Source of the DNA: Sabellastarte sp. h YS-2021
Taxonomy: Eukaryota; Annelida; Polychaeta; Sabellida; Sabellidae
Reading direction: 5' to 3'
Assembly: GCA_964017235.1 (NCBI GenBank)
Contig: OZ024928.1
Location: forward strand, 87,415,566 to 87,479,565
DNA: 64,000 bases
The notes beneath the pieces are model-generated. The model was given only the letters and a program-made list of their open reading frames with translations. It was not told where the DNA came from and made no database searches. The stretch's first letter is position 1. Every line of letters starts with the position of its first letter. Of the stretch, positions 1 to 64,000 are shown piece after piece. The position numbers were made by a program, and so were the translations under genes.

Positions 1-1979
1 TACATAGACCAAGTATTGTGGTATTTGTCACATACCGTACATTGAAAATGTCTTGCTTTTTTCATAAACAACATTTTATTTATTTTAAATTTATAGCAAT
101 CAGGTGAAATCAACAAAGATTATAATAAGCTTTCACTCAGGAAAGATCTATTCATAAAAGAATATAAAAATTTCTTGCTTGTGTTGAGCCAAAACCATTT
201 TAAAATGTACTCATACAGTGAACCCTAGTGCACACAGGACTTCTAGTCTTACTAATTATAATGATTCAGGCTTGTAACATCTGATATTACAGTGTAGTTT
301 TTAATGGTGAAGTGCTTTACATGTTTGGCTTTTAATCACTGACTTGATCCTGACCTCAGTTGCTGTAGGTTCAAAGTTAATTAGGAGATGGTTCCTCTTA
401 GCCCAAAACCGTTGTAAGTGTGAGTAATAGAATTAACTGCACATGCACTTGCAAAACAATTGTGCATATCAGTTTACTGGATTCTCACAGACTATTAGCC
501 AGTATACACAGTTTTTGAATGTCATGTGTTTCTGTTTTTGGTGCATTTTCATTTGTGTTTGTATGACATTATACTGACACTGTCACAAGATATCATCCGT
601 CTATTAACTATGACCATAAATATTCAAATTTTGGGCTTCAGTTAAAGTTGTGAGCACAGATTAAATATGTAATTGTATTAGCAGTATTTATTTAAACTTA
701 CATTTTATGATGACTAGAACCTCAAATTAATTATCTGGCACAAGATTTGGTTTTAGTTATGGCTAACTTTCACTAAAAAACTTACAACAACACAATAATT
801 TCTGATGTTGAAGATCTCAAAGCTGTTTTCTCTTCTGCTTTAATTCCAGTTTTTTTACTTATATCATTATGTGCTATGTCCTCAGATAGGCTGAGTTAGT
901 AGCATCGACATCATTAAATCTCACAATATAATGCATGTTTGGCTAAGCTAATTATTCCCATCTATTAAACATAACCACCATTAACTTTGTTATGACAGTT
1001 TCTTTAAAGGGTTCCTTGAACTCTGGATTACTGGAAAAATAATTTGTTTCATGTCTAATTGGATCTACAAGAAAAGATGTGAAAATCCCTGGTAATGTTA
1101 ACCATTGCAAATACAATAGGCCACTAATTATTGATCACTAATGCACAGAACATTATGTGTTGTGTCTGATCAAGTTAGCCAAATTGTGGAAAAACAGAGA
1201 TATTTCCATTGTTGGAATTGACACAGGAGGGAGATTAAGTGATGAACATTGTTAAGACATCTTATAATTAAAGACTCAATATCACCTGTCAAACAGTGTC
1301 ACTGTTGAACTGTTATTCGTGACACCAAGGATGAAACTTATGAATTTTAAACTCCATAAATGGCTGGTCAGTAGTCTATTTTTGTGTATTATTGTTCAAA
1401 TGTGCATGTCATAAGATGTAAACTACTGAATGAAAAGTTAAGATTTTTAGGAATAAATGTATCTAATATTTTGTAAAAAAATAAGTAGATTATTTTGCAA
1501 CTTTTCTTTTGGGAAAGGAAGCTGCTAATGTACTACCAATTAAGATCTATACATTGGCATTTATAGTTTCATTATAAGATTTGATATGTTGTTGGTTAGT
1601 ACCTATTTTATCCATTGTTTGACTTGATAATTCTGATGTTTTTAATTATTAAAGGGCTGTTCCACTAGTATTTAGTAAGAGATTCTGAAATCTTGTATAG
1701 ACAAAACCTATTTCTCTTATAACATGATATTTAATTTACCACTGACTTTAGGTGGGTAATTTTTTTTATTTAATTGATTCTTTTATTACAATTCCATGCA
1801 AATATAACATAAAATGTCAGACATTGTCCAGTCCCAGAGGACTTATTTGTGATTCTGACATAGTTAACACAACAATGTATGTTTTCTTTACTAGCCAATC
1901 AGTTTCTTTATTCTTTACCTGCAGCAATCAAACACAGTGTACAGAACATCATGAAGATAACCCTCTTATTAATTTTCAG
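1..1979 (+). other. Upstream intron or flank of the SAM-scaffold gene
   Basis: AT-rich sequence with stops in all frames. I see no exon with convincing borders and no recognisable repeat. Because the first visible exon lacks a start context, this is probably intron. Confidence 0.6.
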
Positions 1980-2237
1980 ACCAGTACGGAGGTGGATCAA
2001 GACCAGGTTTCTCAGATGGGTCCAGAAGGACTTCAGCATTCATATGCCTACCCTCCAGAAACAGCTCAGAGCCTGAAGGATTCCAGGAGAGGACAACATT
2101 GGGGATCAAACCATACTCAGCAGCAGGCTGCAGCTCCAACTGCCTCTAGTCCAGGACCACCATCCAGGGTATCACAAGCATGGCAGGCCAACAGTGGGCC
2201 TAACACACCAACCATCTCACGGGCAAAGACATCACAG
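1980..2237 (+). CDS. SAM-scaffold exon 1 of those visible
   Basis: The acceptor is TTTTCAG at 1973-1979 and the donor is CAG|GTAATG at 2238. The exon is 86 codons, phase 0 at both ends, and contains QQQAAAPTASSPGPPSR and NSGPNTPTISRAKTSQ. A second good acceptor (CCTGCAG ending at 1924) would add 55 nt in this frame. The first ~60 nt also read plausibly in another frame (YGGGSRPGFSDGSRRTS), which later meets a stop, so a frameshift or an unusual start to this exon is possible. Confidence 0.7.
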
Positions 2238-5200
2238 GTAATGGATTTAAGTAAAGTTGAACATTCTCTTGACAGTGAGGTATAGTTAGCCTTGCTGAAG
2301 GCTCATGTTTCTTTGCAGTTAGGGAAAGTTTTCAGTTCAGATGAGATAATGGAGTTTCAGTTTATATAATGTACTCATACATGTACTGACTTTTACAGCA
2401 GCATACAGCTAAGAGAAAGATCTCTTTCTGATTAAGTTTTATCTCTTATCATGTATGAGTGCTTTCTGAATACCTAATATCTGTGTGCATGTTTGAAAAG
2501 ATATCATGCAAATTTGAGCCTTAAGCAAGGCTAGGGCATAGTCTATGTGTACATGAAAAGTTTGTGAGGTTTAGTGAATCATACCTATGATGACAATAAC
2601 CTGTGCTAAAAAAGAGAAACAGATGTAGTGTTATATTAAGATACCTGGAATGACCAGGCAACCTAATTGTAAACCTAACAAGAGCAAAAGAGGTGAAATA
2701 ATTGAAATAACATGCCTGGAAGTTGTATTTAAGTTAACAGACAAGAACATGTTGTAATGATTGTGTGTATTCATACAGCAACACAAGGCTAAAGCATAAA
2801 TGACGTCTTTCCCTTCCAAAAAGTTCATCCAACTTCAGCCTAAAGAACTTGTACAAAACATCTGATGTTTAAAATTATTGTAACAACATTAAAGTGTCAA
2901 AAATGTCACTTAGATGATCTTGTAGATTTCATAAGTATGCTTTAAATAGCCATTGAAAGAGCATCAGCTTATTTATCTAACTCCAAGTCAGTTATATTCT
3001 TTAATGTAATTCTAAGTTGTGAAAGCGCTGAAAAAGTACACCAAAAGGGAAAGGGGGCTAAGTTTTACCAATGGATTTTAACCGGAGGTGAAAAGTGACA
3101 TTCTATGTTTAGATATAGAGACTCTCTTTCAAAATTAAAAAGAAATACGGAGACGTATGTATTCTATATATTTTACATTTACTTTGGATTCAGAGGAAAA
3201 ATGTACAGCTGACAATGTATCATGGAAACATGACATTTATGCATTCTTTTAACATTAATGTACACCACTTTTAAGGAAGGGTTTTCAATAATCCCACAAG
3301 GAAACTAAAACTTCTCAATAAATTCTCTCAAGTGAAGAATATAGACTTGTCCAAGTAGAAAGTTAAGAAACAGTATTAAAATCCTGAGTTTAGGACTTTA
3401 CTGTCTGTAAAGGGGCTCTGATTACCTATACATTGAATGATTTATCTTTATGAAAACTAGGGAGGCCTTCCTTGTTGATTTATTTCCCTGTCACAGATTT
3501 AAAGTGCTTCGGCATTGAACATCTTTTCACTGGATAAAAAAAAGGATAAATGGAGATTTTAAAAGATAACTAGAGGTTGTAACTCAGTTTAAACTCTGTT
3601 GTGGCATGTTTTATATTATTATGCTGATAAATTGTCAATTATGTATGTGAGCTTTACCATGTGATAGATTATGCTAGACTGGTTTAGAGGTCCAAGCCTA
3701 ACCTTTCATTAGGCTTAAATGTGTACTAAAATCCTTTTCAAAAGGATTGATAAATACCAGTATAAAGTGCTCATACATATTAGGAAATATTAGCTCACTA
3801 GACACACACTCTCTGCCTTAGCAATATCCTGATGTACAAGTCAGTATATGTAAGAGTACATTATACCAACTGATATTGTCTATACCATTTAAAAAGACAC
3901 TCAAGCATAAAGTAAGGCTGAGGTATAACATTTAGTTGAATATGGTAAGCGAGTCTTTTGTGGCCTCTATCACAGTTGTGGTTTTCTAATGACTTTTATA
4001 TCACCTGATTTGAAAAAATATTATTTTTTTTGTTTTTTTTTTAATATTTTGTCTTTATCAGCTTTCCATACATACAAGGGGTTAGCAGGCATTACTAATC
4101 CACAGTTAAGTACCCACCAATGTTTAAGAGATAGACCATAGAAAAACTATTGAGAGTCTAAATTTAAGAGCCTTATTTGAGTTATGATGTATTACAAAGT
4201 AAACCTTTGGGCTTTGCATCCCTTTTCAAAAAGTAAGGGCACTTCATCACAGGCCCTCAGTTTTGCTATCAGCAAGATTTGAACCCCCGACCACAGATTT
4301 GAGAATCAAGTGGTTAAAAGCCCACCTTGTTAACCACCCAGGTGACAGAGGCTTTTGCATTATGATTTAAAATGCCAAATGTTATAAACATATTTATGTC
4401 AAATCAATGACTTCGCCTCCCCGAAGGTTTTTGTTTTTGTGAAAAAAGGGTAAATAAACTTGTTATTGGAAAAAAAAAAAAATTTTGTGAATGATATAAA
4501 ACATGAATATATGTCGGATACATTGCGTATTAATTATACAAAGATATACATGTATTGATCCCAATGTTTCTTCCTTTTTTTAAGACAAACTCCAAGAATT
4601 CATCAGTTCCATCAGTCCAGGAACAACTGAACCATTTGCTGAATGGCTCAACTGGAGAAGAGAGCAGAAACTCCATAGGCAAAGGTCTTTCTAATGGAGC
4701 TTTTGTAAGTACTGTTTCAGGAAATATTATGCAATGTATAAAGTATAAGATATTTCCTGCATTAAAAAACACTTTTAAGTAGAAACACGTCACATAGAAA
4801 TATAGCAATAGCAACTGAAATTTACAGTTTCCCTGACTGAGCTTGTTGCATTCAACAACAAAATGTTGTAAAATTAAATGTGGTTATTACCACCAGACTT
4901 GAGATCTCTCCCATCATAAGATTGGTGCTAGCCCAATGTTGAATGTCGAACGGTCTTTTTCATGTGAAACTGAGATTATATATGTTCTGTAAAAAATAAA
5001 ATTTTCAAGATGTGTGATTTGTGAATCCCAGTGGAATTAAAGATCGGATTAATCTTTATAAATTAATGGTAGGCCAGCATTCCCTAGCAGTGACATTTTG
5101 TAGATCCTCTGCATATTCTGAATTGTAAGTTTTCAAAGGAAACAAGTAACCAATATTGGCTTCTGGATCTAAATACCTAGGCACAGTTAATGGCTTTTGC

Positions 5201-8200
5201 ACATGTGAATGGTGTATATTGATTACCAATTAGCAGGATTTGTCAAGAAAGGAAAAGACCCAGACTATTGTAAATATGACATTTTTTGGTGTTCATAATA
5301 ACTCATACAATAAGAGAGTGTAGTACTGTTGATCAATGGAGGGTTTAACTACTTTTAACAGAACATATTGTGACCAAAGTTTCACCGAAGTAATCTGAGA
5401 CTAAAGTTTAAAAACCGCACTAAGAAAACATATTAAAAAAGTATTATGCCTTTTTTTGGTTTCAAATAATACCACACTAAAAAAGGAAAGTGTTTTGTAA
5501 GGTATTAAACATATCATCCAAAATGTCAAAATTGTCAACAGAAGTGGAAAAGTTGGATAACACTTGAATCAGGTATACATTATTTATTTTTATTTATTAT
5601 ATTTTAGTATAGTGACATGTATTATACAATATATAGTTACAAAGAATAAACACAAGAAAATACCCAGCCCTCTGATGAGCTTATAAGTCACTTTAAGTTT
5701 GATGATATTTTAAGTGTTGATAGTACGGAATATAATCTCAAGGACTTCTATTAAAAGTTAATTATTCATTATACAGTTTAGCAAACATTTGTTGTGAAGA
5801 ATAAAAGTTGTGTCTCAAGTCTGCCATTATAATGACTGTTTAATGCGGAATAACATAATAAAAGGAATTGATGTTTCGGTGAAAAGTGAGTCTCACTTTC
5901 AGCCCTATTTCGCCTTGATATCAGGCTTATTTGTTTTACCCCAGAAATGTAGAAGTTCATGCAATCTGAGCAAGCTTTCTTAATTTTGCGGCTTAAGTTA
6001 ATTTATCATTTTTGTGTTTGAAAATGATTAATCAATTGTACAAAATCATAATTAATTCCACTAGATGGTTGGTGTGTGTACATGTATTTGTCTGTCTGTT
6101 TGAATACCAACTTAGTTTTCTTCCCAACTTAGTTTTCTTCCCTCCCGGTCACACCCATAATCCTGGATCACTGACCTTGAACGCCCCTTGACTCTCCTTA
6201 GGAAAATGATTTTAATTAATTAGCGCACTGAGTTCCCCTCTGTGGGGAAGATATTGCGCTTGCAAAGCAGTAGATTAGATTAGATTAGATTAGATTGAAT
6301 AGGTCTTTGATAGGCTAAAGGAAGAAGTGATTATATTTTGGCGAAGATTTGGATTATATTCCAGATACAAAAAAAATCTTGAATTTTGAAGAATGCCCCT
6401 TATCATTAAATTTATATCATCTGTGTATATACTGTGACATTATGTAATGTTTGAACAAATACATTACAGCATTAAGGTAATGACATTCAATATAAATATT
6501 AACTGATGCAAGTTAACAAACTAGTTTACTATTCATATTTTCAATTTTTTTTTCAATATAAATATAAACTTAAAATAACACACCGGAAAAGTTCATTTTC
6601 AAACCGTGAAAGTTTTCAAAGTGATCACAAGTAGGTAATCTCCCTGACTTGATTGAGAGTGGTCCCATGTCTCTTAATATATGCAACTTACATGATATTT
6701 ATTATTGATCTCTTGCTGACTTAAAACAAGAAAAAGTGACATTGCCACTAGATATGAGTTGGAATCACATTTGTAGATGCATGGATTAGAGTAATAACAA
6801 TTGTTAAACCCATGGACACCAACCATAGATTTAATGGTAAATCTGGATTAGTTAATATTATAAGAAAACAGATTTACCCTCTTAATATACAAAGACATCG
6901 ACCAATCTATTCAGTAAATGTATACATTACTAGCCTAGTATAAGTCTCTCTGCTAACTCAAACCAGTTACATTACCAGATGTAGGAGGCCAGACAAAGCT
7001 TTAAAGAGTGTCCCTACAGCATATCATTAAAAATAAAACACTTTAACAATATACATGTATTCTCAAATGATACTTCAAAGTTTTGTAATCAGCTTCATCT
7101 CAATATTCAGTCAGCTCCGTCTTTGACTTGATTGACAGACAAGGGCTAAAATGCACTTGTTCTGCAAAGAGTTTCATATAGATCTCCTTGCCATCCAAAC
7201 ATCTCTGTTATGTTTGTTACAGGATTTCTTAATAATCGGTCTGTTCTACTTTATTTGCTTATGTTGAAAAACTTGATGGTGAGAGTTCTTCACAAAATGT
7301 AGCACTGGATTTGTGAGCTGTCAGACAATTTCAAGAATTGATATAATGGTTTATTACATGCTTTAACCATGTAGAAGTTCATGCAATCTGAACAAGCCTT
7401 CTTCATTTTGCAGCTTAAGTTAATGTATCATTTTTGTGTTTGAAAATGATTAATCAACAAGGCTACTAGCCATTTTACAAGTAAAGTAACAGAGGATACA
7501 AAGAAATCTTCTGACTTTTCACCTGTTCATCATAAAGCTGCATTAACAGGCAAAAAGAGAAAGATTTCTACAGAAAGCTTTTCTTCAGAATTCAATAGAA
7601 GACATTGGATTGGGTAAAGTGATAGAAAGAGGCACTTAAGTTTCTGCTTAATAATCAGAGTGCATCTGGCATATGTATTGTTTTACCAAAAGCAAATATC
7701 TAATGAAATCTAGCCGCCATTTAAGTTATCTTTATATGCAGATATATCTTGGATATCTTTTTGTGCAAGATGTATCTTGTCCAGTTTGATAATGACATGA
7801 GTGGTAATTTTGTTTAAGTAAATAGACTTTTAGGGTATTTCTTAACAGAAGTGTGACATTGTACTTTATTGAAGCAAACCTTTACAATAAAGAAGTATAT
7901 TTTTACGGGAATAAACACATCAAATCTTGGTGTTGACAATTTCTAAAGAATGACTCACATTTACTAAAAGAATAAATATTTGGACATTTTGTAGAATAAA
8001 CATATGTAAGGTTTTAATAAAGAGTTGGATTTTTGTTTTACTTGAACTGTATATTTGTGGCACTAAGGTTGACGTTTGGCAGCATGAACAATTTAATTCG
8101 GTTGTATATAATGTAAAAAGTCAGTAGTTAAACTAGGAACAGAAACTAACATAGTCAGCAGTTTGAGGTAGCCTTAACTTTTCTTCGGAAGTTGACAATT

Positions 8201-11200
8201 GTTTAACTTCAAGTTTAGGTAAACGTAAATTACAGTCAGGTTGAGGTGATCTTGAAGTGCTGTAATATATGGTAAAGGTGAATAAATACTCCAAATGTTA
8301 ATCGGGTACGTGTTTCCATCTTGTTAAATTACTTATATATGGACAGAGACTGAGCCTCGCGATGTACAAACTATGTACAATGTTCAGAATTATGTACAAG
8401 TAGCCTTGCGTAAGGTTTGAGTTTCTATGTCACGAGGAAAAAAACTTTGACTTTGCAAAACAAAGTTTTATTTTTCATAATGCACTCTTATATATACCTG
8501 AACTAGTTTTGACATCAGCAAACTGTTAAGACAGAGTGAACTTTATGAATACCAGATGTTTGTGTACATGTATGCAAAAAGATGTTGATATAAATTTGAG
8601 CCTTAAATCAAGGCTAGAAAAGAATAGGACTAGGGGCAATATTCACTGAAAGTCTCTGTAAAAGCTAATTAAATTTTTGACCACCGATTTGTTTGATTGT
8701 ATTGAAAATAACTCAAATAGTTATGGACAGATTTTGATGATATGTTCAGGAAATGTCAACAATATCATGAAGAACAGACTATTAGATTTTGTGGTGATCT
8801 GGATGGTCAATTTGTGGTCTGGATCCAGGAATTTTTAAAAGGATTATTTTCCCTTCCATTCATAAGCAGTATTGCATGTATTGGGCCTTGGCAGATGTCT
8901 GTGCTGTCAGAGTGCTCTTGGTTTTAATTTTTTTTCTGTCAAGCAATATCTTGCATGTTTTTAATGTAACCACTGTTGCAAAAAAGTGAAAGCCTAATGT
9001 CACCTTTCCAAGAGTCTAACATTTGAGTCAAACCAGAACTAAGTCTGAGATCTTTACAGTGAATATTGCCAACTGAGAAAGAAATCACAAGTTTCAGAGA
9101 AATGTTAGATTTGAGAAAGATTAAAGACCATTGAAGAATCTGGCCCCAGGTACCTCCATGAAACTTAAATGAAGTCACCAATTCAGTTTTTTTTTCAAGG
9201 TAAAAGTATATATTCTTATTGTGGGTACAGGTAAACCCTAAACTACATGTACAACCTGGTTCTAAAATAGATTCGCAGTTGAAGATTATGGTAAAATATG
9301 AGATAAATACAAAGACTGTAATGGATAATTGAAATGGAGTATTCAATATTTCAGAGGTCATACCAAAATACCAATATTTGCAATGACTACAGGAGAGATG
9401 TGGTTATTGAATCTGTGCCCATGTCTTATTCAGAAGTTAATTGTTGTTATGGATTGGCGATGAATAAAGTAGCAATAAGCACAGTAATAAAGTAATTGGA
9501 AATGTCTGCAACTTTTGGCAATGCCAAGGGATTTATTGTTTGCCTTCTAGTTTTCAAAAGAAAGAGTCAAAATACTGTATTGCTGGAACCTGAAATGTTT
9601 CCCATTTCAATGTCACACAGATGACGAACACTGCAACACCTCAACAGTAGTTTGTGCTGTATCTTGAGGAGTAGTTTATCACTTTAAGAAATAAATTTAA
9701 TTACTGATGTACCACGTTGTCCCTTTAAAGAGCAGGGGTTTAAATATTCTTCCATATTATAATATGAAGATAATTTACCAGTACAGTGTCTATCCAGATT
9801 AAACTCAACAAGATTTAACAGAAATAGTGTTCTGTTTATGTAATTACAGGGTACACTGAAAGTATATTCACAAACTCCGTGAGAACTGGGTAATTTAAGG
9901 ATGAAGGTTTTTAATTCTGTTGAATAATAAGGGTAATTTTGATGTAAATATTTGCTGCATTGTAAAGATGTATTTGTAGTGGTGTAAATGGGTCTTTATA
10001 AAAAGAAATGTCCTTGAAAGATCACTTTATTAGATTATGGTCTACAAATATATAATTCACATCAAGCAAATTTGAAAACAGGTTTTGAAGTATAACAAAT
10101 GTAGATTTTCAAGTATATGTTTATAAATTTGTACAATGTTATTTGTACAACATTGAGGTTTCACAAGGTGAGAAGCTATGTTTGAGATAGAACTTTTAAA
10201 GAAAAAAAAATATAACTTATAAAAGAATAGAAGAGAAAGAACATTTAATACTAAAAATTATGTAGAATAGAAAATGTGGAATAGTGAAAATGTGAATCTT
10301 TATAATTAAAACCACAGGATAAATGAAGCATTAATTACGACTAATATCTACTTGTAACTATAAAAGTTTTACATTTTTCTGATGTGGGGACCTGAAAACT
10401 ACCTCAGCTTATACATACATTTAACTTGTACAGCTTCCATTCAGAGATTAATGTGATACAGAGTGAATACCCGTGATACTTAAAAAAGATGTGAACCTCT
10501 AAATTGAATACTAAAATATTCATTTAGGCTGAGATAGACTTCCATACTCATAATGCCAAACAATTCACAGAGTATAATGGGCAAGCATGTCTGTGCATAA
10601 ATTAATGCTGCTTTGATATGTTGTTCATAATTGACTTCCTGTTGCTGTTTTGATATTTTAACAGACTGTGATGGAGTGTTATTGTGTATTTGTCATCTCC
10701 GTGTAAAATCGAATTGAAATAACTGTGTTTACATGTGACAATAACAATATAATATAGGATCATAATAACTATTGGTATCTACAATGAGCATGTGACTTGA
10801 AACAGTTGTTCATATTATCACAGTTAATGGATTTTTAAAGGTACCTTGTCGGCTTATCAGAGTTGTTACTTAAGGGGTTGCAACTTTACAAGAATATCAA
10901 ACTCTGGTAAGGGATATTATGTATAAAATCCTATAATTTGTTTCAGCAACCAGATGATGGAGAATTACTGGTCGTTCCTCCACCAAGTTCAAGTGAATCC
11001 AGCAGAAATAAGATTAATTTGAAAGGATTTCCTTCATCTTATCAGGTAAGCAATTTTCTACACTTACAAAATTGATATTAAAAGCCTGTTAAAAGTAATA
11101 TTAAAATAGCTTCTGTCTGATGACAACAACGACAATGAAAAAGTCTTTTGTCATAAAACGAGTGGAAACCCATGAATCCATGGGTTTTTGGTACCGATTT

Positions 11201-14200
11201 AGTTATTAAGTTGGGAAGATTTTGCCAACAAAATAAGTCTTCAGCCTTTTGAACATGTCCAAGGGTAGTAGAAGAATGTACTTTACTAGGCAAGTTATCC
11301 CATAATTTTAGTGCATTGAAGGCAAGACTGGTATTTAATTGAACGCTTGACTAAAATAAATATTAATAGAAATATTTATATAGCTCAAAATTCATAAAAA
11401 TCCCCTAATGCACTGGTATCCCAAAAATTGGGTCACAGTTCAAAACCAGGCAGAGGTATATGACCCAGTGAGGGCCTGACAGGGAGGGATGACTATGGTA
11501 ATGGGTATGCCAATCTGAAGAGCTATATCTTGAGTTGGCTTCTGAAACTGAAGGTGCTATGTTATAAGAATAAAAGACATATTCGAGTGTTTTATGATGG
11601 TTTAAAACTATCGATTGGCTGAATATTAAAGCCACGAAGCCCAAAGGGCTGAGTGCTTTCCTACAGCAGATCGATAGTTTTAAACCATCATAAAGCACGA
11701 GAATTTGTCTTTTATTCCTATTCTAAAATGGTTACATGATATTTTGTTCAAAATCAGTGGTAAATCTTACACAAAAATCAAAACAAATCCAATGCCATGT
11801 TGGCTGTTCCATTAATTAAACATGCCCCAGTAAACATTTTTAGGTTTTGCAAACGTTTGATAGGAAACGTTTGGCAAAGGTTAAAAAATGATGGGTACAA
11901 AAACCATTTATAATAGAATGTTTTTAAAATGTTTTATGTATACCGCTTATAAAACGTTTAATGACAAATGTTAGAAAAACGTTTCAAATGAACATAATAA
12001 TGTCTGAACAATAATGGGTCAGAGGTCAAATTTCAATATCGTTTTAAGGTTGCTCACTAATGAAAATATTATTTTTATCTCTAAAATTGTAAGATAGTGG
12101 CTTAGAAATTGTGTCCCCATTCAATTCTTACTTTTAGGGATTGCATGTGGGGCAATTTTTGACAAAGTCCTCTAAAATCCCCTATTACTGCTCACCGCCA
12201 TCTTTGTTTGGACATGTTTGAAGCTGAAGGTTTAAAAATATGGGTTTAAAAAACGTTTTTGATAAAATGTTTTTAAAACATTTTGACAAGCAATGTTGTT
12301 TAAACATTTTATGATGAATGTTTGAAAAACATTTCCAGCAAAACCTTCATTTCTTCAGCTATTTTATAAATGTTTTAAAAACATTTCTAGTCAAACCTAG
12401 CTCCTTGAATTCTTTTGTAAATGTTTAATAAACATTTTCAGTAAAAACATTTGTATAGAAAATGTTTATAAAACATTTTTTAAACATTACAGCATAAACG
12501 TTTACTTGGAAATGTTTAGAAAACCATAAGATAGGTTTTAAAAATGTTTTGTAAATGTTTAAACCATTTAATTTATTTGTTTATTTGGGGTTTAACGTCG
12601 CTTTCAACACTGTACAGGTCATATCACGACGGGTAGTTGGAGGGGCAGAGGAAACCAGTACATAGAGTTCGCTAGGGTTGTGTACTGTAAACTGCCGACC
12701 AACGGCAAGCAACTACCAGCTTTCCCACTTGAGCCCGTGCGGGGATCGAACCCCGGCCTCAGAGGTGGGAGGCCAGAGTGTTACCACTCTGCCACCGTGG
12801 CCCCTTAAACCATTTAAAAACATTTCTAATGTTTACTGGGCATAGTGATGGATGTGCAAACAGCCTTTTGGTTAAAATATTGTTAGGAAATGCCCCACAG
12901 AATACTGTAATAAATATTAATGAGTAGTCAATCTTTAAATGAAATATTGATAAAAAGCTCAACTGAATTATTTGACTTCATATATGCTGCATATTATTTT
13001 ACCGCCAGTTATTTGTTTACATTTGTATGCGAAGGGACGATGCACACAGAATTCAACAGCGTTGTTTTATTTACCGTTCCATATTGGCGATTTCAGCATT
13101 GCGCAAAAGACATGTTTAAGGTCACTGCGCAGCATACCATTTTAGAATGGGATCTAACAAGTTTTGGTGATTTGAATAACAGAGAGCATAAGAACTGTTT
13201 GACTGGATTTATTCTTCTTGTACATATATACAACTTTTTTTTTCATTTCAGCCCTCATTGGCCTCAGACCGTCCTGCAGCCCATAGCAGTCGCAGTCAAG
13301 CCATTATGTCACATGCCAACCCCCCACCCCCTATGTACAGAGGAGCCCCACCCCTCCCTAGATACCAGCCCCCACCTCAATACTCGCCAGGCCAGGGACT
13401 CAGGGTCTCGGGAGGGAGTGAGTCTTCTGTGTTCACCAGTGGTAGTGGCAACTCCACGCCTGTAGTGCCAAACAGTGTACCATCTCCTCAGAGAACTGGG
13501 TAAGTTGAAGACACATTGTACTTGTAACAATACTTGCATACCTTCATTAAATTCTCACAGGTAGCAGCAATCAAAGCTTCTGCCAATCAAGTTTATATTT
13601 GTAAATACCAACTTTTTATTTTGTTAATTAAACTGACATAGTATAAAGACATATTGTTTCTGGCATCACAGAGTATATATAACATTTAGCTAACATCAAG
13701 GTGATATTTATTGGAATGCACATTGTATCATTTTTAAGTAACATAACATTATTCCTTATGGGAAATTTATTAATAAAAGTATCAATAATGACCTCATCTA
13801 CTGTTTGAAGTCTTGTCAATAAAGTTTCACAAATAATGATTTCAGTCATCACCTTCCCTTTGTACTGAACTGCAAGGGAAAAACACCTCCAAGGATGAAC
13901 TGATATTTAATAAAAATGTTTTAATTGAACTGATATTTGCTTCAAATTAAACTGCATTTGTTACTATATGCCAGGGCAGAAAGTTAGGTCTTGAAGCTTG
14001 TTATATTGTCATTTGTTTGATTAGGTGGTTTAACATATTGTGAATGATGTACATGTATTTTCAGAGAGGTTGCCAGTAATGATCTCAGAAATGCATGGAA
14101 TAAACTGTATGGTCAGGAAGCCAAAGTTCAGAATATCATGTCATCCCAGGTAGTTATCTTTATGTACTACATACAAAAGTTCAGAATATCATGTCATCCC

Positions 14201-17200
14201 AGGTAGTTATCTTTATGTACTACATACAAAAGTTCAGAATATCATGTCATTCCTTGTCGTTATCTTTATGTACTACATACAAAAGTTCAAAATATCATGT
14301 CATTCCTTGTAGTTATCTTTATGTACTACATACAAAAAGTTCAAAATATCATGTCATTCCTTGTAGTTATCTTTATGTACTACATACAAAACCCAGTAGG
14401 TTGTTAGTGTAATTTAAGTGCATTACAAAGTGTTAGGTATTTGCAGAAAAGCTACATTATCACTGAGGGTTTTCACTCAGGTTCTATTTCAGCCATAGTA
14501 AGGAATATTTGTAACTTCAGAAGTGTGGAAATGAGTTCATGAAAGTAAATTTTTGTGTAGTATATGTTTCCGATAATGTATATTTTACTGTATTTCTTTC
14601 TATTTCAGAGTATGGAAAACTTCAGTAGACCCAAATCTCCTTCAAAACAAACCCCAGTGCACAGTAGACAGGGATCCCAAGTGAGTCATCACAGAAGAAG
14701 TAGCCCAATGGGTCAAAGTTCTTCACCTCGTAGTCACAGTTCCAGCAGTCAAGGAGGGATAAGCCCAAATGAAAGCCATCTGCCAAGTGGCCACAGTCAT
14801 ACCCCTTCAGCATCTCTGGACAATACCAAGAGCTCCTGTGATTCTATCCCTGGAGGCCACGTGAATTTAGGATACCAAGGAGTAACAAACAGCAAGAGTA
14901 ATTTTAGTAGCAGATACCCTGAGGATAAACACAGTAGCCAGCCAATCGTGAATGGTGTCAATGTTCAGAAATCTCCAGTAAGGACGGGTGCGTCTTCAGT
15001 ATTACCCAGTTCACCAAATATAAATGTGATCTCAGGATACCAGAATAACAGCAGTGGTAGAATTGGACATATTGATCAACAACATAATCAAAGACCAAAA
15101 ACACCTGTTTTAACTGAACAAAGATCAAGAACTCCAACAAGTTTTGATCATCAGAGACAGACTTCTTATCCCAATTATGATCAGCAGTCCTATCCAGCTG
15201 GTAATGCAAGACAAGTATCAAATCCTCAACTGAATGTTCAGAGTAAACCAGTGACACAGTTTAACAGTGTGGATATGAGACAGGCTGGTAATGGGCAAGA
15301 TATCTTAAACAACAGTGATAAAAGACAATCTGGATACCCAGTGAGTCAGTTTTCTGACCAAAGGACATCAGGATACAGTAATAATTCTGCATTTGTGCAG
15401 GAACAAAGACCTAAGACCCCTGTTGGGCATGAACAAAGACCAACAACTCCACATGAGCAAGTATCAGACGTTTCAGTACAACAGGGCTTGCCACTGTCAA
15501 ATGGCTCATCAAAATCAATAAGTCATGTTGATGGTCCTGCAAATCATGGTGCTAACATACCTCAGGATGTACAATCATACAAAGTCGACTCATTAGGCAG
15601 ACCTACAAATGCAGTACAGCAGAGAATGGAACAACTGAAACAAAAGTCCAAAGAATCTCACAAGCAAGCTCATGAAAATATCTACACTGGTCAGGAGTTT
15701 TCAAAATCAGTCCAGGCCCAAGGCATTAATGGTGTCCATATGCGACAGAAGTCACAGGAAGAACATTTGCAGATGCAAGAATTAACCAACAGAAATTCTT
15801 TGCCATCAATGCATACCACCACAGAACAATTACAAGAGTCAAAGTCACCATATTTAAACAATCATAAACTTAGAGGAATAAATTATCCTCAAGAACTTCA
15901 GAGACCTGGAGCTCATGATCTCAGTGACAGATCAGTCACCCCTCCCTTACCAGCATTGTCTCCTGATAATTCCCCTCCTATAACTCCTCCAGAATCACCA
16001 GGGCATCTTGTTCAACAAAGGACTCGTGCTCAGTACTTGCCCCATAACAGTAATGAACATAATTTGGTACAACAACCGGCAAGGGTGAAGCCTCCATCTG
16101 GCCGGAGGCAAGGCAAGAAAAATGGATATATGGGAGTTAAAAGTAAAAAGACTCACCCAAATCGACATGGTTCACGAAATATTCCCGGTCATTCTAGTCA
16201 TTCAAGGAGTTCTCATTCAAGTAAGTTAAACTTTTGTAATAGTTAATTTTGTACAATTTTCAGGAAGTTCAAAGAGATTGGAATTCAAACATTACAGGTG
16301 ACATAAATTATTTTACAGATGAAAATGTTTTGGCACTGCATCAGATCATATTTTTGTTCAAAATTTGCTGCATTTTTAATCTGTTTTCAGTTTTATTTTA
16401 TTCCAAATGAATAATTATATTTTTGTTTTACTGGATTTTCATCTACTTCATATATATGTTACAGTAAAGTTGTGTAACCAGTAATTTCGCAACTTTACTG
16501 TAACATATACACAAGATCAGAACCTTTGTTTATTCAAACACAATTTCAAAAAACATTTAGTATGTTGCAAAGATAATAGGAAAACATCCCGAATGACAAA
16601 TACGGAAAAAATGTATCACGAATGAAGATAACAATATTATACGAGTGCGCAGCACGAGTATTATATTGTTAATCTTCATGAGTGATATATTTTTTTCTGT
16701 ATTTGTCTGATGAGGGATGTTTTACTTTTATTATCCACCATTCGTATGCATTATGGGTGAAATAAGATGCATATTTAATAAAAGTATTTGACAAAGGCTA
16801 TCAAAAAGCACAGGCAACAGTTAATATAAAAACGTCAATCTTTAACTTGCAATATCTCCATTATTTCTGAATAGATTTTAATGTAATTCACATGAGCAGA
16901 AGCGCTGTAAGAACAGCTTTCCAATGATATATAATACATATTTGTAAGTTACATACTTTCTGAGATATTGTTGAAAAACTGGAAGTTATTCACGCTCATT
17001 ATCCATAGTACCAGGGCGCCGGTGTATACAAAAAAATACATCCCGGTCTGTATTTCCCCGTATTTAGGGCAAATACGTCGCGTGGTGGATAATAAATAAA
17101 CAGTTTCCCTCAGCTAAAATAAGCTCTGACATCTATAAATGCATGGATTTTTTAAAAAAAAATGAAGCTTTAGACAGTCTACACTTTGGAAATTTATATT

Positions 17201-20200
17201 TCATATTATTTATTTGATCAAAATATAACTTCAGACATATTTACTAGATCCTTTCACAATAGTTAATTGTGAGAGTAGAAGAATGCAAAAACACACTTAT
17301 TAGTGATGATACAAAACTGTAAGGTATAAGGTATCACCAAACATCACATATTTTGATTCAATAGTTTATCTCTTTCAGGACATCGTGTAGATCTGATGTC
17401 AGAAAGTCAAGCAGAGGATTATGTAGAAGACTCTGAACTTGCCAGTGCAGAAGAACATGATGGGGCAGGTGTTGCCATAGCATCACAGGAGGGCAAGGTC
17501 ATACGTCAACAACTGGAGGACCTAGAAACTATGTACACTGAAATCTTGAAGGTATTGAATGTTAAACATATTTAAGTAGTGTTTGATTAAGCATCGAGTC
17601 CTAGAGGACCCTGCCATTGAGATTTCATCTAGAATGCCTTGTTTCCAGGATAAAAAATCAGTGTATTTGCATTTGCAGAAGTTATCCCAACACTAATTGA
17701 CAATTTTTCGATGTCTTTCAGAGTTCAATAGTAAAAAAGTACTTTTTGCAGGTTTATAAATGTATGGGGTAAAATGAGATACTTATCAGTTACCCGAATA
17801 CTAACATTTATTTGCTGTTACAGATATTATTTTGATAAAATTGCAGCACTGTGTAGTGTTCACTGTCATGATTACACATTTATTCCCCGGGTGGATTATT
17901 TTACTATCATAGTTAAGATTTTTCTCACAAGTATATTAAAACTGGTGTCTATGTAATAAGTACCTTTTTATTTTTGTTTATCTTTTGCAGGTGCTTGGTT
18001 TAGACAAAGACTACCTGCCAGGTTCACGGCGCAGTATTTCTTCAAATAGCAGTATTAGTCAGGTAACAGGAAACAGACGCTTCAGACGGACCCACCATCG
18101 GAGAGAGCTAAAGTGAGTACTGTAAAAGTTTATGTAGTTTTCAATGAAGTAAAATTCCTTTTTATATGTATTACAGTCAAGCCATTTTACATATAGCTGC
18201 AACAGGTAGCTTTCTCTGTCATGTTAAAATGGCTATTTTCCATTGAAATTGTCCCTGTTTTCTTGAAGTGATGATGAAGTGCAAGTACTTTCCTGAGACT
18301 TTAAGATTGGGTATATTGCTGTCACAAGACTTTTATAACATTTTTTAATCTTTCTTAATCACAAGATTTTTTTCTCTGTTGGCTGTTCCATTGTATAAAA
18401 AATGCCATTCAGCAAATAACCAATGAACCTGAAGCAGTAGTGTTAAACCGGAAATGCTATTTCTTTGGAGATATAAATGTGTGTTTAGCCACCACTAAAA
18501 TCAACTATTACACAACATTGGTGGGGACCATTTTAAATGGTGGCCCTCTGTCATTGAGTTCTATGCCCAATGGCTGTCTAAAGAACCTTTGGACAGCTGA
18601 TAAACGGTCATCTGTGGAACTGTCTTTCAGTTAGGGGAGTGTCCATTACTAGAGCTTGGACTGTACGTTTGGACACAGAATGAGTCAAGTAGCACTTAGG
18701 GTCCTGTATGGAAGGAGATATTTTGCACTGAGTATAAACACCAGCAATACTATAATGCAGAGTCTGTATTTACATGTCATAACTTTTTGTGTCTTTTTCA
18801 GGCATGTAAACAAGCGTTTTCAGCGTCTGGAGTCACACGTTGTCACCCTGGCACGTAGTGTTGCTCAGCTGTCCTCTGAGATGCACTCCCAGGGTAACCT
18901 TTATCAGGAACTGGACGATATCAAGCTAGAAATGACAAACATTAAACATGCAGTGGCAGCCATGGGCAGTACACAGTCTAGACCACAGCCAAATGGCCCT
19001 CAGAATGAGTGGGACAGGTTCAGAGGGTGGGTGCCTGGACTGACCAATCCAAAGAGGGTTAACAAACTGAAACAGTAAGTATCAGCCTGTGAAAAGGTTC
19101 AAACAAAGGGTTTGAATTTTGAAAGATTTTGTAAAGTGATAATAATTTTGGATATGCTTCATAGTTGCTTTTCAAAATACCATTAATTTTACATCAAAAA
19201 ATGTTGCGATTTAAAAATCAAGAATATCATATCATTGGTACAATTTTAAGTTATTTTCACAGTTTAAATGAACATTTGATTCAGTTGTTTTTACAATTTT
19301 AGCAGTTTGTTTATATTTAAATAGAGATGAAAATATTGATTTTATATTTTTATTTTTCAGATTTTTCGGCGCTGAACCTCCTTTACTTAACATTTTCCTG
19401 AAGAAGTTGGGTTATGAGGTAAGATTTTCCAGCTTAAATTTGTTCCAACAGCCTTTATTTGATCCAACTGTGAGTGTCTATAATGTACTCTTATAAAGCA
19501 ATGGAAATATCCATGTGTCATGAATGAGTGCATAATGGAATACCTGTGGTTTCCTTACAGAGTTTGATACTTTTGTTAATTTAGTGTTGTCTTTGGTGCA
19601 TTCAAACTTGTAGATTGATATTTTGCATAACAACATGAATACTCTGCAATTTTAAATTTGCCACGATATTTTGAAACCCTTGTAAATTTTTGCATAGTGG
19701 TTCTCCTTGTTTCGAACCGTTCATGTCTTTTAGTAGTTGTCCCTATAGTACTAGGCATAGTCATCCAGATCGTCAATACCTTACAGTTCCTCCTTTCCAT
19801 TCATCAGTCTTAAAGTCAGCCAAACATTTTGGCCATAGTTTTGCCTTTGATGCTCCGAAGATCTGGAATGACCTCCCTCAAGATGTTCGCAGTGCAACAA
19901 CAGTTGCCTCCTTCAGAAAGAAGCTTAAAACATACCTGTTTGCAAAAGCCTACCCACCATAGCCTCCCCCGTCACATCTGTGTCTCCTTGTTACGACCTG
20001 GCTATGTCCCTTGATTAACGCTAACTGCCTTGCATTATGTTTAGATGCGCCTTAGAGTCCATCAGTGATGGAGATTAAGCGCTATAAAAGTCCACATTAG
20101 ATTAGATTAGATTGTTAAACTCACAAGAAGTGGTTTCTATGGTATCTTCTTCTATAAAGCTATGATTTTAAATTATATTTTTTTTGTTATTTTATTTACT

Positions 20201-20465
20201 GTATATATTACACACATCTACTTTTAGGTTTTCATCAAATAATTGTGCATTCTTATTGAGTTTTATTGATTTAGTTTCCCTTTGTATGTCATTTCAGAAC
20301 TTCACTGCAAACTTTGAAAAAGAGCACATTACAATGATAGAGCTTCCTTACTTGAACGAACAGAGACTGGAGAAGATTGGAATCCCCATGGGACCACGAC
20401 TCAGGATCCTACAGGAGTCACAGCTGTGTTTTAGACAGGAGAACTTTGATATCTACATTGTGTGA
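1980..20465 (+). CDS. 3' part of a multi-exon SAM-domain scaffold gene (5' end lies before the window)
   Basis: Eleven exons with GT-AG borders join in one frame: 1980-2237, 4585-4704, 10947-11045, 13252-13499, 14065-14149, 14609-16220, 17379-17551, 17991-18112, 18802-19074, 19361-19418, 20298-20465. Their summed length is 3216 nt, exactly 1071 residues plus stop. Residues about 1-800 are Ser/Pro/Gln-rich and probably disordered. Residues about 847-865 and 910-960 are heptad-like and probably coiled coil. Residues about 1000-1060 resemble a SAM domain (PLLNIFLKKLGYE, then ITMIELPYLNEQRLEKIGI), a helical fold used for protein-protein or oligomer contacts. The protein ends in NFDIYIV. A role as a cytoplasmic or cytoskeletal adaptor is inference from this layout. 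I do not recognise the orthologue. Further phase-0 exons inside the long introns cannot be excluded. Confidence 0.85.
2238..4584 (+). other. Intron of the SAM-scaffold gene
   Basis: AT-rich intron. The only structure I recognise is a tRNA-like SINE fragment at 4266-4350. A segment near 2500-2540 (AAATTTGAGCCTTAA and neighbours) recurs loosely near 8590. Confidence 0.8.
4266..4350 (-). mobile_element. tRNA-derived SINE head or tRNA pseudogene
   Basis: On the - strand the segment reads as a degenerate Pol III promoter: an A-box-like TGGGTGGTTAACAAGG, then about 35 nt later a B-box-like GGGGGTTCAAATC. A cloverleaf is not convincingly intact, so this is a SINE head rather than a functional tRNA. 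Confidence 0.5.
4585..4704 (+). CDS. SAM-scaffold exon 2
   Basis: A T-rich tract and TAAG acceptor precede 4585; the donor GTAAGT starts at 4705. The 40 codons (phase 0-0) encode a Ser/Asn-rich segment starting TNSKNSSVPSVQEQLNHLL and ending LSNGAF. It adds no recognisable domain. Its length is an exact multiple of three, so it could be a cassette exon. Confidence 0.75.
5947..6035 (+). repeat. 89-bp direct repeat, copy 1
   Basis: Starts ATGTAGAAGTTCATGCAATC and ends with AAAATGATTAATCAA. It matches 7369-7457 at most positions with no length change. Confidence 0.9.
6118..6297 (+). mobile_element. LINE 3' tail fragment with ATTAG microsatellite
   Basis: The sequence GGATCACTGACCTTGAACG and the following CCCTTGACT to GCGCTT parallel the 3' untranslated end of the LINE at 28957-29097. 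It ends in about five ATTAG units. No reverse-transcriptase sequence remains, so this is a heavily 5'-truncated copy. A 17-nt tandem duplication (CCAACTTAGTTTTCTTC) sits at its left edge. Confidence 0.75.
7369..7457 (+). repeat. 89-bp direct repeat, copy 2
   Basis: Same length and orientation as 5947-6035 with a handful of substitutions. The two copies are 1.42 kb apart in one intron. This is a local duplication or two relics of one dispersed repeat. Confidence 0.9.
10947..11045 (+). CDS. SAM-scaffold exon 3
   Basis: The acceptor TTGTTTCAG ends at 10946 and the donor GTAAGC starts at 11046. The 33 codons, phase 0-0, begin QPDDGELLVVPPPSSSESS and end FPSSYQ. It sits alone after a 6.2-kb intron. 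It is also skippable without a frame change. Confidence 0.8.
11563..11724. mobile_element. MITE with ~53-bp terminal inverted repeats
   Basis: The left arm (AGAATAAAAGACA then GTTTTATGATGGTTTAAAAC) is mirrored by the right arm (GTTTTAAACCATCAT then TGTCTTTTATTCC). A spacer of about 57 bp separates them. There is no coding capacity. The clear arms and small size fit a non-autonomous DNA transposon. Confidence 0.8.
11821..12845. mobile_element. Foldback-like element with AAACGTTT/AAACATTT subrepeats
   Basis: The ends mirror each other: CATGCCCCAGTAAACATTT on the left and AATGTTTACTGGGCAT on the right. Between them are many self-complementary AAACGTTT and AAACATTT units. It is non-coding. A SINE has inserted near the right end, so the foldback element is the older insertion. 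Confidence 0.75.
12572..12804 (-). mobile_element. tRNA-derived SINE with 13-bp target duplication
   Basis: Read on the - strand it has a tRNA-like head with A box TGGCAGAGTGGTAACAC and B box GGTTCGATCCC. A body with GGCAGTTTACAGTACAC follows, then a GTTAAACCCCAAATAAAC tail. It is flanked by TTAAACCATTTAA at 12559-12571 and 12805-12817. This is the least decayed SINE in the window and defines the family seen again at 26618 and 40124. Confidence 0.9.
13252..13499 (+). CDS. SAM-scaffold exon 4, proline-rich
   Basis: A long T-rich tract and TTTCAG precede 13252; the donor GTAAGT starts at 13500. Phase is 0 in and 2 out. It encodes a very proline-rich stretch (HANPPPPMYRGAPPLPRY, then QPPPQYSPGQG) that could bind SH3, WW or EVH1 partners, followed by Ser/Thr-rich sequence ending PSPQRTG. 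GC content is visibly above that of the flanking introns, as expected for coding sequence. Confidence 0.88.
13500..14064 (+). other. Intron, no recognisable content
   Basis: AT-rich intron between exons 4 and 5. I see no repeat or RNA gene. Confidence 0.85.
14065..14149 (+). CDS. SAM-scaffold exon 5
   Basis: The acceptor TTTTCAG ends at 14064 and the donor GTAGTT starts at 14150. Joining to the previous exon rebuilds a Gly codon and continues EVASNDLRNAWNKLYGQEA to IMSSQ. The last 26 nt of the exon and its donor form the first unit of a 53-bp tandem array, so a second copy of the same donor lies 53 nt downstream at 14203. Confidence 0.82.
14124..14390 (+). repeat. 53-bp minisatellite spanning an exon end and splice donor
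   Basis: Five consecutive units (starts near 14124, 14177, 14230, 14283, 14336) read AAGTTCAGAATATCATGTCA followed by a TAGTTATCTTTATGTACTAC block. Units 1 and 2 keep the CAG|GTAG donor. Units 3-5 have TTCCTTG instead and lose it. Unit 1 overlaps the coding exon; the others are intronic. The period is not a multiple of three. Confidence 0.95.
14609..16220 (+). CDS. SAM-scaffold exon 6, long Ser/Pro/Gln-rich exon
   Basis: This is the largest exon (537 codons plus one base). The acceptor CTATTTCAG ends at 14608 and the donor GTAAGT starts at 16221. It opens SMENFSRPKSPSKQTPVHSR. It repeats short proline-directed motifs, with variants of EQRPKTPV and EQRSRTPTS about every 20-100 residues, ideal for SP/TP kinases. 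Near the end come TPPLPALSPDNSPP and a basic segment (RRQGKKNGYMGVKSKK). No globular domain is visible, so a disordered regulatory region is likely. Reading on past the donor reaches a stop within 24 nt. Confidence 0.92.
16453..16509. repeat. Perfect 20-bp inverted repeat with 17-nt loop
   Basis: TATATGTTACAGTAAAGTTG at 16453-16472 is exactly complementary to 16490-16509. On RNA it would form a stable hairpin inside the intron. Confidence 0.95.
16572..16736. mobile_element. Near-perfect ~80-bp palindrome (MITE-like)
   Basis: The arms run from AAAACATCCC near 16581 to GGGATGTTTT near 16722 and meet at the centre GAGTGCGCAGCACGAG with almost no loop. The outer ends GATAATAGG and TTATTATCC may extend the arms. 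It is non-coding. It is either a palindromic MITE or the collapsed remnant of a foldback element. Confidence 0.85.
16728..17096. mobile_element. MITE-like segment with TTATTATCCACCA ends
   Basis: TTATTATCCACCA near 16729 is mirrored by TGGTGGATAATAA near 17084. The left end overlaps the right edge of the palindrome above, so the two may be parts of one composite element. There is no ORF. Confidence 0.55.
17379..17551 (+). CDS. SAM-scaffold exon 7, acidic segment and coiled-coil start
   Basis: The acceptor TCTTTCAG ends at 17378 and the donor GTATTG starts at 17552. Joining rebuilds an Arg codon, then HRVDLMSESQAEDYVEDSE, an acidic stretch. It ends with a helical, Leu-spaced segment (KVIRQQLEDLETMYTEILK) that probably starts a coiled coil. 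Confidence 0.88.
17552..17990 (+). other. Intron, no recognisable content
   Basis: Short intron bounded by GTATTG and TTTTGCAG. Nothing else is recognised. Confidence 0.85.
17991..18112 (+). CDS. SAM-scaffold exon 8, basic Ser-rich linker
   Basis: The acceptor TCTTTTGCAG ends at 17990 and the donor GTGAGT starts at 18113. It encodes VLGLDKDYLPGSRRSISS and then NRRFRRTHHRREL. The Arg-rich run beside RRSIS suggests basophilic kinase sites; that is inference. Confidence 0.88.
18113..18801 (+). other. Intron, no recognisable content
   Basis: Bounded by GTGAGT and TTTTTCAG. The short open stretches inside show no domain and are not flanked by good splice sites. Confidence 0.85.
18802..19074 (+). 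CDS. SAM-scaffold exon 9, main coiled coil
   Basis: The acceptor GTCTTTTTCAG ends at 18801 and the donor GTAAGT starts at 19075. The segment VNKRFQRLESHVVTLARSV and the following QELDDIKLEMTNIKHAVAAM show a/d hydrophobic spacing typical of a coiled coil. A linker with WDRFRGWVPGLTNPKRV leads into the SAM-like domain. Confidence 0.9.
19361..19418 (+). CDS. SAM-scaffold exon 10, first SAM helices
   Basis: The acceptor TATTTTTCAG ends at 19360 and the donor GTAAGA starts at 19419. It encodes FFGAEPPLLNIFLKKLGYE, which fits helices 1-2 of a SAM fold. It is a short exon with an 879-nt intron after it. Confidence 0.88.
19735..20111 (+). mobile_element. 5'-truncated LINE: reverse-transcriptase C-terminus and tail
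   Basis: Encodes only the last ~75 residues of a LINE polyprotein, including FAFDAPKIWNDLPQDVRS and LKTYLFAKAYPP, then a stop. The 3' end GCGCTATAAAAGTCCACA and an ATTAG microsatellite follow. It lies in the last intron of the SAM gene in sense orientation. It is closely related to the copies at 23901 and 24185. Confidence 0.9.
20298..20465 (+). CDS. SAM-scaffold terminal exon, rest of SAM domain and stop
   Basis: The acceptor CATTTCAG ends at 20297 and the TGA stop is at 20463-20465. It carries NFTANFEKEHITMIELPY, then LNEQRLEKIGIPMGPRLRIL. The pattern of an acidic helix, a Leu-rich turn, 'L..IGI' and a basic last helix is characteristic of SAM domains. The tail ENFDIYIV has a hydrophobic C-terminus that could be a PDZ ligand; this is inference. 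Confidence 0.93.
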   Translation, partial: NFTANFEKEHITMIELPYLNEQRLEKIGIPMGPRLRILQESQLCFRQENFDIYIV

Positions 20466-21700
20466 ATGACATGGGTTAATTCAGCCTCCAACTCATTATC
20501 AGTACTACAAATTCCTACAGTTCAAATTCAACAAATCTAGACTTATATTAATATGTTTTGGTACAATATCTGTTTATTATTGACACATCCAAAAGTTTTA
20601 CAATCTGCCGTATACCGGTATAATATATTTGGGATAATAAACACAAACCAAATATTTTGTATGCATTTAGGAGAGGGAAGATTTCTTCAAAAGTACATCG
20701 TTTATGATAGTTGCCCAATTGGTTTGTTACAATAATATGTTGGTGGTTCCTAACTGGTGGTAATTTGACTGTAGATTCATTGTGTAAAGGGAGACAAATC
20801 CAGAGTGTAAAATGTTGAATTTCCAATTAAAATTAATACCAAAGAAACAAAATCCGCAGGAATTCTATATTTTCTGTATTAAGGGTTCATTTTAATCAGA
20901 TGTTGATTTCAGACTATGACTGGATTTATACCAGAGTTGGTCTCTTGAGGGATGATATAGGAGTACATTTTACCAGGTTTGTGGCTCTCATGTGTATATG
21001 AAATGAGGTTATAAATACCACATTATCTGATGTGAAATCTTGCTTCTCAATAAATACAGTTCAGATATGCACAGTGCATTGTCAGAGTGTTTAGAAGAGT
21101 TTATAATGATGATCCATAATGCCCTAAGTTATTATGGCCAGGATGAAAGGAGATGACACAAGGTCTGGGTACTTTTAAGACACGATTGTTGTTGTTGAAA
21201 GGCTTTTTTCAGAAGTTAATTTTGTCTAGTGCTAAAATAGGGAAGTTTTTCACAATATTTGAATGTTTCTTGTGTAAAAGTAATGACAAAACTTTTTCCC
21301 AGGGCAAACAAGGGCACCTTTCATGAAAAAATAGTAACTTCAATCCACAAATTTGAAAGCATTTTGGATCAGAAGAGTTTATTATAAACTATTTATTTGG
21401 CCATATTTTTGTATGTTATTTTAATATGATCTTACAGTGTATATTACTGTGCCATTTGTGTATGTGCGTCTAAGGTGTGATAAACTGTGATAAAGTGTAA
21501 ATGAGCAAAAACATTAATATGCAGAGAAATAGTTCTTTCTGTATACAGAGTTATGTACATGTTGTTTGTTCAGAATTATGTTAATTATTCATGTTAGTGA
21601 AACTGTTATGTACACATTAAATGTATACAATAGCTTATTATACACCATGTATTTATATAAAATTTACTTGTTAAATATGAAATAAAAACAACACTATTTT
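20466..21700 (+). other. Probable 3' UTR of the SAM-scaffold gene
   Basis: AT-rich, stop-filled sequence after the TGA. AATAAA hexamers occur near 21050 and at 21681-21686. The last is followed by AT-rich sequence and is a plausible poly(A) signal, giving a 3' UTR of up to about 1.2 kb. No transcript data support the choice. Confidence 0.55.
21681..21686 (+). promoter_or_regulatory. Candidate poly(A) signal AATAAA
   Basis: Canonical hexamer about 1.2 kb after the SAM-gene stop. An earlier AATAAA near 21050 is an alternative. Confidence 0.4.
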
Positions 21701-23255
21701 TATATACCCAATCTGCTTTCATTTTTTGCCAATTGCCCATTGAAATAAGTTATGAATACACAACTACCGCGATCATGTATCTCGAGTTGCTTCAGATAGG
21801 TGTACTGTGACTATAGCACTTAAGTATGGAGTGTTGTATTACTGTCGCTGCTGTCTGAATTCCCCATGAGCGATATGACCAGATATTCATAAAAGTTAGG
21901 GATGAGCAGTTATAAAAATTAAACCCATGCCAAGTATTGCAAAAAACATGGCCTAGATCTAGCTTCCAGGATTTTACACCAACAGGAAGCAAAATGCATT
22001 TGAATTAAACAAATTGTCTCAAATTTTATGTGAAATTACTGATTAAATAAGGAAGACTGTGTTGAAAATGAATATAAGGTAATCAAATTACACATATTTG
22101 ACATACTGATAGTTTTAATAAAGTTACAGTATCTTAGAATAATATACAATGAATTAGCAACAACGCAAGATTGAATGGTGACCATTCATGTAGGTTTGGG
22201 CTTTTTCAGAAAGTGGAGACACTGCCAGTAATGTTTAGCATTTTAAAAAGAGTCAAACTCATGAGGAAACCATAAGATCATAAGTTACTCCTAACTTTAT
22301 CAATTTTATTCGATAAATCTCTACATCCCACCTCACCCAAAATTGGTTATCTGCAATCTTTCGAGGAAAGTAATAACATATTCTAATATGATTCTAATTG
22401 GTTGAGCCACAAAAATAGTCTGATTTAAATTCTGTATAAAAGTCTGCTATTCCAACAATTTTACATGGTTGTCGACTAGAACCATAGCATGTTTATGTAC
22501 TTAGCAGCACTATAAATTCATAAAAGTCAATTTGGTGGAACAGCCTACTGTTTTTAATTATTATAAGACAAACCTGGGTTAAAGATGATTTAATAGCTTG
22601 AAAAATCTGCACAAATAGATTTTACCACACTGTCTATGTTTATAGTAATACAATCAACAGAGCCTCTGTCGGATTTAGCTTATTCTACCAAGCTTGTGGT
22701 CTCTTCAAATCAGGAAGACCAAATCATTCCAGTTTGCTTTTTTCACATGGTGGAGGTGCCAGTTATTTTGGGGGTAAAATTTTTACACTAGTGGCAATCT
22801 ACCAGTAATTGTCCATACTGTGGTTAATATTTTGAATTTAAATTTTTTAACTGAACTAGATCATATTTGTTTTATAGCACATCTCACTTTTTGTGCAGTT
22901 TAATTACACTTTGGCCATTTTCTCCCTTCCTTGGTGAGGGTTTATTCTAAAATTATTTGTATGGATAATACCTTGATGTACTTGATCACAAGCAAGTTTC
23001 AGTTTAATGAAGTTTTAAAACAATTTTAGGCCACAGTTTCAGTAAGTTTCAGCTTAAAGAAGTTTTACAACAGATTTAGTCCATCATACTAAAGAAATGC
23101 AAGCAATTTTTAGGCTATATTCTTCCTACCTGTTTTACAGATTTGTCTAATATTGTACATATATTTGGACTATATATTACAGTCACATTTTCATTACTTC
23201 ATGGTTTGTGTTTGAGATTGTGGATCTTTCTGAAACATCTTATTTGCATTACACT
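21701..23255. other. Intergenic, no gene recognised
   Basis: AT-rich, with only short spurious ORFs. A locally duplicated AAGTTTCAG(T/C)TTAA block lies around 22990-23080. Confidence 0.7.
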
Positions 23256-23450
23256 TTCCTCAAGTCCTTTTGTCTTAGATATTATATGAGGACTAAATGA
23301 CTTTTTTCCAGAATTTGCTGCTGACAAAAGTTTTGTATTCCATCAGACAGTAGGATCCCCACCCATCGGATGGATTCACAATCATTCCATGCATGTCAGA
23401 TTTGGTGGAATAAGAAATACAAAGACTTGGAGCAAGTCTATAATTGCATA
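23256..23450 (+). repeat. Dispersed repeat, copy A
   Basis: Starts CTTTCCTCAAGTCCTTTTGT and ends GACTTGGAGCAAGTCTAT. The reverse complement of 44838-44957 matches it at both ends, but that copy lacks about 70 bp from the middle. The family is unknown; it may be a SINE body. Confidence 0.8.
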
Positions 23451-23900
23451 TGGCTTGACCAAAAAATTTATTACATTTTTCGGGAAACAAAAGCAGTTTT
23501 TGGCTAAAATTCCAATAAGAGAATACTCGACTGCCATAGCAAAGGTCTGTGCTCTGGGAATGCTGTCTAGTTGAATCATATAATCTTCAGGGATATAAAC
23601 CACTGGGTAGAGTAAATAGCGGGACTCAGCTGGACTGAGCTTGTCGGAAAAGGGTGGGTAAACTGGAAAATACCAGCAAAAGAATATGGTCTGTCATGAG
23701 TGAAAAGATAGAATTTAATATCTCATTTCACAGTCTCTATTATATAACCCCTGTAATTTACACAGTTGAAACCTGACATTTAAGTGTGACACTCAAAGCT
23801 TATATTTTGGTTTTCATCACATAATTAGGTAAGTTATCACTAAATGATGTATAATCTGAGTTTTAGATAACATTTGGGTTGATATTTATAAAAAAACTCA

Positions 23901-24163
23901 ATCTGATGTGTGGAATGCTCTTCCTGATGAGATGCGTTCCTCTCCCTCCCTGGCCTCCTTCAGAAAGCAGCTTAAAACCTACCTGTACACCAAAGCATAC
24001 CCACCTTAGCCTGGATCATTCCCCTGGCGTTCTCAGTGGTGCTTGACCCCTCTTATGTCCCTGGATACAGAAATTTTGATGACTGCTTTTTGTTTTGTTG
24101 CCCCTTAGAGTCCTCTTGTTTGGGGAGATTAAGCACTATAAAAGTCCAATTAGAATTAGAATC
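23901..24163 (+). mobile_element. LINE 3' fragment
   Basis: Encodes SDVWNALPDEMRSSPSLASF then KTYLYTKAYPP and a stop, the extreme C-terminus of the same LINE family as 19735. A short 3' UTR follows, then GCACTATAAAAGTCCAATTAG and an ATTAGA-type tail. About 35 codons remain. Confidence 0.85.
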
Positions 24164-24182
24164 TTTAAACCCAGACCCTCTC

Positions 24183-24870
24183 ACAATTCCAATTCCAATT
24201 CAACTTTTATAGCGCTTAATCTCTGTCGAAGTGACAGACTCTAAGGCGCAACATCATAAGCATAGTTACAAAAATCATTGTCCTTGTCCATAGCTATGGT
24301 CGACATCACGGAGAACGCCATATGAGGTGGAAAATACTAAGGAGGATAAGCTTGGCAGAATAGGTATGCCTTAAGATTTTTTCTGAAGGAAGCAATGGAA
24401 GTGGCAGATCTTACATTATCAGGGAGTTCATTCCATATTTTGGGAGCATCATATGCAAAGCTTAGACCAAACTGCTTTGTGGATTTGTAAATAGATGGTT
24501 GGTATTGAGGAACATGTAGAATTATACCATCAGATTGACTCAACCGAGTATTATAGGCACATTGTCTAACTTTGAAAAATGGGCTGAAATATTTTGGACA
24601 GTTAGTATGTAGGTATTTATATACCAACAAGGCAGTCTTGAAGATGCAACGGTGCCTTATGGGTAGCCAATGAAGGGCTTTTCTTAGTGGAGTGGTGTGA
24701 GAAAGACATGCGGTTCTGCAAACAATTCTGGCCAGACTGTTTTGAATGCATTGTAGCTTGCGTAGGTTAGCAACAGATAGACCCCTAAACAAGGAGTTAC
24801 AGTAGTCAAGCCTACTGCCCACAAGTGCGTTTGCAGCCGTAAGAGCAGCATCACGAGTCACAATCTCTAA
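24183..24870 (-). mobile_element. 5'-truncated LINE, reverse-transcriptase C-terminal region
   Basis: A 174-codon open frame on the - strand starts TRDAALTAANALVGSRLDYC and ends SFRKNLKAYLFCQAYPP. The motif SRLDYCNSLF and the LHWLP segment are typical of the region after the catalytic core in L2/CR1/Jockey-type LINEs. The 3' tail is a short (GGAAT)n run at 24183-24205. It faces the LINE at 23901 tail to tail with only ~20 bp between. Confidence 0.9.
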
Positions 24871-24960
24871 CTGAATGTCGGTCCTACCTAAGTATAACCT
24901 TTAATTTAATTTTGTCAAGTAAAATGTTAAAATGTCCACTGGCCAAATATGGCCTGGATT

Positions 24961-25594
24961 CGTAAACCAATCCAGGGCAAAACCCCACACTGTCAAAACC
25001 CCATCATTTATAACCCCACCAGACAAAACCCCACTCAGATAGAACCCCACTCATTAATTTGATCTATGGATAAATCCCACTTTTGAAAACATTTTCCAAC
25101 AAAGTTTGAAGATGACAAATAGTTTTTAAGATGTAGATCTTTTTAAAAAGTATAATTATGTAATTAAAAAATATGAGTTTTCAAGGATGTTAAACAAAGG
25201 TACAATTCTTCAATGCAACTGGTCACATCAATTATAGTTAAAGTGTTAGGGTTTGAAGTGCACTCTAGATTAATTCTTAATTCTGCTAGCTACTCGGGCT
25301 TTAATGATTAAAGGAGCAGTTAAGTCTGCTAGTGTTTGAAGTGTGTTCAGACATGAACATGCCAAACATATGCCCAAGAACCCCGCTTCCCTGAGTGACA
25401 TACTGTGTTCTTCATCAATAAAGAATGTATCAGTGTCTATTTCACATAGATAAAAGAAAATATTTTGTTTTTAAATGAATAGTGGGGTTTTGTCCTAATT
25501 CTCATTTATCTGAGTGGGGTATGTCCAGTGGCGTTTTGAATGATGGGGTTTGGTCTGAGTGGGGTTATGCGCAGTGGGGTTTTGTCGGTTTACC
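24961..25594. mobile_element. Foldback-like element with AAAACCCCAC subrepeats
   Basis: The left arm (24961-25060) starts CGTAAACC and holds about six AAAACCCCACT-like units. The right arm (25480-25594) holds the reverse complement (GTGGGGTTTTGTC units) and ends GGTTTACCG. The centre is AT-rich and non-coding. No target duplication could be fixed. Confidence 0.75.
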
Positions 25595-26617
25595 GTATAT
25601 AACTAGTACTTTAGCCAAAAAAAACAAAACAAATAATTATCCCATATAACAACCAACAGTATTAGCTATTAGTTTTATTATTATCTTTCCCCAATGTTAT
25701 TTGTATGGCAAAATTGAATGGGGAGATATAAACTGCGATGTGTGGACTGACAACTCAAGTATTATTACAGAATAACTGCCACAATAAAAGCTGTTTCTGC
25801 TAATTATATCAGACAGACTCGCAAATGGGGCTTTCTCTGCCATAAAAGCACATCTCGCGTGTTTGTGAAAACAATTGCAGTCATTTGTTTTCACAGGTTA
25901 AGCTGTCTGTACTCTGAAAAGAAGAGTAAATCATTTGTGAATCAAGTGATTGTTTGCCCTGCATTGAATGTCCCCCTATTATTGCAACATTCACAACAAC
26001 CATCCCTCGCATTAGGTAGGATTTTATTACCTCCAAATCACGTTTAAAAACACTTTTGTTTCTTTGTTTAGTTATAAAGCTCTCAAAGGTGCATTGTTGG
26101 ATGAACAATAGGAAATTCTCTGGGGTGAATTCACGCATGTTGCTGTTGAAACACTTTTGACTCAAGCTGTGTCATTGTAAAAAAATAACAGTAAATAAAA
26201 AATACAATGTTTTTGGGTGGGGAGCTTAAAAACAGTTGTGTCTTTACAAGTATTTATCAAAATAAGGTACATGGACATTACCCTGGTAGATAATGCACAA
26301 GGTGTATTCAGTTAGAGTGAACATTGGTGATTTAAAATTATCAGACTAGATTTTTGGTATTTTGATGGAAAATTTGTGTCATATTGATTATTTACAAAAA
26401 TGGTCCTTTTGGAATTGATAACTATTACTTCCAATCACTTGAGAGTTTAAATAAAAAAATGTATCCCATCCAGATATCCTGCTATATATTTTGATGCTGA
26501 AGGTAAAAAAAAATGTAATTGTTTTTACTTGTTAATACCAGATTTCTTCAAGGGAATTAAAAAAATAACAGGATTTGCAGCTGAAACCAAAATATGACTG
26601 CTTCATTATAACATATA
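25595..26617. other. Intergenic, no gene recognised
   Basis: AT-rich. Overlapping open stretches on both strands around 25860-26160 have no recognisable domain. Confidence 0.65.
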
Positions 26618-26790
26618 ATTGGCGGTTTGAACCCCAGACCCAATCCTATCTGGGAAAAAGTGGTAGTTCCTTACCAGTGCCCTGCAGTTTACATTGTAGA
26701 ATCTAGACCAACTAATATGTACTGCCCTCAAAACTACCCCTCCTGATATAACCGATACAGTGTGTTGAAAGCACTGTTAAATTTTTTTTT
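26618..26790 (+). mobile_element. tRNA-derived SINE, 5'-truncated
   Basis: Begins at the B box (GGCGGTTTGAACCCCAG). The body (GTGGTAGTTCCTTACC, CTGCAGTTTAC, GATACAGTGTGTTGAAAGC) parallels the reverse complement of the SINE at 12572-12804. It is older and more diverged. Confidence 0.75.
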
Positions 26791-26998
26791 AAAAGTCATA
26801 TCCAAATAGGTTTACTGAAGGACAATAAAATATCTTAAACCCAGGACATAGCCTAATAGTGGTGGTCCCGAAAGGTATTAGTTTCAAATACTATGAGATT
26901 TAAAAATATATTTCACTGCAAATGTGCCTTTTGTACAAATACAGACTACTTTGGTTGGGGAGAGCTGGAATCCAGTCTACAGCCACTTATGAAGTGCA

Positions 26999-27020
26999 TT
27001 ATTATTATTATTATTATTAT
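26999..27020. repeat. (ATT)n microsatellite
   Basis: About seven uninterrupted ATT units. Confidence 0.95.
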
Positions 27021-27095
27021 GCATTGAAAAACAATTTTACATATATACTATAGACAACTGGTACGACCTCTTGTGTGTAAATGGAAATGAGTGAA

Positions 27096-27420
27096 AACAG
27101 ACAGGTTCTCTACTGTAAGGAAGAGTCACTAATTCTTCAATATCAGACAGAGTGACTATAAGGAAGTGTCCCTATTTTTCAATATCAGGCAGTGTGACAG
27201 GTTCTGTACTACAAAGAAGTATCACAAATTCTTCAATATCAGGCAGTGTGACAGGTTCTGTACTACAAAGAAGTATCACAAATTCTTCAATATCAGGCAG
27301 TGTGACAGGTTCTCTACTGTTAAGAAGCATCCTCGGTTCTTCGGTGTGAACCAGCAGTACAGGTTCTCTACTGTGAGGAAATTTGCATTGTTCATCAACA
27401 TCAAAGATTTTGACAAGTAT
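27096..27420 (+). repeat. 54-bp minisatellite, about six units
   Basis: Units contain GTGACAGGTTCTGTACTACA and AATTCTTCAATATCAGGCA. The two central units are nearly identical and the outer ones progressively diverged. The period is 18 codons, so frames stay open across the array (repeating SISGSVTGSVLQRSITNS). With no start context, splice sites or signal peptide I regard it as non-coding. Confidence 0.9.
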
Positions 27421-28179
27421 TCATGTATAAGTAGTATCTTTAGTCCTTCAGTTTTCTAGGTTCCCAAACATTAAAAAGTGTTCCTAGTTCATCAATACCA
27501 AGCATGTCAGCTATGTATGGATTAGTCAGAATAATAGGGCAGGAAGTTTGCTTACCTTCGAAATATTCAACAGTAACAATTCCTTTTGGCACATTTTTGC
27601 CCTCCAACTACTAAAGCATTTTAAATAGAAACCCCTTCTCGATTTTCATAGAACAATTCCTCAGATGAATGAGAAGTACTTCTCTATTTGTCTAGGTTAC
27701 AATATGTACCTCATTCTCTACACAAGCGATTGTATTTGGCTGATTTATTGCAGCTCAAATATCTTGCGGCCGTCTTTAATGTCACTTGCCCAATGTCCGC
27801 TCCTATTTGTTTTCTTAGCCTTGTAAAGCCTCTTCTTTTTCCAAGAAGCATCAAATTACTTTATAGCAAAGCAATAGTCAATCGTAACAGTTAAGTTCTG
27901 AGAGCTGAAGTGTGTTGTCAGTACAATTTTTCATATATGATGCCTCCATGCTAGTCATTGGAAATATACTATTTCTATCTACTTTTTATGTAGTTATGTA
28001 TTCTATAATTATGAATATTGATTTCAAATCAAGTTTCAAAATTTCCATACGTGTTAAAACATTAGTTAAATCATCTGTATTAATGTGGATTAACATTAAT
28101 TAAAGCTGTACTAAATTGTGGATTCCATATACTGCATAGACCCTGTCACCAAAGGCAGATTCTATGGTAGATCAGATCA
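27421..28179. other. Intergenic, no gene recognised
   Basis: AT-rich. Short open stretches carry no known motif. Confidence 0.65.
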
Positions 28180-29097
28180 GTATATAAAAGTTTGTTAAGA
28201 TTCATCCAAAACTGGATGGCTGGCGTGAAATTGAAACTCAATCCCGAGAAAACTGAATTTATTATAATAGGTGATAGACAAGCCAGAGAGTCCCTCATAA
28301 ATAAATTCCCTACTCAACTTCTCGGAAATTCTATTTCCCCTACTGATACAGTCAAGAACCTGGGTGTAATTTTTGACTCTGGAAACACCTTTTCCAACCA
28401 CATAACTAATATGTGTCGAGCCTGCTACTACCACCTTAAGGACCTAAGACGTATTCGTAAATTCCTCAGTGTGGAAACTGCAGCCTTGCTTGCAAACTCA
28501 ATGATCAGTAGTCGACTTGACTACTGCAATTCCCTACTTTATGGCATCAGTAAGTACAATGTTGCTAAACTCCAAAAGATACAAAATGCCCTTTGTAGAA
28601 TTGTTTTTAGACTTGATAGAACTAGCCATGTCACTCCTTTTCTTCAAAAACTACACTGGCTTCCTATCACTTACCGTATATTGTTTAAGTACAATCTAAT
28701 TACTTTCAAGGCTATAAATTTCTCTCAACCCATATACCTATCATCCTTGATCAAAACCAGTTGTCTAACACGTGGAAATCGTCTTTCTCTTTCCTCAGCC
28801 TCTCACAAAAAGGCCATCGGTAGAAGAGGTTTTGTAGTGGCTTCCCCCATAGAATGGAACAGACTCCCACAATCAGTACGATCACAACAAACAATAACAG
28901 GTTTCCGTAGCCAGCTAAAGACCTACTTGTTTAGATTAGCATATCCTCCACCATAGTACATCTCCCTGGCGGGCGCTAACCTTGGATCATGACCTCGAAC
29001 GTCCCTCGACTTTCCCTTTTTGATTTCAAGCGCATTAGAGGATGTTGCATCAATTTTGCGCTATATAAATGTTTCTATTCTATTCTATTCTATTCAG
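28180..29097 (+). mobile_element. 5'-truncated LINE with intact C-terminal reverse-transcriptase frame
   Basis: An open frame to 28956 encodes about 254 residues: the palm/thumb end (KLNPEKTEFIIIG, then VKNLGVIFDSG), SRLDYCNSLLYG, LHWLPITYR, and a terminal LKTYLFRLAYPPP. The frame has no stop or frameshift, suggesting a recent insertion, but the catalytic YXDD and endonuclease lie in the missing 5' part, so it cannot move itself. The 3' UTR ends GCGCTATATAAATG followed by (TTCTA)n. Layout fits the L2/CR1/Jockey group. Confidence 0.92.
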
Positions 29098-29161
29098 TGG
29101 ACATGACAAAGGAACTCTTTTTCTTCCAATAAAATGTTTAAAATGTCTGAAGAGAGATCAT

Positions 29162-29175
29162 AAAACTTCAGCACA
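29162..29175 (+). repeat. 14-bp target-site duplication, left copy
   Basis: AAAACTTCAGCACA, repeated exactly at 29626-29639. Confidence 0.9.
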
Positions 29176-29625
29176 TAGACATTGGAACATGATACACTCC
29201 AAAATGTGAATATACTGTAGCCCTCTTAAAGAACATCTTGCAAACAGTACATGTTATACAAAACTCAACTTGTGACTGTGGCCTTTCAGTAGAAAATAAC
29301 ACCCATTTTCTTTTAGAATGCAGACGTTTTACTCAGCACAGACAATCAATGCTCGTCAAGTTGCAAGATTTACTAATGATTACCACTGACATTTTATATG
29401 GCGATATTAATTTGACATTTGAACAAAACAAGGTAGTTTTTCAGACAGTCCAAGAATTTTTAAAGAAATCGGGATGATTTTCATAGTTTTGCTCTAGCCA
29501 CACATCCACACCTTCATCATTTTCATCTGATCATATTCTTTTGTAAATAGTTCTTCCTGAGAAGGCTTATTATAATCTTTTTTTGATTTTGCCTAATTGC
29601 TTCAATAAAATATTGTTTATGAAAA
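29176..29625 (+). mobile_element. Short LINE insertion with zinc-knuckle C-terminus
   Basis: Bounded by an exact 14-bp duplication. It encodes CDCGLSVENNTHFLLECRR, a CxC...H...C knuckle found at the C-terminus of Jockey/I/RTE-like LINE proteins, and ends in LKKSG. The 3' UTR contains AATAAAA and finishes in a short A-rich tail. It is a different LINE family from the one just upstream. Confidence 0.88.
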
Positions 29626-29639
29626 AAAACTTCAGCACA
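29626..29639 (+). repeat. 14-bp target-site duplication, right copy
   Basis: AAAACTTCAGCACA directly after the A-rich tail. Confidence 0.9.
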
Positions 29640-29725
29640 ACACATTTACTTACATTTTAAAAAATTTTGTCAGACAATAAGCATATCACAGAAAGGGTTC
29701 AAAATAAAACTTCTCAGTTTCTCAG

Positions 29726-29758
<33 letters not shown>

Positions 29759-32700
29759 ACTGTCCAGTCCAACAAGTTATAAATTTTGCCTGTATGATTT
29801 TATTGATCACAGGTAGCCTGAGAAAGGTTAGTATTTAGTTTTGATTGTTCCTGTTTGTTCCTAATTGTCTCATTTAATACACTCCCTTTTATTCTGAAAT
29901 CATCACACATAACTGTCCTTCCAATTTTAAGTCATGATAGATTTTAAGCATCACATCTGATTTGCCTTTAATCTTCCACATATAATTTCCAAAACAAATG
30001 TACCAGTTCCATACTAGAGACTAACTATCACATCTTGCTGTCAAGTATCAGTTATATACTTCTGAGTACCAAGGGTTGACTATTTACAACACAATTCTTC
30101 CTGGACTTAAATTGCAAACCTTTAGTTTAACTAAGTGTAGCAGATTAATAAAGGCCATGTTTTTTATCCTGCCGGGATATTCAAATGGCTAAATTAACAG
30201 CAATTTTTTGGAGTGACAATCATTGACACTTTGAGAGAGCTATGAATAAAGCTGTTGTAGTTTTTTGTGTGGTGTTTTGACTGTTTCGCCTGATGTACTT
30301 GCATACAGCCCCAAGGAATGAATTGTTACTCTACTGTGGTTACATCTATTCCATTCTTAACTTAGATTAATGTCAGGCCTCTTGAATAAACTATAAGAAA
30401 TAACCAATAATAATTTTAATTTGTTTAATTCAATCCCCTGTAAAACTTAATTGTATAAATGGCATTTAGAAGATGACAGTATTTATGCAAAATAATTACT
30501 ATTAAACATAGTTTTTCCATGTCACATGATACTGTACATATTATGGCTAAATATGTGTCTCACACTAACTATATTTATCAGAATGGTTCATCTTTGACCT
30601 TAATTTTTTCTGGACAAGTATTGTGTCATGAACTTTTGAATACATTTGAAAGTTAAAAAAACATGCATAAAACCCAACCCTTAAAACTGTGATATGACTT
30701 GGATTAAGTTTGCTGTAAAAAGATCAATAGATGATCGTGAATTCTGGATATTTTTTTCAAGGGCTTGGAACAGGTGCCCCAAGGGGCAGCTCTTAATTTT
30801 CAAAAGACTAGTCAATAATTTTACTTGAGAATTCACTAAATCATAATGGACAGGACTTCCTAGTATTAGAACAAAAGTGATTTTAATGACATAAGAGGTG
30901 TGTAGTTTGTTGAGAGGCCAAATGTCAAAACGGGGGATAAAAAAAGGATCTGTATTTATTGGAAATGGAAAAAAATATGTCAGTGTGAGTAAAAGCTTTT
31001 AAAGGGGTGTATATTTAGATGTACTGAACAATAAAACTTGTTGAGATATATTTAGAAATTTTATATAACAATAGTGTGGTACATTTTATGGCAACAGATA
31101 AGAAAAGTAATACTACATGATAAATATAGCTAAACTCTGTTAAGTGGAACATCAAGGTACTGTATAAATAGTTCTACTTATCCGGGAATTCCACAAAACT
31201 TTGTAAATTGATATAGACATGTGATTTGCATATTTGATATTCATTTCTATATAAAAGGAAATTCTACTTAACTCAGTTTTCTTACTTAAAAAGAATTAGC
31301 TGTATACTAGTATATGGGCATACAGATTTCTTTGGGCCGTGCTAACTAATGAGAGGGGGTCATCTGAAGTTGTTCCTCACTGATTCTCGGGAGAAAGTTG
31401 TGGCAAACATCTTGGTATTTGTGGTGTGAGCTAACACCTAACAGCAATCAAGAGATCAAATACACCATCCATTAATTTCCCTCAATTATCACACTAGTGT
31501 TAAGAAAAATAAGACAAATCCACACTGTATAAATTTTTATATAAGTTATAGATTGCTTGATTGTAAATAGGTGTCATTAATAAAAAATACAAACAGCTGT
31601 GATTGGCAATATAAAAAAATCCCAAGGTTTGTCAAACTATCAGTGACTCATTTAAGGGACATAATCTTTGACCTATAGATCACAATCGCAATACCCTTAG
31701 CTTTGTTTTGTTAAAATGGATTTAACCACTGGATAAAGTGAGTGCAGTATTGAATTTAGATATGACAGTTGATCTTCAGACGTCCCTTTCCTTGATTTGT
31801 CACCTTGAAAGGGGCTCATTTGTATGACCATATTTTACATGAACAACAAGAACACTCAGAGAGCACACACTTCCGCCAAGGTCTAACACCTCAAATATTG
31901 CTTATGAGTGAAATGATAAAAATTCTTTAAAAAATCCTCGACCCAGTCAGTGATCCAGATTACCTACAAAGTCAAATAATCTATTCATTTGCCATTGTCA
32001 AGATTTTGCTAATTTTTTTTATTAAAATCCATCCATCTAATACCCTTTCGTGGTTATTTTGCAAACAAATAAACGGGCAAATTCCAGCCACCCAAAACAT
32101 AACCTCCTTTCTGATGGTAACTATAGAATATTATACATAAACTATATAGAAACTAAAAACAGGAACAAAATATATCATACATTTTGACTAGATTCATGAA
32201 GAGTAAATACAAAGAAATTAAAAACTTTGATATAGATAATAATCACATCATTGCTTATGTACAACATGAGAACATAAAATGTATCTACGTTGAAAAGATA
32301 CATAACTGCAAGTCTTGGTGATAATTCTTATTATTTTAACTCTTGACATCTTGTACCAACACCTTAATGCAACACAAAACTTATAGCTTTTAATCTTTGA
32401 TTTGACATCCTGGATTGATATTTTCACAGTAACCTATGTAAATATGCTGATAAATATTGCATTCTCTAAACATTTTGCTAGGCTGGAAACCTTTCCCTGA
32501 TCTTTAATGCAGAGGTGAGCTATATCTTGCATTCTCTTGCAATCCATTCAGACCGAATGGATCACATGTTCATTGTATGTGGTTGTGTGTTTGCAATCAA
32601 AACCTTGTCTCAAGTGGGAAAGATGACAGGTGCTTCACAATACCTTGTGGCTTATGGTGACAAAACATTTTACTCTTTTTTCACTTCTAATAGGGACTAT

Positions 32701-32950
32701 TATTTTGTAAACGGTATAACATGTTAAAAGGACAAAACACAAGAAGTATCAAATTCAAGATACTTTCACGGAGTGAACAAAATGTAACAATTATACTTAA
32801 TCACTTTTAAGCAATTTATAAAAATTCAAATATATAGTTTCTATAATTTAACAACATCAAATAATTGATAAGGCTTTAGTGTATACATGTAAAAATAGAC
32901 ACTTGCTTTCTGCAAAACATACTTGTTTATCTCTACAGATCATTTAGCTA
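29640..32950. other. Intergenic and Nkx2.2 3' flank
   Basis: Contains a (TTA)n microsatellite at 29725-29757 and otherwise AT-rich unique-looking sequence. Part of the right end is presumably the Nkx2.2 3' UTR. TTTATT on the + strand at 32018-32023 would be an AATAAA for the - strand gene, about 0.93 kb after its stop. Confidence 0.6.
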
Positions 32951-33723
32951 CTACCACCATCTGGACTGGGCTGTCAGTAAAGGATGAGTATATGCTGATA
33001 GAGCACTTGAGTTTGCCATACTATAAGCTATGTCCATTGGGCCAGCTACTGAGCCAAAGCTGCAATTTGGCATGGTGGATGCCATACAGGCACTTAAACC
33101 TTGTGGTAGAGTACCTAGAGAGGACATGGTTTGTAAGGTATTGGTCATTGGCCCATAACCAAGGCTACCAAAGGGCCCAGCTGAAGTTCCAAAATTAGCA
33201 GGACTCAGTTCTTGAGATTTGATTGTGGGTTGACAAGGTTTGCCATCACGGACCAAAACAGGAACTGCAACTCGTCTTGGTGAAGGTAACGGCGTCATAT
33301 CCAATCCTTTCTCTTGACGCGCCTTCTTCAATTTGTAGCGGTGGTTTTGGAACCATATCTTGATCTGTGTTGGTGACAGTCTTAGAATACTTGCCAGGTG
33401 TTCCCTTTCTGGTGCTGACAAATATCTTTGCTGCCTGAAACGTCTCTCCAATTCATATGTTTGTGCCTTTGAGAAAAGTACTCTGCGCTTCTTTTTCTTG
33501 GAGGTGGAGGAGCTGTCATTGCCCATATCATCACTTAGACATGAGCCTGACATTTCTTGGTTACCATCTTCTATGATGATGTCATCCTGGTCTTCATTAT
33601 CTGAGAGGTGTAGACTTTCCGCCTGGTCCTGTTTACCTTCCTTTAAATAGTTGGAGCTGTTGACCAATGAACTGATGCTGTCTGTTGCCTCTGTGCCATC
33701 ACTGTATTTGTGGGCAACAAATG
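32951..33723 (-). CDS. Nkx2.2: Nkx2.2 exon 2: NK2 homeodomain and NK2-specific domain
   Basis: The - strand acceptor CTCTTTTTACAG lies at 33724-33735 and the stop TAG at 32951-32953. The exon encodes residues 113-369. An acidic stretch ([13 protein letters not shown], 153-165) and a Lys/Arg run lead into the homeodomain at about 189-248, with third-helix [15 protein letters not shown]48, F49, N51, R53, and the NK2-class Tyr at position 54. The NK2-specific domain [16 protein letters not shown] follows at 261-276. The C-terminus is Ser/Ala/Met-rich and ends in Trp-Trp. A homeodomain start of [20 protein letters not shown] and the SD sequence fit Nkx2.2/vnd better than Nkx2.1. Confidence 0.96.
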
Positions 33724-34700
33724 CTGTAAAAAGAGATTCAACAATGTGTTTCTTTAGATTCTGTTGTTGCATCAAAAGGATCAAGTAATTCATAAGATAT
33801 TATCTTTCAAGTTTATCTTCCTAGTTAATAGTTTAAAAACTTTGGTTTAAAACAGTTAATTTTGTGCATTTTTGGTTGTGGATTGTTGTTTTATATTCTT
33901 TTCTTGATGCTATGACTTTGTCATGACTCTGTGGGATTCACATTTAGATAGGACACCATCAACACAGAATTTGATGTGCATTTGAGACAGATTTTTTAAA
34001 GCTGTATGTATACAAGTCGGATGGATGAAATCAGGATTGGGTTGGCAATACAAGTATATATGTGGCGGCTTGTTTATCAGCATGAACTACCAAGATACAA
34101 GCTCTTTTTGTGGAGTCAGAAAGCTGCGACCTAGGCATAACTTTCACAAACCAAAATATCTGGTTTGATTTGGAATTAAAGTTCTACTTATCATCTGTTT
34201 GACAGTGAAAAGCTGTATGAAACAGTTTAAGCAGTAATACCTGTTAACACTTGAATGTGGTGATTTATTATGAATTACTTGCAATGAATTAACACCCAAA
34301 GAATGTGCAATAAGATACTTGCCTCCCATCTCTGAAACTCATTGGTTTCAATCGATACAGGGCAATATAATTTCCATGGAAGTATTATGACTTCATTTGT
34401 CTATACTCACCAACAATAGTACAATATGAGGCAAAACGAAACAATTTTTGTTCTGAAAAATTTACACCACATATTTGGAATTAGAGGGTATTGTAGCCTA
34501 TACATAATACACCTCCAGTTAAAATGACCATAGCCTTTTTTCTTAATTTCTGGACCAATTTTGTCAATTGTGTCACCATTATCTTTAGCTTGAAGAGGAC
34601 TTATATCATATCACATTGGTTTGGTGTGTACAGTTTATCAAGCTTAATAGCATTAGAAAATCACACAAGGAAGCCTGGTCACATATAAAACTGTACTCAC
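33724..34700 (-). other. Single 977-bp intron of Nkx2.2
   Basis: GTGAGT donor and TTTTTACAG acceptor on the - strand. The exons meet in phase 1 (G|CA, Ala113). Vertebrate NKX2-2 also splits between an N-terminal exon and a homeodomain exon. No repeat recognised. Confidence 0.93.
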
Positions 34701-35037
34701 CAGAATATCTTAGCTGTTCAGTGCTATGCAGCCACTTTGTGTAAGCTGCTTGAGTGACATGACTACTTCCTATCAAAGGTAAACCTTTGTCTGGACTGGG
34801 CCTTCCAGGAAACTGAGGGGTGTCCAGGTTAGCACTGAGTTCAGACATGTCTGACATCTCATCTATAGAAAGGACGGAACCGGATCTAGAATGCCTGTCC
34901 TCTGATGTCACTGCTAATTGCTGCGGGCTTGACATCTTTGATGACGTCATGTTCAATATATCTTTCATATGGAAGCCATTTTGTGTGCCACGGTCTTCAG
35001 TGAATTCTGGCTGAACAGTGACAACTTGTTCCTCCAT
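34701..35037 (-). CDS. Nkx2.2: Nkx2.2 exon 1: N-terminus with TN motif
   Basis: Encodes residues 1-112. The ATG at 35035-35037 is the first in frame. GFHMKDILNM at 21-30 is the TN (tinman/EH1-like) motif, which recruits Groucho co-repressors in NK proteins; this fits repression as the main activity. The exon ends ...LRYS|G before the GTGAGT donor. CTGTCACAG immediately precedes the A before the ATG and could be an acceptor from an upstream 5' UTR exon. Exons total 1110 nt, that is 369 residues and stop. Known role of the family: patterning of the medial nerve cord and gut endocrine cells. Confidence 0.94.
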
Positions 35038-35148
35038 TCTGTGACAGACATATAAGATGGTGTTTATTTTTATGGTATTTATATCTTGTCAAAAATGATG
35101 TATGTAAGAGTAGAGCAAAATATGTGTTCTAAGAATAGGAATTTTTTT

Positions 35149-35605
35149 GTTCACAAAGATTTTTATTGTTAGAATATTCTAAGAATTGATTTAAATCTAA
35201 GGCTGGCACATAGCATGCTTAACTTAAGAAAAAAAGTGGTTTTGGTGATTATAGTGCAGCAACTGATTGCAAATCGACATCCAGAATGGAGTGTTACATA
35301 TTAAGTTGTCTATTGCGTGTACTGTAATGAAATGCAGCCTCTTTATATTATTTCAAAATTTCTAAATTTCTGTTCACATGTGCCAAGATCTGCATTCTTG
35401 GAATTTTTCTTAGAATTACTCTTAGTCTTAGAAAAATTCTAAGAATTGCATACATTTCCTTTTACTTCTATTCTTAGAATTATTCTTAGGTAAGAATTAT
35501 TTGTGAATAGGATTTTATTCTAAGAATAAGAAAATTCTTAGCATAGAATTTTTCTTAGACTTAAGTGTAATTCTAAGAAAAATTCTAAGAATCTTTGTGA
35601 ATACA
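35149..35605. mobile_element. Foldback-like MITE with TTCTAAGAA subrepeats
   Basis: GTTCACAAAGAT at the left mirrors ATCTTTGTGAATAC at the right. The interior, especially 35395-35600, is packed with TTCTAAGAATT and AATTCTTAGAA units that pair with each other. It is non-coding and lies just upstream of the Nkx2.2 start codon, about 110-570 bp away. Confidence 0.75.
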
Positions 35606-37391
35606 GACCCTGGTCTGAATTGACTACCACCACAAACTAGTTTTGTTTTAACATATTTTTTCATTATATTTGTAAAAAAAAATGCCTATATATGATCCTA
35701 ATGTTTATGCTCTTGACAGCGCTGTTACCTCTGCCAAGAAAGTATTATATTTTGACGGTTTGTCTGTTAGCAGGATTACGTGAGTACTACTGGCTGGTTC
35801 TTCAGAAGATGAGTATTCATCCAACTTAGATTTCATTGCATTTTAAGAGTGATCTTGATCACCGTCTGGGCACTTAAAAAATCTGCCTTGGCAGAAGTAC
35901 ACACTCTTAGGGTGCCCTTGTTGTCTCGGCCATTGGGAGATAATCTCGAGATAGTGGAACAGGGGAATTGACAAAACAGTACTGATGTGCTCTTTCTGCA
36001 GAATGCTTGAAAGTCTAGTGATTTATGAAGACTGATAATTGTATCCCAAGGTAGAAAAATGGACACTGGGTTTCCTCTTCTCATTAAAAAGGGGTGGAAA
36101 ATATAAAAGCCCCCTCAATCGCATCAGGCTAATCAGCCGATAATAGAGGCACGTGTTATGGAGAGATATAATCTGCACTGCTGTTAAGTGGGTTATTTTT
36201 TCCAAATGCAATAAAATCTTGTCAGTTCGCGGTATTATCGCTCACAACAATGGGGGCTTTTTCCAAATAAAAAAACTGAAAGTGGCCACGCTTATATCAG
36301 ACAGGTTGAAGATGTAATTATTGCTGGGAAATCCATTGTCTTTATAACCTTGCCTGTCCAATTTTGTGGCAAACAGACAACAGGTCAATTGTCCCAGGTC
36401 ATAAAATTCTAACCTGATCCATCCTTCACTGGTCAACCATGCAATTAAATGACTCATAAAGAGACGAACATATTATTAAGTAATTATTGTCACCTAGGTG
36501 TTTCATTGGACTTATTATTATGATAGTCATTGTTATTTTTATCATTCCAAAATCTCAGTTTATAGTTCATTTACTCCTTATTGGGACGATGATTTAATAA
36601 AATTGTTATTTTTGGCCAAACAAATTGATGAACTGTAAACAAAATTGTGTGTACTTGTGCAATAATTATTGATATTAAAAAAGTGCAACTTATATTAAAA
36701 ACAGATTGTGTCGGGAAAATTGAATATTTATAATGAAAGTTGTATAATGACAATTAAAGCTGACAATAAAAGGAAAGGCAATAGAAAACAATCGAATTTA
36801 CGATAATATCTCCTGGCTTGGTTATTTTCACACAGATATGCCGTGAAATACCACAAAATGAGGGTGGATATGAATTAAAACCCTAGCCAATGAGATGGTT
36901 GATACAAAGGTTAGGATTGGCAATATGTATGTTGACTGGTAATGTGCCATGGAGTGCTGATTTCATGTAAAACTAATATCACCCCCACCCCCCACCCCCC
37001 ATTTAAAATTCCACTAATTTGCTAATTAGTTAAAAAAAATTTATTCAAAGTATATTCTTAAGTTTTGCATATGTCAGTGCAGCTTCCGATTAAAATAAAT
37101 CCATGATGGTTCACTTAAAGTTTACAATGCATATGTATGTTGTTCATATCTGACGGCTGGATCGCTACCTCTGGGCTTGTGTCAGCAACTGTATAAATTT
37201 GAACAATACTGATGTATACATACAGTATTTATCCTTCATTATAGTCATATGTAGTCATATACAGTGCATACTGCAAAAAATAAAAAAGAAACAATTGTTA
37301 CCTACACATCAGACTGGTTAAAATGTCACTTTAAAATAACTACATCAACAGGAGTTATTACGTCAGCTGTTGCTCAATAAAATGGTTTATT
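35606..37391. other. Upstream region of Nkx2.2, candidate promoter
   Basis: No gene. The part at 35830-36460 has higher sequence complexity and GC content than its surroundings and would hold the promoter if a 5' UTR exon exists. TTAAGTGG at 36184-36191 matches the NK2 consensus T(C/T)AAGTGG. An (ACCCCCC)n run is near 36980-37000. Confidence 0.4.
36184..36191 (+). promoter_or_regulatory. Candidate NK2-type binding site
   Basis: TTAAGTGG about 1.15 kb upstream of the Nkx2.2 ATG matches the known NK2-class site. It could serve auto- or cross-regulation, but an 8-mer is expected often by chance. Confidence 0.25.
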
Positions 37392-38534
37392 AACGCTCGA
37401 CGATAGTACGCTCGACGATAGGAGAGGGTTATTGTAATCAGTTTGTTTCTGTCAGTCTGTCTGTCTGTCTGTCTGTCTGTGCACCGTTTCGCCCTTATAA
37501 CTCAAAAACTATAACACCAATCGAGCTCAAATTTGGTGGGCAGGTATTTTATGGGGTACAGACGGATTCTTTCAAATTTGGTGTAATTTGTGTGAAAACT
37601 AAAGCCAGGAGAGAGTTTTTCCTATTTTTAATTGGGCTTTTGCAGTGAAATCTGCTTCTCTGTCTGTGCACCATTTTGCCCTTATAACTCAAAAACTATA
37701 ACTTCAATCAATCTCAAATTTGGTGGGAAGGTATTTCATGGGGTACAGACAGATTCTTTCAAATTTGGTGTAATTTGTTTGAAAATTAAAGCCAGGAGAG
37801 AGTTTTTCTTATTTTAATTGGGAATACACAGTGAAACTGCTTCTCTTCATCACATACGTAAAAATCAATATTTTGCTTTCTGATGATGTCATTACTAAGT
37901 GATGTCACAATGTAACTGCCATTGTGAGGTCACAAACCTAGCTTGTGATACTTGATGTCTTTAAGTAAAAATATTTCTTGTCATTGTATGTCTTGAAATT
38001 GACATAAACATAATAAAGAGGGAGGTGGTATATTCATCATTTTTATTAATTATTATTTCTGTTTTATTTTCTCTTTTTTCTTTCAATTCCTTGACAGTCC
38101 ATCACAAAAAATTACCATGCATGATTTTCACCAATAAGTGACCTTTAAGCAGAATTTTTACCTCCACCAGCAGTTTATGTTTTTGTGTGTTAATTGTTTA
38201 TGTTTGTTTTATTTATTTTTTTTGTGTGTGTGTGTTTAGATTACTCTAAAACTAATGAACAGATCTTTATTTAAAAATTTGTGAGTAGGACCTGACTGAA
38301 GGAAGAAGTTACTAAAAGAAAGATCAGGATCTTATTTTAGATACAAAAAATTCATGATTTTTCAGAGGTCCCATTTCAATGTATTTTAATGACTGTAGCT
38401 TTCTACTTGATATTTCTATGAAAATTAATTTACATGTTTGGTTTTATTTTATTGTCTTCCTTACAATATTTTATATCACTTGAGAGACTGGTCACATGGA
38501 GTCGAGCGTTTTGCTCTCTCTGAGTGCATCTTGT
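37392..38534 (+). mobile_element. Helentron-like non-autonomous element, CTGT microsatellite and ~187-bp tandem pair
   Basis: AACGCTCGAC at 37392-37401 is exactly mirrored by GTCGAGCGTT at 38501-38510. A small hairpin GAGC-GTTTT-GCTC (38504-38516) lies at the 3' side. Inside are a (CTGT)n run at 37455-37480 and two ~187-bp repeats starting near 37491 and 37678 (GCCCTTATAACTCAAAAACT). Sub-terminal inverted repeats, internal minisatellite and a 3' hairpin are the hallmarks of Helentron-derived elements. No replicase or helicase is present. Confidence 0.65.
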
Positions 38535-38603
38535 TTTTAACTAAATACATTTCATACAAAGTGCGAATTACTTTTCTTTCAATAACATTGCCGAAGTAAT
38601 TTT

Positions 38604-39163
38604 TCGAGTATAGGACATAACCCTCCCCCCCCCCCCCCCCCCCCCCCCGGGCTACCGGGGTAAGGCATAAGCCCCCCTATGTAGGACTAAAGCCCCCCCT
38701 TGCAATATTATCCAACAAAAATGTGCTGCATGGTACCTTTAATCACCTGTTCACAGGTGTTATTAAATCTGTTCATGTGTGTTACCTGTAAACTAGAGGT
38801 ACCATTGATTACAGTGTGAATAGAAATGAATGATATATGGAAAACTAGCAATCAAGAAACATTGCAATTATGCAATAACAATCAAGCCAAATAAATATCA
38901 CCTAAACATCCTTTAAACACATTCTTACAGGTCTTTTTAAATGTGCTGATGCCTGTTAGAGGCACCATAATTTAAAATTTAGCCAGATTAAGATGCCTTA
39001 ACATAACCTATGAGTGTACACCCTTTTAAGATACATAAAAGACATTAATTTCAAATATAAAAAGGGGGTAATTAAAATGCAAGGGGCGGGGGGCTTTGCC
39101 CCACCTCTCTGAAAAATTGGGGGGGAGGGGGGGGGGGGCTTTTGCCCTACTCCCTCATAATGT
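38604..39163. mobile_element. Foldback-like element with AAGCCCCCC subrepeats
   Basis: The left arm has GCATAAGCCCCCCTATG and ACTAAAGCCCCCCC beside a long poly-C. The right arm has the complement (GGGGGGCTTTGCCCC and GGGGGGCTTTTGCCC). The centre is AT-rich. Long homopolymers may have been mis-sized in the assembly. Confidence 0.6.
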
Positions 39164-40123
39164 CTTTTTGAAACCACTGGCAGTTTCGGAAACGGCCAAA
39201 TAAATCTGATGGCCATTTCAAAACCTATGACAGGTTTTCAAACGGCTTGCCCATTTTGAAACCACCTCACTGGTTTTTAACATCCATTATTTTCAATAAT
39301 TATATTAAAAAATATAATGTCAATTATTACAAATATGTAGTGACAGTAATATATTATTACTAGTATACTTTTTATTATCTTTAAAATGCAATTTTGATTT
39401 CCAGCTTTATAAAGCTATGCAGTTGAAGATGTGTTAAAACAGTCTTAATCCTACCCAGTTTGTACTTTGTTATAATTAAAGGACTTTTCTTTGATTCCTT
39501 AATAACAGGGGAATTCAATCAAGTTTTAAACAGTGATTAACAAATCACCATCAAAGGAATAACTAACACAGGGAGGAAGCCATTCTTTTCATGTGGATTG
39601 GTTTTTTTTAGGTGTAAAGGTTAATTTGCATTTAATTTTTGTTATTGTCCGGTCATAGACCAACCACAAACTAATCAGTGTATTAACACAAAAGGGACAG
39701 TTGAAGTTCATAGCTTACTATAGGTGCTGAAGACACTGGCTGCCTGCATATGAAATCCTTTCAAGTCAAAGGATCCTATTGAAGATCATACCTTAAGTAA
39801 CTCTGATCAGTTAGGTTTTGAAACGGTCAAGGAACGTCTTCATTGCTCAATTTACAACACCTTCCTTTTGAATGGACTCCAAAAGATCCCATCCTTTCAA
39901 TTAAATTGTTAAAAGCTAAAATTGATGGGCATAACTGAGCAAGAGGTTATTATTGAAAGTCTTTGTCCTTTAAGACAGGGTACAATAAGATAATGTGATT
40001 ATTTTAGAAATGCTGTCATGTTATATATGGTATATTTGTTTTTAGCATATTATCTCAGTGTGTTGTTTGACTTGATAAAAGAAAAAGTCGTTTTGTTCCA
40101 TTTAATGTTGTAAGTACAATGAT
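39164..40123. other. Intergenic, short GAAACC repeats then unique sequence
   Basis: At 39165-39285, GAAACCAC and GGTTTTCAAACGG-type motifs alternate in both orientations, perhaps another small foldback end. The section 39480-39900 has unusually even base composition, but I cannot assign it. Confidence 0.45.
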
Positions 40124-40300
40124 ACAGTGGGCAGCACACTCGCCTCCCGCCTGTCAGGTTCTGGGTTTGATTTCTGGTATGAGCTGTTGGAAAATTGATA
40201 GCTGCTTGTTGGTGCCCAATAACTTTCAGTGCCAAATGTTGATCAACTAGTACGCACTGCTTTGCTCCACCCCCTGTGCTACATATCTATTGTGGTATTA
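40124..40300 (+). mobile_element. Degenerate tRNA-derived SINE
   Basis: An A-box-like GTGGGCAGCACACTCGCC and B-box-like GGGTTTGATTTC are followed by a body (ATAGCTGCTTGTTGGTGCC, then ACTAGTACGCACTGC) recalling the 12572 family. It is strongly diverged. Confidence 0.6.
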
Positions 40301-40360
40301 ACTATACAATGTCTAGAAAGTAATGTAAGGCCCAAATCAATCAATTTAATGTACGTTTGC

Positions 40361-40399
40361 CCCCCCCCCCCCCCCAAAAAAAAAAAAAAAAAAAAAAAA
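40361..40399. repeat. Poly-C/poly-A homopolymer run
   Basis: About 15 C followed by about 24 A. Its length is likely unreliable. Confidence 0.9.
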
Positions 40400-43300
40400 C
40401 ATAAAAAAATAATAATAAATAAGTATATAAAAATGGAAAGACACAAGTACAGTTTAAACACTGACTTCACACAATTAACAACGAATTGAAAAAAATGATA
40501 TTCCCTTAAAATGGGCGATAATACAGTATATCTACATGAAATCGGTGCTTAAAAGTTGATCTTCAAAACTTTATATTTGTATCAGTAAATAGTATAGGTT
40601 TAAAATTACTGTTTGGCAATTTGGCGCATGGATGGAAGTGGTAAATTAATATAATGTGAATAACTAAACAATCTCTAGTCAACAAGTTGTATGTTGATTA
40701 ATTAACATGTAATATCCATCGTTACAGAGCCTTCCTGAATGAAAATGAGTGATATTTTAGTGTAAATTACAAAAAATAACTTGACCTTGTATTCATTCAT
40801 GTTTCTGTAAAAAGAAATTCATCCGCATTTACATCTTAAAACTATAAATAAGGATTTTGCCTTTAAAATGTACCACGTTACCCAACTATGTAATGTTTAA
40901 AATTTTAATTCTATAAATGCGTTTGACAAAATCGTTTGACCTTAAAAGATACTGCAGTTACTGTTAAACATGTTATAGTTCGTTTTAACAACAAAATATA
41001 TACAAAACAGCTATTATGACCCAATTATAAACAGTTCATTTTCTTAAAATACCTTATAACTTCGAGATATTAAAATACATTTACTCTTATTACCTTGGGT
41101 AAAAAAACATGGAATAAAGACTTAACTTTTTGTATGTTCATGATTTTGTATTGCTCTTTAATACACTCTATTGCTAAAAGAAATATTAAAAATAAACTAT
41201 GTCACATCTTTTTCAACATCTTTGCAAACTATAGTATGATATATAAAATGCATAAATAAATAAATCATGCATCTTACTTTCAGTAGAATCCTGTCCTTGA
41301 CAAGCGCTTGTTTTTATTATCAGTTCTATTCAATTTTACTTTTGTTCCAAATGCACACTTTTCCTATTCTCCTTTCGTTTCCCCGTTCATTTTACAGAAA
41401 AAAAATTTCAACTTTTCTTCTTCAATTCTTCATCATTCTTTTTATTATGTCCAGGTATAACTGCAACTCTTTGACATATATATTTACTCAAATATATATT
41501 TTGTTTCAATTTTACATAAATATATATATTTGATAAAACCGTTCTTTCTTTGTAGTTGTAATAATAATGATAGTCACTCTATATCAAGCGTTCTACTATT
41601 TCTGTAATAACAGAAAAAACTGTCACTTGTTTAAAGCAGCTGTAGCATCTATAAACTCTAAATTGTCACAAAAGCCAGACACACAGATTTAGGGTTTAAA
41701 AAAACACTTCTCAGCCCTCCAAACTAAGTCCCCTAGGTTTACAATGAACCAAGCTACTAGTATTCTATCCTTGATATAAAGTACGGATCATCATCTCTCC
41801 CAAGCCCTGGGCTCTTCAAATACAGGAGGGATTTTTTTTCAAGAGAGCTAGCTACTTCTATAGCAATATTAATAGTGTTAATTTGTCACAGCATTTCTAA
41901 CCTATCAGCTTGGAGTGGCTTCAATGACGTCACTCAATAGCTGTGTAAAGAGAGTCCATATGCTTAGCAGTAGAAGCAGCCAATCACAGAGGTTCCATCC
42001 CTTTGTTATTACCCATTGCTGAAAGCTGGCCTGCCATTAACACTATCAGACTTGATGATTTAGACAGTTTAAGTGTCTTCTATTGAATTAATACTTGACA
42101 AAAAAATGGGGAGCACTTTATCTTGGGTTGGAGTTACAATAAGGATCCCAGCCCCAGTACAGAATGATCTGCAACCACTCTAACTAGAAGGAGTGTTTTT
42201 GAGAACTCTCAGAACAAAATGGAATTATCTTGTTAAGGACAAATGACTACCTGTGAAGCCACCATAGGTTTTTAGTTTTAGTCCTCAGGTTTCCATTGTA
42301 GATCCCTTTTCGTTCACCTTTAACCCTAAACTAATCTCTCTCAAGGCTTTGGGGCATTAACAGAAAATTTTCCCATAAAATAAAACTTCAGTTTTGAATC
42401 AGTATGAACCAAACCAATGATGCACGGTGGATTTTGTTAAAGACCTGAAAGTTAAATGTAACGTATGATTGGACAAATTTGCTGCATGATCTTAAACTGA
42501 GTTTTTTGGTCCTGTTGAATCTTCTGAAGTTTAATAAGGATATTGGATGCAATTTTTGTTAATCGACAGAGTTTAATCATTTTGCCAATAATTAAGTCAT
42601 ATTTTGAATTTTTTTGGTAAAAGAAACAAAGCAAGTAATTAAGTATAATCTTGTTCAACGCAAATAGCACAAGGCAGAATAATATGATAATGTGGTCACA
42701 AGATTGGCAGTTTGACATTGGTTATGAAAGCCTTTCATCTAGTATAATAAATAAACTACTTATCTGTCTAGTATGAACAAGGAAATTTATGGATGGTTTA
42801 TTCCAATATTTGCGTGTGTATCACTTAGACCATTTGAGCTACTTTCTTAGCTTCTTTTTGCAAAATAGCAATGCATGTTATTACATGAATTGCTTTTGCA
42901 GAATAAATAGAAACAACAAATGAAATAAATCTAAATGAAAAGTACTTGCAACTAATTAACTCGTATCTTGTTTTGTTCAACGAAAAAGTTAAACCTGAAA
43001 GCAAGACAGAATGATTTGAACAATTATAAATCAATTATCACCCAATGAGGGATAAACTATTTTATTTTTAAAAGTTAGTGTTACACGTTTATTAAAACGA
43101 CATAACAGCGAGTACTAATATGCCATTTACTAATGTGCCATAAATTAGATTTACTGGGCATGGCTAATTACATTTCAGTTCATATTAAGATATGTAAGAT
43201 GAAAAACTGAAACACACTATTGGTTACACGTCTGCGCATTTAGATAAAAGTTGCTATGAAACATCAAAACCATGAGGCTGTTAAAGTTTTATGTAAATAA

Positions 43301-44837
43301 TTTTAAGTTCCTGCGAGACTTAGACAAGGCTACAACTCACATCTGCATCAGTCTACCACATCTCAACCAGCTTGACAGGCTCTTTCATCATTGTCCAGCC
43401 CAATTCAACACTGATTCCTTGTAAGTGATGTGTGTGTTTGTGATAAAGAGATCAAATATCATTTGGTCCCTCATCCATTAATTGACAATAAAAGGTAACA
43501 GCAAGTTTATTGTGTGTTCTCAGGCTTAAAGGATATGGTGTGAGGTGTAACTAGAGACGACTACTGGTGGAGTCCTATTTACTGACGCACGCTTTTTCGT
43601 GGACATAGATTACTGGGGCATTCAGCAGTTTTTGTCAGTGTGTGAGCATATGTATACAGATCCTTCTTAAAATGTTGGTAAAGTAGACACAGATGAATAT
43701 TGGGACGCCTTTAATTACCCCAAATGTTAAGTTTCCCCTTGTCTCAAAGGAAGGTTACATTGACATGCCTCCAATCTTTATCAGCAACTTTTACCACAAT
43801 TAAATATGTCCATGTATGTCAAGTATTTTCAGTGATGTCATGATAAGGCAGATGTAATACACCACGCGTGGTACTGTTTGGGGAAAAGTTATGTTATTCT
43901 TGTTAATACATGGTATAACCTGAGGCAGTTGAATTTGTGAACTTACATCCCCTATTTGTTAAACCCCCTAGAAATAGACTTCATCTTTCCACCTGATTAA
44001 ATCTAAATATTGCAAGCCTTTTTGAACAACATTGACTTTATCAAAGATATCGGGTGTCCCTTTCAAATACAAATGTACATCCTAAGGCCACTTACAGACA
44101 ATCAACAATAGCCAAAAGATGTGATGTATCATGAGATGACCATAGTTATTCATTTTAGAGTTGGAATCTTCCTTACTTGGGTAAATATAATAATAATAAT
44201 AACACTTAAGATTCAATTTAAGGATTATTTTATATTTAATTTATGAGCCCAGTTTCTGCAACCTTGTGGATAAGATTCATAAATTATTATCCATAAGTAA
44301 ATCTACATACTTGCTTTTAAGTTTTCCCTCAATCTTACTATTTGTAGAAGTCTTTTTATTTAATGTCACAGGACAATCTATCTAGTACCTTAATGTATTT
44401 AGCTATTAGCCCTCCCTCTGATATTTTAACTGGGGCACCTGTGTCATCTGCAAATAGTTATATTTGTGATCTCACACCTCGGGTGAAATCTATGTTACAC
44501 ATACTAGCTGCTTACTAAGATGATAAAGGGGAATTGATCACAGATATTCAACTTGGCTTAAATTGAAACAAACTAAAGTTTCAAAAAATGTATTTGCTAA
44601 AACACCAAAATCATACAACAAACTTAAATAATTAGAACAACCGTCAAACAGAGGATCATGTCTTTCTCTGGCAAATTATTCATTATATGAAATAGCACTT
44701 TTGTAAATACAAGGCACTAAATTATACATTAATGTTTATAATTCTCGGTATCACAGTGAACAGTTATTAAACAGGACCACATAATAAGTCAATGTTAGAA
44801 AATTTGTTATCCTGTTCAACAGCCAGCTGAGCTATAG
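40400..44837. other. Long intergenic stretch, no gene or repeat recognised
   Basis: AT-rich, with stops throughout. A short (ATA)n lies near 44188-44202. Segments around 41930-42060 and 43310-43560 have higher complexity and could be regulatory, but nothing definite is visible. Confidence 0.6.
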
Positions 44838-44957
44838 ACTTGCTCCAAGTCTTTGTATTTTTGTTCCACCAAATCTGGGATATATGGAAGCCCCACATTC
44901 TGGTAAAAAGTCATTCAGTCCTCATGTAATACCTAAGACAAAAGGACTTGAGGAAAG
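44838..44957 (-). repeat. Dispersed repeat, copy B
   Basis: The reverse complement of this segment matches both ends of 23256-23450, with an internal gap. It adjoins the tRNA-like head at 44975-45085 and could be the body of that SINE. Confidence 0.8.
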
Positions 44958-44974
44958 TCTAGCTGAGCCAGGGT

Positions 44975-45085
44975 CTTATTGGGACAAGCCCTCAGAATTA
45001 CCACTTGAAAGGGTCGAACCGACACAGAGGTGGCAGCTTGTGATTAGATTTCAAACTTGCTAACCACTAGATCAGCGTGGACCTC
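44975..45085 (-). mobile_element. tRNA-derived SINE head
   Basis: On the - strand, an A-box-like TGATCTAGTGGTTAGCAAG and a B-box-like GTCGGTTCGACCC are spaced as in a tRNA. The fold is not clean enough for a functional tRNA. Confidence 0.6.
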
Positions 45086-45254
45086 CGTATGATAGGCTGA
45101 TTACTGATACCCAGAAGTACATAAAAAGTTCAATAATAAGCACCATAGAGATTCATATTATTGTTTTGTTTGTTTTTGGAAAGTGTTTCTGAATCATAGT
45201 CATACAGGACAGTAGATCTGGTAGGAATGAAATAAAAGTCATTTTAATTAAAAA

Positions 45255-45330
45255 CCAGTTTCATAGCCACTGTGGTTTAGTGGGTGACACACTTGCCTCC
45301 ACTGTAAGGAAAGCACCAGAGCAACTCAAA
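45255..45330 (+). mobile_element. tRNA-like fragment (A-box half)
   Basis: CACTGTGGTTTAGTGGGTGA followed by CACACTTGCCTCC resembles the first half of a tRNA-derived SINE head. No B box follows before the foldback element at 45347. Confidence 0.4.
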
Positions 45331-45346
45331 TTTTGGCCATCCCGGT

Positions 45347-45989
45347 GTAACGCAACATAATGCATCCCCATAAATATTGTATCCCTACCTTTAATCTTTT
45401 GGAGATGCATTATTTTTCTGCATCATTTTGCATCCCAAATAGTTTGGGTATTGGGGGGTGCAGAATTTGCATCAAAATAATGTATCCCCATCAAAAAAGT
45501 GATCCCCTTATCAGAGGTATTGCCTCGCAAGGTATTAATAATAGGGGTGAGGTGTGTTAATATGTTGATTGGAATTGAATTTAGTGGGCCTTAGATAATG
45601 ATCAGAGTCATATAGACAACTATATGATTATCATGAAACATTATTTCTTGAGAAACAAACGATTTACTACATATAAAAATATTGAAGGGTGATTCTATAA
45701 AAAAATTCACCTTTTATCAACAAGGGTTTATCTTGACAAAAACTTGGCATAATAACATTTTTTCCATGTTTAACACAAATAATTTTTTCTTATATTATTA
45801 TTTTTAAAATAAAATACACAAACATCGTATAATATAGTTAAGGGTCAGGAGATGCATTATTTTGCAAAGGGGATGCACTTTTTTGCAAAGGGATACACTA
45901 TTTTTCAAGGGGATACAAAATATCACAAGCCCCTTTGCAAAATTTTGCATCCCCACACACTTTTTAAGGGATGCATTATTTTGCGCTAC
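45347..45989. mobile_element. Foldback-like element with ATGCATCCCC subrepeats
   Basis: GTAACGCAACATAATGCATC on the left mirrors GATGCATTATTTTGCGCTAC on the right. Each arm repeats units such as AATGCATCCCC (left) and GGGGATGCA(T/C)TTTTTTGC (right). The centre, near 45560-45840, is AT-rich and non-coding. No clear target duplication is visible. Confidence 0.78.
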
Positions 45990-47304
45990 TTTGGCTTTCC
46001 AGCTATTTGGCAGAGTAGACGGTCACCAGAAGCAGGCAATAGGTTGCATATGACATCTGGGAGTTGATATCAGGGTATAAAATAGAGGGGCTCTGGCTAC
46101 CCTGGCCTCATTCCACTTCAATTTTCTAGGATAGGGGACCTTTGATGGCATACTAATTACTTGTTGAGAATCTTGGACTTAATTTTTTGGGAAATATCTA
46201 CCAACATGGGGACGAAGAAAATGAGGATGGCCACAGCATTTGAGGTGGAGACACCTGATTCAACTTGGACAATACACTTAAGGAGGTTAAATCACAGGCT
46301 GAAGGTTTTCCAGAATTGGCTCATCGGGTGGTGGTTCAGGTGGAAGTTCAAGTAGAGTCACGTATTGAGGGCTAGGGAGAAGAGCCAACAGTGGTTGCCA
46401 AGGTTTTTGGAGGGTCGATCGCATTGTTTACAGTGTCAGTTAGGGGCTTATATGCTTTCCCAGCTTGATGTGGTAGGTCAGCAAAATGTCAAACACAAAA
46501 ATGTTTGATATTTCACCAACCCTCCACGACTCCTGATCCTGACCATGGCTCTGCCCACCTAGAAGTCGTCTTGTCTTTCTACATCCTGTAATAGTCACTT
46601 TCAGAACTGTTTTTTTTCAGTTACTGTCTTACACTTGTCGACCTGTCACATTCAAGTACCCTGACATCACTCCACTACTAGCTTTAGAACAACACCAACT
46701 TTACTTGAAAGGAAACCAGCCTGTCATAAGCAACCAAGACCAGACTTTGTCGTGTCATGTAAAGATGGGAAGTATCCAAGTATGGTCCCAGAGTCAGTTT
46801 CAACAGTCACAACAGAACAAGCCAGGAACACAGCAGGAAAAGATGTAGCAAGAAACCGACAAGGAGGTTACAGCAACAGACAAGCCAGGAATTGTGTAGG
46901 ACAGGCTGGTTTCCTTTTACCAACTCACAGCTTGTTAGTTATGGGATCTGTACCTATAAAAGGTGAATCGGCATGCAGAATGCATCATTTGGATTTTTAA
47001 CAATGACGGATGATAAGTGGTAGTGTTGAGATAGACTTTTTGTTGTTGTTTTTTTGCAATTAAAGTTAGGATTTAGTGCACAGATATAACTTTCCAAAAA
47101 GTCATGAAAGAATGTGAGGAAGATAGAAGTCCCAGCAGCTACACTTATAGAGTTTCAGTTGGGGGATACAGCTGCTGACATCCAGAGGAGGAGGGAGGAG
47201 AGAGAACAGAGGGAGAGGGAGGAGGCAGTGTAACAACAGAGAGAGGAGAGGGGGAAGGAGGATGACAGGAGGGCAGAAACTCCACAGGAGGATACTTCAC
47301 AGAT
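45990..47304. other. Intergenic, possibly decayed coding remnants
   Basis: Less AT-rich than its surroundings, with short open stretches (46161-46355, 46752-47000) lacking known motifs. It could be the 5' part of the decayed gene at 47305, but I cannot show this. A purine-rich GGAGGA tract is at 47180-47290. Confidence 0.4.
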
Positions 47305-47540
47305 GTGGGAGGTAGTGGCATAAAAAGACCAAGAACTGAGAGGAGTGAAAGAGAAATTGACAGAGAGTGTGGAGAAGAGGCCAGTCAAACATCTACTGAG
47401 TGTCTATCTAGGTGCAAGAAAGGACATAAGAGAAACACTTACTTAACAGACTCAGATGAAGAGGCTATTGTAGACTTTGTCAAGGGTCATGAGGAGCTCT
47501 ACCACAAAACTCAATTTAATGACAATGACGAGGCCAGGAA

Positions 47541-47546
47541 GGATTG
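47541..47546 (+). repeat. Target-site duplication GGATTG, left
   Basis: GGATTG (7 bp, AGGATTG, if the element ends in CGT) is repeated at 49352-49357. Confidence 0.85.
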
Positions 47547-49351
47547 TACGAAAGAGTATTAGCGCCACCAGTGGGGTTGTTTTGTTGGAAATATCTGTGT
47601 TGGCGTGTTACAATATACATAATTTTCCACCAACAGAGATGAAAACATAGCCAACACAGATGATATTTTCGCCAACACACATGAAAACTTCAACAACACA
47701 GATGATATTTTCGCCAACACTGATGATATTTTCGCCAACACAGATGAAAAATTCACCAACACAGATAATATTTTCGCCAACACAGATGATATTTTCGCCA
47801 ACGCAGGTGAAAACACTGCAAGTTACTATAAATAGTCTACTGTACATAGAATAGTCTGCCCTTGAATAGGTTAATACCAATTACCAAGTGATGACAGTTC
47901 ACACTTTTTTTATTTATTAAATACAGTATTACAAATGTATTAATAAAATACATAAATTATAAATTTGACTACTACTGAGTAATGTCCTAAAAAGTCTATA
48001 CAGAAAAGTCAGGTTAACGTAAAGACATATGAATAATGAATGAGTTTAAGAAATATATTTACAAGTTAAGGTGACCATAAAATAAGTTGAAGTTCAATAG
48101 TTTATAATCACCACAATATTAATAGCCAATGAGTTTAAGAGCATGTACATTACAAGTTAAAGTGACCATAACATAATTTAAGGGAATATTTAATTTTAGG
48201 GAATTTTTATGTATAAAGTTCAACGAAAAATCGAATAACTGAAGTCATACTGGGATTGACTTTAGGGTCCTCTAATATCTGGGTCTTTAGTAGTTCTGAC
48301 AGTTTGAGGTAACCCTAACGTAACTTTTGTACAGTTAACTTAACATTAACATGTAAATATTCAGTTATATGTAATTATAGTCATTATACTTGTATTGTCA
48401 CTCCATTAAGGGGCAGTGACCTATATTTGACCTTTGCATTAGTGAACTGTGACCTTTATTTGACCTTCAAGTTGTACACTGGATGGTATAAAGTAGTAGT
48501 CTTATTATCTTTTATTTTTACTTTAACCTTTATACTATGTTGCATATATTTACATGTTATGTATAAACTTAATGCTCCGCATCTTGTTGTTTGCATGAAG
48601 GGGATTGAAGATCATCTTGTTGGCTAAATTTCCATCTGTGTTGGCTAAAATATTCATCTTCCTGGGCCAAAGTTTTCATGTGTGTTGGCTAAAATAGCAT
48701 CTGTGTTGGCTAAAATGTTGTCTGTGGTGGCGAATTTTTCATCTGTAGGTGTTGGTGAAAATACTATCTGTGGTGGCTATATTTTCATCTGTGTTGGCTA
48801 AAGTATAATGTGCGTTGGCTAAAATTTTGTCTGTGGTGGCGAATTTTTCATCTGTAGGTGTTGGTGAAAATACTATCTGTGGTGGCTATATTTTCATCTG
48901 TGTTGGCTAAAGTATAATGTGCGTTGGCTAAAATTTTGTCTGTGGTGGCGAATTTTTCATCTGTAAGTGTTTGCGAAAATATCATCAGTGTTGGCTATAT
49001 TTTCATCTGTGGTGGCTATGTTTTCATCTGTGTTGGCTAGTTTTCCATCTGTGTTGGCTATATTTTCATCTGTGTTGGCGAAAATATAATCTGTGTTGGC
49101 TATTTTTCCATCTGTGTTGGCTATATTTTGATATGTGTTGGCGAAAATATCATCTGTGTTGGCTAAAATATCATCTGTGTTGGCGAAATTTTCATCTGTG
49201 TTGGCGAAATTTTACTCTGTGTTGGCGAAAATATGATCTGGGTTGGCGAAAATGTCATTTGTGTTGGCAGGAAAACTTTGATTGTGTAACTCGCCAACAC
49301 AGATATTTCCAATAAAAACAACCCCACTGGTGGCGCTTATACTCTTTCGTA
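47547..49351. mobile_element. Foldback transposon with ~66-bp TIR and inverted GCCAACACAGAT arrays
   Basis: The ends TACGAAAGAGTAT and ATACTCTTTCGTA extend as ~66-bp inverted repeats with few mismatches. Inside, the left arm (47630-47815) has about nine ~22-bp units GCCAACACAGATGATATTTTC. The right arm (48640-49290) has about thirty inverted units ATCTGTGTTGGCGAAAAT, including a higher-order doublet at 48710-48970. The ~800-bp centre is AT-rich without ORFs. Apparent ORFs over the arrays (repeating FHLCW) are artefacts. It is non-autonomous and its transposase source is unknown. Confidence 0.92.
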
Positions 49352-49357
49352 GGATTG
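49352..49357 (+). repeat. Target-site duplication GGATTG, right
   Basis: Exact copy of 47541-47546. Confidence 0.85.
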
Positions 49358-50660
49358 CCTGTGTGAAAGGTTTACAAGCAGCCACAAACTCTCAGTGAAA
49401 GTGTGCAAGACTAAATTCAAACCCGAAAACGAAATATGTTTTATGAATATGTGGGACCATTGGATCAACATTTTCGATATAATGTGAAAACTTTCATTTA
49501 CACTGTTAGTCTAAATTCAACTTTCATTTACACTGTTAGTCTAAGTTCAAACCCCAAAGGACTTGATATGAAAAATTAACCTAGTCCAAGCATGGCAAGG
49601 CTCCCAAGGAAATGACAGAGAGCCAGAACTGGATTCAGGATAAGTTCGAGTTTTTTGGAGAGCTACATCAGAAGGAAGGACCTCAGCAACCTTTTCCAGG
49701 TTTAAGTCACCACAGAGAGGAGCCAGTACTAGTGCAGCATCAGGTCACGACATTTCACGATGATCCATGGACAATGGCAGTATGGAGACCAGCATCTGCT
49801 CTTACACAACACATCAAACATCCATTTCCAGCAATACCAGTACAAGTGTAGTGTCATGGATAAATTTGGCCAGGTGCAGATTGTGATCATATCTTTCCTT
49901 GAGCCCAGACTGGAGACCACCAGAACAGCCTTCTGCAACTCCCTGAAATCTGAAGTAGAAAACTTGGAGGAAAGAGACTTTCAGACTTTTTGCAATGAGG
50001 CAGTTATGCTTTTAAGTGGGATACAGAGCAGGGTAGAGGAAAGGAATGGTCAACCCTAACAACCTACATTTTCTAGGAGCTCAGTGCCACTTCCAAATAT
50101 GTGCCATAGACGTTTCAGCAGCAGCGTGCATTGTCTACCAGGGAATACATCTTGACTATTCCAGAAACCCATATGCCAGCAAGCCAGGTCATGCAACCAC
50201 TTCAACAAAGCCAAGTCATGTCAAGAGGACAACAACAGCCCAGAATGCAGCAGATTTCACACTTAGTTGTCGTCGATCAATAACCTGGGACTTCAAGACA
50301 GCTACATTTCACCATCAGCCCTACCAAGAACTTCAACCCACTGTCAATAGCCTCTGTCACAGGAGAAGAAATTTTACTCAGCATCTCAAACCTTTCTAGC
50401 ATTTTTGGGGGATATACTGATACAGTCATTCATGAGCTACCAACAGATCGATACACCTCAACTGTTTCCACCAAGTGACCAGTGTCAACACGCCACCTCT
50501 CCTCCAACCACCCAGCAGCAAGAGCCCCCTCAGCAGCCAGCCCAGCTCCTCCCAGCAGTCATCAAAGCCCAAGCAGCAGCAGCAGCAGTATACTGCACCT
50601 ACCTCCAAAAATTCATTTTCAAGACCTTTGCTGTAAAAGTTTTCTTTTCAGGATAACTGC

Positions 50661-51612
50661 TGATTCATAGTTCCTTCTCAAGACTACCTTAATCTTTCCA
50701 AAACGATTGAGAAGCTGACTTGTTTAAAAATAGAAAGAAACCCAAGTCCGGTGTGATGGGAATCTTCAGAACACTGTCAGCATAAGCAGCTGCATCAATC
50801 TCACCCACCCGTCTTGTATGACATGTGACCAGCTTTATGGCTTTTGGGGATATCTTCTCATTTGGGTCGGACATCAGGTTATCTGTTAGCCTACCTAGTT
50901 TGAGACATGGTATTTGGGAACGTTAACACACCACAGCTTCTCAACGACCCAGAAGAATGAACAGAAGACGTGGATATATTCTAAGGCATATGTAGAGACA
51001 TTGTAGCTCGGAAGAACACTGCAAATGGCCATCCTGAGTCACTGGATGCTTTCCATGGTGGGAGGCAAAAGAACATGAATTTGAAGTTTTACTTTTAAGT
51101 CATAACATTTACTAATAATATAATTTATACAGAAAATAAAGCAATTTGACAAGTTGCCATCCCGGAAAGTCAGTTTGGCGAATGTCAGCCACTAGAGCTT
51201 GGGATGTACCTGTGGAGTCAGGATGGGTCGTTGTGCTATTTTCACTCATAATATTGAGCTGAGTGATAATACCTATCTCGCCTTCCTGAGGCCAGGCAGA
51301 GGCAGCACTTAATTTCTTACTCACAATTACAATGTACATCAATTTACAAAAGATAATATCCTTTTGTGAGACGTAATCTGCCTTCAGAAGATACCATCGA
51401 ACATTGTCGCCAAATAATAGATACAAATGCAGCAAATTTCACAGATGCAACCTGTGACAGCTTTTAAGTCTGTATCAAGAATCAGTACAAATCAGAACAG
51501 ACATCAAAACAACAGGTTCCATGGATGGTACTTAGGTACTTAGGGGAGAAGCCACCATTTTCAAGCGCAAGCCTCGAAAGAGCTCATGCTTCTACAGATC
51601 ACTTTTTTTTCA
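50661..51612. other. Unassigned, possible mobile-gene remnants on the - strand
   Basis: Two - strand open stretches have normal-looking protein composition: 50689-50874 (IDAAAYADSVLKIPITPDL) and 51112-51435 (ENSTTTHPDSTGTSQALVAD). I recognise no family. Together they may be decayed exons of a mobile-element gene. Confidence 0.35.
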
Positions 51613-51720
51613 GTTGTGGCGCAGCATGATGAGTGTTTGTCTGCTTACTGAAGTTAAGCATCAATGGGCTACGTTAGTACACTGGATGGGTGACCACCTG
51701 AGTTCTACACCAGCTGTGGG
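51613..51720 (+). mobile_element. 5S rRNA-like sequence (SINE3-type head or 5S pseudogene)
   Basis: Contains the 5S internal promoter: CTGAAGTTAAGCATC (box A region, 51648-) and GGATGGGTGACCACCTG (box C, from 51684) at the right spacing. The 5' third is diverged from canonical 5S and pairing at the ends is poor, so it is not a functional 5S gene. A non-5S body running to about 51855 suggests a 5S-derived SINE. Confidence 0.75.
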
Positions 51721-51951
51721 ATGTGTCTCAGTTAAAATTTCTTTGTGTATCCAGACTTTTGTAAATTCTAGTGCACTACTCATGTCTCTGATGGCTTTGC
51801 ACTCTTGCTAGGGGACCAAAACTCCTTTTGGGCTTGTTTTATTTGGTACACCCTGATTTTTCAAAAAGTTGTGGTTATATGCTACGGGTGGGGTATGTAT
51901 ATCTCTTTAATGGTTCTACTAACAAAATGATACACCTGGGCATGTTGTGCA

Positions 51952-52426
51952 TAAACTTAAGATCGGTAAAATCTTAAGATTTGCTTGCTCAAACTTAGGA
52001 TCCTAAGTTTAGGCAAAAATCTTAAGATTTCTGCCCAATCTTAAGATTAGGCAGCCCAAACTTAAGATGTTGCCTTGGACTGTGATTGGCCTCTTATTGG
52101 TAGTCTATTGTTGGCTGATTGGTTGATTATTATGATTGATCAATGGTTGTGTGAAGAGGGCCTTTGTTTCTTATTATAATTGCAATTATTGCAATAATTT
52201 CAATATTTTCATATTTTTATATACATTACAGATATATTGACATTACATAACCCTCATATTATCCTTAATTATCTTTATTTATCACTAAACAAGTATAGAG
52301 GATTTCATCTTAAGTTTGTGCAGCAAAATCTTGAGATTTTTTTTGCACAATCTTAAGATTTCTGACTAAACTTAGGATCCTAAGTTTGAGCAAGCAAATC
52401 TTAAGATTTTACCGATCTTAAGTTTA
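51952..52426. mobile_element. Foldback-like element with ATCTTAAGAT palindromes
   Basis: TAAACTTAAGATCGGTAAAA on the left is exactly mirrored on the right, and the match continues about 75 bp through AACTTAGGATCCTAAGTT. CTTAAGAT units repeat inside each arm. The centre (52070-52310) is AT-rich and non-coding. Confidence 0.88.
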
Positions 52427-52535
52427 GGCCTACCAGGCATACTACTGGCTTATATAAGCTTCGCCCCTTGGTACTGATACCTGCATGTAACCTGTATAAA
52501 AGTAACACTAGGAATATTATACAGTAGAATTTATT

Positions 52536-53960
52536 GTATCCACCGGAAGCATCCGGTGGATACTTTGGTTTAGCTGCCGCGTAGAGACATTTTCGCCGTT
52601 AACGCTCTAAAAAGAAAATTACACCAGGTAGATGCACCAAATTTGCAGGATATCTTCATTGGGGGGTAATTAAGCTTCTCTGGGAAGGAAATTAGCCTCA
52701 TTCTGAAATCCAAGATGGCCGCCGCGGGCATTTCTTTGAAAAATATCTACATTTTTCTACTGGCTGTTTCTCATAGGTAGAAGGTTGAATGTCTTCATAG
52801 GTGATATGTATAACAGATATATATGTCCTCTACAATCTTGCAGAATTTGACCTTGAAGCTCTTACTTCAAGGCCGTCCACGGAGTGCCAAAGCAACCCAC
52901 ATAGCACACTTTGCAATGTGAAACCAACCTATAGGAAATCATGTGCTGCGAATCTTTTGATGTGGTCAGATTTGACCTTGGACCCCTCCTTCAAGGTCAA
53001 ACGAGGATAGCCAAACTTAAAAGTTCTTATAACTCGCTTATTATTGGTCCTAGAGGTTTGGGATGGTAAACCAACCTATCGGAAATCATGGGCTGGGAAT
53101 CTTCTGGTGTGGCCGGATTTGACCTTGGGCCCCTTCTTCAAGGTCAAACGAGAATAGCCAAACTTAAAAGCGCTTATAACTCGCTTATTATTGGTCCAAG
53201 AGACTCAGGATGGTAAACCAGCCTATATGAAATCATGGACTGGGAATCTTGTGGTGTTGTCGGATTTGACCTTGGGCCCCTCCTTTAAGGTCAAACGAGG
53301 ATAGCCAAACTTAAAAGTGGTTATAACTCGCTTATTATTGGCTCTAGAGGTTTGGGATGGTAAACCAACCTATAGGAAATCATTGACTGGGAATCTTCTG
53401 GTGTGGTTGGATTTGACCTTGGGCCCCACTTTCAAGGTCAAACGAGGATAGCCAAACTTAAAAGTGCTTATAACTTGCTTATTATTGGTCCTAGAGATTT
53501 GGGATGGTAAACCAACCTATAGGAAATCATGAACTGGGAATCTTCTGGTATGGTCAGATTTGACCTTGAACCCCTCCTTCAAGGTCAAATGAGGATAGCC
53601 AAACTTAAAAGTGCTTATAACTTGCTTATTATTGGTCCTAGAGGTTTGCAATGTGAAACCACCTTATAGGAAATCATGGGCTGGGAATCTTCAGATGTGG
53701 TCAGATTTGACCTTGAGGCCCTCCTTCAAGGTCAAACGAGGACAGCCAAACTTAAAAGGGTTTATAGCTCGTTTATTATTGATCTTAGAGGTTTGCAATG
53801 TGAAACCAACTTGCAGGATATTGTGGGCTGGTAATCGTCTGATGTCAGATTTGACCTTTGGCCCCTCCTTCAAGGTCAAACGACGGTTCACTGGCTTTGG
53901 TAAGTTGTCTTTCCGGTGGATACACATTTGCATCGGTTCTCCGATGCGTAGGTCTAGTTT
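52536..53960 (+). mobile_element. Helentron-like non-autonomous element with 147-bp minisatellite
   Basis: A 13-bp sub-terminal inverted repeat GTATCCACCGGAA (52536-52548) is exactly mirrored at 53911-53923. The left copy also forms a local palindrome with the adjacent TCCGGTGGATAC. A 3' hairpin GCATCGG-TTCT-CCGATGC lies at 53930-53947 just before the presumed end. The interior is a seven-unit tandem array. This is the pattern of Helentron-derived (HINE-like) elements. There is no Rep/helicase. Confidence 0.75.
52840..53900 (+). repeat. 147-bp tandem array, about seven units
   Basis: The landmark TCAAGGTCAA recurs at 52991, 53138, 53285, 53432, 53579, 53726 and 53870: five exact 147-bp steps, then 144. 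Units include CTTATAACTCGCTTATTATT and GATTTGACCTTGGGCCCC. The period is a multiple of three, so long open frames arise (e.g. 53611-54021) without coding evidence. Confidence 0.96.
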
Positions 53961-54905
53961 ATATATGGTGTTAGCATATCCCCAATTCTTGTTTCAAAAC
54001 ATCAACATAAATAGCGTATAAATGGGGTCATGGCAGCAAGAATCCTATAAAGCCTCGGGACTAACACAGTAGCTTATTTTTTTTATCTTTTTTCATTAAT
54101 TTTACTAGAAAATTAAATATGGAACAACAGATATCTACTTCATTACACCCCTCTCCCATCCTTCACCAAAAAATGTGACAATAATTTTTTAATCATGTAA
54201 CAAGCGAAAATTAGTCACAGATATTAAATCCTATTTCTGAAAAGTAACACTTTATTACAGAACACAAAACATGCTTCTGAAGAAATGGATGGGGGATACA
54301 ATTTATCCATCAGGTGCCAACAAAAGCAGTCCAATTTGTTGCCTATGAAACCAAGTGTTCACTTGAGCCTCTGAATGGAACACCCTTCCCATCTTAATAT
54401 CCAGTCCTTTTGATTTCTACCGAAATGAACCTGTCCATTGACAAAAAAAACCGTCAGTTGTATTTAACAATGTGATGGCAAAACACCCCCAACTAGATAG
54501 AATATTAAAAGAGATGTTTACACGCACGAATAAACAATGTTTTCATTTTGAGTAAATTGAACAACCATAGAGCCATGCGCAGTTAAAATGTCCCGTATGT
54601 TACGCTTCATTACCGCTCACTGGTATTATATTTGTGGACTGGTGTGTGACTGTTATTTTTTCATAACATTTTAGCCTTTCCCAAGGCGTTAGCTTTTTTA
54701 TAGACTTTTGTTCATAATTTTTTTTTGTTCTCATATTCATTCTGGATGGTTGATACTGCAATATTTTTATCTCCCCACACATATCTTACTACCCCTTTCG
54801 GAAGATAAGTGGAGGCTAAGACTGTGTCACTTTTAACATTAATTACTTGGCGAGTAATTACTTAAATCAATCCTATAGAAATCTCACTCAATCTTACTAT
54901 ATAAA
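53961..54905. other. Intergenic, no gene recognised
   Basis: AT-rich, no repeat or motif recognised. Confidence 0.65.
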
Positions 54906-55135
54906 ATGCTGGCATATAATCTGGTATATAATGCATTTGAACATTTGGCCAGGGGACGTTTGGTTGTTGGATATTTGGCCATGATTTTTTGTGCCCCCAT
55001 CCATTTCGTCAGAAGGTAATACTTAAAAGTCAACAGCAATATATCCAACCCTCCAAAAGAGTCACACGCTAAATGTTCACCAGCTAAATGTCCATTGGCC
55101 ATATGTCTAAACATCTAATGGCCAATTGCCAGTGC
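54906..55135. mobile_element. Small foldback-like element with ACATTTGGCCA subrepeats
   Basis: The left part has GAACATTTGGCCAGGGGACG and GGATATTTGGCCA. The right part has the complement-type units GCTAAATGTTCACC, GCTAAATGTCCATTGGCCA and ATGGCCAATTGCCAG. At 230 bp it is the smallest of the set. Confidence 0.65.
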
Positions 55136-58100
55136 TCCTAAAGGTTGGTTCTATTCTTGACAAGTATGATGGCACCTCAGTGGGCTAGTGATTGTGAAAT
55201 CTGGAAAAAGACCACTTGACTCCGGTTACTATGGTTGTTGTTTCAAATCCAGCTCATGGCATCAGATGACTAATATGACCCTTGCTGTGACAAAAGTCCC
55301 AAACTGTGATTGTTGAATTAAAATGAAGTCTGTAGGAGACTTCCGACAGGCTAGCAATTCCTAATCACCGTCATAAAACGTCTTTATCGGAATCATTTCA
55401 TTTTGTCCTCCATTCTGGAAATAATAAAAAACACAGTTTGATGAGTAAAAAGCCTCTTTTCTTTCTCCCGGACGACAAAATAAGGCAATAACATGTATTA
55501 CAAATTAGGGCAAATTGTTTGCGGAGTTTAAATAATTATCCAATTTCGGGGTGATTGATGTCGGGACGGACTTTACCTCGAATATCACTCCGCGAGTTAC
55601 CTAATGGCGGCCGCTAAATTTGAGAGTAATTAATTGGCTTGAAGAACATTATGAGAAAGGCATGAAACGAATAGCTGATGGCTTCTAAATCATTTAGGAG
55701 TGTGGTGAAGGGGAATCACACAAAGTTACCTGAAAGGTCCCCTGAGTGATTTCAATTAGGCTAAATGAAAAGCATTACAGCCGGGGATGTCATCAGTTTA
55801 TTTGCTAAATGTCCCTTCTTTATTGCCAATAGAATCTCGTCAAATCACTACAGAAAACAGAACTTTATGATGAGTCCCAACAGTTTTTAGATGCAGCTAG
55901 TGGTGTATGTGTTTATTTAGTTTTTTTATTTACTTTTGCCCCTAATTTTATTGATGGATGTAAAACGTTCAACAGGAGATGATAAAGGGAGGTATTAATT
56001 GGACAGAAACGCTCTTTATAGCTTATTTTGTCCTTTGTTACTTATCAGCAAGCTAGTTTTTCTAGCAAAGTGTATAAATATTTAATTATTATTCCACTTA
56101 GCAGTTTCATCTGGACAAAAGCTGTTTCAAGGAGGGGAGGGGAATGCCATATCCTCACGTGGTTTTTTTATCATTATCAGGGCACTTATGTGTAAAGTTT
56201 TGTGATTGTTGAGGGGAAAAGAGGTCAAACATTTTTTTATTATATTAGTTATAAGGGAAAGTTAAATCTGCAAAACAGTTTTTACAAAATAGTTTTGCAA
56301 AACAGTTTTTTCAAATAAGTTTGAGTTCAAAAGTTTTACTATACACTTCTTCTGTACATGCCTTTTATATTACCTTATATTGTGCACTACACTGGAAGTG
56401 TAAGCTGTTAAAATAGATATAATAGATTTATATATTGATAATTAGATTTTAACACTGGATAGTGTATGGTATTCAAGATGGTAAATTTTATGCTGTACTA
56501 ACACATTTCATTTTACTTATACATTTAAACTTCTCGTTGGTGCAATAGAGAAGATTAAATTAAAATATGCAAACGCTTGATACCACAAACCAATGCGTTG
56601 TTGTATTTTTAAGCACTTATTTTCTTTTTCTAGTGCATTAGCTTTTGTAGTGTTTAAAATGACATACGAAGTTTTTATTTGTGAAATCAACAATGGTTTT
56701 GATACATTTGACATTAACATACTCTCAAGCTATAAAACCTCCTAGCTTGACCAACCACCTTGAAATCCTCATGCAACTCTTTGTAAAGTTTGTAAACCTT
56801 TTTGATTCTGTCGCTGAAGAATTATTTTTGTGATCGGGTTATGTCCTGATATGAACTTAAATATAAATAATATAGCAGTGAGGTAGGCCTAAATTACCAG
56901 AAAGCAATCACACATTGACTGACACAAAACCAAAAGCTGTATCATGACAGCTGTACACATTTCAAAACATTCATAGCTTCTTTAATAGCTTGTCTGAACA
57001 TTTATAACCTTTTTGTGTAAGTTAAAGGAATAAAACCTATACATCACCTTTACAAATGGCTGTACTATGGTGGCACCTAAATTTCTTTTCAATGTGTCAT
57101 CAAGGTGAGACCGAGGCTTTAAAATACGCTAGTGGTCTGCAGTCCACACTGAAGTTTGAACCAGTCATAGACCATTGTATTACACATTGAATAACAACCA
57201 CCTACAGAGCTCTTCAATCAAGCACTTTGGTCACTCATTCTCCTGTATGAAGTGCATCTTCACCCCTATTTTTCACAGATGATCAGCTCTATTTAGTGTC
57301 ATTAATACCCAATGCATTACCTGTAGAAGGAACTTTGTCCCAGTATAATAGACTTCCTTATATTGTAGGATCATTGTTGGTAATTGACAAAATCTGAGGC
57401 CCACAACAAGGGTAATTGCCTTATTGTTTCCTACAACCATGGAAGCACTTTCCTGGAGACTGTGTATTAAACATTAAACTTATTTGGCCATCTAAGTAGC
57501 TTATTCAAGGCAAAATCAAACCTTAGCAATTTCCATAATGCTTAGATATCTGTAATAGGATATTGCAAAACGCAAGCATCAAAAGAATTGTCCAGAATCA
57601 TATATATTCATTGCACAGGTGTCTTAACCATGAAGACTTCTGGTAAATAAGGAGATTAAGTGGAACATCCCTATTTCAAAGATGAGTTGGCTCTATAAAT
57701 GGACCTTCATGCCTGACAAATGTTCATATGAATATACCATTTACTTGTGGTATCATAGAATTTACGATAGCAAGATGAATAGAGAAATATGAACTGTAGT
57801 TAGTAAGGGAGAAAATCATCCTGTTAGAGCCAAAGGACGTTTCTTTTTGTTGGAATTTAAAACTACCCTTAAATTTTACACATGGACACGTGTAGTGGAG
57901 ACTATCAAATACAAAATTAAACTGTTAATAAACAAGTTAACTTGAAAACCTTTTTTCCCTGAAAACAAAGATTTACCAGATAATTCAGGTATCTTAATAT
58001 ATTATTTAATTTAGAATGTACATTGTAGTTAAATCTGTTTTCCAAAAGTAAAAAAAAACCACTTCTTTTTTCAATTGTATTTTTTTTTTCAATTTGTACA

Positions 58101-58820
58101 GGCATACATAACACAAACATCTGAAATAATACAAGACATCAACAGAAGACACACAGCATCACCTCATTTTAACCAGTGATAAGAATATAGCTACTTATTA
58201 TATTGATACTAATCATTAATAACAGCCTATTCTTTAAAAATGAGTTAATAGTTACATTAACTCAATCTTTCTGTAATTATAGTTTTAAACTTCTTCCCCA
58301 ATGTCAATGCATTTAATCCGGAAAGTAAAAATTCATATAATCATGTGGGCCTCAATCACTTTCATGAAATTATGTATTAATCATTGACCTACAGACAGAA
58401 TTATGACCTGGTAGTGTTAACAGAGGGTAACAGATTAGCACATAACGTCCCCTGTCCACTGACACCCAGTTATTAACCACTGCTGCAAATAACCAGGTCA
58501 TTTTGTAAATTGCTCACCACAGTCGGGGGTCAACAATTGACCTGTAGCTTCATTACAATTATGCCACTGATTTATCACTTGTACACATTTAGCAAAACAG
58601 GTAACGCAGAAAAAGGTTTAACAATGACATAGGTTTAAGCTGATACCCCTGTTCCACTGTCACGAATTTACCTCCTGACTGCCCTAATTATCCGGTCTCA
58701 AGCGTAAACTTTTTTTTTTTTTTGGTAAAATTTATCTTTTCATTCATGAAGATAAGAAGTGCTTTCTGCAGTGATTGTAGAAACTTGTCAAAAATATTAA
58801 ATGTGTTTTCATTTGATTTT
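55136..58820. other. Gene-free stretch with one candidate regulatory block
   Basis: No gene recognised. At 55540-55850 the sequence is complex, GC-richer and contains several homeodomain-type cores (TAATTGG, AGTAATTAATTGG). The rest is AT-rich, with a moderately complex part at 57060-57720. Confidence 0.5.
55540..55850. promoter_or_regulatory. Candidate conserved non-coding element
   Basis: Non-repetitive, non-coding, higher complexity than its surroundings, with TAATTA/TAATTG cores and the GC-rich GAATATCACTCCGCGAG. It lies ~20 kb upstream of Nkx2.2, where distal enhancers are plausible. Conservation cannot be judged from one sequence. Confidence 0.25.
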
Positions 58821-58955
58821 TGGGGGTTTAACATTGGTTTCAAGCCAGGCATTGGTAAACAACAGACAACTTTTCACATAGCGTTAGGTCCGGGGTTCGA
58901 ACCACTGGCCTCAGAGGGGACAGGTGACTGTGATACCCACCACACCAGCAAGCCC
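58821..58955 (-). mobile_element. tRNA-derived SINE, related to the 12572 family
   Basis: On the - strand: A-box-like TGGTGTGGTGGGTATCACA, B-box GTGGTTCGAACCCCGG, and a tail (AATGTTAAACCCCCAAAAA) like the 12572 SINE. Most of the body is deleted. Confidence 0.7.
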
Positions 58956-60811
58956 TCTTTAAACATGTTTTGAAAACCTTTGTGATAGAGCACTTCCCCC
59001 GGAGTATGAATGATCAATCTTTTTAGACATGAGGCAGTTCTGTCTTATTTTTAGGAAGTTGCAACTTATGTTTTGGTGCTGTGACTTTCTTTGTTCACAG
59101 AATGCTCTCTTTCCCCAAAGAAGATTAGTCCTTGGGTGCCCCTGATTATTATGCTATCGTGGCACTTTTCCAGACAGTGTATTTACTCTTCAAAACATTT
59201 TTGAAAAATTGTCCTCAATGCTTTACTTTACAAATTGTGTCGAATAAAAAAACCTAAATGCACCCCACCCAAATGCAAATCCCACCCAATCATAGCGAAT
59301 TCGCTCTACCAGAATATGAGACACATTAAACCACAACCATAAGTAGATTGTTCAATTATAGCTTTGCTACCCTGGCACATAAAACTGTGACCTAGGCATT
59401 ACTGGACCAGAGTGGTCAGGTGAATTGTTATGAATTACCTTATGAGTCATAAGGGTCGAGACCAGGAAGTTTTTCAAATCTTTCTCAACAGGATAAAAAA
59501 GTGGAACAGCAGTATAACTTATTCTTATAGAATGATATATTTTTATTTTAACCATTTTTAAATAATTTTTATGAATGCTAATTTTCACAGTAAGAAATTG
59601 AGAATCCCCCCAAATAAACAATTTTTGACCAATAAACGCCAAACTCTTCTGGAAGGGAAAATTGCAAGCCACATTCAGAAATGGTAACCACACAGATGGA
59701 AACTTAAGATTTGTGAAAAAAGAGACACAAATCACAAAATCTCTATCTGGATTCAGTGCCTTTGACAAATGATTCACTTAAGTGCTTTAATATGATTCTA
59801 CAATTTATGGACATAGTAATATGAAGAATTATCTATATATTAGGTTACTATGGAGACAACCACAAAATTCAAACAAGCACAGTTTGGACAGTCATTTAAC
59901 TGAAATCTCAGTTCAAATACAAAGTTGATATCTTTTGGTGGTAAAAATATATTAAGATGATAATCAGATATAGAAATATTTTTATTTTCATTAAAGTACA
60001 GCTCTCTCCAGTTTGTTTTGTATTGATAATCTTTTGACCCATCTTAACTACACAAGTACAGTCCAAGCTTCATTGACTGATATTCCCCAAACTGAGAAAC
60101 AGGGTCTCAGTGATGACCATTTATCAACATCCCTGAGGTTCTTTAGCCTGCCACTGGGGATAGGGCTCAATCAAAGGACTACAATTTTAAGTGGTTATTC
60201 GAGCCAATATCTATTTACACGTATCTGGGATTGAACCCAGGGCCTCTGTGTTCATAGGAAAGTGTGTTACAGTAGATAACAGTCCAAATAATGGAAAAAG
60301 ACAGACACTGTACGCATAAGAATATGTAATATTTGATCTAAAGAGTGTGGCTCTGAAAACTAATTCCAAATGCATATTTGAATATTTTATATTAGTATTA
60401 ATATCCTGGATAAAATTGGAGTGTAATGAAATCAACTTCTTGGAAATTGTTGAAACTTTACTCTGTTTAAAACAATGGTATCCTTTTACAAAAGTATTAG
60501 GAGCTGTATTTCAAGACACTAATCACAAATACAAAGAAAAATTCTTACATTTGAATTCAACCCAATACAATGGACACTGGGTCTACCTCTGTATATATGG
60601 TGTTTCTATGGAGACGTAAAATTACAGGGATATAGAAAAAAATTCAAATCATGAAGAATTTTTACGGTTGACATGGAATAAACATAATTATAAATTTACC
60701 TGCAATATGAATAAAACCAAGGGGTTTTCTTATATTTCTATTGATATTTTGTGAACAAATTAATATCATATTTTTTTCTTGTAAACGTCCTCAACTCTAA
60801 GGAATAAGTGA
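58956..60811. other. Intergenic, no gene recognised
   Basis: AT-rich. The open stretches at 59367-59777 and 60013-60234 have no known motif. Confidence 0.6.
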
Positions 60812-62554
60812 TGTTGGAGCCCAACTTAGGAGTCAGCCCATCTTAAGATGGGCTATAGCCCAACTTAGGATCCGAAGTTGGGTAGCCCATCTTAAGATGG
60901 GCTAGCCTATCTTAAGATGGGCTAGAACATATCAGCCCAACTTGAGATAACAAAATTCAAGAATTATTTTTATGTGGAATATAATATTTACTATTTAAAA
61001 GGGAATTATTTTTCAGGAAAAAGATGATATTAACAATGATAAGTTTAACTGACCCTTGTACAGAGGTATTTTGCACTTCTTTTTTATTTTATAGCAATAT
61101 GTTTAACATATCTAACCTCAAGAAAAAGTGTTTCATTGCAGAAACTAAAATGAATTTTGTTTCCTAAGCCTTGAAAGCATTAAAATATTCCTTTGATGTT
61201 GATTCAATTGTCTTTCATTGGAATAATTTCCTAATTGGATTTGTGCCTATTGTTTCAACATTCTATTGATGTTGATTTGTTTCACTTGGGGTGGGTGAAG
61301 CACACAATAGGAAATACCCCAAATCATAAAGTGAAACAAATCAACATCAAAGTAATCTCTCAATACAATGAGGCTTAATTCTATCAAACCTATAAGGGGG
61401 AAAGCCAAATATAGTGGGTGATTTTATGGGTGAGCCTGATTATATATATTTTAAGTTTAACAACAAATTAATAAAATTACTTTTTTAAATTATTAAATAG
61501 CATTTAAACAGCATTTATAAAGCACTTTATCTTTGGAGCTCAGTTACATTAATTAATTGGAAAATGTAATTAGATCCAAACAAATTAATTTGATTAGTCA
61601 ACACACTGATGCATAAAATTGATGAAAATGATAAAATACACATTGTATATTAAATTGGTGTTTTCTGATAGGTTATATGGGTAAATGTCCATTTAAGACT
61701 TAACATTAAGCATTTAAAAATTATGATTAAATCAACCAGTTTGTTTACAAACATGTAAAATATCACACCAAATACCTTAAAGAGTCTTACAGCAATGCCC
61801 AATTAATCCTGTTAGCTAATCACTCAACCAGAGGTGAAAGAAATCAAGTACAAAGAATGCTAGAACAAAAGACAAATCTAAAAGTAATCCAGTTTCCCAA
61901 GTCATAGGCATAGTCAAACAAATCAACTTGAAAGGAATGTTGAAACAAAAGATTCATCACAATATAATCCAGTTGCCTAATCACTCCCCACAAATTAAAC
62001 AAATCAAGTTGAAAGCAGTGGTTCAACAATAGACACCTTATGACCTAAACGACCCTCCCATTGTCAAATTAACTGAGACAGAGTTTTGGAACAATAAGGT
62101 GATTAAGATTAATCCTATCTATGCACTATAATCTAAAGAAAAAAAGTAACATTTAAGTAGAAAAATAAGTAAATAATATCATTTCAATTTAAAAAATAAA
62201 GACTATGTGTGCAAATTATAAGTTGGGCTAATAACTGGAACCAAATCTTAAGATGAGATAAGCACAAAAAAATCTAAAATTTAAATATAAGTATTTAAAT
62301 AAACTAGCACAGTTATATTCATAATTAAAACTACCACTGGAGTATGACATAACAAATTAATATTAAACTAGCTGGTTAATATTAAATTTTAGCTTAAATC
62401 ATTCCTGAGTTTAGTTATCCTAAGTTGGGCTAATATGTTCCAGCCCATCTTAAGATGGGCTTAGCCCATCTTAAGATAGGCTACCCAACTTAGGATCCTA
62501 AGTTGGGCTATAGCCCATCTTAAGATGGGCTGACTCCTAAGTTGGGCTCCAACA
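60812..62554. mobile_element. Foldback transposon with ~125-bp TIR and GTGA duplication
   Basis: TGTTGGAGCCCAACTTAGGA at the left is exactly mirrored at the right, and arms of about 125 bp match almost throughout. Each arm is built from AGCCCATCTTAAGATGGGCT palindromes and an AACTTAGGATCCTAAGTT core. GTGA flanks both sides (60808-60811, 62555-62558). The 1.5-kb centre is AT-rich with no transposase. Inner repeats near 61220-61350 (GTTGATTTGTTTCACTT and its complement) form a further inverted pair. Confidence 0.92.
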
Positions 62555-64000
62555 GTGACATTGTAAAGCTTTGGGTTATAAGTAACTCTGATTTTTGGTA
62601 AATCTCACCGTATGCAGATAACACTGATATTTCTTCCAGATACTGATACCTTCAATAACGTAACAATGATGCAAATCACGCGGATCTTTGGTATTTGTAA
62701 ATTGCATTAACACCCACCACCTATAGATTTGAAAGAATTCACCAAAGTCTTTACTTAGCCTTTCCAACTGGATTCCATATACAAGGGTGTTGAAAGCTGA
62801 TTTCATAATGTAGAGGCAATTCTTAAATACAATGTATAAAATAATCATATAAATGTAAGCTGTTTATTCACAGAGACAGCTGCAGAATACATTTATCTCG
62901 ACCTGTGGGGTCAAAGTTTAGTTAATATCTGATTTATACTTCTCAGGTCCTTAGGTACTTCTGAAATAGTAGAATGAGGGAGACAAGGCCTGGAAACTCA
63001 AAGCTGACCAAATGATACCATGGATGCATTTTGTCCATATGGTTTTGACTTTGTCATAATGGAGACAGAGATGATCGAAATTCCAGCATAATGGAATCTG
63101 TCACTAACAGCGCAAATTCAAACTTGGGCGGACTTGTGAGTAGTGTGACTGCTTTGGAATTTTAACTTGGAATCTGATGATCCACAACAGCGAGAGACTG
63201 CATGGTGAGGGTGATCAGATACATTGGTAGAATGACAAGCAGTGTGGCTGATGCCAGCGATTCATTTGAGAGCTTTCGAAAATTTCTTCCACGGCATACA
63301 GCCTGTTGTCAACCCTGCAAGTCTGGTTGCATAAAGTGGAAATCGCTCAGTCATCACAATGTGTGTTCTCATGCATTGGGATGCTACTGGACTTTTGAAG
63401 TTGTGGACTGTAAAGACAATAAAGTTGGTTGTGGGCTGATTCCTGCATTCAAAGATTGCGACTGCCTGTATTACACTCCCCCCCACCCCCAAACTGTTTG
63501 GTAATTGGCGGCAGATGATGTGATCATTCAGATTTGAAAGTCACCAATGGTGCATAAGTGTTCAGAAAATGAAGTGATCTCTAACTTGATAAAATATTTG
63601 ACATAAATGTGGATACATCAGGCCATCTTATAAGAAAACTATGATTTGGATATATATACCCCTGTTTCACTATCACGATTGATTGAAAGGCCTAGCTGAT
63701 TTCAAACAAGGGAGGCTGCTACGACTGATCCTGTCAAAAAGAAATAGAAGAGCATACAATTTGTCCCGAGTAAACAATTATCCTCTTGACTATGTGTCAC
63801 AGCTTTTTTACAGGAACAAGATCACTCAGTTCTATTTTTGGTCAAAGATTAGTTGCATCATGAATGAGTGGACAAGACAGGTTGTAATGCATAAAACATG
63901 TCATAAGGTAGTTTGGCTGCGAGTACGCTTCACAGAAATGGTTGCTCATAAAGGCATGTTAAATATGTTCCACTGGTGTCTAAAATTGTTATGACAATTG
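62555..64000. other. Right-hand flank, no confident gene
   Basis: Contains the possible SWIM-like remnant at 63262-63420 and a 103-codon open frame at 63683-63994 (+) with no recognised domain. The rest is AT-rich. Confidence 0.5.
63202..63504 (+). pseudogene. Possible decayed SWIM-type zinc-finger fragment
   Basis: A 100-codon open frame contains CCQPCKSGCIKWKSL then VCSHALG. The CxxxC...CSHxL spacing recalls the SWIM fingers that accompany some transposase-like proteins. The rest of the frame does not match anything I know. Tentative. Confidence 0.25.

Follow-up and report, generated by a model that had tools for sequence, protein, structure and literature searches.

Foldback-like elements of about six lineages with one design in a 64-kb stretch of an animal genome

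Nine places in a DNA stretch of 64 kb, hereafter the window, were listed in an earlier note as foldback-like elements, each with inverted ends built of short tandem or palindromic units that face each other across a non-coding centre. The locus raises the question how one design comes to recur with such different units, and whether it is renewed by a mechanism acting on the arms or inherited within families. Foldback-type denotes an architecture and no lineage.

Inverted repeats and repeat families of the window

The window contains 12 non-overlapping inverted repeats with an ungapped score of 18 or more, versus none in each of 20 dinucleotide shuffles, and the density pointed out in the earlier note is thus not that of shuffled sequence. 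Seven of the 12 fall within six of the listed elements and the remaining five are located elsewhere in the window. Clusters of mirrored or palindromic 8-mers are found in 62 of 421 sliding 900-bp windows (none in 19 of 20 shuffles and two in one), 16 of which start at 13.5, 36.9–37.5 and 52.4–53.6 kb and correspond to other repeats. This 8-mer scan picks up seven of the nine listed places and misses 38604 and 54906. Eight of the nine have a centre flanked by inverted arms that contain tandem or palindromic subrepeats, 38604 being the weakest case.

When each element was used as a query against the window's own genome (1.79 Gb) and target duplications were tabulated, as the earlier note had suggested, eight proved to be multi-copy families, here A to H (Table 1), with ends that can be defined from the copies and duplications of 2, 3, 4, 6 or 9 bp by family. 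The ninth, at 54906, was dropped since the search finds only the element itself and one 60-bp, 82% match. Loose, unscored candidates number 1713 for A, 586 for B, 1709 for C, 372 for D, 416 for E, 620 for F, 226 for G and 6380 for H, and 40 copies per family were scored out of these lists. Near-identical copies exist in two of the eight families. Among the starts first listed, 51952 is corrected to 51943, 11821 to 11826, 38604 to 38606, 45347 to 45346 and 24961 to about 24968, and the copy at 35149 lacks its left end and begins at about 35127. In five families (C, D, F, G and H) the ends of the window copy are damaged or not clearly defined.

Table 1. Positions of the element copies and of two internal arrays in the window.
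Feature	Position	Strand	Remarks
Family H copy; tip CCCAGTAAAC..; numerous AAACATTT/AAACGTTT units	11826..12571	+	
Family D copy; left tip GAATCCAGGG-like, right tip GTTTACC; AAAACCCCAC units in opposite orientation in the two arms	24968..25594	+	
Family C copy, TTCTTAGAA / TTCTAAGAA units	35127..35609	+	left end truncated; CTG after right end
Family G copy; left tip GAGTGTAGGACATAAGCC-like; AAGCCCCCC units	38606..39159	+	right arm shortened
Family F copy, left tip TGTAACGC after CCGG (45342-45345), AATGCATCCCC units	45346..45989	+	
Family E copy, tips TACGAAAG..CTTTCGTA	47547..49351	+	GGATTG duplication (6 bp) at 47541-47546 / 49352-49357
Left array of GCCAACACAGAT units, family E copy	47622..47815	+	Tandem Repeats Finder
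Right array of GCCAACACAGAT units, family E copy, inverted, about three times longer	48612..49268	-	Tandem Repeats Finder
Family B copy, tips TGTTGTGCAT / TGTTAGGCCT	51943..52435	+	GGCA duplication at 51939-51942 / 52436-52439
Ninth listed element, no repeat family	54906..55140	.	single copy in own genome
Family A copy, tips TGTTGGAG..CTCCAACA	60812..62554	+	GTGA duplication at 60808-60811 / 62555-62558

Ends and target duplications of the eight families

Clean duplications surround three copies in the window itself, namely those at 60812 (GTGA), 51943 (GGCA) and 47547 (GGATTG), and an automatic tip-plus-duplication scan of the window alone was convincing only for the same three. None of the six remaining places reached 14.2, the highest score among 60 random region pairs, in a scan where inner palindromes were also scored as false duplications. 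The superfamily placements below are taken from the genome copies, and are read from ends and duplications only.

Families A and B have the ends TGTT..AACA with a 4-bp duplication and appear to be Ginger2-like. The duplication is perfect in 14 of 16 A copies and agrees in three of four bases in the other two (control 2/240), and in B it is perfect in 15 of 22 copies with three of four bases in three more (control 9/462). The tips begin with TGTTG or TGTTA, and among the perfect cases the duplication is preceded by R in 14/14 and 13/15 and followed by Y in 13/14 and 14/15 for A and B, respectively. TGTNR tips, 4-bp duplications and the R before and Y after are likewise described for Ginger2/Tdd (PMC2836005), and the Ginger2 target is RTATAY-like, to which the targets of A and B correspond loosely at the four inner positions (TATA). 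The right tip of the window's B copy is mutated to TGGTAGG. Six A copies, including the one in the window, are identical over 189 bp, a sign of recent activity of this family. No autonomous partner with a Ginger2 transposase was found for A and B in ten long stretches, a search that covered few long copies.

Family F ends in TGTAA..CTACA between CCGG, and the TGTNR tips with a CCGG/CCGT duplication, features given for Ginger1 in the same paper (PMC2836005), suggest that it is Ginger1-like. Judged by eye, CCGG is present at both ends of four of seven fetched copies, two more show one of these motifs (CCGT or CCGG) at a single end, and one is without recognisable ends; in the window copy the last base and the CCGG of the right end are absent. 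The CCGG of F might belong to the inverted repeat. Arms built from subrepeats set A, B and F apart from Ginger2/Tdd and Ginger1 as described there, and the main text of that paper contains neither "palindrom" nor "subterminal".

All four E copies, the window's included, have TA..TA tips and a 6-bp duplication like IS3EU/GingerRoot (PMC10045372), and E is probably IS3EU-like, but unlike the elements in that description it carries arrays in which a 21-bp unit is repeated up to about 31 times.

In 18 full copies of family C the GGCCTGTATTCAC tips adjoin CWG at 17 left and 16 right ends, as in NuwaI of the PHIS superfamily, which has CWG at both ends and whose hosts in the paper describing it include one mollusc (PMC4482050). 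Two of 20 copies gave no end call, and for two others (L022 and L032) the tip was taken about 0.8 kb upstream. A NuwaI-like origin of C is suggested by these ends, with the differences that the tip after CWG is mostly GGC or GGT, where that of NuwaI is usually GGG (PMC4482050), and that the two CWG are identical in only 11 of 18 copies. Some copies have CAG at one end and CTG at the other, which a simple duplication does not fit.

Families D and G have the 9-bp duplications of Mutator-like elements of the Tm1 type. In D the duplication is perfect in six of ten cases, has one mismatch in two and does not fit in two, and is not visible around the window copy; in G it is weak, with at most one mismatch in four of ten, two mismatches in two and no fit in four. 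D and G seem to resemble Tm1, a Mutator/foldback element of root-knot nematodes with 9-bp duplications, inverted repeats that hold a varying number of copies of a short motif, and asymmetric tip motifs outside them (PMC3169594), a superfamily placement from ends and duplication length. Tm1 carries a transposase and a histone-hairpin cargo (PMC3169594), and D and G are likened to it by their layout.

Family H has the ends CCCAGT.. and a 2-bp duplication, with identical 2-bp flanks in 9/9 two-ended copies (one of ten pairs is without a right end), and is given no superfamily placement. Its copies mostly align over query positions 67 to 812, and in the window the right tip is lost where a SINE-like sequence joins.

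The long stretches contain 13 open frames of at least 130 codons; a Pfam scan of the 10 longest found no transposase, its only matches being to reverse transcriptase, LINE endonuclease and leucine-rich repeats. In viral collections the four patterns searched matched 0, 0, 0 and 2 contigs, and in prokaryotic collections two bacterial records have a lone 20-mer.

Inheritance of the arms and the proposed role of hairpins

The earlier note had favoured a mechanism that keeps generating subrepeats within the arms, for example hairpin-mediated slippage, over descent of one family. Descent is evident: each of the eight is a repeat family, and the A arms keep their left and right differences, with identities in 15 copies of 0.980 left-left and 0.972 right-right, versus 0.925 left-right within copies and 0.927 between copies. 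In B, where arm inheritance was judged from the tips alone, the right-type tip is present at 22/22 genuine right ends. One B copy (L064) taken as a case of arm exchange was rejected, being without a right tip in its locus. In A and B the arms are inherited by descent, and whole units have been gained or lost in A, C and E.

It is unlikely that hairpin-mediated slippage or template switching makes and corrects the palindromic arm units. In its favour, the arms of A and B are built of perfect palindromes, the longest of 24 bp, stem-loop models have been published for MITE repeats (PMC8268682), and in one sampled copy (L180) AGCTCA/TGAGTA replaces AGCCCA/TGGGTA, a paired change. Between A and B, matched changes also flank both sides of the common core palindromes, with 56 of 94 occurrences (the window's B copy counted twice) agreeing beyond the core by 2 nt, 31 by 4 nt, three by 3 nt, three by 1 nt and one not at all; coming from two families, these flanks are no proof of paired change and the idea was set aside. 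Against correction stand the palindromes of family C, which in 21 copies show 68 one-sided changes, one that is both-sided but unpaired and one that is compensated, with about 0.3 compensated changes expected. They mutate at 2.7%, versus 3.0% in the rest of the same copies, and a change is kept on both sides in one of 152 predicted pairs. In A, the two arms of a copy have no copy-specific likeness, as 1883 of 2000 re-pairings do as well. A weaker point is that the palindrome-rich right arm of C measures 238–242 bp in 19/19 copies whereas the left arm, of direct modules, varies from 146 to 353 bp in 18; the query held the right arm, so that copies with an altered right arm score lower and may be missing, and the lengths were not kept as proof against hairpins. 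Renewal by hairpins after insertion, as proposed in the earlier note, is not supported by this decay of the C palindromes, which is compatible with hairpins having had a part in the original formation of the arms.

One design in about six lineages

The units had been said to differ completely, which does not hold for all of the families. A (60812) and B (51943) share the core palindromes TCTTAAGA and ACTTAGGATCCTAAGT as well as 13 of 21 tip positions, and D (24961) and G (38604) have both tips in common (14 and 15 of 21 positions), while all other left-tip pairs match at 10 or fewer of 21 positions. With two related pairs among eight families, about six lineages remain that share one design. 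The recurrence of the architecture stressed in the earlier note is upheld, and since these lineages differ in ends and duplications, the architecture arose more than once.

With equal numbers of words tried for ends and centre, the commonest 10-mer occurs 19 versus 6 times in A, 13 versus 3 in B, 9 versus 2 in D, 34 versus 4 in E, 7 versus 4 in F and, weakly, 4 versus 2 in G. No clear end excess is found in H (15 versus 12) and C (12 versus 12), because the arrays extend to the middle or the copy is truncated. Multiplication of the motif is thus end-biased in six of the eight window copies, one of them weakly, and the motif is mirrored in both arms. The eight elements are probably non-autonomous DNA transposons of the cut-and-paste type, from about six lineages, with end motifs multiplied as putative transposase-binding sites under selection. 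Transposases encoded elsewhere would mobilise the families in trans, and a short terminal-repeat motif would be multiplied inward, tandemly or as palindromes, and mirrored across the non-coding centre. Each multiplied motif might act as an extra transposase-binding site, favoured as raising transposition, and slippage or unequal exchange between repeats may lengthen and shorten the arrays. The common design would then be a convergence of transposons under one selective pressure, not a product of hairpin renewal after insertion.

Similar arms are known from Galileo and Foldback of the P superfamily, which are long, have internal tandem repeats and vary in repeat number between arms and copies (PMC3573991). 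A role as secondary transposase sites has been proposed for tandem repeats of this type, and multiple sites are regarded as a convergent, possibly selected trait (PMC3573991). Galileo is a P element with a 210-bp repeat (PMC3573991), whereas several lineages here have much shorter units, and none of the lineages is placed in the P superfamily.

A host-wide mutational bias, in which frequent short tandem duplication builds arrays anywhere and transposons merely display them, has a similarly low probability to hairpin correction. Tandem Repeats Finder does detect arrays outside the elements, with units of 147 bp (52921–53883), 53 bp (14123–14391) and 187 bp (37472–37846), and one D copy has an amplified central unit at 76-bp spacing, but the motif that is multiplied is an end motif in five of the eight elements, and weakly so in a sixth, and an end-biased, mirrored motif disfavours a blind host-wide process. 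One ancient foldback superfamily with arms diverged past recognition, to which the A-B and D-G pairs would lend some credit, is very improbable in view of the differing duplication lengths and left tips.

A wider reading is put forward as a tentative and rather doubtful idea: a general force on the tips of unrelated DNA transposons would in this genome multiply tip motifs inward, forming mirrored arrays, and at least six lineages, Ginger1-, Ginger2-, IS3EU- and NuwaI-type among them, would in this way have become foldback-like independently. It would act in the active lineage, by selection for many binding sites or by a replication quirk of excised ends, and stop once a copy is fixed.

The repeat-built inverted-end design is known, and the foldback literature cited here (PMC3573991, PMC3169594) treats subrepeat-built arms family by family; what is unusual is that so many lineages lie side by side within so short a piece of an animal genome. 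The palindrome test in C already argues, for one family, against hairpin correction of inserted copies. Six lineages with distinct ends and duplication signatures within 64 kb, together with near-identical copies in two families, amount to a natural experiment, with replicates, on why arrays form at the ends of transposons.

Inverted repeats, copies and lineages

The nine listed stretches were read, their arms were aligned against each other, and the window was compared with shuffled sequence. Twelve non-overlapping inverted repeats were found in it and none in any of 20 dinucleotide shuffles, an excess over chance that bears out the earlier note in part; seven of them lie inside six listed elements with five elsewhere. 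Inverted repeats above chance outside the eight elements are located at 2357–3873, 11564–11721, 16453–16509, 46708–46917 and 54274–55015. Clusters of mirrored or palindromic 8-mers were flagged in 62 of 421 windows (16 of the 62 are other repeats), against none in 19 shuffles and two in one; the elements picked up in this way are those at 11.8, 25.0, 35.1, 45.3, 47.5, 51.9 and 60.8 kb, and 38604 and 54906 were not among them. Shortly after the B element a 147-bp unit is repeated in tandem (52921–53883, 6.6 copies).

The animal's own assembly (647 contigs with 1,785,957,881 bases in total; the window lies at G000:C2:87415566–87479565) was searched with each element, the candidates being loose and 40 scored per search. 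Many candidate copies were obtained for eight of the listed elements, here families A (window copy at 60812; 1713 candidates), B (51943; 586), C (35127; 1709), D (24961; 372), E (47547; 416), F (45347; 620), G (38604; 226) and H (11826; 6380). The ninth, at 54906, was rejected as a repeat family, with only itself and one 60-bp match in the genome. The first 189 bp are identical in six A copies including that of the window, and the 39 other scored B copies are 96–98% alike over their left 250 bp, so both families are young; D and G are older, judged by identities of about 71–92% (D) and 70–80% (G) in the longer matches.

Of 21 tip positions A and B share 13, and D and G share 14 on the left and 15 on the right; the D–G values are reached in 37 and 27 of 200,000 shuffles. 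All other left-tip pairs compared agree at no more than 10. Together with the duplication lengths this gives six lineages for the eight elements, rather than nine unrelated elements as first proposed.

Ends and target duplications

Family A has the tips TGTTGGAG..CTCCAACA, and among 16 two-ended copies (that of the window plus 15 of the 20 fetched) a 4-bp duplication is perfect in 14 and retains three of four bases in the other two, against 2/240 matches when the left flank of one copy is compared with the right flank of another. B has the tips TGTTGTGCAT and TGTTAGGCCT, both present in 22 of 30 loci, with a 4-bp duplication that is perfect in 15, has three of four bases in three and is worse in four (control 9/462). 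The perfect duplications are preceded by a purine in 14/14 (A) and 13/15 (B) and followed by a pyrimidine in 13/14 and 14/15, which at these outer positions is like the RTATAY target of Ginger2 in PMC2836005, the four inner bases being only loosely TATA. The same paper gives Ginger1 CCGG-flanked ends, and the F ends TGTAACGC..GCGCTACA are by eye flanked by CCGG in four of seven copies.

E, with tips TACGAAAG..CTTTCGTA, shows 6-bp duplications in 4/4 (GGATTG in the window, GGAAAC, AGTATT and GTATCA), tips and duplications being like those of IS3EU in PMC10045372. At L119/L120 one E copy seems to have inserted, with a 6-bp duplication, into the terminal repeat of a second E copy. The C tips, GGCCTGTATTCAC, adjoin C(A/T)G at 17/18 left and 16/18 right ends, identical at both ends in 11/18 copies; no end was obtained for two of the 20 copies, and in L022 and L032 the left tip was taken about 0.8 kb upstream. 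C is close to NuwaI as described in PMC4482050, the third tip base excepted. At several C loci (e.g. L017, L024, L028) the C and G are kept and the middle base is unlike between the ends, which a plain duplication does not explain.

A 9-bp duplication is perfect in six of ten D copies, has one mismatch in two and does not fit in two; for G, 12 pairs were inspected and 10 were two-ended, four having no more than one mismatch over 9 bp, two having two and four not fitting. In both families the first bases are unlike at the two tips and are followed by a common inverted repeat, an arrangement that PMC3169594 reports for Tm1. H has the tips CCCAGTAAAC..GTTTACTGGG; the right end is missing in one of ten pairs, and the two-ended copies have identical 2-bp flanks in 9/9 and identical 3-bp flanks in 0/9; the family is not placed in a superfamily. 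A SINE-like TTATTTGGGGTTTAACGTCGC sequence (12572–12700 and L138) sits where two H copies are broken off on the right at almost the same point, which may point to a composite element that has spread.

Composition and inheritance of the arms

With equal numbers of words from the ends (the two outer 70 bp) and the middle, the commonest 10-mer of the ends occurs in the element 19 (A), 13 (B), 9 (D), 34 (E), 7 (F) and 4 (G) times, and that of the middle 6, 3, 2, 4, 4 and 2 times. The arms in most of these window copies thus are multiplied end sequence; H (15 versus 12) and C (12 versus 12) do not stand out because the arrays of H extend to its middle and C is represented by a truncated copy. The E terminal repeat has one reversed unit ahead of the array start, and one of the two E arrays is about three times as long as the other. 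Whole units are gained and lost among copies: the A right arm lacks one or more in 3/15 (L034, L035, L052), and the match spans of E copies extend from about 0.35 kb for the whole element to more than 0.8 kb for a left array. In a D copy (G000:C5:16766778–16770874) the central unit recurs every 76 bp across some 4 kb, which may represent a satellite arising from a transposon.

The left arm of C is built from modules in direct orientation, each about 100 bp long and starting anew with the tip, and measures 146–353 bp (n=18, excluding L022 and L032, where the tip is lost or misread) versus 238–242 bp for the palindrome-rich right arm in 19/19 measured (L029 has no end), a contrast biased by a query having the right arm without the full left arm, so that altered right arms rank lower.

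Hairpin-mediated slippage had been suggested as the source of the subrepeats. The palindromes of 21 C copies carry 68 one-sided changes, one compensated (0.3 expected) and one unpaired double; their substitution rate is about that of the rest (2.7% vs 3.0%), and RNAalifold found a change kept on both sides in 1/152 pairs. For C this argues against renewal of the arms from hairpin templates after insertion, though a hairpin step may have occurred when the arms first formed; in A and B, where flank changes are matched and L180 has one paired change, such renewal may have taken place. Left arms of 15 A copies are 0.980 and right arms 0.972 alike, left and right arms agree at 0.925 within and 0.927 between copies, and 1883 of 2000 random re-pairings were as good as the true one, so that the arms are inherited, with no later adjustment of one arm to the other once a copy has inserted. 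B keeps the right-type tip in 22/22 genuine right ends.

Neighbouring frames and mobilisation

Genes and frames near the elements
Feature	Position	Strand	Evidence
Homeobox gene	32954–33799 and 34606–35088	minus	Pfam Homeodomain 3.7e-19, first frame
Frame resembling end of non-LTR reverse transcriptase	24337–24900	minus	by eye, without Pfam match
Frame resembling end of non-LTR reverse transcriptase	28171–28956	plus	by eye; RVT_1 E 0.013, below curated cut-off

The homeobox gene is presumably NK2-like, and if its second frame is the first exon, the C element at 35127 would be some 90 bp away from the probable ATG near 35037. A full-length transposase partner was sought for A and B and not found among the 10 longest of 13 frames of at least 130 codons in long A and B stretches, which gave two reverse transcriptases, one LINE endonuclease, one with leucine-rich repeats and six without a family. 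Foldback-type architecture and its convergence are already in print; no report of such arms in Ginger-, IS3EU- or NuwaI-type elements was found in the literature accessible outside most subscription journals and Repbase. PMC3573991 describes proposed secondary transposase sites within the Galileo repeats and calls the trait convergent. The eight window copies have no stop-to-stop frame of at least 130 codons and must therefore be mobilised in trans, and their extra tip motifs may act as additional transposase sites.
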